A stretch of DNA of 64,000 nt, from NCBI GenBank assembly GCA_947034895.1, contig OX344764.1:10478001-10542000 (forward strand). The letters run 5' to 3'. The DNA is from Rhytidiadelphus loreus. Its lineage: Eukaryota; Streptophyta; Bryopsida; Hypnales; Hylocomiaceae. Of this stretch, positions 1-64,000 are shown in pieces; position 1 is the stretch's first letter, and every line of letters starts with the position of its first letter. The translations under genes and the position numbers were made by a program. The notes under the pieces were generated by a model that was given only the letters and a program-made list of their open reading frames with translations, was not told the origin of the DNA and made no database searches.

Positions 1-660
1 TTGATAATAAATAATTTTCAATGTCAGTATCTGCAATCAATATCCATTAATGAAATAGAATCCGTATACAATGTACTTGGAAGCGCAGACGATACAGACG
101 GTTGCGGTTGTAATTAAGGAAATGCGCTCACCTATCCATTGAATAAAATTAACACCAAAGCCAAATGAAATTAACTTTATTAAGGTTAGTAGTTTGTTTC
201 TGGCACCATATGAGGCTTATGAGCATGAAGTAATTACTGAACTTCTCTGTAACCATGTTCCTACTATTACGTAAAGGAGATCGTTCCTTCTAGAAATTAA
301 GTAGCGCCAACTATGGAGTCTAAACATAAAGTGTCACCAGTCACCAACAAAATTATAGGCACATGCTAGTGAAAATGGAGTACTCTATTCTAGTAATGTG
401 CAATTTGAAAGATCGGATTAGACAATCTTGTGGTATTTAATAATATCAATTATTGTAATTCAAATGACTAGTAGGTTCAAATCATGTACGCCTGAGACGA
501 ATTATAATATTAAAAGTACTGAATCCTGCTTAGCAGATGTAGTGATGATAGCATCATTGGTAACAATTCTGTAGAATGCATACATTGTTCTACTTCAATA
601 TAATACCTCACTTCCCACTAATAATCAACAATATGGTCGACTGTATATACTATTAGTCAT
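1..660. other. Intergenic, no gene seen
   Basis: This stretch is AT-rich, has stops in all frames, and shows no recognisable coding segment, terminal inverted repeat or tandem repeat. Confidence 0.6.
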
Positions 661-948
661 ATGCTTACGCCAGATTGCACACGCGATGGAATTGTGCATA
701 CATATAGGAAAAGGAGGAAGAGAAGAAAACTTTTATATTCTTCTAGTAGGGAGTTGCACAGGTCAAGGAATAGAAGTAAGAAGGTTGCATTACTGTGTGA
801 GTCCGAGTCGTGCGAAGGAACTGCAACTGCTCAAATGCAAGAATACGACTTCCATGGAGATCTCATTGTTGAGAGTCAACATATTGTAACGAGCCTAGAA
901 GAAGGGCCGCAGAGGAACAGCATTGGCCACGAGCGATTGCGTAATGTC
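661..948 (+). CDS. Possible upstream exon, basic peptide, unrecognised
   Basis: An ATG at 661 opens a 96-codon frame that ends exactly at a good donor (GT at 949-950, followed by AAGT). The peptide has a strongly basic start (RKRRKRRK, a nuclear-localisation-like run) and later contains LEEGPQ, which resembles the EEGPPQ start of the 57-nt repeats in exon 1 of the gene that follows. It could therefore be an earlier 5' exon of that gene, or a decayed piece of the same repeat. No function is recognised. A matching acceptor before 1,323 is only weak (ACGAAG at about 1,315). Confidence 0.22.
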
Positions 949-1403
949 GTAAGTAAATCTACTCTCCCTTCACATTTGCTACCTCTTCGCAATATTGTGT
1001 ATTGGCGATACCATTATTATACCTACTGATGTATTTGGATGTGGTAGTACGTACTTTCGTAAATCAGGTAGTTATCCTCAAAGTAAATGAGTTCTACAAA
1101 TAATCTCACCACCACATTAGGTATGAAATTTTGATAGATCACTTCTCCTAAACACGAAGACTAATGGTCGGACAGTAAGCTTTGTAGAATCTAAGACATT
1201 GAGTGTTGGTTCAATCCTTGTGCAAGTTCCTAAGAGGTTAGGGTTCGTAGTCATCCTTCATTGAAGGACCGAATCCTTAATCACGGATCACTGACGTATT
1301 TCTTGTCAACACGAAGACTGAAATGGCAAGAAGACGAACCACTAGGAGCGCGGTCGCGGAGGCTCAGAGAAGTGAAGATCACGATATGAACAGCAACGAT
1401 GAG

Positions 1404-1574
1404 GAAGAAGGGCCGCCTCAGGTGAACACGACGGATGCACGGCCAAGTACGGGCTCTAAGGAAGAAGGGCCGCATCAAGTGATCACGATGGTTGCACCAC
1501 CAACTTCGGGCTCTGCGGAGGAGAGGCCAGATCAAGTGAACACAACGGATGAACTGCCAACTGCGGGCTCTGAG
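1404..1574 (+). repeat. Three 57-nt in-frame repeats in exon 1
   Basis: Three consecutive 57-nt units encode 19-residue repeats beginning EEGPPQVNTT, EEGPHQVITM and EERPDQVNTT. Each ends in a Gly-Ser-X triplet. The third ends exactly at the exon 1 donor at 1575. The units make a flexible acidic/polar N-terminal tail. Confidence 0.8.
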
Positions 1575-1737
1575 GTAATCGTCATTCCACCATCACTAGA
1601 AATCCTAGACGAGGGCAGAAACATGAATACAGAGTAAACTGGATTGCTTGATCGTTTTGGGGGTTTGTCCCGCAAATGTAAGTCTCCGATAGAGATTCTC
1701 GAATTTTGTTTTAGGGTAAGGCTACCCCCGACCAAAC

Positions 1738-2923
1738 CCCCGACCATGCCATCGGTGCCGAGAGGAAGTAAATCCCATAGAGAGTTACATCCGAGAAGGT
1801 AGGCACGGCCCACATAGGGTTTAATCACCGGTCACGTTCCTCATTACAACACCCCCTCAAGGGCCATGCCATCGGCGACGAGGGGAAGGGCTGCCCACCG
1901 AGGGTCTGATCCGAAGAGGATAGGACCAAGGTACGTTTCTTCGCAACTTATTCGTTTATGAATGCTGATCAGGGCAACCTCCAACGGCCACGCCATCGGC
2001 GCCGAGGAGAAGGGCTGCGCACCCAGGGTCTGATCCGAGGAGGTTTGTTCCCCGACACGGTCTTCGTGATTTTTTTTTCGTTTTATGAATGCTGATCTGA
2101 GAGCACCCCCGTGGGCCACGCCATCGGCGCCGAGGGGTAGGGCTGCGCACCTGGGTTTGATCTGAGCAGGCTTGGGCCCGAACACGTTCTTCGTGAATTT
2201 TTTTTCGTTTTATGAATGCTGATCTGAGAGCACCCCCAAGGGCCACGCCATCGGCGCCGAGGGGAAGGGCTACCCACCGTGGGTCTGATCCGAAGAGGAT
2301 AGGGCCAAGGTACGTTTCTCCGTTATTTTTTTTTCGTTTTATGAATGCTGATCTGAGAGCACCCCCGAGGGCCACGCCATCGGCGCCGAGGGGAAGGGCT
2401 GCCCACCGTGGGCCTGATCCGAGGAGGCTTAGGCCCGACACTCTCTTTGTGAATTTTTTTTCGTTTTATGAATGCTGATCAGAGAACACTCCCCAGGGCC
2501 TGGCCATCGGCGCCGAGGGGAAGGGCTGCACACCCAAGGCCTGATCCGAGGAGGCTTGTCCCCGACGCTCTCTTTGTGAATTTTTTTTCGTTTTATGAAT
2601 GCTAATCTGAGAGCACCCCCGAGGGCCACGCCATCGGCGCCGAGGGGAAGGGCTGCCCACCGTGGGCCTGATCCGAGGAGGCTTGGGCCCGACACTCTCT
2701 TTGTGAATTTTTTTTCGTTTTATGAATGCTGATCAGAGAACACTCCCCAGGGCCTGGCCATCGGCGCCGAGGGGAAGGGCTGCACACCCAAGGCCTGATC
2801 CGAGGAGGCTTGTCCCCGACATTCTCTTTGTGATTTTTTTTTCGTTTTATGAATGCTGATTAGAGAGCACCCCCAGGGCCACGCCATCGGCGCCGAGGGG
2901 AAGGGCTGCGCACCCAGGGTCTA
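1738..2923. repeat. 127-bp tandem array inside intron 1 of copy A
   Basis: The landmark ATGAATGCT occurs at 1958, 2085, 2212, 2341, 2468, 2595, 2722 and 2849, so the period is 127 bp with one 129-bp unit. More diverged units lie at about 1738 and 1850. Each unit carries CATCGGCGCCGAGG, with the self-complementary core CGGCGCCG, followed by an AGGGGAAGGGCTGC block and a T-run. The array fills the intron between exon 1 (donor 1575) and exon 2 (acceptor 2994). The long frames that cross it are by-products of the repeat and are not genes. Confidence 0.9.
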
Positions 2924-5900
2924 ACCGCGAAAGTTATCCTCCAACAATGCATTTGTCTATGTAATGATCTTTTTCGTTGTCCGTTATGTTTCAGGTGCAA
3001 GTAGGTGGACCGGTTCGAGTTTCGGATTCTTCAATGGAGAGTATCACACCTGCTGTCAATGACCTCGTGATCGTGAATATTGACCAAGACATGGGGGAGG
3101 CTCACGAGGAATTCAAATCCGAGGATGCCTATAGGAGGTCACAGAAGGTGAATTCTGTGGCCTCCATCGCCGACTTACGTCTGAAACCTACTTCCATATC
3201 TCGGCTGCGGATTCCGTTATGTCGCCTTGTCCAGATGCCCATGGTTAGACCCGCACTTCAGAGTGATTTCACGAAATTGGAGTAGGAGTTCGTTCATGGG
3301 TATAGAGATGGATCAAATGTTTTTTATGTGTCACTCACTAATGAGCAGGGGGAGACTGAGATGGTGTCTGATGCGGAAAGAGAGGCTTGGGGGCCAATGT
3401 GGAATGAAGAGAATGACATCTTCAATGCGATTCTGGACGCCACACCTGGTTTGCAGAACATCAAGGGGTCTAAGTTCTTCGTTTGTGATGGAAACCATAG
3501 ACTTCTGGCGTGGACCTCTTATATCACTAAACACCACGACCATGAGAAGGATTGGCATATATCAATGGACTCGATCATTCTTGACACGAAGGGCAGGATT
3601 GGTGATGTCATGCATGCTATGCACGACATCAATAAGTAAGTGCTCCCATTCAGGCATTTTTTTATTTTTGGTTTACAATGTAATCATTTAAGATGATTTT
3701 GACGTTTTTGTTTTCTGTTTCAGGCATACGGAAAGTTCGTTCATCAAGACCAGTCTTGTTCATACGCTTTATCGTGTTCAGAAATATGGCATGCTTCCGC
3801 TTGAGAAGTTCTCAGAGCATTTGAGTGAGTCCGAGATGACTCAGTGCCACCAGAATCTCCGAAAAAGTTGGTACTCGATGTCCGTTGAGGTGTTCACTTC
3901 ATTCATCTATCGAATAACGATTCTCACAGAACGTGTGCGTATTCTTTGTATGTTTGAGTTGTGTAGAAGCATTAATCCTTCCAATGTTTTGCTCACTTCC
4001 ATGTTGTTTTGTAGTATGAGATAGCTGCGGCTGCCGACATAGTAGTTAGGTTGTATAGGGAAGAGACACCTGAGGATCTGCAGTCAGAGGCGGGTATCTT
4101 GGCTGCCATGAGGTTAGGTACGAAGGAGAAGACAGCAAGGTTAGTGCAGAAGTTGGGAAAGCTGACTGCTGTGGCCAATCCCAATCTGGGAAATGAGTGG
4201 CTCCAGGAGGTATGATGACATTTCTTTAGACCTCTCGTTTTTGTCTTCTTCTCGTTTCATTTAGTTTATTCAGCTTCAAGTGATTTATGCTTTCAGATCG
4301 AGCGTCATTGGAACTCCAACATCACTCCCGAAATGACTCTGGAGAAGTTGCAGTTGATTGCAACATGCAGTGTGAGCAAGGAGCATAAGGTTAAGTGGCT
4401 TACATGGTGGAACTCATCAGTTCAAACGAGGGAGGCAAGAAGGTTCCCACTGAAGCCAGCTAGAGAGATAGAACTGAAGTCTTTCCTATCGAAGGCGTGC
4501 TGATATGCAGGGGTAAGTGTTTTTAGTTCATTTCATTCATGTTTTAGTCATCTCGTTTTCGGGTTGTGATCTAGTCCACGGTGACATTGGATGGTTAGTG
4601 CAATTTGGATTGCGATGTAATCTATTACTATACATGACAACTTTTAATGGCCTTGCAGATACAAGACACGGGAGCTGAAATGTTTGATAACATTGTGAAG
4701 AAAGACCAGTTGAAGTTAGCTATGGACTCTCCCCAAGAGCCCGAGACTTTTCCAGAGTATGTTGAGGACTGGAGAATTCGAGTGTGGGACCACGCTTTCT
4801 TGCCCCAATTTCGGGGACACGATGTCTTCAGAAAGTCAGATGACTTCAAGAAACACAAGGGCTCTGATCTAGTTGTCAAACGGGTGATCTACCGGTGAGA
4901 ATTTGATATCTTAATGCCATTGTGATATGCTTCATTAAGTTTGTTTACTGTCGATATTTAATCATTTTCTGTATTCTGAAGAGTTTGGTCTATACAGGTA
5001 TTTCAAGTATGAACTGTTGCCTAAGGGGGCAATTGCAAAGCGCGATCTACCTGCGTTTTTGGGAACATGGTTGGATGTTTCATCAGAGCATTGCATGTTC
5101 TCGGCATCGCAATTGAGATGGTGGACGAGTTTGCATTTGAAAACCGGTGCGTGGTATTTGGATTGCCCGCCGGAATTCACGCCGTTGCTTGAGGACCATT
5201 TGAAGCGGTCGATCAATACTGATGCTGTGGTTCAAGATGTTGACGAGTTTGCCGGCCTTGATGACGATGCCAAGGCAAAGGCAATCAAGAGGAGAGACGA
5301 CGTCGACAAGAAGATTGCACTCAAGAACTCCGAGGCGGTGGACAAGGCAAAGGAGAGAGCCACAAAGAAGACAAAGAAGCTTACTGAGTCGGAGCAAGTA
5401 CTAGCGGCGGAGAAGGGAAAGGGGAAAGGGAAGAATGCCGAAGAGGGTGTCTTACGTTCATCCACAAAAGACGAGGGCTCCCAACATCAACGCTCCAATT
5501 CACGTGGCACTAAGCGTGATTCTGAGTATGCTTCACTTAGCAATGACGAGATGCAACATGGTCCATCCGCTGTAGAGTACCTTCAGGATTCGGAGATATC
5601 GATTGCCGAGCTGGTTCTAAATTACTCTCTTACTGATGTCTTGGCCGATCCTCTACCCCAAGTATACCATGACATTGTCAGTTTTGTTGACAAGGTTCGC
5701 ATTTTCACTTTCTTCCATTTTTTACTTTGGTTTTTGCTCTTTAACATTATTGGTCTGTTTGCTAATTGATTAAATCATTTTGCAGCACAAAGGAGAGAAG
5801 GAGCGTTTTTTCCGTGGTGTTCGGAGTGATAAACCCCGAGTGGACCTCGTCATTGCGGACATGCCCGAGGGTTTGCCTGTCCCAGGTCTATCGGCACCTG

Positions 5901-7385
5901 CACATACTGTTCCGAAATGGAACATGGTCCACCCTTCTGGGCTAGAGGCGGTGTTCGAGTTTGCTGATGGTCATTTGCACGATGACGGTGCGTTACTCAT
6001 TATTCATTCTCGGAGTCCTGTCGTCAAGGCTACGATTTTGAAGTACGCTCCAACATATTCGTTTAAGAAGATGAAGGATTGGTGGGGAACGAATTGGCTT
6101 CATTTGGCCTCACCAATCTCTACTGGATGTACGGTATGATCATCCTTCACTTTTCCCTATTTTATTCATGGATTCGTCTTCTCTTGACAAAAATGCTATC
6201 ATTCTTGAATATGACATAATGTACTATAGGTGGTGTATTTTTTGTTTACTTCTATTTTGATTCTCTTAATTGATTACATTTCTACTTCTATGGATTTGTT
6301 ATGGCAACTAATAGTTCATATTTGATCATTCAATTTGGACTAATTCACCGTGTATCTCTTCGCTCTTGTAGACTCAATTCTTCCGTGTCATGTTGCTGGT
6401 CAGGAACTTGGATGGTATTGGTCCTTCCAAGTTTCAATTCCAGCCATGCCCAAAGTTGAGGGAGCTAGGAGTAGATGTGGCAGTTGATGATGTTATTCAG
6501 AATTTCACGAAGAAAGAGACATTGACCATGGATAGCAAATTCAAGCCTTGGAGGGGTGCAAGAGAAAAGGATCCCCGATTCATGCAGATGTTGATAGAAG
6601 CATCAACGTTTGCCAATGATGTTGTTATTGATTGCACTGCTTCGACCGGTATGTGCATGAGCATTCAATGTCTTCTATTGTTTTTGTTGATCCAAATTTT
6701 TTCTTCAATTCTCATTGAGTTTTGTAGTAATTGGATTTGTTTTGTTTTGTGGATTAGGGGCTTCCATCCACGCTTGCAGGATTTCGAGCAGGCACATCAT
6801 TGCACTTGAAGAAGACAAAGCCATTTTTGAGGCAATTTTGGCCCCAATGATTCGCGCACCGAAAGATGTTCCACCTATAGTCGTTGCCGTTGTACAGGAT
6901 TCTGACGATGATGAAGGTCAGGAAATTGAAGTTCCCCACATCGTGAAGAAATCTCATTTCAGTAAGTAAGTCTACCCATGCTTGCTTTTTTCCAAAATTT
7001 CCTAGAGATAGATGTCTACTATTCATTATTTTCACTTCAAGTTTTTCTTCCAAGCTTCTTTCATTGTGAACGTGAACTTCTTGCCATTCCTAATTATCAT
7101 TTTTTCATTTGCAGCATGACTTACAATTTGGTGGCTCTCCGGCCATTTTTCACTCTACCATCTTTTTTTCCAAGCCCGGAGAAGCCCTTTTTGTTGCCAT
7201 CATATGCAGAGGCTGTCGTTGGGACATTGGCCTGTCAAGAGGATTTTTGTAGACGGAGAAAGTCTAAGTCTTTAGACCCTACAATTCTGCAATTTATAGA
7301 TGAGACAGCTCTAGAATCAGAGCAAGAGATCTCATCCACTGAGAGTAGTGACAACTCTCATTCTATGTCTTCGTCATCTACATGA

Positions 7386-9581
7386 CTCTATTTTTTGTTT
7401 GTTTTCAGGCGTTGATTTTTATTTTATTGTTTATTGTACGTTGTTTTGTGTACTTCAATTAGAATTATCTACATAATCCTGATCAAGAACAAATAGTTAG
7501 AGGTACAACTTCATATCCTAAACCCTGATCCAAATCTTTTGTTGAATCAAAAACTGCATTCTACAAGCTATATTTCAGTATGTAAAAAAACATCATGAAC
7601 AATTTATTTTTATGGATGAAATTCACATCATCAACCCCAAAAATAAATAGCCTGATTTCAGTGCAATTGTGATTTGTAGACTAATTATCTTTTTCTTTAT
7701 AAATACCCTAACATAGTGTCAATAAAATTTGCAATGAATTTCACTGATAATGGATTCAGTTACTCTACAATCAGAAAATTTAAATCACAATTTATTTTTT
7801 CCCATCATATATTGTGAGGTGTAGTCCTGATTCCAATTTCCACGGTCATAGGTACTTCATCAATTTCCAACAGAAAAAATTGTATGCTCGCATGCTCACA
7901 CGCTCACACGCTCACGCTCACAGGCTCACAAAATAGCAACCCTGGTCCTAGAACCATTGATTTGAAGCCTTCTTGCCCATTTCTAAATTTGTTGCCCTTT
8001 TCAAGATAGATATGTCTGAAAAATTTTATATTTATTTTTCTGTCACGAAATTACTTGTGTCATTTATTTCACAGAATGTTCACATATTTTAGAAGAAAAC
8101 TGATGTTTAAATCCTAAAGGACCAAGGTTTTTTTCTGCCCCAAAACACTAAAAAATGCCATACCTATAGCAAGGAGTAAAAAAATTGAAAACATTTTTTA
8201 TTTTTCATATCTAACCATAGGATCTTATACCTAATTAGTCTGAAAGTGTGTGTAAAAAATTTTAGTATTCTTGACCGCTCAAATTGCAACATATCTGCGT
8301 TTAAAGTGGAAAAAACAAGTTTTCCAACACATGGAGGGACTAGATTTTTTGACTTTTAACATTTTTAACTTAAAATTTTTAGACTACAATGATTTGAGCT
8401 TCAAATCTTCATAGTGGATAATTGAGTTCAGAGTCTAGGTAAAAAAGAAATTGAAACTTTTTTTTTTTCATTTAAAAAAAAATTGTTAAGTAGAAGTAGG
8501 TATGAGATAGAAGGATAATCTAAAATATTCATATATTTTTGATGGAGTTAAAATGCACTAATCCCAATGGTGAGATTGTTGAAGCATGTAAATCAGACCA
8601 TACAAAAATTGAAAACTTGAAAACTTGTCGGAATTGCATTTACAAATTAATCCTACAAGTTCCTTTTTCCAAAAAGTTAATCTAACTGCCCCCAATACAA
8701 GAATGTTCATATCTTCTTCATAACATATCCAAATGAAATGAATCAACGCTTTCTAGATAAACAAAAATATAATCTATGAGAAAAAAGAATATTAAAAAGA
8801 CAATTCAAATATATTTTCCATTTTTTGGGGCTGTCCGGCCTGCCCGCTGTACCCTTGTTTGAGCTTATACATGTGGTGATAACTATTGTTCCAAGGCACC
8901 GATTTCAAAAAAAATTATATTCCCACGAAGTTAATCAAATTTTGTACCTCCTTAAGAACGTTCATAAAATTAGGATAAAATTTCAGCCCATAGGTACCTG
9001 CCCGAAAACGCATTTGTCCCCCAAAGGGACAATCGTCCTTTAGGGGTTCAGAATTTTTTTGAAGGATATTCAGTGCCAACAACTAGTATGAAGTGGGTAC
9101 TTCTCTACAAAAAACAAAAAAAAAGGAAAATTGTCATGCTTTCATTGTACAGGAATGAAGGTTACAGTTAGACCTTGCGTGGCCTACAACTTCTCCTTCA
9201 TGATAGGTTCAGTTCAATTTCAAAGATACTTGTAATACTTCATATGCAATTCGATCACAGAGCTATATTTTTTTTCTTTTTTTTGGTGGATAACAAAAAC
9301 CCTATTATGTGTACTATCACTTAGTATATAATGAGATCTGTACATTCTGATAGTATTGCAATACGGTATCCACCATTACAACATGCACATCCTCAACTTG
9401 AAAACATGTGCAATACTGTAGCACTTGTGTAACACATTATATTATACACATATGTATTCTAATGTATCTACATTAGTGAGCAGTCGACATCTTTGTTTGT
9501 CCTTGCTAACATTCTCTTCATATATGAAAATCATTGGCACTGACAGCATTAAAAAAAATTTGTTCAAAAGCACTCCTCTTT
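7386..9581. other. AT-rich intergenic stretch
   Basis: No coding segment is supported. The stretch is AT-rich with many A- and T-runs. A short microsatellite-like tract based on GCTCACAC lies at about 7,890-7,930. No terminal repeat pair was found that would make the stretch a single element. Confidence 0.6.
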
Positions 9582-9798
9582 CACTATAAGAAACCCATGT
9601 TTTAGGTGATGTTTTATAATTTTTTTAAACGAATTTTAGGTGACATCCATTGCAACAAGCCCATGTTCTTATGTCAACAATACGTCCAACATAACATCAA
9701 TGATTACATAAAAACATGGGCTTGTTGCAGTGGACGTCACCTAAAATCTGTTTAAAAAAATTACAAAACATCACCTAAAATGCGGGTATCTTCTAGTG
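9582..9798. mobile_element. CACTA-type MITE, 217 bp, 3-bp TSD
   Basis: The element starts CACTATAAGAAACCC and ends with the inverted form GGGTATCTTCTAGTG. The two arms match imperfectly over about 80 bp, including GTTTTAGGTGATGTTTT and GCAACAAGCCCATG, leaving a loop of about 50 bp. TTT flanks both sides, consistent with the 3-bp target duplication of CACTA elements. It has no coding capacity. A sister copy with a TSD of different sequence lies at 41,058-41,273. It sits just downstream of the stop of the minus-strand transposase. Confidence 0.85.
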
Positions 9799-9885
9799 TT
9801 TTGGAACTATGCTTCTTCAAACACTTGAGGTCACACACATTATTCTTCAGAATGTACGCACAAGCACTACACTACAACTTATATT

Positions 9886-12800
9886 TCATTGTTCCATGTG
9901 TGCATCTTGTTCCATTGCTGTTGCAGAAGCGACCGTAATGTACGTTCCCCCTACATTTGTTGGTTGTCGACGACACTCGGTTGGCAACACTAGCGGTTGC
10001 AAGCCAATGAAGTCTGCGTCGCTTCCAACATCAATAATGCGGTTTTGTGAATCTGGAAGTTCTAACTGCCCACGTCTACCACAAACATCTGTTCGACAGA
10101 CCACCTTCCACCCACGTTTGTTGGGGTCCTCTGAAAAAAACACTTGTTGGCAATGTAATGGGAACGCGAAGGAATCAGCGTGCACCTTTCCATCCATGCG
10201 GTTGAAGTTCGCAATAGTGAATCCATATTGGTCCCTCTGTACACTTGGATACCGTGTGTCTTCAGAGCTACGAACCCAATCGCACAGTAGCACTGTTGTG
10301 CAGTGATTGCGATAATCCAACTCCAAGATCTCTTCAATGTACCCTACGTAATCATCAATCCTTTCAATGGGGCGTCCGTTAACAAGTCCCCATCGAAGTT
10401 GGCTTGTGAAGGACGCCACAACACACGAATCACGAGTGACAAGTCCAACTTCAGAACTACGAACGCGTAGATGCATTCCACAAGCGTACATGTGTCGATG
10501 CGATGTTGCGTACCGTTCAGGCGGACGTGCATATTGTAAAATGTCGTTTGGTACGTCTTCACCAGCTAGTTCTGCTGCATCTACTCTCTCGCTCAACCAG
10601 TCTGCAAAATTGGGAAATTCCTTTAATTCTATTGGATAGCGTGGTTGTTGTGGTGGACGGCGTTGCCGACAATCCAAGCGAAATGCCTCTCGTTCTTCCC
10701 AACGTCTGGCCTTCTGGATGACATACTCTCTGCACATCATACGTCGTTTTCATTTGTTGCTATAAGCATACTACATTGAATCTTGCAAAGCTAGTGATAC
10801 TACCATCAATGAAATCATCATTGTTATAATCATTGGAAGACATGCTGAAATATGCATTCACTGAACATTGCAGTGTATGGTCCAAAGACTTACTAGCGCC
10901 AATCTTCCAAAATCGCTGCATTGTCAAGGACAAACGCATGTGCAAAGTTTCGCACTTCGTTAGACATTTTACGTTTTGCACGCTGATTACAACGTAGAAC
11001 CTCATCATTCATTGTTGCGTCTTCTTCAGCATCCCACACACGATGTGTTGTTCCTCTATATTGCTTCATGTACTCCGTACAGAAGCCAAGAGTATCGTCG
11101 AGGCGGTAACCTTCAACGATGCTTCCCTCGGGATGTGCATATGTTCGAACATAGTCCTTTAGTGTCTTCATGTACCTCTCGATAGGATACATCCAACAAC
11201 AGTGCACCGGTCCGCAGACAAAAAGTTGCTGCACTAGATGCACGGGAAGATGTGACATTATGTTCAAAAATGTTGGTGGAAACTCCTTCTCCAACTCACA
11301 TGTCGCCATGATGACATTGTGCAAGAGCTCCTCTTTCTCGGACTCACGGACCTGTTTCTCACAAAGCTTCTGGAATACTCTAGAAGTTCGAATGATTGCT
11401 CTTCGTACATTTTCGGGGAGTACGTTTCGTACTGCCACAGGAAGAATCTACAGTCAATAAGAAATTGTAATTGTCAAGTTCTCGAGGAACTTCCAAATTC
11501 CAACACATACGCAAGTTGTATTCCAAGCCAATGTTTCAAAAGAATTGCTACTAGTACAATCTATACTCTGTACAGTTGTTTCCAGAATATATATATATAT
11601 ATATGCATGCATCAAATCTTTTTACACATACCTCATTGACGCAGCGTTAGTGCAAATTTTAAATACAACAATGTGGATTCTATGCAGATACAAAGTTATG
11701 AAGGATCATCACATTTTCAATGGCAACATAATTATGCTACATCCACCTATAATGCAGAAATGTAGCCTCTTCATATGATTATGTACTGTACCTGCTGCAT
11801 GAGCACATGGTAGTCATGCGTTTTCATGTACTGCAGTTTACCGTCCATGAATCTCTTGTGAATGGAACCAACGTAGTTTGAAGGCGTACGGATGTTTGCG
11901 ATTATGTCCATAAACTGCTTTCGTTCATCTGGTTTCATTACATACGGCGGAGGCGGCATGTAGTATTCTTCACGTCCTCCTGCTTGAGCTTGCAACCATA
12001 TTTCTTCACGGATTTGTAAGTCTTCTACATCTTGACGACTGCCCACACTGTCTTGAAGACCCATTATCATTTTCACAATATTCTCACACAAATTCTTCTC
12101 ACAATGCATTGGATCCAAGAGATGTCGCTCAAGTAGATGCTGAACACAACAATGTCATATGTCTTTTATACGTCATGAAGTTACTCTTTCTACATCCTTG
12201 TGAAACTTCAATTGACACATGCATGTTCTCTATAAGATTAAGTGATTCCATGCACATCTACCACATAGCGCACGGCCTACCAATATATGAAAACGTACAG
12301 TTCTTTTGCAACATCAGAACAACGAGCAAGAAGTATGTATTGTATCGTCATTTCCACATTCTAATGGCATTACTAGGCAGAAGAGCAATAATTTCATTGT
12401 AGTGCACAATATACACTAGAAGTAGAAGGAAGTTCAACACATTCAGTTCATGTGTTTGATTAAGCTTATATTTCTGTGCAATAGAAGGTGAAGCATACAC
12501 AAACCTGCCAGTAAGGAAGTTCGTACAGTGCACTCAATCGTTTGACACCCGTGTAGTGCACTAGATCAGCCTGTGCGTTTTCCTTTCCGCCTAGATCAAG
12601 GTATGACTGTCGCCACGCTGCATACCTTATGATGTCCACAAACGACATTATCGGTGGCGCTGAACGTCGTTCTACTTGACCATTGAATCTTTTGTTACAT
12701 CGGTATGGATGTTGTCTATTGAGATACCTTCTCATTCCACCATATACAATCTTAGAACCACGAATGCGTCCACTTGCTAGAAGATCCCCAGTTTTTGCCA

Positions 12801-14304
12801 TTCTGGAATCCGTTTCTGGTCCACAACAAGGACACCCACGATAACCCTTACAACAGAGCCCTGATATTAGCGCGTACGCTGGATAATCAGATATGGTCCA
12901 CATGAGCAAACCACGAACTGTGAATCCTCGAGAGCCTTCGGGTTGAGAGAAATCTATTGCTAGGACACCTACCCACAATTCCTGCAACTCATTCAATAGT
13001 GGGCGTATATAGACGTCAATGTTTTTGGATGTTGGAGATAACTTCCCGGATATGAGAATGCACAACGAAATGAAGAACTTCTTCGTAACAAACCAAGGCT
13101 TGAAATTATATATCAGTATCAGAACGGGCCAGGTTGACCAATTTGTATTACTTAGTTTGAATGGATTAACACCATCCAACGCTAATGCCAACCGCATGTT
13201 CCTTTTCTCCAATCCAAAGTTGTTGAAAGCAACATTTGTGTCAACATGCTTCCATGCTGGACTGTCAACCACTGAGCGCATGATGCCGTCTTCACTAACA
13301 TGCTTTGTGTAACCAGTCAACATGCTTGCAATTTCCTTTGACCTCCACATGCGCTTCAATCTAGGAATGAGGGGAAAGTGCCGTACAATCTTCACTGGAA
13401 TTGCATCCGTGCCTTCCACCCAACGCGATTTAGAGCACTTCGGACAACAGTTCAAATCTGCATAGTCGTTGTCAAAAAGCACACATCCATCTGGGCACGC
13501 ATGGATGTTTCTGTAATTCAAGCCCAATCTACTAATGTTTTTTCGAGCTAAATAATGAGTACCTGGCAATTTGTTGTCCGATGGCAACAAATCCTGTGAT
13601 AAGTAACGTAGTAGCTCGTTTGTGAATCTGTTGCTGACACGAAACACTGCACACATATTCATGATGATGATTGTTGCTGATACCACACTTGTTTTGACCC
13701 CGCATACACCGGTGTTGTAGCTTGGTCATATAACTCTTCCAGTCCATCCAATGTATCAGCACCGTTGTCCTCATTCTCTTCAACGTCTACGACTCCAACA
13801 GCATCACGGTGTAATGCGTCGCTTCTGTCCAAGGCCTCCATCACTTGCCTTTGCACCTCGTGTAATTCATCCAGTGCGGTGTTGTCATCATTCTGAGCAT
13901 CCTCTTCGTGCACGTTACATAAATCCATGTTCGGTACGTTTGGGTCATCATGTAACATTCCTGCAGCTTCTGCATCATGTTGTACAAGGTCGTCATCATA
14001 AATTTCATCTTCTATCCATATTCCTTGACGTGGGTATCTGTTCGGAGGATCACCTCCTATCATGGACTTCAGTAGGAACGGATCTCGCCCCACAGCTGTA
14101 AGGTGCTTTCTGATTATGTCAATACTCTTCCGCCGTCCACCGTGACAGTCTCTACAAGGGCATCGGTATGCTCGGATGTTCTGCTCGGTTGCTACTCGCA
14201 ACTCAGTTTCCAAGATCAAGTCGCCGACCGGAATGTGACGTAGTGTACGTCCATCACTAGAAATGCGGACTGTTGCAAGTTGATGTACTGCATGCATCGG
14301 CATG
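9886..14304 (-). pseudogene. CACTA TNP2-like transposase, element 1 (damaged)
   Basis: Read on the minus strand, the exons are 14304-~13690, ~13690-12505, 12139-11792, 11447-10894 and 10759-9886. Domains in order are the transposase-associated N-terminal domain (CPCRDCHGGRR), the catalytic TNP2/Transposase_21 domain (LALDGVNPF, WSTWPVL, LLDPMHCEKNL), DUF4218 (FPPTFLNIMSHLPVHL, WMYPIERYMK) and DUF4216 (VGYIEEILELDY, VFFSEDPNKRGWKVV). This is the usual plant CACTA transposase order. It has one more intron than elements 2 and 3, falling after the HDYHVLMQQ motif. Lesions: a one-base frameshift near 13,690, where the N-terminal frame must move to continue into the catalytic domain, and a TGA at 10,750-10,752 where elements 2 and 3 have TGG (K-W). 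It is therefore probably inactive. Confidence 0.85.
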
Positions 14305-16891
14305 CTGAAAAAATGTCGTACACGTTATGAATTCTTCGAACCAGAAAACGGGTAGTACGTCAAAAACTGCGCAAACAAGCAAGGACCACATTGTTATGCT
14401 CAACATTTTCCTACGACTGAAGATCGTGTTCACATTTGCCACAATACAGTAACGTCATGTACGAAAAAGGTTTTCTGACATTAGTAGACTCTCTCCTTTA
14501 CATGACTTACTTGCGTGTTCATACTATAATTAACGTACGTGACCACAAATAGCAAGAGCTACACGACACTGTCATATGTACACTTACAGAGGTGCATATT
14601 CCGAAACTATTGAAATGCTCAATAATGCAAAACACATATCTCTGTTATGTTTTTGTCTTCGGAGGTACTGCTTGCATTATATATACTACAATGTTTATGT
14701 AGAAGTACTATCAATGACGTGAACACTTAGAAAAATGATGGACTGAAGAAAGACAATTGTTTTGCTATTGTTCCCTTACATATTGACGTACACCTTTCAG
14801 CACTATAGCAATGGTGTAAAAGGTATGTACTATGTACTACATACAAGCATCATAGAATGCATGAACTTTAGTACCACACCTAATCATGTCGCAATGTTCA
14901 TATATACAAAAGTTTTTCTCCCGATTCCAATATGGTAGACTTCTTGTACACAACTTTTTTCCTCTTCGTATACACTTCAGTTCAAGAATTATGAAATCAT
15001 CATTTCATATTCAAACTTCTCTTTCAAAATGGGTAGCCATCGCAATTGTGTACCACACACATCTCCTGTACCTGAATGTGTGAAAGAATTCCATCTTCTA
15101 ATTCTTAATGAAGTCTGCCTTCATCAACTGTGGTGCACAATGTCTACACTTGTAATGTGAAAACAACCAATAATGAATGACCCTTACCAACTTTAATGAA
15201 TATTTTAATACAACACCAGTTCAAGAATGACGCGATGTTGTACGTACTAAGAATCCTTAAAATGAAGCAATTGGAATTCAACATTCTTGCTTCTTAATAT
15301 CATTTTCAGATATTACTTTTGTGTAATACAACTTCCAGTACAAAGCAATGTTCTTTCAAGGAAAATTTCACTGAAAAATGCATCATTCGAAATGGCCACT
15401 TCCAATTTCAATAGTTCAAACCTATACCTTTTATAGAATGAACAGTACTTAAAATTACAGAACCCATCTATGGAGAATGTACATGTTACTTTGTATTACA
15501 AGAACTCATAATTTCTTCATTTTATAGTTTGCTTACCTAATTAGAATTCAATACAAACATAAGCTTCCTTTTTTTCCGAAAAATGTCCAATTATGAGTAC
15601 ATCCTCACCGTGATACGCTTAGTAGAAGTCAACCGTGTAGTATATATCATAGACAGATAACTAAAGCTGCAGTTTCTATTCCACTGAGGTTCCGTTTGCT
15701 ATGCAATTCCTAAGTAAAAACATGTACAGGTGGTCTGCTTCACCTAAGAAGTAACACATGTTGATATTCTTCTAAGTGAATACGTTTTTGTTGAAGACGG
15801 TGCTGGGCACATTTTAAACAGTTCTGCATATGACTGACCTCCATCACCGTATTTCTATGAAGGCAAATTGAATGAAACAATCATTTCATATGTACAGAAC
15901 TTAATTATTTTTTGTCTGCAATGTGATGACTACAATTTTTTTGTCTCACTTCTATGCTCGAAGAATACAAAGAATTCCGTAGAAACAAGAGCTTGCAACT
16001 GCTGAACTGAAATATACACAGACCATTTGAAGTAGCAGTTGCAGAGGAACAACTTCCTCAAAAGATTAACTTCAACATCAAACAACTGACTTGTGGACGA
16101 CAGGCATTCCAATGCATATTCGATTTAAGTGAATGGAAAAAGAATATAGTGGCTTCCATAGTTCATTAGAAAATGAGAGACGTCATTGCAGCGCAGTTTG
16201 GGAGTTCGTACCTAAATTTATGCTTTACATTGTCTTTTATTTTGAAGGTCCTCATGAAGTCATTCGACTCTCCGCCGTTGCTACTGTGAACACGTTGTAC
16301 CTTCGAAGCACTTCCACTAGTTCGATGACAAATAACTTAGAAGTGCATTTCCCGAATTCATTCATAACGTGGCTTCTGCAGCCTACGCTGCACACAATAG
16401 ACTCACATGTTATGAACATGAAGGTCAGGCAGCGCTTCTAAGACAGTCGTCATTCACGAAGTCTGTCTCTGGATTCTGCAATGCGAGTAATACGTACTTT
16501 ACTTGCCAATGACGCTGATATGCTTTCCATTTCCTTCTATTGCTTCCAAGCCATTGAAGATGAATATGGTGATATACATACAACACATTCAGCAGGCATG
16601 GCACAAGTCTACCTAATTCATTGCTCATATCATCGAAAGACAGTAATGACGCTACATTTTCCGGAAGTGCTAATATCCTTCTATATATTTCATGAACACT
16701 AGTAGTACATCAGTAGACGTAAAAATACACATGCACTTGTCTGTTATACAAAATGTACAATGAATAGTAAGACGAAGTATTGCCCTGTTCTAGCTATATT
16801 GCACTATGGACATGTGAACATATTGGCATTCGTTAGAGAATGGTCATACGAGGAAGGTCAGATTCAGAGTCCTACAAAAAACCAGCAACTC
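14305..16891. other. Non-coding stretch upstream of the element 1 transposase
   Basis: No coding region is supported. It probably belongs to the interior of CACTA element 1, between the minus-strand transposase and the next minus-strand frame. Short motifs around GTAC and CACAA are frequent, but I could not define a repeat unit by eye. Confidence 0.45.
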
Positions 16892-17281
16892 TCAAGTACT
16901 CATCGCTAATTGCACTTGTTCACACAACCATGAGTCATATGCGTCATCTAAACTTTCGAAAGGGTAAACTCCATTATAGAACCAGGATATACTAAACCTG
17001 TTGCTGTCATATACATCGTCAATGGTCTCTGGCATGAAGTTTTCATTGGCAACAAATCCTAAATCATACCACTGCATATGCTGCTTGTGCAAAAAAACCA
17101 TGCACTCTAGGTAGGCTACATAGTTTGTTTCATTCTCTCCAAGCGGATGACAGTCATGTGCGTCGCTATACTGTGCCTGCGATTGTCCATCCATGGAAGG
17201 AATGCATTCTCCAACAGATTCAGCCGGCGACCGAGCACATATTCCCGCCTCTGCTTCCGTATTCGACATATTCCTGAACAT
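16892..17281 (-). CDS. Unrecognised 129-residue protein or terminal exon
   Basis: The frame opens at ATG (17281 on the minus strand) and runs 129 codons to a stop at 16892. The peptide is acidic with several Trp and Tyr residues in its second half (MQWYDLGF, SISWFYNGVYPFES, DSWLCEQV), unlike chance translation. It lies between the divergent tnp2 and TnpA-like genes of element 1, so it may be an accessory CACTA frame. A Mutator-like MITE is inserted about 70 bp upstream of its start and may have cut off its 5' part. No family is recognised. Confidence 0.35.
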   Translation of the reverse strand: MFRNMSNTEAEAGICARSPAESVGECIPSMDGQSQAQYSDAHDCHPLGENETNYVAYLECMVFLHKQHMQWYDLGFVANENFMPETIDDVYDSNRFSISWFYNGVYPFESLDDAYDSWLCEQVQLAMST

Positions 17282-17347
17282 ACTTGGAATATGTAGATGT
17301 CTAAGTGTACGTCGACAAGGTCACTGAAAAATTGAACTGGTCCTATT

Positions 17348-17930
17348 CCCGGGGAGATCACTTAGAGTGTCCATTGAAAACTACGTGCGTTAAGATTTTC
17401 GACCCCCCTATTTTATGTCCTAAAATTTAAATAAAAAGAAAAGAAAAAAATATGAGCACATTCCTCTACTTTGAAAGTTTATGTTGTGAATTAATGGTAT
17501 TTTTATTTGTTAATTATAATTAGTTACAAATTTTTGAAGAAAAAAATACACTGTAGAGCTGAAAATAACTTTCACACCCCTATTTTATATAAGAAAAAAT
17601 TGTCTAAAAAATGAACAAAAAATTGCTAAAAATAACTCTCTATTGAAATTTAATTATCCTTGAATAATGATGCAATGGTCATCTAAATGTATTCTCTATA
17701 AATATTTGAGTTGAAAAACATGCCATTTCAGTTCATTTTTCAACCTCTTCTACAAATCATTTCATAAGTTATTTGAGTTGGGGATTTTCGGCAATGGAAA
17801 CCTATAGTCATTGTTAAACTAAGTTCAAAATTATAGGTTGAAATTGTAGTTTATTAAAAAGTATATAGGGGTTCAAAAAATCACGTTAACACACGTAGTA
17901 TGCTATAAATATACTAAGTGATCTCCCCGG
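17348..17930. mobile_element. Mutator-like MITE, ~583 bp, 9-bp TSD
   Basis: GGTCCTATT occurs at 17339-17347 and again at 17931-17939, directly flanking an AT-rich insert. The insert ends are inverted copies of CCGGGGAGATCACTTAG. A second conserved block, TACGTGCGTTAA versus TACGTGTGTTAA, lies just inside. A 9-bp direct duplication is typical of Mutator-like elements. There is no coding capacity. Confidence 0.85.
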
Positions 17931-17939
17931 GGTCCTATT

Positions 17940-20419
17940 ATGCTTAGAATTGTTATCCTTCGTTGCTGCGATGGAAGAGATGCAATTACTATTACTCGTT
18001 GTCAACACTATATATATGAACACTGCGGACGTGGAGGGAACAAGGTCACAGACTGACACAGGACAGACATATGCTTACCAATGCATTGCTCTTACCTCAT
18101 AGACGTCTCAAAAGTGGCTTCCGTGACTGTTGCGTACTCGCGTGCACTGTCACTGTTGTGTGCTTGTTGTGAATGTCCATGCGCAGCAATGCCTTCGCTT
18201 CCTCGTGGACGGGATGACACAATAGGATGCCAACTGCAGATACATTCATGTTCCTTCAGACTAAGGAAATCACTGGTGCTCACATATTTCACGTATGACG
18301 TCATTTTTCTTGTCATTCATTACTGCTTGCACTAAAAAAAATTGATGGCATGGGAGAAAGGCATTACGTGTGCTGCATATCAGTGGATGACGTAAACTTG
18401 TTTTGGCAAAACTCTTCCACTGCGGTCTTCTGAGAGTGTCATGGACGTACTACAAGAAAGGAACATCTGCATTACATATTAAAAAAATAAGATTCCTTCC
18501 ATGTGTCCATGTGACAAACACATGCACGTATGCATTCCATCAATCACAATATGAAATGAAAAAAACTTGACAACGTCAACTAAATACAGAATCAAGGACG
18601 TTATAGAAGTGGCAAACAAAGTACAGAATGCAGTCCGTAGTCAACGATTACAATTCAGAAGCAGGGAGAATTTCATACCTACTTCATCAAACCATGACGT
18701 GCTTTTCGTAAAGTCCATGCCTTTTGCACCTACGAACCTTGCAAACCTACATACAAAGCAGGGGCTCAAAGACCAAAATGTACACAGTCTGTGCTGTAGA
18801 ACCTACTGTACAAGGTTGCGGCACTTGCACATGGCTATGTATGACCAATGCCGTCCAATATGCATCATCGAATGAACAAGAATTGCACATCCACGAAGGC
18901 AACATTCGCAGTCATATTCAAGTCACTGTACAGGGAAGGTTTCCGTCTTGTTTGTAGCCACGTTATAATGTATAGATTCATGTTTTATAGAGCATTGCTC
19001 CGTTTGGGAAAACATCTGAGAATGCAGTGGATGAAAGTCCGGACGGACCAGTAAGCAGTCGTCGTACTCTCACGAAACAAGTCTGACGTGTCTTCCAGTT
19101 GCAGTAGAAGAAGTCATACAACTTCCGATGACCTCGCAGTTCGTCCACTTCAAGTGCACTGGACATTCATGATACACCATCGTGGAATTCTTTCACTGTC
19201 CAAAGGTAGACATAGATGTGCACAGGGAATTGCACATGAAGGAACGGATTTGCAGAGGAAAGGCAGCTTTACCTAATTGCGGCAACATTGATGTCGGTGT
19301 CACAGACACCGCCCTCTCCATGTTTACGGACTTCTTGAAGGTTGTCGGTGGCAATTGTGAAGGCAGTTCGCAGAAGCAGGAGATGAAAACTCCTGTACAG
19401 ATCGAGGGATGCAGGCGGAGCACACGGTCGAAGACCTTGGACACAGCGAAATTCAAGTCTGCCACACCTGCGTCGCTTCCCGTCGACAAGAACTCAGCCG
19501 CCAATCCAGTAAATCCCTAACTCCTTTCAATTTCCTTTTTTTTACAAATGCAGTGGATGGTATCACACGCATGAATGTCATTTAAGAAACACGCCACCAT
19601 TACAACTTCAAGTGGCTAGCCGCCGGCCACTGCCGTCTGTCCTTCGACAACTGCTCTACAAATGGCAACACAGTCTCTTTGTAGCGGTTGTAGGTTTACG
19701 TCGTCCGCGGGGGTAGGCACACTGTACGACCGCGTTTTAGGTTCCTCGGCAATAGGTGAAGTCGGCCTTAGGCCTCTCTTTCAGTTGCCCTGTCTTTCGT
19801 TTTCATTGACAGAATGCACTACTAAAAGCGAGTCCGTCATACACACTAGAACACATCATGCACACTGTAATTCTTCACTTGCTCTTAGATTGAACGTGCA
19901 GACGTATCATTTGTAGTGCAAAGTCGTTAACCTAGGCAATCCTGTGTCATCAGTCTGTTGCTTCGGAAGAGAAGTGCTGTCGACGGCCAGGTAAGCATGC
20001 ATTGCCACATCCATAGCATTTGGAAATTACAGACATACTACAAGCCTGACTTGAGCCCTTGTGTACTACATTGCGTTAATGGGAAGGGAAATTGTTATTT
20101 TTTTGGCTTCTCTTCTCATGCTTTCTGTGAAGTCGTTATTGCCAGATTTTTTCAGGAATAGTTGGCATTGCCGTTCAGCATACAGTGACGGCAACTATCA
20201 TGTTCGTGGAAGGTCATTGACGCCCTTCTCCGTGGATTGCTTCCGATCCCTGCGCTAACGTTTCCCAATGTTTTCAGAATGATGTGCTGTTGTACTTGTA
20301 TGTTGCCGTCTAATTTTTTTCCCAATCATGGCGTTTGTCAGTAATGTATGTTGCGCATGTGTGCAACTGTGCAGTTGTTGGGTGAGTGTTTTCTTCCTTG
20401 GCGGAGCGCGCGTACAAGG
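17940..20419. other. Mostly non-coding stretch with one possible exon
   Basis: This lies upstream of the plus-strand TnpA-like gene. Apart from the weak frame at 19,182-19,520, no coding signal is supported. It may be the shared upstream region of the two divergent genes of element 1. Confidence 0.4.
19182..19520 (+). CDS. Possible exon or short protein, unrecognised
   Basis: An ATG-initiated frame of 112 codons. Its second half (GCRRSTRSKTLDTAKFKSA) is basic and Ser/Thr-rich like DNA-binding or nuclear tails, while the first half looks less protein-like. It lies 0.9 kb upstream of the TnpA-like gene on the same strand and might be a 5' exon, but no donor joins it cleanly. This is a weak call. 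Confidence 0.22.
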   Translation: MEFFHCPKVDIDVHRELHMKERICRGKAALPNCGNIDVGVTDTALSMFTDFLKVVGGNCEGSSQKQEMKTPVQIEGCRRSTRSKTLDTAKFKSATPASLPVDKNSAANPVNP

Positions 20420-23400
20420 ATGGGACCAGGTTGTGGAAAATTGTTTAAAAGCAAATCATCTCCAACACAGGCCAATCGTGCTGACGATGTCGCAGTTGCA
20501 ATGGCGACAGAGTTCCGCATGCGAGGCGTAGACGAGCGTAGATCAAAGATGAAAGAAGACCAGTGCGCCGCAAAAGGGAAATCGTCAGCTTTTTCTCTAG
20601 TGGCCCCCTCCAGGAAACGGAAGTCACCTACACTACAAGTGGAGACGTCCTCTGAGGATGAACGTGGAGTTCCCGACACGGAAGACTCGGACAAGGACCT
20701 CCAAGTGCAGAGGTAATTTTTTTGGTGCGTTTGTTGTTTATGACGTTCATGTCCAACATGAGCACTAGTATTACCGTGTACTGGTGCACGCCCGTGGCAA
20801 TGCGTGCTTGCCACTGTAGAAGTCGGATCAATTTTGCACGATAGTCTTGCTCTATGTTTTTATGGTTTCATGTATGCCGGCATTCAACAATTCTTGAACG
20901 TCTACGTTGCAAATGACAACGTCTGTGTTTTCATCATGTTTTCAAAAACGTAGTCGTGTTTTTTTGAACGCCTCACTGTTTTGTAAGACACACCTCGCTG
21001 TTTCGATTTAATGATTTCTATTACAGTATGCAGTCGTGGACGCCTTTGCGCTCACTGTTACAAATAATTCTTCATATAGTACTGCACTTAATAGATGGAA
21101 CAATGGAAAATCAACGAGGTCCACTAAACAAATTACAGTGAATAGGATGGAACTGTATAGCTTCGCAATAGGCCTCTTTGGAAGACGAACCTGTCTTCTA
21201 TGAATGTGTGATGAGCTCAGAGCTTGTACTTGACTTGGCGACAACTGTGCGCTATACCTTGCGCTGCTTCATATGTTGCTCTGTCAATGCTGTCATACGA
21301 CAGGGATGACAACGTGAACGTACTTCGTGATAGCTGTATATTGCACATTCTGATTTTTCAATTGTGGATGTACAAAAATGCCTTCTTCTAAGCAGTGATA
21401 ATTTTGGCGGACAAGAAGAAGATGAAGACAGTAGCGGCGATAGTGATGACGATGACTGCAGACCCCCTCCAAATCGGAAAGGAAAGGGCACGGAAGACGA
21501 GAAAAAACCGATCAAGCTAGACGTAATCGGGTTTCCTAGCGGACGAATGATGCTAGTGTTGGCAGAGGACGTCAAGCGATACGCGAAGGACCTTGACCCA
21601 ACGTGTAGCTGGGAAGCACAACCATCCCAGCAGAAGAAGCGTTTTTTCAAGCGCTTATACAATGGTATGCATGATTCCACATTTTGCACTGTACATGCAA
21701 TGCAATGTCATCCACATCCAAGAAAGTAATGTTCTATGATTTATTCTCTGTGCTTGCAGATTGGGAGATGAAGGGGGGGAGTTCTCAAGTAAGTGGGAAG
21801 TGGATCTCCCCCATTGTCACTAAGATATTGATCAACACTCGGTGGAGATTGAATGGTATGATCGACGCAGGCAAAGCTAGACCAGCGGAGGTGAATGTAG
21901 AGCACTGGAACACGCTTGTCCAGAATCGGCAATCTCCAGCTTCCCGCAAAATGTCGGAGCACATGCGTGCAATATCTGTCGGAAAAGGGTCGAAGTTGGC
22001 ACTGCTTAGGGTCATCGAGAGCGATGCCATCAGCACTTTGGTAAGCGTGATTCCATCCTTTGTGCATTTCTTACAGTACGTGGCCAGTTTCACGGAAGGG
22101 GTACTGACTGACGTCTTCAATTGTAGAATAGAAAGCGCAAGTCCAGGTCATGGAAGAAAACCGCCTGTGTGAGTGAAAGGTTGTTTGCACTTGGGAATCA
22201 GTGACTGGATAGCGTGCAATTACGATAGCAGACGAGTACTAGCACTGTATGCATGGAAAATGTCATATACGACGTGACCATGTATGTTTTTGGACTGCTT
22301 TTTGAATGACAGTGGCATGTATTCAGTCACATTGGCAGAGCATAAGGTTTGGTCGTAAACCAAAACCCGAGGAAGTGAGCGCTGAGGTTGCCAGAGAATA
22401 CAGTCGATAAGAAGAAGAGAGAAGGGCATCCGTTGGGCATCGTGCACAAGACATTGAAGAAATGAATGCACGTGTTGCTCACATAGAGGGGTCCGTCAGT
22501 GGATTGCAACAGAAAATGGATGTGTCGCACGGTCGGTTGGAAGAAATGCTGCGGGAAATGATGGGCAGTCGTGTTCACAACTTGAAGCTTCCTTGCGAAG
22601 ATGTTCGTACTTTGCCATTGCAGAAGAGCTGTAGTGAGGTGGGACCGTCTTCAACGGCACCCGAAGTGCCCATTCCGACCTCTGTGGACGTCGGTAGTTT
22701 GCTGCCGTCCCTAGCTGATGAAGTAATAGGAAACGAGCAAGTAGTTTTGCATGCCGATCCAGAAGTCACGAATGAGCAGGAAGTGGAAGGCAGCGACCGG
22801 GAGGATGTCGTCGGACTTTACATGCATGATGTTCCTGTCGGACTAAGCATGGAGGAGCAGACAGTATCAGGGAAGGCCATAGTGCCTGCAGTCGCACGAC
22901 AGGACATACCAAACGAAGGCCAGGATTCTGTGCTGACGGAATATGCTGTAGACAAAGATGGGGTGGCCAACAATGTGGTTGATGAAGATGGCGACCCTAT
23001 GCAGCAGGTACATTTTGAAACTGTAACTTTGATTACAAATTGTGAATTAGAAGGTAGACAAATTGAAACAGACGTGGCTTGCACATGACTACTATACAGT
23101 GTACCAGTCCTTCTAGGAATTACAAGCCACGTACAATTTGTACTCCAGCATTGATATTCCACGCAATTTGGGAATGTGAACCGATTGGGCTGTGCAGACA
23201 TGAACTGCTCATTCAAAGCATGACAGTACTCATTTCGAAGTCCCTATATATCTAAGTGAATTGTCCATTTCTTATGACTATAGTAGAAGGTACGGATGTT
23301 TCATGTTTGTTCGATTCTGAAACTGTTGAACTAGAAGTTCAACAAGTTGGCTTTATGTCTGCCTTTCATGTAGGCCTATAGATGTACCCATACAAAAAAT

Positions 23401-23869
23401 GATTTCTTGAGTCATTCCTTAATTTTGAAATGTTGTATATGTCCTTGCATTGGTAATGCAGGATGAACCTCAGTCCACTAGAGATGCAGTGAAACGTCCT
23501 CAGCGTCTGACAAAGACAGTGCAGACGAACGTGGTTTTGAAAAAGAATGTTGCGTCTAAGCCTGCTAAAGGAGTGACTGAGAAATTACCGGCTGCTACGA
23601 AGCCACCCGTAGCCGCTACTAAGGTACAATACAGTTCACGATTAGTAGTTCTTGGATGCAAGTGGCAATGTAGTGCATTATTGGACATTGCATTTGGACT
23701 ACTACGAGGACGCTCTGTCAATCGGGATTGCTTGTGTCTAACTGCAGTACTTCCAGTTTGGCCCAACCAATGTACCATTTTCCACACAGTACGATGAGGA
23801 CGTCACTACTAAGTTATGTGATTGCAGGTCATGAATGCAAAACGCACAGACGGTAGCCGAAAGAAGTGA
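20420..23869 (+). pseudogene. CACTA TnpA-like (Transposase_24-type) protein, element 1, one nonsense codon
   Basis: Eight exons join in phase: 20420-20712, 21396-21664, 21760-22040, 22127-22168, 22339-23007, 23462-23623 and 23828-23869, after an ATG at 20420 (seven are certain; a further 5' exon is possible). The protein has a basic then acidic N-terminus (SRKRKSP, SGDSDDDD). A Trp-rich module follows (RYAKDLDPTCSWEA, KRFFKRLYN, HWNTLVQNRQSPASRKMSEH), as in plant Ptta/En/Spm TnpA-type DNA-binding proteins, then FGRKPKPEEV, a helical coiled-coil region (IEGSVSGLQQKMDVS) and a Lys-rich tail. Such proteins bind subterminal repeats and cooperate with the TNP2 transposase. It is divergent to tnp2 at 9.9-14.3 kb. 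Lesion: TAA at 22408-22410 inside an otherwise open exon, probably from CAA. Confidence 0.68.
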
Positions 23870-26800
23870 CTGAAGTGCAATTCTCCTGAGGGGTGAGTGC
23901 ATGTCATTGATCCTTGTGTGCAATTGCTTTCATTTTGCTATGACCATGTAGCACAGCATATTGACAACCCTATAGTATTGGTCTGTATAGAACATGAGAA
24001 CAATATCAGACTTTTGCAGAAGGAGAGAAAACCTGGGACACTACATCCCTGAAATACCCGTCTGTACAAGTTCAACAGAGAAATCACTGTCTCCAGGTCG
24101 TCGTGAAACGCACTGCTGATTTCATATTGCCGACGTCTGTTGCTGACTTTCTGTGGGGTTGCGTAGGTTATATAATAGTCCCAAACAAAGCTAGTGGCAA
24201 GCGATGTTGCTGGGCAACTTGTCATGTGCAAGGAACTTGAACGGGGAGGCTGTACAAGGCTAGCATGAACAAATGTCGGCATTTGAAATGCCTTTTTTGT
24301 AGACGATGTTTTTTGACAAACTTTGGACATTAAGTTCTATGCTATTTTTGTGAAGATTAATTGCTGCTCGAACTACTCTTGTAAAGCTAAGCGGAAATTA
24401 CCAATGCAGGTGAACTTTTGTAAATTACTTCTTTTAATGTATGCCTCCATCGAGGCACATGAAATTGCAGTGAAGTTTTCGTATGTAGAGCCTGGTATAG
24501 CTTACTGTGTTCTGTGTGCGCATAACCCTTTCTACACACATCATTTGTGATATCCTGACGCATCACTTAATGTGCATGCATGTGACAATTCATTTGAAGA
24601 AGGCTAATTCCGTGAGGTTTTCTGGCGCAAGAATCTGGCTTAGTCGTCCAAACTGTAGTCATGGTATTCACATATCATGTACACGGAAGGTGATTTGCTG
24701 TGTACGGGTTCGATTATTGGAACATGCAAAACAGAGCCCGCGATTGGAAAAGCCAGGTGTGTTGCAATGACCCTGCAATATGCAATATTGTTCAATAGCA
24801 GTTTGCCATTGTGTTACCTTCAGTCACTACTCCTCCCATCTTCCTTCTATAATGGCATGAATGAATGATATGACATAGATGCAGTTCTGTGAGCATATTT
24901 GAGGTACAAGCAAAGACTGCATATTTACAAGACGAAAGGCCGTACAACAAAGCAGAATGTAGTAGCCTTTTTATGTCTGCGCAGACGTTCCATGTATGCA
25001 TTTGCTAATTATATAAAGGCGAAATGTGTCAACAGAGAAGAGGAACAGTCCCATGCAATTGCGCTTGCGTTTGAACACAGACTGTATGGTGACCTGAACT
25101 GTATCATCTTCTTTGTGCACAAGTTCATGATGTACGAGAAATTAACAATGGCATAGCAGTTGAAATGAATTGAAAGAATCGGACAATGGATATGAAATCC
25201 CAGTGGAAGGCAGATAGTGTTACCGTTGTTGTTGAGTGCAGTTCCTGAACACTACGTCTATTATGTGCACACTATTTTTGTTCGTGTACATTGCCAATCC
25301 AGTGCTAGAAGAGGCCAAGCAGTGAGAGCAATGTTGATAGTGCAATGCACTATTCCTGCGAACATGGAAGACGGATTTGTAATGCAAGCAAAAGAAAAGC
25401 AAGGACCACTTTCAGCACATGGTACTGTTGCTGAATGAAAAAAAAAATTTCATTGTAGAGGATGTTTTCTTTACTTTGCATGCTTTGTGCTAGATTTGCG
25501 ACAAATTGAAAGTGTGTGTTAGGAAGACAGAACCACAGTTTACAGTTTTTAACTCCTGTTGGGAGATGACTCCACTTTTAGTAGAGGCTTGCAGGCATGA
25601 ATTCGGAAGTTTGTATGCATTGACACTGGCGAGTTTGGTGACCTTCGTTCTCAGATTTCGCGTTCTGGGAAGGACATGTACAAATTTCTGTCCATTCAAT
25701 TCGTTTTTTTTGTATGGATATACGAGAGTTTTATTCACACCTGTCTACCGTAATCCTACGAACTGAACCCACTATTGTATGATGTATGTGGACATGGAAG
25801 AGTTCCATGTCCATTACACTTGGTTGCTTCCGTCAATAGGCCTGCTCGTACACCTGCAGTGCTGGATACTACGATATGGCAGAGACACACTTCTCCAGCA
25901 TTATTTTTGAATTGTATGCAGCCCCAGCATCCATTCCGCTGTAGTATGAGGAACGTACTACCATGGCTATGTATGTAGCCTTCAAGAAAGACGAAGACGA
26001 AGTAACATTCACTTGAAGAAGTAACGTCGGAGGAAGTGTGCATGTGAAAGCAGAGACCTTGAACCCTTATGGTCCTATTTAGGAATGAGATGGTCTTTAC
26101 TGCAGCGTTACGGATATAGCCGGGTAAATGACAACATTCTAGAATGATGTACAGTAGAACTAGGGGAAGATTAGCGTTCGAGCAATTATTTCGAAGAAGA
26201 TGGCTTTGCGACGACAGCGGTGTTCTTTACGAATTCGAATGTTGCACTCACTATGCAACCATGACTTTCTTGTCACTATTATAGTGAAGTTGTAGAGGTA
26301 TGTTGCACAGCATCAAAGCACAATGTCAACTTCAGTGCAGAGGGAATGAAATCCGCATTTGATTGTCTTCGTACTTGTAGAACCAATTTGCTGTTCATTT
26401 TGAAATAAGGATGAGTATAGACAGTGCATGCCTAAATTGCGGAACGTGAACTTATTGTCATATAGTATTTGTAAATCCTATACTGTAGTGTGCGTTGAGT
26501 ACCATGTACATCCATCGGCTATTATGAAATTCCCTCTTGTTTTACTTCTGAGTTTCCCGTCTGTGCAGTGTTAGTGGAATCCCGAATAGCGTGCAACCTT
26601 TTTACATAGCCAACATAGAGTACAGACCCCTCAGGTACATTTTCTGACTTCAAATATCAGCGAACGTGCTCTGCAACATGTGTATGAGGGTCTCCTTCCT
26701 CTTCGTACGCGAAGGCAAATATTTTGGGAAGGTCACATTTGGGTGTCCATTGCATGCGTATTTTAGGTGCACAATTTTATATAACGACATGAGCCATGTA

Positions 26801-29800
26801 TAAAGAGAGAATAGTGCAACTCAATTCATTGCTCCATGAACATGCACAAGAAAAATCATTTCTTGTGCACTCCATTGTACAGGCCAAGCATACATATGTC
26901 AGTGCAAGCGTGTATTGACTTTGTTGTGGTCTGATAGGGAATGGAAGAAATGCTTTTTGCAGAAGTTCTTCTATAATAAAAAGAAAGCAACATGCTATTC
27001 AGTAGTGAAACGGCACGAAGAAATGGTTCAGTTCCAAAGTTTCATATGGAGACGGAAGTTTAGTGGAAGACGGAATGAAGTTGCAAGCGCTACAAATGTC
27101 GCGCGTGAGTTTCTTCCAAGAAGAAGACTGGTACAGTACGAGGAACTGCTCTACATTTTGAGGAGATTGAAGAGTCCAGAAGAATTATATTGGTTTTCCC
27201 GAAAAGGTTATGTTCCATTCCCTTTCTAGAGTAGGCAATTCATGAAGATAGTCCTCACTTCTGCCGTGCATTTTCTAGTGGCCACTTATGTTGATGGAGC
27301 ACGAGGTCATTAGTATCCTCAATGCAGTAGTGCACGACGTAAGTTCTGCGAACTCATGTCCTGCCTTCTGAAAGTTAGAAATGAATGACGTCATGGTCAT
27401 GAAAGCGCGCTTGCTATGTAGGACGCAGTTTTCATTGCGTGTCTTACATTTTTGAAGTGTCGTTCTGTACTAGTGTCAGGGTGACAAGTACTCGGAGGTG
27501 TCCATTTGGTTTTTGCTTGCATTGCAGCGACGGTAAATTTTGTAGAGCTGAAATAGCAACTATGCTACAACAGTACAGAAGAAGGAGGGTACTGTTTTGT
27601 GGAACAGAATTTTTCAGGCAATTATCAGAAGCATCCTGGAGCGGATTGTTGTGTCATCCTAGCAAATGTGAAAGGCATGAGGAACGATGACAGAAGTGTT
27701 GACTCAGCCCGTCGTGAAGGATTGAAGGCGTTTGCGTGTCACACATGAAGTACTGACCATCATTGGTGCTAGCGAATTTCCTGACGTTGCCCTTCACAAA
27801 AGGGAACATGTACTATTGTTGGCCCTGGGTGCATGTGGTAAGCCATCTGTAGAGTTATTTGGATGAACACACTGAGTTCTAGGAAAAGTTCTTGCATTGT
27901 GCACGGCCGAGAGCTTCAGAAATGCGTTCGATGTACAAGCCTCACTTGAGTAAACCTAAGGGCAGAACTATGTTTCTTAGACGGTGCGCATTTGTGCTTG
28001 CTTGAACATTCAATTGGTTTGAGTAGTGTGCTTTGTGTTCATGCTGTCATTATGGAATACGACATGGGAAAGCATCGCTAATAAGTATTATAATTTTATT
28101 ATGGAGCAAAACATCCTAAGAACTTCAAGTTGCAATTTCACCGACGTTGGTTGACAACATTTTCAGTAATTATAGTCTTCTCCTGTGAATTGAATGCACT
28201 ACATTCTAACTGATTGCATGAACTGCACAGGAATTCCGTGTAATTTACATACTGCAGTCCAACTTTCCTAATGCTGGTGTGCAGTTTCGGAAGTCTTCCC
28301 GGATGGACATTAAAGAAGTTCACTGCGCTGGCGTAATGAGGTACCGAACTGTCGGAATGCTCTTTCTAATGTATGCATGAATGAGAGGAAGTGATTTTTT
28401 TGTAGTTTTTCTGGAGAACATCAGTACTGCTTGCTATTCTGAAGACATTGCTACTTCATGCTAGGCACATTTCAAATTTTGGTCAGTACTTCTGTTTGTA
28501 TGGGTGTAGTGTTTCCATTATTGATACGTGGAATCCCAGAGACAATTATAGTTGTCTGTGGGAATACATGTGATTTTGCAGTACCTATGGAATTGTACTT
28601 TGCCATGTTCAATTCTTTGCGTAAGACATAGGATTTTTGAGCGTGCACAAGTGTACAACGATGAACCGTATGCAACTATCTTGAAGATCAGTCGAGCGTG
28701 AACATTGTCCAATCAATGCTGTTCATACTATTTTCAAGATGTACATGAACGTTTCGTGGAGCGGTTTTTCAGTGCTCATGCACAACAGTATTTTCTATTC
28801 ATTGCAGGTGCTGTTAGCAGCCTATTAGTTCGGGGGATGAACGACAGATGTACCCAAGAAATGGTCTATATTGAACTCAGAGAACTTGTATTTGAGGATG
28901 AGGTCGCTCAAGTTCGAGGCCGTTCCTATAAGATGTACCTTGGTGAAGGTAATGTACTTTTGCCACGACTGGCATATCGGACAGGTATGTTGCACTATTT
29001 AGTACGCATTTGCACTGCAATGTGTGGGCTAACTAATGAAGCAAAATGCTTACAGAATTGTCATTCATTACTGACCATTTCCGGTGCACTTCAATACTGA
29101 GTGTTTTTCTGTACAGAAGCTTTGTGCATGCGAATGCAAGCCTTCGTGAAGTGAGCATGGAAGAAGGCTTGTAATGCACAAAAAGTGGCAGAAAATTAAA
29201 AGTCATTCGGTAAAGTGATTCTCAATTTGTAGCGGCTGCCAATGACTTTGAAACATGTCATTACGGACAGCTTCCAATGCATCTCATCCAATAAATTTCA
29301 AAGAATGCCAAAGCCATTTTGTGGCAGCCGCTTGAATAATGAGAAGTACATGGTCCCTCTACTAGTACACGAATGATACTATTCAATCTACTAGTACTAG
29401 CCAAAAGAAGGTGCTTCTACATAAACTGAAGACAATGAAGTAGTCCAAATTAACTGATTTCCGCATGAAACGCGAACTGTGAACTACAGGGCCCATCAGC
29501 ATATGAAGTCTGAGAGGGCGTGAAGCTGTCCGCTGAAGGGATCATTGCAGTCATTCAGTGGAGCATAAAATTGTACACGTACTACAGTGCACCCAGTAGT
29601 AGATGGTCAGTACGAAGGCATGATGAGTCGGAGACCTTCATTTATTTTTCTATTGCGGCCTCAAGGTACCTACAAAGTCGATTTCTGCACGTCGGTCATA
29701 CATGACGGCGGTGCATGTGCAACTTTCCAGTTGTGCAGATTGCGGAGCATGCTGGCGTTCTAGTTTTTGACACATAAGTGTCTAATCTCATTTCCCGGGC

Positions 29801-32573
29801 CCTACGAAGCAATTAATCATTTTAGTCAGCCACTTCGTACAACATGCTGGGAAAGCGGCAGCTATGTATTTGGAGTGAGCAATTCTTATAGTCAGGTGCC
29901 TTGCTACATGCAAGGCAAACGGAAAGGGCTAATAGGGGCTTCAAGGTGTTGTAGTGTGTGACAATGAAATTTATGTAATGGCCATGAACGAAGGCTCCAA
30001 CTTATGCATACGTCGACACAATGGAGCTCGGAATTCGTCATGATCTCGACTTCCATAATTCTGTTGGAAACTGTTGGAAATGAGAGCACTCTCTAGTTGT
30101 CAAAAAGTGGGTCACGGTGTGCAGAGAGTATGAATTCTACCTCTGCACCAAGTAGGTGCACATTAATGCAATCGTAGGAAACCATGAGAAAATGTAATAC
30201 ACTTCGTAGCACTATGTGAAGGAGTGACTGTTGAACGTGGGTGACATGTGATGGCCTTCATTTTGTATTGACTTCTCAGTGAATTGTGTAGGTCATCTTC
30301 AGAGGTTGCACATGCGGAAGCATTCGGAACACACAGTCACTGCACGGGCAGTATTGGAGAGAAATCCCCGTGCACAGGAAGAAGCAACAGCATCCATGGA
30401 TGGAGTTCTTCACCGGGTATGCTTCTGAAACTTCTCTTTCAGTAATTGCAGAAAATCCTTTGTGTCTGCAGTCAGAAGTAGTGGCCCTCCTCAAAACCAT
30501 TTGAAGTCTAGTATTAGAGCACAGGGAATTCTCACAGTGACAGACAATTGCTCCTCACCTTTCATGAGCAGAGCAGAGGGTCGTCACTCTGGAATAGAAT
30601 TGAAGTAGCATCAAGTATTGCACCTTGCAATAATTCATAAAGAAGTCTGTAGAATCCTGTAGATGTCAACAGGATGAGTGCTTTCCTTGTGTACTAATTG
30701 CATGTTCTTAATGAAATGACTTTGTGAATGTACATATGAATTCCAACTATGAAAGGCACATATGTCTAAGAATACGTAGTAGGCACAACCATTATAATTG
30801 TTGGTATAATGATCAACACTGAAGTTGAAAGCTGCATGAGTTCTCACACAATCCAACATGGCGCACCTTGTTTATGCCCACTGCCTTCATTTCTACTGAG
30901 GGACGTATAGAAAGTGCGCACATCGTATACTTCTTCGATTCTGCACGACTATTTCTTTCTCGCAATGCTTATAGGACTGTATATTGTGGCCACTTCTGTT
31001 ATCACTCGTAGGTGCCCCGCAAACATTGCATGTGCATGCGCGTGGTCTGAAGTGAGTAAAAAGATGGCCCATTTGGCATGCAAGCACCTGAATTGCATTG
31101 AAGGCTTGAACTTCAGTATCATTTTTAGATGACGGAAGTACCACTTCTTACTGAAGAGTACGTCCATTCTGTATGTACTTGTATAGAACATAAATATTGG
31201 TAATGAAGTTCGGGACATCAACGACGTGCTACTCATATGGGGCAACAGCAGCGGCGAACATATTTCTACACAGCAGTGCGTGTGGCGGGAGGCAGAACGT
31301 CTTCTATAGGAAGACCTTCCTTAATGTCCATTTCAGCGAGCTTCGACCTCAACGTACATGCGTCAGTTCCTGTTATTCATCAGCAACGAACACATGGACG
31401 TCAACGCTCTATATTGACTAGAAAGGTACAATTAGTAATACGCCTTACTGTTGTTGAGTATAAGATTCTACGAACATGACTTCATCAGTTTTGTTTGATG
31501 TATGTAGATAGATGACAACAATGCATATTCTGCTTTGCGCATGTTTCCAACTGCGAATTTCTAAATGTAAATGTGAGACAGATGTCCACAATATGACATC
31601 CTTGTTTGCATACCTGCAGTACTGTGTTGTCATTGCTCATAATTCTATACACAAGCTCCCTACGTATGTAGATTGTTTGTTGTCTTGAGAAACATGTGTG
31701 ACAAATGTCTACATTCTAAAGAATAAGAGTCCATCCACAAGAACATGTAGGAACATGTCTTTCATGTCAAGAAGAGAATTTGCCTGAGAACATAGAGTCT
31801 GCGAAGCTAACATTGTTTGGGACCCCACATACTACATTCTCTCCGTCTCTTGACTACACATTGTTGTCCGAACTTCTGTCCTGCATGACATTGCAGTACA
31901 TCAGTGTCCCGTCTTGTGAAACAGTAGTGCACAACACAGTTGCCAATGAAATGTGGGGAATGTTTTCAAAAATGGATCTTCAGTGACTAGTAAAGAATGC
32001 CTGATGTTGTGACATAGCTGCGCAAACAAGGACGGAGAGAACCTTTTCATACAAATGTGCAATCAGACGTAGGACTGAACCATGCACGCCACAGTATTCA
32101 ACGCAACATAGATAAGAAAAAACAGCACACATACACGTTCCAAGTGCATACTGACATAGGCCTGGACGGGTTTCCAATCTCTGCAGTTGTTGCATATTAT
32201 GCAAACTAGTAGAAATCGAACATGTCGATTACATTGTCAACGTTTTGACAAGCACTGGATTATTGTAACAGACGTTCTGTAGAACATGTCATCATCATAC
32301 AAGGCATTCTCAAAAACGAACTTGGCATCAGCCAGAAGTTCCAATTGGCATTCCCAGAAAATGCCGCCTCAATTGATGAAAATTCCACGTCAGCAAATGA
32401 CCCGTCCACGTCAGAAATTAAGAGAGACACTTTACAGGCCAGGTCATGTCCAAATTTTTTTCGCAAAAAATCATGTGTGATTGCCTGTCCGAAATTTTCA
32501 GCCCGCAGGCAGACACGTGGCGCAGTTTCGCATATACTGAAGACTGAATGCTAGCACTTGTTGTCATACAACA
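23870..32573. other. Long stretch without a convincing gene
   Basis: Nearly 9 kb with only short frames. Some plus-strand pieces look exon-like because they are bounded by plausible splice sites, for example about 26,932-27,207, 28,808-28,950 and 30,291-30,418, but no shared reading frame or recognisable domain links them. The stretch may be non-coding interior of element 1 or older decayed transposons. One inverted repeat lies at 29,231-29,332. Confidence 0.4.
29231..29332. repeat. Inverted repeat, potential hairpin
   Basis: AGCGGCTGCCA at 29231-29241 is the exact reverse complement of TGGCAGCCGCT at 29322-29332. Inside, CTTTGAAA pairs with TTTCAAAG, giving a two-step stem with an unequal internal loop. 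No target duplication was seen. It may be a worn foldback element. Confidence 0.45.
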
Positions 32574-32731
32574 TACTAACATCATCACGTGTTTTAATAC
32601 AATTTTGGCATTTAGAAAAACGCACGCACCGACGGATTTTAGGTGACATTATAGTTGACACTTTTTTCCTCCATACTAACATGCAGTGCTGTCTCAGTAA
32701 ACATCCCCTAAAACACGGGTTTTCTCTAGTG
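32574..32731. mobile_element. Degenerate CACTA-type MITE
   Basis: The right end ACACGGGTTTTCTCTAGTG and the internal block GACGGATTTTAGGTGAC match the family at 9,582 and 41,058. The left end is worn (TACTAACATCATCACGTG instead of CACTATAAGAAACCCATG). No target duplication is preserved, so the left border is approximate. Confidence 0.5.
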
Positions 32732-33112
32732 ATGACATAAGTACGACTCAAGAATGACTACATCTAAGTCATTCAGAAGTAAGACTTGGGAAAACACAAC
32801 TTCCGTGTGATTACCAAACAACTACGCAAGACTCGAAAAATATAGCGGCAATGCAATTAATTGCGATGAGACCTAAACCCTAGCGTGGCGGTTTCTCCCA
32901 ATTGTGGACGACAATTTTCAAAATAAGATGAAGTGTACTTACTAATGTACACCAAGACGTGAAAAAAGGGGCAACATGCAACTATGCATCTCATGCCATC
33001 TTTAAAACAAAAGAAAATCGTGCCCAACTACGTCGAACCTACCAACACTGGAGTTAGCCCTGTAGATCCCAAATTTTCAGGTGAGGGGAAGCACAAACAT
33101 GTAATAACTTAC

Positions 33113-33234
33113 TCCAAAACTTGTTTGGCAAGAAGGACAGGCTCCAGCCTCTTCTGTACCTCCACCACGTTCTTGTCCCTTCGAAGCTCGTATGAGCCTT
33201 TTGATTGAGGAGGGCTGCTAGGTGCGTCGTCCAT
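33113..33234 (-). CDS. Possible first exon of a minus-strand gene, unrecognised
   Basis: The frame reads ATG at 33234 on the minus strand and opens a 122-nt segment that ends at a good donor (GTAAGT). The peptide contains KGSYELRRDKNVVEVQKRLE, a charged helical pattern like the start of several plant transposon-linked proteins. It lies upstream of, and divergent to, the plus-strand transposase of element 2, the position a TnpA-like gene has in element 3. A following exon may start near 33,050 but soon hits a stop, so the gene is probably decayed or the call is wrong. Confidence 0.3.
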
Positions 33235-35370
33235 CGGAGTGTATTCAAACGTCAGTCCTCTGCAATAGAGCGTACTTTAGCAATCGCAATTGTGTTGTTG
33301 GCACAAGGGAAACAAGGGAAACTACCAATTGGAACTGCAGTATAGGGCTTCAAGCATGAGGGCGCAGAAGCGCAAAGGAGAGAAATCGTCGGAGCTGATT
33401 TACCAATCGTCCTCGAAGTTCCGCACCAGCCGCCAAGATCGCCGTCGCTAAGGTGTTGTCTGGGAGCCACTTCTGAGTAGTTGCAAGCGCACGCGTTCTA
33501 TACAAATGTCAGGCAAGGTTAGAGAGGTGCAATTAGGCGGACGATCATCAATTTCTAGGCTTTGCAATTATTTCATGCTTCCTTCACAGTTGAAAGGGTC
33601 GACCTGATCAACCTTCTCTTGATTTCAGGAGCACTATTGTAACTTAAAACGCGAAGTCATTCAGATGTTCTGATGATGAGACCAACGGTAGTGGGGAGAG
33701 AAAGATTGATTAGGCGTTAATGACTGTGAACGGCATTAACTACTACTGTACTCCTAGTTCAAGTCCGGCGGCAGGGTATTCCTTCACTACTATGTGAAGT
33801 TGTATTTGACGACTAAGTCTTCACTACGGTAAGTCACCTTTCTGTCACTTTTTTCATTGAGGACTCTTAAATGACTTACGGAAGTCATTTAAGAGTTGTA
33901 TCTAAGTTGACTAGCAGTCGTTCAAGTATTCTTTTCTGATTTTTGTCAGGCCCATGGCGGCAGTAGGTTTTAGGGTTTATAGTGACGTGGCTAGTAATTG
34001 ATTCTCTTCCATGACAAGTGCAACATGAGACATTTCCATAGAGACCCATGTCTGAGTATGCAACAAGTGAACGTCGATTGACGAACTGCATTGTTTGACC
34101 CCCATGGTTAAAAGAATCGTGTCACTGTAAGTGATGAAAAAAGAAGGCAGAAATTACGATATATGGAGGTCATGACTCCATGAATGTGAAGTTCTAGTCC
34201 ACCTGGTATCTTCATCCTCTAAGTATCATGCAAGCATGCTTGTAGTATTTTGTTGTACACATGCTGGACAGTCACTTGTCAGTACATTCTGTCATACATT
34301 TAATTTATTGAATTGTTGGCGGCACTTACACTCTTATGTGCATGGCTTTCAGGGACGAAAACTTTTCTATATTGTTCACCAGAGAAACACACATTGCCAT
34401 CCCCCGCCGCCACGTTTCATTGAAACTTTAGCATCACGGAGCTATCACGGAGTTCAAAATGCAATGTGATGGTCAATCTTATGAGAAGACATTTACATCC
34501 CCATTTGCTGTGAAGGGGACATTGAGCTGTTAGAGACTCACGCTTTGTCTATCATTTCCAAATTATAACGTCGTGCCATATAATTGTAAGCATTTCACAA
34601 CAGTTCCACACTTTGTCGTGCCCAATAGTTACACATTGGAATGTCAGTTCTGCTCTAGACAAGTAGACATACGAAAGATGAAATTCTTTGATACTATGTT
34701 TCGAGATTCAAGCTAGAAGTTGAGAAAACACTCATTCCATGCAAATGTGCGTGTGAGGCATATCAAGCGAATGTGACAATTCTCTTGAGAAGTTGCAACA
34801 ACTGTAGTCAGAGTTGCAACAGAGTCGCTCTGACTGAAAATTACCCTACATACTTGCGTAGGGGGCCAATGAATCTAAAGGAGGCGTAAGTTGTTAATAC
34901 ATAACAAGTGTCATTGGCAATTTAGAGATTGTAAGGTCAATGTGAAGGGGGAGGGCATTCATTTACTTTTTTGTAAGGTCATTCCAAATTCCTAAAACCG
35001 CATTCATTGCGAGTTCATTTAGGTGTCTTAGTTCAGTATTCTTGCAGGATTTGTACACATTAAGTGCATCTACCACTGTCAAGTAATTTTATGGTAGTGC
35101 ACCAAAAAATAGTCAATTTTGACTATGCATGGCATAGACGTCTGCATGGCGAAGCTTGAACACGATAGTCCTTTGTATAGTCATTCTGTAGTTGCATGAG
35201 ACATTATATTAAAGTCATTCTATTGTTACTCACAAAACTTCTGAATCACTCCATAGAAACTCATCAGTCATTTTCTTGTGCTCACTAGAACTCTCACGCA
35301 TCCATTCTAGTTCCCTGCAAAATGATTCCTTGTTCTAACTTTTACGTATGTGCTAATTGCAGCTAACATC

Positions 35371-38300
35371 ATGATTCCTGCTAGACTGCCCTTGTCTGAT
35401 AGTTGTCGACAAAGACTCCATGACGAGCGCCTATGGATTCGAGAGCAACAGCGGGCAGTCGATTACAATGTCAAGAAACTACATTGTCCATGCACCGAAT
35501 GTCATGGGCGTAGGAGATTATTGCTCCGGAATGTACGGAAGCACCTCATTCAAAACGGTAGACATCCACACTGTAGGGTTTGGAGAGGATCTGGTACTCG
35601 AGACTCCTCTGATGAGGAGTGGGACGAACAACTGTGGGAACCACTTCAGGAGGTCCCGTTGCAAGTGGATGTCGATGTGGATACTCGCGGCATGCTCCAG
35701 CAAGCTTCGCTACAGGTGGAACAAGAGGAAAGTAACACAATGAGAGTGGAGCAAGAGGTTGCCGATGCTTTTGCAATAGCAGACTCCATGCATGAACGTT
35801 GCATGCAAGAAGCCCCACCTGATAATGCAGAAGTAGAGAGTGCTGAATGTGAGGAGATTGCTGGAGATGGAGGAAGTGAAGAAGCGAACTTTGATGCAAC
35901 GGCATTGGAGGAATCCATGGAGCCATTGTATGATGGTTGCAGGTCCAGCAAGCTAGCAACTACTGTGCTCCTTATGAATCTATGCACGGTTCATGGGGTG
36001 ACCAACTCTTGCGCCAATGAACTCTTTAGCTTATTGCACCTCCATCTTCTACCAGAGCAAAACACTTTGCCAAAGACCTACCATGCAGCAAAGTCTATAA
36101 CGGCAAAGTTGGGCCTCACTTATAACAGCATACATGCTTGCGAGAGAGGATGTGTTCTCTTCCGCGGTGAGCATGAGAATGCTCTCCGTTGTCCTAAATG
36201 TGGCGGGAGGAGGTACAGGGACGAAGAACGCCATCGCTTCCCATTGAAGGTGCTTCGTCACTTTCCAATTATTCCACTCTTGCAGAGAATGTATCGAAGT
36301 CCCGCAATATCGAAATTGATGCTCTGGCACGTAGAAAATAGAAGTGACAAGGATGGAGGGGATGGACTTGTTAGGCACCCTTGCGACTCTAAGGCTTGGC
36401 ATCATTTCCACATGAATGTGGATCCGACATTTGCAGAGGATCCGCGGAATGCTCACTTCGCTTTAGCAGCAGACGGAGTGAACCCCTTCAAGCAGAACCG
36501 GTCCTCTTGGTCAACGTGGCCAGTTTTATTGCTGAATTATAATATCCCCCCATGGCTGAGCACTAAAAAAAATTTTGTACTACTCTCACTATTAATTCCT
36601 AGGAGGGAATCCGTGACCTCTGACGTGTTTGATGTGTACTTGGAGCCCCTTGTGGAGGAGTTGTTGGAACTTTGGGCTGGAGTCCCAGCATACGACATCT
36701 TAAAGGATGTTGGTAATAGGTCATTCCAGCTGCGCGCCATGCTCCTCTGGACTATTCATGACTTCTCGGGCTATGGCACAGTAGGTGGATTTTCTCATCA
36801 AGGGTATGCAGCATGTCCGTGGTGCGGTGCAGACTTAGGTGCTGAGCATTCTGTGGAGCTTGGGAAGTGCACGTATGGTAGAACTAGGCGCTGGCTACTT
36901 GAAGATCATCCTTATAGATCGGCTTTCATGAAAGAGCACTTCAATGGCGCCATTGAAGAACGGCCTACACCACGTGAAGTTATAGTGCAAGAGCAAATGC
37001 AGCATGCAGCGGACTTTGAAGCTTGGAAAGCAGCTGGCAATCGAGATGGTGCCACTAGTGACCCCTCAAAATTGCACGGCGTGAAGCGTCTAAGCATTCT
37101 CTACAGATTGCCTTATTGGCAGGTGAGCAAGACTTATCATTTTCCATGAAAGTCACACTTGCACAACTGTGTACCAACACGAAAGTCACTTAGGAGTCAC
37201 TTACGAGTCACTTACGAGTCACTTTGTAGTAGTCGTGAAGATGAACTCCAAGTTCATGACTCTTGTATGACTGTGCACTTTTCACAATTACAAGACAAGG
37301 CGTGGCCTTGTAAAGTGCTATGGGTTGTCAGTTGTAGGTCATCCTAGATGACGTAGCCATCACTGTATGGTCAGTAAGCAATTTTTTCTTCTTCGTCATG
37401 TTCCTATTGTAAAGTGGGTGATGCTTATTGTTTGTCGAGGACCATATCTAACTACCATTTTTGCATGACCTCATGCTTGGCAGTATCTACTCATTCGCCA
37501 CACATTGGACACGATGCATTGTGAGATGAACTTGGCCAAGAACTTTCTGAAGACCATAACAGGGAAGAAGGACACCGTGAAGGTTAGAAGGGACTTACAA
37601 AGGCGGAATATAAGGCCTTACCTATGGTTGTCTCCAAATCCGCGGAAACCAGGAAAGATGGTGAAGCCTCGAGCACCATATGTTTTGGCTGATGATGAGT
37701 TTGAAAAGTTTGCTCGTTGCATGGAGTCCTTGAAGACGCCAAGCGGGTACTCCTCGGACTTGGGCAAGTGCATTCGCAAGATGAACTTTGGCGGGCTGAA
37801 GTCCCATGATTACCACGTGTTAATGCAACAGGTGTTGCCATTAGCATTGCGTGGGCTCATGCAACCTGGACCACGTATGGCCATCATGAGAATGTGCAAA
37901 GTATTCCGTCGCTTGTGCACCAAGGTCTACAATCCAGCAGACTTTCCTTCTCTCCAACTTGATGTCGCTGAAAGCATGGCGTTGTTGGAGATTGAATTTC
38001 CACCATCTTTCTTCGACGTAATGACTCATCTCCCCTATCATCTTGCAAGGGAGCTAGACCTTTGTGGACCAGTGAGTGCAAGGTGGATGTATCCCGTAGA
38101 AAGGTACATGAAAGTTCTAAAGAACCACGTTCGTAATATGGCGCGTCCAGAGGCATGTATGGCGGAGGGATATTTGAAAGACGAGTGCATAGGCTTCATT
38201 ACGGAGTACCTACACAAGTTTGAGGCCACAGAAAGACGTGTATGGGATGAAGATGAAGAGTACGGTGACACTGAGGAAGTAGTACAAGGTGCTGGCAAGA

Positions 38301-39412
38301 CATACGTCATGAGTGCCGAGTTACGAGATACAGCCCACCAATACGTACTTGCAAATGTCTCTGTCATGCAAGACCTACATACGTAAGTGCTTTGACACAC
38401 CTATTGTCTATCCGCGTAGTACAGTGCCATCACTGATTTCATTGTTGTCCAATGTTTTGGACATCCGATATTCCTAGTCAACAGTGAGTCGTGTCCGTTG
38501 TTTTATAACTGGAACACAACTCCATGATGACTGATTGCAGTCACATAGAAGTCATAGTGCATCGGTACTACTAGTATTGTTGTGTGATAGTCGTGGCAAT
38601 CCCTTTTCTATTCAATATCCATGCATGTGTACTCTTTTTTTTGGTGAACAGGCAATGTGTATGCATACAGAAAGTGGAGCGATGAAAAGCATGCAAAACC
38701 GAGGACTCCTGCACTCGCAGAATGGATCGAGAGTACTGTCCAGAATGCAGACTTGAATTTAAGGACCCCGGAGGATATGGACCGCTTGTTGCTAAGCAAA
38801 AAGCCATCACGAAGAGCATGTCGCTATTCCCGGATCACGGCGTTTGGCAACCACTTCCGAGTAGAAGACGAGACTACCAACCGATTGGTGTGCTACAACA
38901 GCGGTGTGGCTTCTATGTTTGAATTGCCACTGGAGACTGTTGGTGCCTTGTCTGTAAACTATGTTGGAGTGTTGAAGGACATCTTGCAGCTGGATTATGG
39001 AGCCTTGCATACACAAATCAATCTCATGCGATGCGAGTGGGTGAAGCCCCAAGATAGTCGAGGAAACCCAGCATATATCCGTGATGAATCAAGCTTCGTT
39101 GTGGTGAACTTCCGCCACAAATTGCCACGCATGGCGGAGCCATTCATTTTTCCAAGTCAAGCTACCCAAGTGTTTTTCTCAGATGCTATAGAGAAGCCTG
39201 GGTGGAAAGTTGTTTTACGAAAAGAAGCCAGAGCTCAGCGAAAAGTAGTGGAGACCACGGATGCCTTCATTAGTACAACGGTAGAGACTATAGGACTGAC
39301 AGCTCCTCAAAGGTGGCCAACTCCTCCGCAAACAGTGAATTTTGTGGGGGCATTGAATTATCTGCCGAGGAAAACTTATTGGCCCATGAATTGTATTAGG
39401 CTAATGAAGTAA
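35371..39412 (+). CDS. CACTA TNP2-like transposase, element 2 (intact reading frame)
   Basis: Three exons, 35371-37122, 37484-38382 and 38671-39412, join in phase to 1,131 codons including the stop, with no internal stop or frameshift. Domains by residue: transposase-associated domain (about 20-80; HCPCTECHGRRR), TNP2 catalytic domain (about 200-600; ERGCVLF, CPKCGGRRYRD, ALAADGVNPF, SWSTWPVLLLNYN, CPWCG, then RHTLDTMHCEMNL after the first intron), DUF4218 (about 700-830; FPPSFFDVMTHLPYHLAREL, WMYPVERYMK) and DUF4216 (about 975-1070; VGVLKDILQLDYGALH, FRHKLPRMAEPF, FPSQATQVFFSDAIEKPGWK). The ATG at 35371 was chosen because it follows an acceptor-like TTGCAG and aligns with the start of the element 3 copy. 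It would cut and join CACTA ends as a nuclear DDE-type transposase. It is potentially active. Confidence 0.88.
37186..37260. repeat. Subterminal-type AGTCAC motif cluster within tnp2 intron 1, element 2
   Basis: Several copies of GAGTCACTTA-like units follow one another, ending in GTAGTAGTCGTGAAG. They match motifs near the element ends (40,690-40,745). Similar clusters lie in the same intron of element 3. Confidence 0.6.
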
Positions 39413-41057
39413 ACTTCCTGAACATAGAACTTCAAACCTACGTGCCACTTTGTCTTTTCATGTGACGTCGAGGAAGTGGAACAGAAGCCAAAACCGTTGT
39501 CATTGAATCACTTGTCAAAGTGCAACTTGTACGTCACCGAGAAGTTGAAATGTAGTAGGGTCTGAGCACCGAAATCCCTCTCCATCATCATCTGTAGTTG
39601 CAAGAAGTCATTTCTTAGTGGCATCGGAGACGCAACGTAGTCATTGATACTACTACTTCTGCAGTCAGTAGTAGTATCCCCTTTTGTGAACTTCCGATGT
39701 GTTTGCTGCAAGTGCAATTACTACAATGTTTGAATGGCATCTGTTGTGACATAGGCCCGTCATAATGGCATGCAAGAAGCGGTGATAGATCAGTCATTAG
39801 TAATCTCCAATTGAAATCCATCTACTGTTGTTACACCACAAAAATTTGTTTGTGTGCTACGAAATCATTAATTGAACACTTCCCTTGTATGCCATTTTTT
39901 TTTAAGCTTAATGAAAAATAAACAAAGACTAAAAGTCATGTTGAACATGAGGACAAATTTGAAAAACATGTACCTAAAAGAAGGATCCCAAAAAAAATAG
40001 ATGAAGCAAGATTTCAGGAAAAAAAAAATTAAGTGAAAGAAAAAAATTGTCAATTCATGAAAAAAATGAAGAAGACAAGGATAAAAAAAGACCCAATACC
40101 TTAAAATGCAAAAGGTACCAAGACATTATGACACAACCCTAAACAAACAAAATCTCATTTTCATAGAATGATGGACAAGACCAAAAAGAAAGCTACATTT
40201 AGAAAAAATTCGATTTACAAAACTCAAGAGAGCGAGGTAATTAATTAATGCACATCCCAGCCCAAAGTGCAAACTATAAGAAGAGTTTTGCAGTTAGTAG
40301 AGCCACCATAAATGTTATAAATCCGAAACTGAAGATTCCCTTTGTCCTGTCATTTTTTTCTTTTACTTCTGGAAGTAAAAGATGAACCCAACGACACGTC
40401 AGCAGTGGCTCACCCTGTTCTTTCCATGAAAGTTCCAACATGGATCCTCTGAGTCATTTGTTAGTCCCGCCTAAGTCAATTGTAGTTGTAATTCAGTTCC
40501 GTGCGCCACTCTTCTGCGACAGGGGTCTCCACGTTAGACTACACTGTATCGGCAGCCAAATAATAGTAACAACAATAACGAAAAACAATGGATGGATTCT
40601 GCTCACCGTTAAGTCTTCGTCCTCAAGTTGCTATGGTGACTACAAAATGACTTCTGCGTCCTTGACCTTGCAGCGATGGTGCAATTAGGGAGCAGTAGTC
40701 ACTTTGTAGTCGTATTTTACATGAAGTCATTCTTTCACAGTCGCACTAAGGCCCATTTTCTTGTAGTGAAGGACCGTCAGCTTGCTGAAGATTACATTTA
40801 GGAGCCGAATTTATTATTTTTTGTGGATATAATTTAGAAGTCACCCATGAGTGGGTTTAAACATTACGGATAAAATACACACTTACCATTAAATCAGATG
40901 GAAATTCATTTGAAAGTGAAAAATGATCCAACACAACCCTAAATACCAATGTTAGATACCGCATCAACTTTTCAATGAGTTATGAAATAAGAGAAACAAC
41001 TGTAGGGCATTTGAATCCCATCAAGAAGGCCGAAGTAAGCCTAACCTGGTCGCCCAT
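39413..41057. other. Element 2 3' subterminal region and A-rich flank
   Basis: No gene is seen. The part up to 40,768 is the 3' end of CACTA element 2. It includes an A-rich tract (about 39,890-40,220) and the subterminal motifs. The remainder to 41,057 is AT-rich flank with nothing recognisable. Confidence 0.5.
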
Positions 41058-41273
41058 CACTATAAGAAATCTGCATTTTAGGTGGCGTTTTGTAATTTTT
41101 TCAGACGGATTTTAGGTGACGTTGGAAAAAACAACTTGTATTTTTTCACGTCCAATATAGCATTTGGATGTTATATTGGACGTGAAAAAACACAAATTGT
41201 TTTTTCTGACGTCACCTAAAATCCGTCTGAAAAAATTACAAAACACCAACTAAAACGTGAATTTCTTATAGTG
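41058..41273. mobile_element. CACTA-type MITE, 216 bp, TSD CAT
   Basis: The element begins CACTATAAGAAATCTGC and ends TTCTTATAGTG. Arms of about 85 bp are inverted copies, including TTTTTCAGACGGATTTTAGG and TATTGGACGTGAAAAA. CAT lies directly before and after, a clean 3-bp target duplication. It is the same family as 9,582-9,798. It lies about 300 bp upstream of copy B of the ParB-methyltransferase gene. Confidence 0.9.
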
Positions 41274-43145
41274 CATGGAACTCAACGGTGTGTTGATCAA
41301 CACATGTGCCTGCATGACCAAGTGCCACGTGTAGCTGAAGCACGTATCTGGTTCTGAGATGATCCACCTGAGAAGGTAAACCCTAGCATGCAAAATTGCC
41401 TCGCAAGGAACCCTATCTTTCTTCCTCGTTTTCATGTGGTTCTCCACCTCTGAGGCCATTGTAGGTAGACTTGTCGCATTTGTTCATGCACAGGGGCTCG
41501 GGAGTTGAATTCAATTGATGCTGCCGTGGGCATTTGCGGGCTTCCTATCGACCATTACAGTGTCCGTAATGGTAGAGCGGATCTTGAGATCCAGAAAAGG
41601 TCAGGCCACCATTGTCGATGTTGGAGAAACTGCGACAGAAATACAAGATCAGCAAGAAGAGGTACATTTCGTCCAACTTGACACTCATCACATTTGGATA
41701 TTGTGGTAATAAATGGGTATCCAAATATCTCCAGTAATAGTAGACAATTGTGTTTGGGTGTCGGGAATGATGTGGTTGAGTAGGGCGTTGAGGAATTTTG
41801 TCCCGGTCTCAGTCCTGGGGAAGGTCAAGCCTGCAAGACGATCTTGCCCCATATTCTTTTTAGAGTGTGGGGCATGTGTATTTGTCTATCGGGATTGTCG
41901 TGAATGAGCAGGGCGTTGTGATACTCATGGCCCATCTCGGTCCAGAGACCGACTCGAGGGAGGCATGGCTTGCCCCATTTTATTTTTGCAATTCGGGGCG
42001 TGTGTTGATGTGTGTCGGGTCTGTCGTGGTGAGCAGGGCACTCTGGCACTCAAGCCTTGTCTCAGTCCCGAGAGCGACCGGGAGGGAGGCATTGCCTTTC
42101 CCCATATCATTATTTTATTGTTGGGCATGTGTATTTGTGTAGCAGGGCGTGTGTGTTTGTGTATAGGGCTGTCGTGGTGAGTAGGGCGTTATGGCTCTCA
42201 GGCCTCGTCTCGGTCTCGAGACCGACATGGAGGAAGGCATTGGCTTGCCCATATTATTTTTTCAGTTTGAGGCGTGTGTTGATTTGTGTCGGGGTTGTGT
42301 GTACTTGTGTGTCTGGATTGTCGCAGTGAGCAGTGAGTTGTGGCATTCATGCCCATCTCGGTCCTGGGGAAGGTCGGGTTGGCAGGACGACCTTGCACCA
42401 TATTATTTTTGGAGTACATGGCGTGTGTTGTTGTTGGTCTGGGCTGTCGTGAATGAGCAGGGCGTTATGGCTCTCAAGCCTTGTCTCGGTCCCGAGATTG
42501 ATAAGGAGGAAGGGATGGGCTTGCCCCATATTATTTTTTCAATGTAGGGCTTATGTATGTGTGTGTCGGGGTTGTCTACTTGAGCAGGATGTTGCGGCTA
42601 TCAGGCCCCACCTCGGTCCCGAGACCAACAATGAGGAAGGCATGGGCTTGCCCCATATAATTTTATCAATGCGGGGTGTGTGTATTTGTGTGTCAGAGAT
42701 GAGTGTGTTTGTACATCGGGGTTGTCGTGTTGAGCAGGGTGTTATGGCACTGAGGGCCCGTCTCGGTACCGAGACCGACCGGGAGGGAGGCTGCGCCTTG
42801 CCCTATATCATTATTTGATTGTGGGGCGTGTATTGATGTGTGTTGGGGTGTGTGTATTTGTATGTGGGGGCTATCAAGTTGAGCAGGGCATTGTGGCTCT
42901 CAAGCCTTGTCTCGGTTCCGAGACCGACAGGGAGGAAGGGATGGGCTTGCCCCAAATTATTTATTCAATGCAGGGCGTGTGTATTTGTGTGTCGGGGTTG
43001 TCAAGTTGAGCAGGGTGTTGTGGCTATCAGGCCCCATCTCGGTCCCGAGACTAACAGTGAGGGAGGCATGGGCTTGCCCCATATCATTATATTATTGTGA
43101 CACGTGAATTGTTGTGTGTCGGGGTTGTGTGTGATTTCTATACTA

Positions 43146-43642
43146 AGGCCTTATTCATTATAATTGGACAATCGACAGATTTTGAGACTTTTTCCCTAAA
43201 ACAATTGTATGGATTTATCCTCGAGTCGAGGATAAATTGAGACTGCAACCTTTTGGCAATGAAAGGTTCTTTTACATAGTAATATTTTAAAGTCTCAAAT
43301 TTCCAGATAGTCTCAAAATTGAATAGTTATGACTGTTTATCCTCGAGTCGAGGATAAATTAAGACTGCAACCTTTTGGCAATGAAAGGTTTTTTTACATA
43401 GTAATATTTTAGAGTCTCAACTTTCCAAATAGTCTCAAAATTGAATAGTTATGACTGTTTATCCTCGAGTCGAGGATAAATTGAGACTGCAACCTTTTGG
43501 CAATGAAAGGTTTTTTTACATAGTAATATTTTAGAGTCTCAAATTTCCAAATAGTCTCAAAATTGAATAGTTATGACTATTTATCCTCGAGTCGAGGATA
43601 AAATTGAAACTACCATTTGTCCAAATATAACAAATAAGGCCT
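43146..43642. mobile_element. Small non-autonomous element (PIF/Harbinger-like) splitting the copy B array
   Basis: The ends are inverted copies over 26 bp with three mismatches, starting AGGCCTTATT and running to TTGGACAA. Flanking triplets are CTA and TTA, close to the TWA duplication of PIF/Harbinger elements but not identical. The tandem array resumes in phase after it, which shows it is an insertion. Its interior is built from 122-bp repeats. Confidence 0.65.
43214..43602. repeat. 122-bp repeats with a 23-bp palindrome inside the inserted element
   Basis: A near-perfect palindrome (arms TTTATCCTCGA and TCGAGGATAAA around one G) occurs at 43214, 43336, 43458 and 43580, exactly 122 bp apart. 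The intervening sequence is almost identical between copies, so the amplification is recent. Confidence 0.9.
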
Positions 43643-46600
43643 TTATTAGGGCTGTTCGGTGAGCAGGGCGTTGTGGCACGGAGGCCCTTTTTCGGTCCCG
43701 AGACCGACCAGGGCAGATGGAAAGGCCTGCTCCGTAATTGTGGTTTGCTTTGCCTACTCGTGGAGATACTTAGTTTCGGTTCTAGCTAAACAATTGATCT
43801 CTTGTTGATTTGAAGTAATACTAACATTTGACATGATTTGTATACCGAACCAGGTGGGCATGGCGTCAGCAGAAGTGCAGACCCACGAACGTCAAGTTGA
43901 TAATATATTAGAGATGCCCATAGACGGTGGCAAAGAAGTTAATGTCATCTTCATGCAATCTGAGTGACAATTTGTGAGTATAGATAATGTAATTAGGGAC
44001 ATAGATGAGGTCTCATCGTATTCAATTGTCGATCCAGACATTCATATTTTGTGTTGCAGACAGTACAGGTCATTAAGTTTCCAGTGCATTCCTGATTTGT
44101 GACGAGGCTTCCCTGTAATTTTACATATATTTTTTGTTCAATTGTTACATAATTTTTTATTTTAGAATATGACTCCTATAGATTTACAACTGTCATTTGT
44201 GTATCTAATCAATGGTCGTGTATTGTATTTTGAATATCACAGGAGACTGCACAGGCACAGGCCATGGCCAAGCCACATCCTGCCACTATTTCATCAGTAG
44301 TGGAGGTTGATGACGAACCTGAAAGTATTTCAGAGTCTGATTCAGATGACAATGGGACCCTTGGAGTGTTGAAGGACGCCTTGGAAGATGACATCCGTAA
44401 GACCCAAAAGATTGACACTGTGTCTATTCTACATGGATTGAGATTGACATCCACGGACGCGTCTCGAATGAAGATCCCATTGTGCCGAATGATTCCTATG
44501 CCCATGGTCCGCCCGACTCTATCTTGCGATTTGACACTACTCGAACACCAGTTCAGTGGTGGATACGAAGAGGGGGCTAGAGTCTTCTACGTGTCAATCT
44601 CAAATGAGGAAGGGCATACCAGGGTGTTTTCTGCTGAAGAAAAAGAAGCGTGGGGGCCAATTTGGAATTCTGTCAATGACGAATTCAATTCATTTCTGAG
44701 GTCCCAACCTGTTGTGAAACATCTTGTGGACTATAAATTCTACGTGTGTGATGGAAATCACAGGAGGATCGCATGGATGAACCACATCAAACGGTTGCAT
44801 TCAACGAAGAAGGGGTGGCATATCTCGGTGGACTCCATTGTGCTGGATATGGCAAACCAAACTGGATTGGCAATGCAAGCAATGCATAACATAAACAAGT
44901 AATGCTTATAATCTTTATTTTTACATTGTATACATGTTTCAATCTTGTGAATACTATGGAAATTTTGTATTCCCACAATTGACTTCATGATTGTTTATAC
45001 AGGCAAACGGAGAGTTATCACGTGTAGACAAATCTCGTGCATATCCTATACCGTGTTCAAAAGTACGGAGTTATGGACCTTGAGAAGTTTAAAGATCTTC
45101 TAACAGCCGATGAAGTGAAGACATGCCAGAATAATACACGTGTAAAGTGGTACAACATGGCACTTGAGGTTTTCACGTCTTTCATATTCAAGGTAAGATT
45201 AATTCAAGTACTTGAATCATTTCTAGGAGTCGTCTAAGTATATTGCTTCATTCTATTAACATTTCCAATTGCATGAAATGTGTGTCTCAACAAGAAATCT
45301 CGGCGGCGGCGGAGATTGCTATTCGAAAGTACAAGGAAGATACCCCTTATGATGAAGTGACAAAAAAAGGTGTTGCAAAGGTGATGAGGGCATCGATAAA
45401 AGATTCCACTGACAAGTACTACAAGAAGCTATCCAAGATTGTTTCAGTCGCCAACCCAGCTCTTGGACCCGAATGGCTAAAAGAGGTTTGTTGGAATTCA
45501 TCAAACAATACTCATCATGAATATTAATTGGAATTCAAATGCACTAACTAGTTTGGCATTGCATCTCACAGATCGAAAGGCATTGGAATCTGTTTGCTAC
45601 TCCCGAGTTGAGTCTTGAGAAGTTGCAAATGATATCAACTTCAAATGCTACATCAGAGTCAAAGGTAAAGTGGCTGAAGTGGCTGAACTCATCTGGACCT
45701 ACTAGAGAGGCCCGCCGTTTTCCACCACGTCTGGTGAATGAAGAAAAATTAGCGCTATTTTTAGCGAGGGCATGCTGGTACTCAAGGGTAAGGACATCTT
45801 GTTATCATTCTAACATTTTTCCAAGACATCACAGTTTTTTAAAATTTAGACTACTCTTTGCGTTTTCCATCACTTTACTTCATTTCCAGTCAATACTACT
45901 TCATATGAAAATTCACTTTTGATCATGTATGCTTGCAGTTGGAGGACGCTGCTACTGAGTTGTATGACACAATTATTCGTTCGGATAATATTCCAATAAA
46001 TATGGCAATTCCCACTGAGCCGGTAACTCTAAAAGAATATTTAGAGGGTTGGAGAATGAAGGTTTGGGATATGGCGTTCACGGGCATGTTCAGAGGGGGG
46101 GACGCATTCAAGAAGTCAGACACCTTCAAGGATTACAAGGGGGCAATGCTTGCAGTTCATCGGCTAATTTTCAGGTTTCACTCACTCCATTATTAGATTG
46201 ATTGATATGTTATAATGATACCAACATCAAATTGCAGGAGTCATAAGTCTATTTTTTCCTCATATTACTTTGTGCAATGTTCATTAGTATAAGGTGATAT
46301 CTTCTTATTCATTAATATCGAGACTATTTTTCATTCACAGGTCATGTCTCTTTGTGCAAGATGATCACCCTATTTGGGTTCCTCTCGGGACCGAAAGGAC
46401 CTTTCATGTGTCCTAGAGTCTACAACATTGGATTTCTATTGTGAGTACGAAAACGATCCCATATTTACTTAGAATAATTATTAGATGACTTATTCTTTTC
46501 CGGGTTTAATTGAACATGTATTTCATGTATGAGTTGTATACCAAGAAGGCCATTGCCAAACAAGATTTGCCGCCTTTTATGACGACTTGGTTGGATAGAT

Positions 46601-48698
46601 CAAAAGACGACTGCATGTTCTCAGCTTGGCAACTACGGAATTGGACGACTCCACATCTCCAAGCCTGCCCTTGGTATCTTGAATGCAATATTGGATCCAT
46701 TCTACTTGAGGAGGCTGATCTTTTCAAGTCATTGAAGGAGAACGCTCCTGTGGAGGCAGATTTTGATGAATTCGCCGGACTTGATGCTGAGGCCCGTGCT
46801 AAGGCTATCACAAAACGAGATGCAGTTGACAAAAAGAAATTGGAGAGACTAGAAGAGGCAAAAAAGAAGACAGAAGACATCAAGGCGAAGAGGTTGGCCT
46901 TGAAGGTTGAGAAGGAGGAAGAGAAGGCCAACAAGAAAAGCAAAAAAAGGAAGGCTGAGACTGCCATGCCAGCTACAAGTGCAGTTGACTTGAAGGACAC
47001 CTCCTCGAGTTTTTCTCTCACACAGGACCGCTTGGTGCATGGCCTGACGCCCACTGTTCTGAATTTGGATCATGCCCATGACATTGACGAGTGCATCTTG
47101 AACATTTCATTACGAGCTCTTCCTGCGGACGAAAAGGCGATGGACAACGTCGAAGCCTTCATAACAATGGTATTTGTATGATTCTGTTTGGCATATTTTG
47201 TATTCCTTGTAACACAAGGTAATGAAACTTGTATTACTTGATTTCTAATAGTTCAAATTTAACATCTCCCTCCAATGAACTTTTTTCATTTTCTCACTAT
47301 CCTCTTGTCATTCAAATGTTTTGGTGCAGCATGCCACTGACAAACAAAGGTATTTCGATGGTGTATTCAGTACAAAACCTATGGTGGATTTGATAATTGT
47401 CGACGTTCTTGAAGGACTTCATGTACCTACCGTCTCGGCTCCTCCTGGTCCTATTCCTACTTGGAACCAGTTTTCAGAAGATTGGTTGGTCCCAATCTTC
47501 GACTTTGCTCAAGGTTACCTTCAAAACAACGGAGGTCTTCTTCTAATGTATCCATCTCCTTCTAAACTACATAGAAGCCAACTTCTTGGGTGTTGCAAGG
47601 AATACGGGTTCAAGATTCTTCTTGACTGGTGGGGCATGAACCATCTTCACTTGACATTGCCTATTCATCCAAAGAAGACGGTACTAGCCCTTTTCCATCC
47701 AATCATAATTTCTTTTCTATCTAAGATTATGAACATTCAAATCTCACTTTTAATTTTGTGCAGACTCAACGCTTCGCCATCTCGCTCGTGGTAAAGAACA
47801 CTGGCCCTAAAACTGAGGACAACTATCCTTTTCAGTATGTTCCATCGCATGCAAAGGTGGGTGTTACTGTAGGCAAAGACGATTGCCTACGAAACTTCTG
47901 TTTTGCAGAAGACGTCACCATGAATGGTGCCAAACCATGGCAGGGACCTCGGGAAAAGGCATCGGGATTCATGGCCATGCTCGTGGAGGGATGCTGTGAA
48001 CCCGAATCTGTTGTAGTTGACTGCACAGCAGGAACAGGTATTTTTCCCAACATTTTGTTAATTCCTGGAAATTTTCTTACACCCTTTAGTTTTAATTGAC
48101 ATCCTCTCGTGGTTTGGCATATGTTGGAAATGGATGCAGGAACAAGCATTCAAGCATGCCGAGCCACTCGGCGTCATATTTTGGCGTTTGAGGAAGATAA
48201 GGCGATCTTTGATGCACTTATCAAACCTGTCATTCGGCCAACTGTAGTTCCTCAAACCACAGTGACACGCCATGTAGTTGACACTCAGGATCTTGACGAG
48301 GATGATGTGCCGGCCCAACCTATAATGAAAACATCTTTCTTCAGTAAGTAAGTCTTCTTTCTAGCTTATTTAGTGATGCACATATTTGAAATCAAACTTT
48401 TGTTGACTAAAAAGACTAATGTTGCTTCACTTGTATGTATAGGCAAGCGGCAAAAGTGAGAACCATCTCACATGTTCCATTTTTTGGAAATCCCAATTTC
48501 TTCCCAAGCCCACCAAATACGTACGAACTTCCCGAATATGCTGAGTCGCTATGCAGAGAGTATGTATCCGCTGACCCTAGGCCTAGTTCTAGGGCTCATC
48601 TAGTTGATCCTCGTGTTCTAAAGTTCATAGATGATTATGCTATCGAGTCAGATAGGCAGACATCAGAGAGTGAGGGTATTTCTATGTCATCCGATTGA

Positions 48699-49121
48699 CA
48701 ATGAAATGTATTCTTTTTTCATGTGATGGATTCACATTTCTTCTATTATATTCAGCATTCATATTGTATCATGGTATTATTCGATAGTACTATATTGTTG
48801 GTGTTCGAAATGACATGAACTATTTGTTGTTCTAGGTTTATGATCTATTGTGACAATCTATCTTGATTGACTACCTTGTCCATATATCTATTCATCCCAA
48901 TGCCTCTTCAACCTTCTTGAATGACTTCCTTGTTTATTAGTGTTGATGCCATAATGTAAATAGAAAGTCTATATCCAAAATAGTTATCTAATTGACACTT
49001 TCCTAGGCCTGATAGGCTATCCATCAATTCATAAGTACTCATCCAGGAATCTATTAGAGATAGGAAAAATTAATTAGCCTTCAAAGTTTTTATCGAATGA
49101 CCAATCACATGATGGTTTTAT
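48699..49121. other. Spacer between copy B and CACTA element 3
   Basis: AT-rich, with no coding frame and no repeat seen. It probably holds the 3' untranslated end and polyadenylation region of copy B. Confidence 0.5.
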
Positions 49122-49900
49122 CACTACAAAAAAACAGAGAAAAATGTGACTACGCAAATGACTGCAATTTAGTCGCGTTGCAGTCGCAAATCGAAAGAAT
49201 GACTCCGTGGCGCTGCAGTCATTTCGGACAAGTCATTTACAAGAATGACTGCAGTAGTATTATCACCGGACGAAGAGGGAACGGATGAGAAAACGGATGA
49301 GATGAGGCTTGATAAAGAAAGACAGTGTTGGAAAGATGGTTTTGAGCTGCCATGTGGAAAGGAAGGGCTTTTGGGGACTAGGTGGACAACAACCTGACCC
49401 CCGATAAATCTGACGTGGACAATGGAATCGCAGTCACGGTGAAGTCATTTTGGAGTTGTGTCTGACCCCTTCTAAATCTGACGTGGACATCGTCAACGCA
49501 GTCACGCCGCAGTCATGATAAAGTTGCAATTGACCCGTATAAAATCTGACGTGGACTTCCTGCTGTAGTCACGGAGAAGTCATTTTAGAGTCATAGCCGA
49601 CCCCTTGTAGATCTGACGTGGACATAACTCGGATTGTAGGTGCGGTAGTCATTCTACAGTTGCGTTTTACCCCTTTAAAATCTGACGTGGACATTCCTCT
49701 CGCAGTCACGGTGCAGTCACATCACAGTCACGAGTGACCCCTCGTGAATCTGATGTGGACGTTTTCCAAAAGTCATACTACAGTCATTGTGTAGTCGTGG
49801 AAGAGTGTGATGGTCACAATAGGGGGTGGACATGAATGCAGTCGCGGAGAAGTCGTGCTACCGTCACCCTAGAGTTGCGTACCAGAAGCATGTGCAGTTA
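49122..49900. repeat. Left subterminal motif array of element 3
   Basis: Many short direct and inverted motifs of the type GCAGTCA, AAGTCATTTT and AGTCGCG occur here. Interspersed are about five copies of the longer phrase ACCCC-T-x-AAATCTGACGTGGAC (about 49,400, 49,470, 49,540, 49,610 and 49,675). Subterminal repeats of this kind are binding sites for TnpA-type proteins in CACTA elements. There is no coding capacity. Confidence 0.75.
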
Positions 49901-50220
49901 CTTTGAAGTAGTGTTGAAGTCACGACTACAAAATGTGGAGACATTTGGGTGACTTCATCTAAACTACATGCGGACATGCTACCAGCTAATCGAAGGGTTG
50001 AGAAATTAAAACACATTGCTAATATGCAAGGAGTAGTCCAAAACATGAATGCACTTCCCTATTGATAGAAACATGACATATTACAAGGCATGCAGTTTGA
50101 AAGAAGGTTCTGCATTTTACAAAAAAAGGAGTGGGAGGAAACCGCAGCCCCTATATACATGGCGTCCACAAAGTCGTCCTCAAGGCTCCAATGTTAGTTG
50201 ACACAACTGAATGCCCTACA

Positions 50221-50511
50221 TCAAGTCACATTTGCCTGCTTGACGTACTTTTGGTCCCAGATTGCGGAGGACCCCTTTGCATGCTCTACCAACGACATGT
50301 CCGCTGCTTCATTGGGGAACATGAGGGCCACCCCAGTTTGAAGCGCTTCACGGATGTCCACCTTCAACCACGACGGTGGAATTTCCGCTCCATGAAACTT
50401 GTGAGACCCATGAAGTCCACTAACCTTTCCAATTGCCACCTTTTGTCGCACAGCACGTGGGTTCATCAGGAACACTTCGTCGCCAAGGCTGAAACCTTGT
50501 GGCATGCATGA
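50221..50511 (-). CDS. TNP1/En-Spm-like C-terminal module (terminal exon)
   Basis: The minus-strand frame ends at a stop at 50221-50223. The peptide contains LGDEVFLMNPRAVRQKVAIG, then KVDIREALQTGVALMFP and a closing SLVEHAKGSSAIWD. This alternation (a polar strand, V-A-x-G, a Trp-Leu-Lys-Val strand, and a final Ala-x-Gly...Trp) resembles the C-terminal module of plant TNP1/En-Spm proteins. It is on the same strand and downstream of the FCP1-like exons, so it may be their terminal exon, but the phases do not join directly; an intermediate exon may be missing or decayed. Confidence 0.5.
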   Translation of the reverse strand, partial: SCMPQGFSLGDEVFLMNPRAVRQKVAIGKVSGLHGSHKFHGAEIPPSWLKVDIREALQTGVALMFPNEAADMSLVEHAKGSSAIWDQKYVKQANVT

Positions 50512-51124
50512 AACCAAAATTATTTCACTTAAGGTGTAATTACTGAGACTGCGTCTGTGAAACTAGAACCTCTCTAGCACTACATCCCCTGTGAAAGTAG
50601 TCATTCGTACAAACAAGGACACCCTCATGGAGACTACAGTGACTTCCTCCCTAGAAACCGTGGCAGCACTTTGTTAGTCCTCTGAATAAAATACAACCTG
50701 CTGCCCTACATACTGTAGGGGCTACCATCACATGAGAACAAATAAGCACGATTAGGTCCAGCCTAACGAATCCATTGGATTGCATGCCCTCATGCATCCA
50801 CTTCTTCAATTACTCTAAGCAGAATGCAGCGTAATAGAATCCTTCTTCCACTTGTGAAGAGAGGAATAAGTGAACGGTGATTACACTTCACGACATCCTG
50901 AGAACTGAACAGACGTCAGACCCGGGCGCATAAGGGCGACATTGAAGAATACTGCAGTCATGATGCAGTGACGGACGGAATTCACGACTGCAACCTCACT
51001 CAACAATAGCTGTAGAGAAGTCACGATTGCTACACGACTTCAACGTGACTCATACACGACAACAACGCCACTGCAAGGTGGGCAAGCTGCATACGACATG
51101 AAGGGAGTGTCTAAACAACCGTAC

Positions 51125-51984
51125 CTTCTTTGATGCAGCAGCATGACGTTTCTTCTCCGTAACAAAGGTCGTCTTCGACCTGGTGTTCTGCTTCCCCGGC
51201 CTTACCTACACAAACACGGGACAAAAGTTAATGACGTGAAAAAAATGAAGGTGAGGGTCACCTGTTGTTTGAAACCGCCTGGGAGGCCAATCCCCTCACC
51301 TCCCACTGTATCACGAAAATGATATCCAATTCCACGGATCTTGGTTTCAAGCCACTCAGATTTGGACTCTTTGTGTACTTCAAGGTACTTTGCTTGGAAG
51401 GTACTGACGTCCGAGCATCTCCAAAAAGCGTCCAAGAGGGGCCACAGATAAGACTTCAGATATTCTCTGTCGTCAGCTAAGGTGCGCAGCCACTTCACAT
51501 AGAATGGATTCGTGATGAGTACATTTTTGGCCGCATTGCAGGCCACCCTACAGATCTTACTATCCACAATTAACGTGTTCTCCTCCGTGAACTCAGGGTA
51601 CCGGCTGTAGACTACGGATAAGTGTTTCTCCCCCAAATTCCCATTCACAAGTTGTCCTCCACTTGGAGTATTACTGGTACAGGACCAACAGAATAGGGGA
51701 TCCTTATCAAAAGGATGACTGTAGAATCCTCCCAACATTGCAAGAACCACATCCGACATGTATGGAGCGCTCCTTCTACCCCAAAACGCTACTTTGAATT
51801 GTGAGAAACAATGGGCCAAAAAATGTTTAAGCCAAGGACGATAAACTACTCTATGGTACTCCGTTGTCGTGGACACATGGATGCTAGTATTTGGGTTGGC
51901 AGCAAAAAGCATTCTATAGTCCAAAAGGGTTCCTTGAAAGTTGAAAATGATCAACTTCGGAGCATGTGAACTACAACCACCCAT
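51125..51984 (-). CDS. FCP1/NIF-like HAD-fold protein carried in a CACTA element, catalytic residues lost
   Basis: Two exons, 51984-51262 and 51205-51125, join in phase 0 (268 codons). The sequence follows the plant FCP1-like (NLI-interacting factor/CTD phosphatase) layout: motif I at residues 14-22 (FNFQGTLLD), RPWLKHFLAHCF at 49-60, AFWGRRSAPYM at 66-76, DPLFCW at 95-100, and TLIVDSK at 137-143 with AAKNVLI after it. The family needs the DxDx(T/V) aspartates in motif I; here both are replaced (N15, Q17), and the second D of motif IV is Ser, so phosphatase activity is not expected. The second exon gives a basic tail (KKRHAAASKK). It begins only 20 bp after the TnpA-like frame ends. It is probably a host gene captured by element 3; a binding role is inference. 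Confidence 0.62.
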
Positions 51985-52003
51985 CCTATTTAGTCACAAG
52001 GTC

Positions 52004-55000
52004 CTACAAGGTAAGGGAAGGAACCCCGGGAACGGATGCAGAAGGACTTGGAGGCTGTGAGATACAAACCTTAGAGGGAGACTTGGGAGCTTTCTTAGCC
52101 TTCTGACCAGGCGCAGGTGCAACATCAACTGCTGTAGCGCGGTCAACAGAGGCATCCTCGAAACCTCCCTCGCCTCCTTCATCTGGGCTGACCTCCGCAT
52201 CGCCACAATCCATGTTGCGCTCCTCGGAGGAATGGGCGTCGGCATCACCAACCGGATTCCCTTCCACCACCTTTGTAGGAGAACCGTCAGCACCTGTCAC
52301 AGGAGAAACAACAGCTTCTGGTGTCATAAGAGGAACCGCAGCTTTTGGTGTGGAGCATACTCGCTCTCTCTGGTCCACAGGAGTATTCGACTGATCCGCA
52401 GTCTGGCATGTTTCACGGGCAGCCTTAGTCGCAGGACCTACAAGCAGTTTAGGCTTCTCCGGCGACAAAATGTAGCAGTCGGGGGAACCTGCTACAGCTG
52501 GGGTTTCCACATCCTCTGCCACAGCATCGGCGGCTTTGCCAAGTTCTTCAAACGGCAGGACCCCTCCCGGCAACTTTGGAGGAGACTTTGGAGGAGAGGG
52601 GTCGTGGTCCTCCACCTTCCAACGCGGCGACAGGGGTTTAGGCAAGTCTACAGCCGGCACTTCAAAGTCTTCAGACAATGTGACTGCTTCCTTTGCGGCC
52701 AACTGGTCACCATCGTCAACCACCTTCCTCCGCAACTTACCTACATGCTGAGTACTATGTTTCTTGATGAGGTGGCCCTTCCTCCGCGGGGGTGGCTTCC
52801 CTGTTAACGCACCTTCCTGTACAACCCCAGCTGAGTCCGAAGTTTCAAGCACTAATTTAGCAATCAATGCGCTGCCTACTGTAGTCCCTTTTGCCTTTCC
52901 TAAGAAATCGGAAAACATCAGCTTCAGCTCGTCAATTGCAGATGCTTGGGCCGTGGCAGTTGTTACAAGTTTGTTGAACTTAGCGTCCACATCGCGCTTC
53001 AATGACTCCACCGTGGAGCGCAGACTGTTGTCCCCTACTTCAGACGGCTTATGAACAGACAAGAAGACAAGATTTACACAATAAGTCATCCATGTATGGC
53101 AGGAATTGTGCAGTCATATTACAGTCATGCCGTAGTCACACTATAGTCATTCCACAGTCAGAAGGGAAAAAAATGACTTTCCTAGAACTACAATCAGGTC
53201 ATACGACTTCAATGTGACTGCACTACAACTACAAAAATAAGAAGCCCCTGCAAATTGCGAAATGACGCGCTCACGACTCATGTAACAAAAACGGGCTAAA
53301 CATGCTAGCATTCTACGCACGCCTGCATCTTCAATCATTACAGTTTTGCATTGCCCTGAATACAAACGGCAACGTTGCAAACAAATCCTGTGTGGCCACA
53401 AACACTTCCTTCCCAACAGAGGAGAATCTAAAATTACTAAGAAGTAATGAAGTCCCCACCTTCTCCATACAAATGGCAAACAACTTCATATTTCGGAGCC
53501 ACATCTGCACATAGATCTACAACAATAAGACAATGGAGGGAATGGTTACAATGGTTGACTAAGCACTTACTGCTCTCCCTTCACAGTCGGGTGGAGTGAA
53601 GTTGAGTCCTTCCGTTAGATCAGTGATCCCTGGAGTCGTTTCCCGGGATTCTCTCTACACAATCGAATGCCAGAAAAGGCACATCAATGCCATTTTGAGT
53701 TTGATCCAGTCCTCTGAAGTCCACGCATCTCAGGAAAAATAAAGGCATGAAGAAAAACCACACGGTCCCAACCCAAGGCAGCAAGGTACTTACCAAGGCG
53801 GCCTCCTTGCCAGCTTTCCCTTTCCTTCCCACGACGTGACTTGGCTTCACACTTTGCCGAGCTGTTTTCATTTTTAGTGACTTCATTCGCTGGGCAGGTG
53901 TCTCCCAGTAGTCTTTCAATCTCCCCCACTGCGAACTGTTGATGTGGTCAGGGCAATCGACCTGTCCTGCTAGCCACTTCACCTTCAACCGAGAGCGCTC
54001 AGACTTCATAAACTTGATTATGGCGGTTTTGAATCCCACCAAGCTCAAGGGTTGGCCCCTGTATTCAAACTCACTTTCCAGAGCTTCCCTGAGTTTACGA
54101 ACAGCAAATGGGTCCTGCTTGGACCAAGTAGTGCATGACATATCCAGCATCCGTGGTGTATAGTCCCGGATTGCCTCATCCCAGGCGTTCTTCCCCCTAC
54201 ACCCTGCATCCACTTTACCACCTTCGCCAACAACAATATAATTTGGCTTCTTCCCTTCCGCTTCGCGATTTCTGCTCCCTGCATCATACGCTTGACGCCT
54301 CTTTCTCCGTGAAGACCTATCTTCACTGTCCTGTACAGATCCTCCAACACTCTCGAACCATGGCACTCCACTTATGGGTGGTTGAGGCCCACTCCAAGTG
54401 GGTGGTGGCTGTGAGGGCTGTGCGGGCATCCACTGAGCCGGATGCCATGTCCAACCTGGTGCGTACGCATTGGCAGCAGGTGGACGTCCCGGCTCCAATG
54501 CCGGCACTGCCGATTTGGATGGGCCACCAAATTTCGCCCGCTTGGACCTTCGATTCACTAAAGGTTCGCTTTCCTCCATGTCGTCATCGCTGGAGTCTTC
54601 TCGCAACTAAAGAGCATCTGCACAAAGACTCCGCACCGCACGTGCTAGTCAGTTTATGTGCCAAAAAGTGAGTGCCACTAAGGTGGGCCAATAAGCCCGG
54701 TGCTGGATCATTACTAAATTCATGGGCTAGACCTCCAGTAACTGATTCCAAAGCGCGGGACTAGGACCCGCATGTTATAGGCGTGAGCAATTCACTAGCC
54801 GCCTATGTCCCAAACCCATCAACAAAGAAGGCAGTGCCTAAAACCCTAAGCCCACAACAAAGAATCCCTGTCCAAGAAATTACCTGCGCCATCTGCATCC
54901 TTGAATTGCTGCTCAAGGTCACAAGCGATTGCAAGGCGCAACATACCTTCTGCGATGGCCTCTTCATTGGATTCTGTCGCCTCAGAGGAGGAGTCCTGCT

Positions 55001-55061
55001 CGCTTGTCATTTCAAAATTTGGATGATCTCCTCGGTTGGTTGCTGCTCTCCGCTGCTGCAA
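52004..55061 (-). pseudogene. CACTA TnpA-like (Transposase_24-type) protein, element 3, damaged
   Basis: Visible exons on the minus strand are 55061-54884, 54617-53794, about 53515-53461 and about 53060-52004, with one or two small exons likely near 53.6-53.7 kb. The first is acidic (SEQDSSSEATESNEEAIAEG). The second has a basic patch, a Pro-rich stretch (WHPAQWMPAQPSQPPP), and the Trp-rich DNA-binding module (FEYRGQPLSLVGFKTAIIKF, SSQWGRLKDYWETPAQRMKS). The last has a coiled coil (LKRDVDAKFNKLVTTA) and a long Pro/Ser/acidic tail. This fits the subterminal-repeat-binding partner of the TNP2 transposase. Lesion: TAG at 54607-54609 in the second exon, probably from CAG. It is divergent to tnp2 at 58.7 kb, as in element 1. 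Confidence 0.6.
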
Positions 55062-57580
55062 TGTGCGTCCTCAAAGGCCTCGCCCCCCAAGAATTGGCCG
55101 CTTGTGGAGAAGCGCATCCTTCCTCTTTCTCTCCGGAATAGGATGACGGGGCGGCTTCTTCTTTGCTTCAGCCTCGTCCCTGCAATACTAGTGCACAGCA
55201 AGTGGATAATCGACACCGTGGAGAACTTCAACAACTCCAAGAAATCACGCGACACGAAAGCGTAGACGACCACCCCAAAATTCAAGAAGAATATGTTACT
55301 ACGAGGGCATCTCCAGAAGACAGTGCTTACTTGTACCATTAGGGTTTGTCGATCGCCTATTCAAGGGCGCACACCCAGCGGCACTAGGTTCCACGTGGAC
55401 CGGCAACGGAAACGGCTCCTAGGCCCATTCTTCCATGCACGCTACTCTTTCACGACTGCTTCCTCACTTCATTGGAGTCACGTCCAAGTCGTAAGCTGAG
55501 GAACGTGACATCATGGCGACTAGGGAATGACTTCGCGCCCCCCAAGAAAAATGACGGCGGCGAAATTAATGCACTGACACAAAAAAAACCTACAACTCTG
55601 ATACAATAACCCCTCCACTCGAAAAATTTCAAAGCAACATTACAAAGCCTACGTTGAAGATGACCAAACGTCTGTCTTAGCGTATACACAGTAGGGATAC
55701 TGGTCGTGGACTTTGGAGCCTCAAACTTGTAATCCGTGGTGTACAGAAATAGTGACAAGGGGGAGGCACTGCATGCATGCACCAAGCTAAACAAGACCGT
55801 TCATGACTTTGGGAGGGGCTGCATGCATGCAAGAACCACAACTTCGCCAAGTTAACAGCACTTCAGAGGGGAACAACCACTCACAACTCCTGTCTGGTGC
55901 GCAGTACGGGTTCCAGAGCCTTCAGCATCTCCGCCTTCTTTTGCAACGCGAAAGAGCTCGTAATCAATCTTCGGATGAGGCGGGGTCTCTGGCGGTGACT
56001 CCATGAGCGGTGCAAATGCTTGGATTCACGTACTGTGTTCAATTCACTCCCGATCAGAGCTTCGCCAAATAAATTGCCCAACCTATTGCGGAGCGCGCAT
56101 TGTGCTCCTGTGCTGAAGACGTTGAACACGTGATCCATCTGTAAGTTCCTCCAAACTCTGTGCTACGAAGGCAAATTTGCAAGTGAGTGACCATTATTAA
56201 TGTCGATGTGTTCTAAGCCAATCGTAAATGAATGGATTTGGCGGCGGGAGTGCTGTGCTCCTTCGTCGTAAACACGGCCCACTCCACCGACCAAGTGATC
56301 ATTGCCATTGAAGTGCGACTCTCCCGGTTTTCAAATCAATGAGGACCCAATGATGAATGCCACCTATATTCTTAGCTGTCGGCGTGGAAATTAGTGTGCA
56401 CAAGCCGGAAGGCGGCGGCCTCCCCGCCTGTGTAGTAGCATGTGGAGAAAACAGTAGGATGTCAAAGTACAATCGCCATGAAGTCATGATGAAGTCATAG
56501 GAATTACTTCACGACTCCTAAATGACTTTGTGGAGTCATTTCTCTATCACGATATGAGGTTCGTAACTCGTAAATGACTTCTGTATGTAATTCCGAGTGT
56601 AGAGGCGTTACTTGTGTGTTGGCCATGTTGGTGCTTCACTTTGCAGAGGTACAAGTCCGAATGGTCTGGGATTGTGTAAGTTATCCCTGAAAAGAGGATC
56701 CTACACATTTATGAGATGACATCACAAGCATCAACCCTTGTGAATATGATGTATTCTTTCTGTCAATTGTTCCTTTGAGCGAACTTAGATGGCAATATGT
56801 CCGTGTGAACACAAGGGATGACTTTTTGAAGGCACTTTTTCAACTATTGACTATAGTATGAGTGCAAAACAAACGATTGTCATTGATGATCACGCACCAA
56901 AACACTTCGGACTATCCATTGGTGTGAACAGTAATACTTTTGACATGATACTGTATGTGACATCGCGAAGCCAAAAAAAAATGGAATAGGAATTGCCACT
57001 GCCTCCCCCCCCTCCCTCACTGGCTAATCATGCATGAATCCATGATTTAGTCAATAAAAACTGATAGTACGTCAAGCATAGACCATGGCAATGACCATGA
57101 AGATACCAGTTTCAGCCTTGTCATGTACTTTGTAGTGTAACTAACCTTCCTATGTCAGTGTAACGTGGCAGGGCATCATCCGTGGAGGTGGATTGACGTT
57201 GGCGTGGGACTTCATTGTAGGTAAGTGCATCAGGTCTTCACTATTCTGGAATCTCTGTCCTCTTGAACGTAGAAGTCACTCTGTAGACTTCATTTATGTG
57301 GTCGACTTGAAAGTGACTCCGTTGGCAGTCACACAAAAGTCACATATTAAGGATCCACGTCCACGTACCATGCACCTAGCGTAGGAAGGACCATATCACC
57401 GCTAGCAATGTATTTCGACAACTTGGGATTCCTTCACCGATACTATAGGACATGACTAAGGGTACAACGTCAATTCGGAGTTCTGAATCCATATTACAAG
57501 CCTCCATTTGAATAATTATGGATAGCATATTGGTTTAGGATCAGACAATATTGAGGAACCAAGGAAGGACTTTGGAGAAC
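55062..57580. other. Shared intergenic region of element 3
   Basis: This lies between the divergent TnpA-like and plus-strand genes and probably holds both promoters. AGTCAT-type motifs cluster at about 56,480-56,590. No coding region is supported. Confidence 0.45.
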
Positions 57581-58057
57581 ATGCCGAAGAGGAGAGTTCT
57601 CAAGGCTGCTCCATTGTTTCGGAGGAAGTGACAAAGGATAAGCACACCAGAGTCAGAGGACGAAGCAATAGTGCCAGCCCCAATACGCACAAGTATGGCT
57701 GAAACTAAGATTCTTACTTCTTGCGCACATACTGTCAGCCCCATTCCTATACGTGGTCCACACCTTGTTGGAGTTTGTGCTCCAAATCTAGTAGTTACAT
57801 CCACAGAGCTAACAGAATGGCAGGTATTCAATAGAGCATTAGACATGTTTTCATCCGTGATGAACTTGGACAAGTTAGCCCCTTGCGATTATTCAGGCAC
57901 ATGGGAGGCATGTGTTCGTCAAGAGCTATGGACATCGAAGTTACCTGCAACAGTACAGCCTAAACCAACTGTCCCATATGAAGATGCCCAAGCTATATGT
58001 TCCAATGTAGAAACCGTAGATCCCGATGCACAGGCTGTCCCTGCCTGCAGCGTGTAA
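57581..58057 (+). pseudogene. Unrecognised ~158-residue protein with one nonsense codon
   Basis: An ATG at 57581 opens a basic segment (MPKRRVLKAAPLFRRK). It meets TGA at 57629-57631 and then continues in the same frame, open for a further 142 codons. The downstream part looks protein-like (TELTEWQVFNRALDMFSSVM, CDYSGTWEACVRQELW). It lies on the plus strand 0.6 kb before tnp2 of element 3, so it could be an accessory frame or a decayed 5' exon. RRK-stop-QR suggests CGA changed to TGA. No family is recognised. Confidence 0.35.
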
Positions 58058-58653
58058 TGGATTTCTATGGTGTAGAGCACAGCAACCCTTTGCTCTAACA
58101 CTGTATCCCTTCAGCGCACAAAATTTCAGGCACCTACGATGCTCATTTGAAAGAAGTAAAGTATATGGGGTTGCTATTCTCAAGTTCATTCCATGCACAT
58201 GCCAAATTCATTTCTACCGCAACAAGTAGCTCATGCATCTCTGTCTGTGCCTCCCTTCTACACTACTTTCTGGAATATCACCCAAATTTGAATGAAATTA
58301 ATATGCCGCAGTCAATGTAATGCCATCACAATTTTATTAGTGAATGCCAAATTGTCTACCGTGCAATGTTTGTTGTCGCAAGCCGACATTGACGAACATG
58401 ACGTCGCAGTCATTCTTGAGTCGTGTTAAAGTCATTTTGGAGTTGCGTCAGCCTGAGCGAAGTCATTTTCCAATGTCCTGAGTTATAATGAAGTCATGAA
58501 GGAGTATACAGGAGTCACATTGAAGTCACGTTCATTGAGGAGAAGTTGTAAGCGGTCAGTCATTACAGAGATGCTCCCGACATATTTTTGAGCATTTCAG
58601 ACGTCCTTTTGACTTGCAGTTGACAACCGTGTCTGTGTTGTCCACCTCAGACG

Positions 58654-61600
58654 ATGATGCCGGCATGCCTACCTCTCTCAGACATTCGGAGGCAATGACT
58701 ACGGGATGACAGACTATGGATTCGGGAGTATCAACGTGCGACTCAGTGCAATATGAGTAGAATTTATTGCCCATGCAATAAATGCCGAGGTCGACGGAAG
58801 ATATTAGTACGGAATGTGAGAGACCACCTCGTCAGACATGGCCGACATGCGAATTGCCGAATGTGGAGAGGACCAGGTGACCGAGACTCTTCCGATGACG
58901 AGTGGGAGCAGGCATTCTGGGAACCAGTCGAAGAAGGAGCACCCACAGTGGATGCTACTGTCAACACACAAGGCATGCTCGACCAAGCAATACCAGACGT
59001 GCCAAATGTAGAAGTTGCAGCAGAGAGGGCACAGCGGGAAGTAGCAGATGCTTTTGCAGCAGCGGATTCCATCCATGAGCGCATTCTGGAAGAGGGTGAT
59101 GACGTAGGTGGCGACCTTCAAGAATGCGGCGACAATCCAGCGGAAGGAGCTGTTCACGAAGCCAGCTTTGACGCCACGGCTCTGGAGGAGTTAATGCAGG
59201 TATTGTATGTTGGTGCCCGATGCAGCAACTTGGCAGCAACCGTCTTGCTCTTGAATCTTTGCACTGTGCACGGAATGAGCAACAATTGTGCCAACGAACT
59301 CTTCAGCCTCCTCAACCAACATATACTCCCGGAGAATAACACTTTGCCAAAGACGTATTATGCTGCTAAAACTGTCACTTCAAAGTTGGGTTTGACTTAC
59401 AATAGCATACATGCTTGTGAGCGAGGATGTGTGCTCTTCCGAGGGGAACATGAAGATGCCCTCCGATGCCCCAAGTGCGGCGGACGTCGTTATAGAGACG
59501 AGGAGCGCCGTTGTTTCCCCTTGAAGGTTTTGCGTCACTTTCCTATCATACCACGACTTCAACGGATGTTTCGGAGTCCAGCTATTTCAAAGTTGATGCT
59601 CTGGCATGTTGAGAACCAAAGTGACCAAGAGGGAGGGGACGGGCTCGTGAGGCACCCTTGTGACTCCAAGGCCTGGAAGCACTTCCACGCAAACGTGGAT
59701 CCAACTTTTGCTAGTGATCCGAGAAATGTTCACTTTGCACTCGCGGCTGATGGAGTGAACCCATTCTCACAAAACAGGTCTTCTTGGTCTACGTGGCCTA
59801 TTCTATTGTTGAACTATAATCTTCCCCCATAGTTGAGCACAAAGAAGTTTTTCATTCTACTTGCCCTATTAATTCCAGGGAGGAAATCCGTGACTTCCGA
59901 AGTGTTCGATGTGTATTTGCAGCCATTGGTGGATGAGCTTCTAGAGTTGTGGGCTGGAGTTCCTGCATATGACATTACAAAGGACGTCGGACATCGGTCA
60001 TTTCAACTTCGTGCCATGCTCCTTTGGACTATTCATGACTTCTCTGGTTACGGCACAGTAGGAGGATTTTCACACCAAGGTTATGTTGCTTGCCCATGGT
60101 GCGGCATGGATTTGGGTGCTGAGCATTCTGTTGAGCTTGGGAAATGTACATACGGGGGCACCAGGCGTTGGTTGCCACCTGATCATCCCTACCGGTCAGA
60201 TGCCATGAAAGAGCACTTCAATGGACACAGGGAAGACCGCCCTCCACCGCATGCAGTTTCAGTTGAGGAACAAATTCAACATGCAACGGACTATGCAGCT
60301 TGGAAAGCACGTGGAAGCCCTTCCTCCGCGCCAGGAGACCCTTCCAAAATACATGGCGTCAAACGCCTGAGCATTTTGCACACATTGCCGTATTGGAATG
60401 TAAGTCTTCGTCAGTCTTCGGAGTCATGTTCTAGTCGTACCCGGGCAGTGAAGTCATTTAACAGTGTTGTACAAGTCGTATTGAAGTCATTTAAGAGTCA
60501 CACTTCTACAACGCGTCTGTAGCACAACTGCTAAGCGGTTTAGGCTATAATGGAGTGGACATGTGCTTGCACAATTTCCATTCAATTCTCGCAGATGTCA
60601 ATCGTAGAACGTGGCTCATTTTTGCAGTACCTCAGATCGACTATAGGTAGAAGATGTTTATAGTAAAGACAGCTATCCACCATGAAAAAGAAACAATGTC
60701 TTGAAGAAAGGAGGAAATGGTTACTTCTTGTCAATTGTCCCTATGCAAATGGACCGCAGTAATATTAAACCATAGTTTGTGCATGCTTGTTGTTGCCTTA
60801 GTCACATTCAGAGCTGCAGGACAAAGCTATAGTGCCAGACAATTTCGTCAGGTGATTTTAGTCATACTACAGTCATTGTGTAGTAGTGAAGAAGAAGTAC
60901 TACTCACCCCTCACTGTGGTATGACTTCAGGCTGACTTCGGTGTGAGGGTTGCTAAGAACATAGTGCATGTGTAGTAGCATTATCGTCTCTGCTTTCTTC
61001 TCCTTGATTACTAACCTTCTAATTTTTTTGGAACTCACAAGATCTTCTTATCCGCTACACACTTGATGTCATGCATTGCGAAATGAACCTGTCGAAGAAT
61101 TTGCTGAAGACCATAACCGGGAAGAAGGACACAGTCAAAGTTCGTCGGGATTTACAAAGGTGCAATGTACGACCGCACTTATGGCTAACTCCAAATCCTC
61201 GAAGGCCAGACAAGATGGTGAAGCCCAGAGCATTCTACGTCCTAACAGATGATGAGTTCGAAAAGTTTGCGCAAACCCTGGAGTTGTTAAAGACACCTAG
61301 TGGCTATGGATCGGACTTGGGCAAGTGCATTCGGAAGAAGAACTTTGGGGGGATGAAGTCACACGATTATCACGTCTTAATGCAAGAGGTTCTGCCACTG
61401 GCACTGAGAGGTCTCATGCAGCCTAGTCCACGTTTGGCTGTCATGCGTATATGCAAGGTCTTCCGTCGCCTTTGCACAAAGGTTTACAATCCAGCGGACT
61501 TTGCATCCTTGCAAGCGGATGTTGCTGAGAGCATGGCGTTGTTGGAGATAGAATTCCCACCCTCATTTTTCGACATAATGACTCACTTGCCCCAGCACTT

Positions 61601-63013
61601 GGCTAAAGAGTTAGACCTTTGTGGACCGGTGAGTGCAAGGTGGATGTACCCTGTTGAAAGATACATGAAGGTACTGAAGAACCATGTGCGTAATTTGGCG
61701 CGTCCTGAGGCTTGCATGGCGGAGGGTTACCTCAAAGACGAGTGTATTGGCTTCGTTACTGAGTACCTCCATAAATTTGAGGCCACACAAAGACGAGTTT
61801 GGGACGAAGACGAAGAGTATGGTGATGCAGAAGAGGTCCCCTGCGGTGGTGGGAAGCCATATGTTATGACAACTGAGTTGCGAGATATTGCCCATCAATA
61901 CGTGTTGACCAATGCCTCAGTTATGCAAGATTGGTATGCGTAAGTTTCCATTCAACTCTTATGATATAATTTGGCTTTAGATTTTGCACTCCGTCCTGCA
62001 CTTGCTTGAATCATGTCACTAAATGCGCATGGGTGCCATGTACTGCCCGTTGTTTGATCTTCTATGGCTCCGAAGTTGTGTTCAAGTGAGAATGGAGTTA
62101 CATTTTTCCTTTGGCAAGTCTGTGTGACTTGTAAATGACTTCACGAAGTAGTGTTGAAGTCATATTTTTAGAAGGTTCTTGTAGCAAATGCACTGCCCTC
62201 CATTGCTTTCAGTGATTGTAAGTCCATGCATTTTCCTGTTCCTAAATAACGTAGCATTAAATGTTGGGATTTTGTGCCTGCAGTAAGTGGATGGAGGAGG
62301 AACGCAGAAATCCAGGAATAGCGCCCCTCGCTGAGTGGATTGAGAACGCCGTGCTGCAGTCTGATCCTCAGTGGCGGGACAATGAGGACCTTGATGGTTT
62401 CTTGTTGAGCAAGAAACCTTCCCAAAGAGCAACTCGGTATGCACGCATTGTTGCTTTTGGAAACCACTTCCGTGTTGAAGATGACACAACAATCCGACTT
62501 GTAAGCTACAACAGTGGTGTAGCGTCCATGTTTGAAATGCCTGCAGGAGGTGCTAATGAGTCCGCAGTAAACTATGTGGGCGTGCTAAAGGACATCTTGG
62601 AGCTAGATTACGGCGCATTGCATACGCGCATCATTCTCTTGCGGTGTGAATGGGTGAAACCGCATGATACACGCGGGAATCCAACATATGTGCATGATGA
62701 TGCTGGATTTCTTATGGTAAACTTCCGGCACAAACTTCCTTGCATGGCAGAGCCATTCATCTTTCCCAGTCAAGCCACGCAAGTGTTTTTCTCCGATGCA
62801 CTTGACAGACCTGGTTGGAAAGTGGTTTTACGTAAAGAAGCCCGTTCAAAGCGTGAAGTTGTGGACCGCACAAATGCTTTCATCACCACTACAAGGGAGG
62901 CTGCAGGGCTCACTGCTCCCGAACGACTACCAACTAGAAGCTCCACCGCCAATCTAATTGGAGCCATCGAACTATCTGTGGAAGAAAACTTACTTGCGCA
63001 AGAGACTTACTAG
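58654..63013 (+). pseudogene. CACTA TNP2-like transposase, element 3 (two nonsense codons)
   Basis: Exons 58654-60399, 61041-61939 and 62284-63013 parallel the element 2 copy; the middle exon has the same 899-nt length. Domains are the same: the transposase-associated module (YCPCNKCRGRRK), TNP2 catalytic domain (ALAADGVNPFSQNRSSWSTW, CPWCGMDLGAEHSVELGK, YTLDVMHCEMNL), DUF4218 (FPPSFFDIMTHLPQHLAKEL, WMYPVERYMK) and DUF4216 (VGVLKDILELDYGALH, VFFSDALDRPGWKVV). Lesions: TGA at 58696-58698 (AGA in element 2), TAG at 59830-59832 where element 2 has TGG, and the acceptor before the second exon reads AA (61039-61040) instead of AG. The protein is otherwise close to the element 2 copy, so inactivation is recent. 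Confidence 0.85.
60405..60940. repeat. Subterminal-type motif clusters inside tnp2 intron 1 of element 3
   Basis: AGTCAT/AGTCGT motifs occur at 60,420-60,500 and 60,850-60,935. The second cluster contains CATACTACAGTCATTGTGTA, which also occurs in the left subterminal array near 49,789. The location matches the cluster in element 2 intron 1. Confidence 0.65.
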
Positions 63014-64000
63014 GTATTGCACACTTACTGTCTCAACATGGCCTGTCATGTTGCCCTATTGTTTGTGTCAATAGAATCATTTTCCCTAAATTGCAAGTGC
63101 ATGCAACAGTGAGGCAGGTCTCCAAATTGGAGGACGTTGGAATTTTAGTAGTACAGTTTGAATCACTTTCAGACTGCAAGTCATGTACTAGTCACCATGT
63201 AGTTACACTACAGTCATAACAAAGTCATAGTGTAGTTACGTGACTCAAAAAGTCATACTACAGTCATATTGAAGTCACTTCCTACAAAAATGCAACCTGA
63301 CTATCTTCTCCCCTACCATCTTGAATGGCTTCCTATTTACAAGGTAATCATCGGGCCATGTTCTCTTCTTTTCATTCAAGGTGTCACTGATCCTAGATCA
63401 GTTATGCATTGAACAACTTTGTACATTTATGTACGAGCTTTGTACTTTAATGCAAACCTTGAAGCTAATAGTAGGTGTGGAAGCGCATTAATCAAACTTG
63501 ACACTATCCCTATTACCGTCTAACTTTGAATGAGTCTTGTACAACATATGTCCACCATACGGCAACCCTCCTGAATGCAAGCAATTATTTCATTCTTCAA
63601 CTACTCTTCATTCTCTGCAATGTATGCAATAAGTCATGTTTCCCTTGCTCTCCTAAAATTAATTCATTTACGGATCACATCTAATGCATCTTAGCTGACT
63701 TGTAGGCATTGAGGCATTCCTAAAACTCCTTGAATTCCAATTTCCCGACTTGCATTCATGCCCATCTTCTTATTTAGTACTAAAATGTACCGCCAGTCAT
63801 AATGCAGTCATCTTGTAGTGACATACCGGAAACTGTGCTCACCGCCTCCTTCCGGTACACGAGGCCCCGTCTTTTTCTTTATCCATATGTAAAAGAAAAT
63901 GCTGACTTTGTGACTCCTCCTAACGTTGCAGTCATTTGCAGTCACTTCGTAGTCGCAGTGAAGTCAGTGAAGTCAGTGAAGCCAGAACCGCACAACTGCA
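63014..64000. other. 3' flank of element 3 tnp2 with subterminal motifs
   Basis: No gene is seen. ACTACAGTCAT-type motifs occur at 63,190-63,270 and AGTCA-type motifs, including three successive GTGAAGTCA units, at 63,795-63,985. These suggest approach to the right terminus of the element. Confidence 0.55.

What the first reader, a model, noticed from the sequence alone, without database searches (positions are those of the whole stretch)
1323..48698. A multi-exon eukaryotic gene family fusing a ParB-like domain to a beta-class DNA methyltransferase fold, two copies 40 kb apart
Seen: both copies have the D-G-N-H-R motif of ParB/sulfiredoxin-fold proteins, a long Lys-rich middle, and a C-terminal methyltransferase with the motif IV region before motif I (DCTAGTGTS in copy B). 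Four consecutive exons plus a later one (190, 195, 216, 236 and 208 nt) have identical lengths in the two copies. Known: ParB plus N4/N6 methyltransferase fusions belong to bacterial, phage and plasmid mobile elements. Inference: this family entered the nuclear genome long ago (all introns shared), spread as a repeat, and may define an uncharacterised selfish or epigenetic system in plants.
Basis: partly seen in the sequence, partly recalled or inferred. Interest (0 to 1): 0.9.

Follow-up and report, generated by a model that had tools for sequence, protein, structure and literature searches.

The report
Eukaryotic ParB-fold plus methyltransferase-like gene family
Two decayed copies of a long, intron-rich gene join a fold known from bacterial chromosome-partition proteins to a DNA-methyltransferase-like domain whose catalytic motif is altered in a fixed way; hundreds of related sequences exist, and no named family was found that describes them.

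The parts
2998..3635 (+). Copy A exon 1: ParB/Srx-like domain with DGNHR (TAG stop at 3283-3285)
3724..3913 (+). Copy A exon 2 (donor lost at this position; a GT further on would give 211 nt)
4015..4209 (+). Copy A exon 3
4297..4512 (+). Copy A exon 4 (TGA stop at 4501-4503)
4659..4894 (+). Copy A exon 5
4998..5694 (+). Copy A exon 6, holds the Lys-rich stretch
5786..6133 (+). Copy A exon 7: methyltransferase-like half with motif IV VDLVIADMPEGLPVP
6372..6648 (+). Copy A exon 8: ends in motif I DCTAST(G)
6758..6965 (+). Copy A exon 9: after motif I, RHIIALEEDKAIF
7115..7385 (+). Copy A exon 10, terminal
44243..44898 (+). Copy B exon 1: ParB/Srx-like domain (aligned fold spans residues 74-219 of the exon product)
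45003..45192 (+). Copy B exon 2 (TAG stop at 45025-45027)
45291..45485 (+). Copy B exon 3 (no AG acceptor at this position; the nearest AG gives 191 nt)
45572..45787 (+). Copy B exon 4
45939..46174 (+). Copy B exon 5
46518..47169 (+). Copy B exon 6 (acceptor lost; holds the Lys-rich stretch)
47330..47680 (+). Copy B exon 7: motif IV VDLIIVDVLEGLHVP
47764..48037 (+). Copy B exon 8: ends in motif I DCTAGT(G)
48140..48347 (+). Copy B exon 9: after motif I, RHILAFEEDKAIF
48443..48698 (+). Copy B exon 10, terminal

Best explanation
An old, amplified eukaryotic nuclear gene family. It encodes a protein of roughly 1,080 residues (first exon uncertain) with an N-terminal ParB/sulfiredoxin-fold domain, a middle region of unknown fold that holds a Lys-rich stretch, and a C-terminal circularly permuted beta-class methyltransferase domain. 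Shown: the two copies, shared introns, long purifying selection, the ParB/Srx fold of exon 1, profile homology of the C-terminus to DNA methylases, and a conserved D-x-P-E-G-L in place of [DNS]PP[YFW]. Inferred: the ParB-like domain binds a nucleotide and DNA as its relatives do; the C-terminal domain still binds AdoMet or a flipped or modified base but does not methylate in the ordinary way (pseudo-methyltransferase or changed chemistry), so the protein acts as a DNA-bound scaffold or reader. High copy number with local decay suggests birth-and-death turnover like that of a mobile element or its passenger. The window's copies belong to two distinct old subfamilies, and both look dead.
Against: Pfam N6_N4_Mtase scores shown (16.9 and 20.1 bits; 20.4 for copy B) are below its curated cut-off of 26.7. 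The phage methylases were picked from tblastn hits to the motif I half, which favours though not. No ParB family matches by sequence (best phrog_1033 E 0.2, copy B only; Pfam and PDB sequence none). Foldseek E-values are above 0.001 (best 0.012 in PDB, 0.0017 in viral models). The methyltransferase domain itself was not folded. Motif I is read in full from the two window copies only. The sources do not name the organisms that carry the relatives.
Confidence: 0.55

Rival explanations
1. An active DNA methyltransferase of a selfish or epigenetic element: the D-x-P-E motif still methylates adenine or cytosine, and the ParB domain nicks or clamps DNA, so that the element marks its own or host DNA.
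For: Motif I half retained; strong conservation of Asp, Glu, Gly and Leu around motif IV, which argues against simple decay; large family; ParB-methylase fusions are known in bacteria (PMC5512222, passages).
Against: The aromatic fourth residue of motif IV is Glu in 36 of 38 sequences, and the second position is Pro in 0 of 38. Replacing Ser and Tyr of SPPY by Ala abolished the rotifer enzyme's activity (PMC8885841, passages). Motif I of copy A has Ser for one glycine.
Confidence: 0.15
2. An ordinary host gene family with many paralogues and pseudogenes; not mobile, with a domestic role (for example chromatin or DNA repair).
For: Nine introns conserved between old subfamilies, and long purifying selection; no transposase, TIR or target-site duplication could be tied to the gene.
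Against: 415 relatives at E<=0.1 in a database clustered at 90% identity, with groups of near-identical sequences (for example P0026/P0029/P0031/P0038 and P0078/P0088/P0114); both copies in this window are broken; another apparently decayed copy (P0148, exon 7 run into exon 9) is seen elsewhere.
Confidence: 0.3
3. Passenger gene of the CACTA/EnSpm transposons that fill the window.
For: Both copies lie near Transposase_21 genes.
Against: Relative order and orientation differ for the two copies. The palindromes between gene and transposase are free-standing MITEs with their own 3-bp target-site duplications (TTT, CAT). Of 36 pairs of 13-bp CAC-type inverted ends (2.5-35 kb apart, at most 1 mismatch) one has a matching 3-bp duplication, and it encloses neither gene. 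Translated flanks of A match those of B only in the MITEs at E<0.03.
Confidence: 0.1

Closest known systems
ParB-methylase of Bacillus cereus Bce_0392 (PMC5512222, passages read)
   Same: ParB/Srx domain and adenine methylase domain in one polypeptide; nonspecific nicking activity is reported there for the ParB part.
   Different: Here eukaryotic introns, about 1,080 residues with a long middle region, altered motif IV; no close relative among phages or plasmids. Sequence and domain order of Bce_0392 were not checked.
beta-class N6/N4 DNA methyltransferases (Pfam N6_N4_Mtase, PHROG 3008, DpnA)
   Same: Motif IV half before motif I half; profile matches over motif I and its flanks and over motif IV.
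   Different: D-x-P-E-G-L instead of [DNS]PP[YFW]; D-C-T-A-G/S-T-G at motif I.
ParB/Noc/KorB and sulfiredoxin (ParB/Srx superfamily)
   Different: No convincing profile match by sequence; 90 of the 146 residues in model range 74-219 align, so about 55 are extra.
Marchantia 4mC methyltransferase and bdelloid N4CMT (PMC8885841, passages read)
   Same: Eukaryotic genes for bacterial-type amino-methyltransferases.
   Different: N4CMT carries SPPY and a chromodomain; Marchantia's is said to have no additional N- or C-terminal domains. ParB is not mentioned in that paper (0 occurrences).
METTL14 (recalled, not from a call)
   Same: A beta-class methyltransferase fold with a degenerate tetrad (EPPL) that serves as a scaffold.
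   Different: An RNA-methylation partner; no ParB domain; no Pfam MT-A70 match was listed here.

Membership tests
ParB/Srx superfamily | ParB/Srx alpha+beta fold | tested here: met
ParB/Srx superfamily | Conserved active-site Arg in a DGxxR-type motif | tested here: met
   D 77, G 77, N 78, H 78, R 77 of 78 rows. That the Arg is the family's pocket Arg rests on PMC5512222 (passage) and on its position, not on a residue-level superposition
ParB/Srx superfamily | Match to a ParB sequence profile | tested here: inconclusive
   No ParB family in Pfam; phrog_1033 E 0.2 in one copy
ParB/Srx superfamily | NTPase, nuclease or clamp activity | not testable with these tools
   none
beta-class N6/N4 DNA methyltransferase | Motif IV half precedes motif I half | tested here: met
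   exon 7 aligns to the motif IV half, exons 8-9 to the motif I half
beta-class N6/N4 DNA methyltransferase | Catalytic [DNS]PP[YFW] | tested here: not met
   D-[MVIF]-[PLSH]-[EQD]; Glu in 36 of 38 rows with a letter there
beta-class N6/N4 DNA methyltransferase | Pfam N6_N4_Mtase at curated cut-off | tested here: not met
   16.9 (B) and 20.1 (A) bits for the whole proteins, 20.4 for B's domain, against 26.7; bits of A's domain not shown (E 0.00011)
beta-class N6/N4 DNA methyltransferase | AdoMet-binding motif I (DPFxGxG-like) | tested here: inconclusive
   DCTAGTG in B, DCTASTG in A; profile match holds
ParB-methylase fusions | ParB/Srx and methylase domains in one polypeptide | tested here: met
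   Exons 1 and 7-9 of one collinear gene in two copies; P0003 joins exons 1-3. No full-length transcript seen
Transposable element | Element ends and target-site duplication | tested here: inconclusive
   None found within one window; own genome not searchable (ten tries)
Marchantia-type 4mC methyltransferase | Methylase without further N- or C-terminal domains | tested here: not met
   ParB domain and long middle region are present; the feature is as stated in PMC8885841 (passage)

The most novel reading that the evidence does not exclude
A still-active, self-spreading family of plant or algal elements whose protein pairs a ParB-type NTP-gated DNA clamp or nickase with a methyltransferase fold re-tooled (D-x-P-E-G-L) for new chemistry or for reading modified bases: an epigenetic selfish system of prokaryotic descent not described before.
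Probability: 0.2. Interest if true: 0.88.

Novelty: new variant of a known kind. Interest (0 to 1): 0.72.

Why it matters
ParB-methylase fusions are known from bacteria and their mobile elements. An intron-rich eukaryotic family with hundreds of members, this architecture and a conserved change in the catalytic tetrad would be a new case of a prokaryotic conflict protein settled in nuclear genomes. It may be a pseudo-methyltransferase reader or a new enzyme, and the motif makes the question directly testable. It would also give annotators a name for a large set of unnamed and 'hypothetical' proteins.

Tried and rejected
Single-exon Pfam scans gave nothing useful. The full-length copy B protein found no homologue at E<=0.001 among the 7,992 candidates scored, probably because relatives in that database are called exon by exon; the exon-1 and exon-7 profiles worked. 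The search for related loci, which scans two short peptide patterns per call, gave no relative in viral contigs or genome contigs. tblastn of the ParB part of B in phages and of A in plasmids gave only weak hits (E 1 to 9). A two-sequence AlphaFold job was uninformative (pLDDT 40.5). The CACTA-passenger idea (note) was tested and not supported. I considered Mycobacterium phage 'DNA methylase' genes (Brusacoram gp55; Vincenzo, viral model rank 3) as direct parallels, but the N6_N4 match in Brusacoram gp55 is N-terminal, so I did not use them. A DGNHR protein lies near the best phage methylase hit (L001), but its profile comparison with exon 1 was nil (prob 3.0). Other Pfam matches of exon-1 rows were scattered and weak (best E 0.0047, KMP11; DUF6299 E 0.0053 for copy B) and were set aside as chance. 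The first exon at 1323 was not confirmed. The careful tree did not finish; the quick tree was used.

Literature: the listings of searches (titles and abstract starts; one showed 15 of 25, 100 showed 10 of 102) held no paper on a eukaryotic ParB-methyltransferase family; three further searches failed. The Iyer 2016 review on eukaryotic adenine methylation is not held, so absence from print is not established.
Full report
The window carries two copies of one long gene on the + strand, 41 kb apart. I read the exons from the sequence, located splice sites, checked open frames and joined the exons. The joined products are 1,091 (A) and 1,077 (B) residues and align at 45% identity over 1,047 columns with 3% gaps. 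Nine introns sit at matching positions and phases: exon lengths 190, 195, 216, 236 and 208 agree, and the rest differ by multiples of three. All nine intron lengths differ. Both copies are damaged. A has two in-frame stops and a lost exon-2 donor; B has one stop and lost acceptors before exons 3 and 6. The upstream ORF with an ATG at 1323 has no counterpart found near copy B and remains unverified.

The divergence was under selection for protein. Over 1,056 aligned codons the identity at codon positions 1, 2 and 3 is 0.574, 0.661 and 0.377, and 59 of 172 four-fold sites are identical. Third positions are nearly saturated while the protein is kept, so the few lesions look recent compared with the separation of the copies (inference).

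The family is large. A profile of exon 1 from both copies found 415 proteins at E<=0.1 among 1,273 candidates, best E 5.9e-96 (I saw the best 120, all at E<=1.2e-73). A profile of exon 7 found 37 at E<=0.01 among 59 candidates; one of these, P0121, is 97% identical to copy A's exon 7. Three contig lengths (4,168, 555,475 and 63,784 bases) recur in both lists, which suggests exon 1 and exon 7 on the same contigs. In a quick tree of 122 exon-1 rows, copies A and B fall in different supported clades (7 rows, SH-aLRT 100; 31 rows, 99), and other clades hold nearly identical sequences. P0003 runs through exons 1 and 2 without the intron. Its tail is compatible with exon 3 read in a shifted frame: of 36 registers tried, six had z above 3, all in one register (z 5.2 to 6.1, none of 200 shuffles reaching the observed score). 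It looks like a spliced or processed sequence and supports the exon model. P0148 runs exon 7 into exon 9, apparently a decayed copy elsewhere. The sources give no organism names.

C-terminal domain. The motif I half matches DNA methylases: phrog_3008 E 5.3e-7 for copy B, with copy A matching at a value not shown; Pfam N6_N4_Mtase E 0.00067 (A) and 0.0064 (B) for the whole proteins and 0.00011 and 0.00055 for the domain, with the bit scores shown below the curated cut-off; solved DpnA E 0.047; CcrM profile E 0.0075. Profile-profile comparison with four phage methylases gave probability 95.4, E 1.8e-8 over 64 columns of the motif I half. These phage proteins were chosen from tblastn hits to that half and their neighbours, so one search is not independent of that choice. 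For the motif IV half, which those hits did not cover, the 39-row exon-7 alignment against five phage methylases gave probability 76.9, E 2.1e-5 over 88 columns, laying VDLiIvDmPEGL on the phage VD-IITDPPY. Two comparisons of unrelated alignments gave probabilities of 1.3 and 0.7. The order motif IV then motif I is that of beta-class amino-methyltransferases (recalled).

The catalytic tetrad is different. At the position of [DNS]PP[YFW] the rows have D (37 of 37 with a letter), then M, V, I or F, then P (30 of 38), then E (36 of 38), followed by G (36 of 38) and L (38 of 38) (39 rows, the two window copies included, rows with a gap left out of each denominator). Copy B itself reads D-V-L-E, copy A D-M-P-E. 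The change is shared and conserved, so it is not decay of these two copies. In the rotifer N4CMT, changing the tetrad's Ser and Tyr to Ala abolished activity (PMC8885841, passages). I therefore rate an ordinary N6A or N4C methylase unlikely and a pseudo-methyltransferase or altered enzyme more likely; this is inference. METTL14 is a recalled parallel.

Origin and mobility. No relative was found in IMG/VR, GTDB species genomes, phages (general methylases, best E 1e-3, and weak hits) or plasmids (ParB part only). Bacterial ParB-methylase fusions are described in PMC5512222 (passages), so a prokaryotic source is the natural guess, but no donor is identified. The neighbourhood is rich in CACTA/EnSpm transposase genes; one of the Pfam families is described as 'Plant transposase' (weak match). 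The palindromes between each copy and its nearest transposase are free-standing MITEs with 3-bp target-site duplications. I found no ends that enclose the ParB-methyltransferase genes, and the translated flanks of the two copies match only in those MITEs. The host genome could not be searched in ten tries. The claim 'selfish element' stays open; 'large family with turnover' is what the evidence supports.

Verdict: a real finding. The architecture claim holds; the methyltransferase is probably not a conventional one; mobility and plant host are plausible and unproven.

Noticed in passing
9582-9798 and 41058-41273: Two related palindromic elements of about 217 bp that begin CACTATAAGAAA, with 3-bp target-site duplications (TTT; CAT): CACTA-type foldback MITEs.
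   Followed up: partly
11771-13725 (-), 35326-38386 (+), 58699-61943 (+): Three CACTA/EnSpm transposase genes; Transposase_21 matched in the first two (E 1.1e-58; 7.5e-62) and DUF4218 in the second. The third is like the second by DNA (71-78%).
   Followed up: partly
53620-54606 (-) and 51202-51993 (-): A Transposase_24-like ORF (E 0.0034, below its cut-off) and, further along on the same strand, an NIF/FCP1-like phosphatase ORF (E 1.1e-7), with an unmatched ORF (52004-53113) between them: perhaps a transposon gene with a phosphatase domain.
   Followed up: no
1854-2916, 41843-43136, 43214-43611, 49394-49760: Tandem arrays (127 bp; 127/148 bp; 122 bp with an internal palindrome; 68/137 bp). 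The first ends 81 bp before exon 1 of copy A; the second and third lie within about 2.4 kb before exon 1 of copy B.
   Followed up: no
L001 3-1007 and 1611-2342: In Marine virus AG-345-E15 a DGNHR-motif protein lies one listed ORF before a DNA methylase that was the best phage match to the window's methyltransferase part. A 46% identical relative in Prochlorococcus phage P-SSM7 lies upstream of genes annotated dam.
   Followed up: partly
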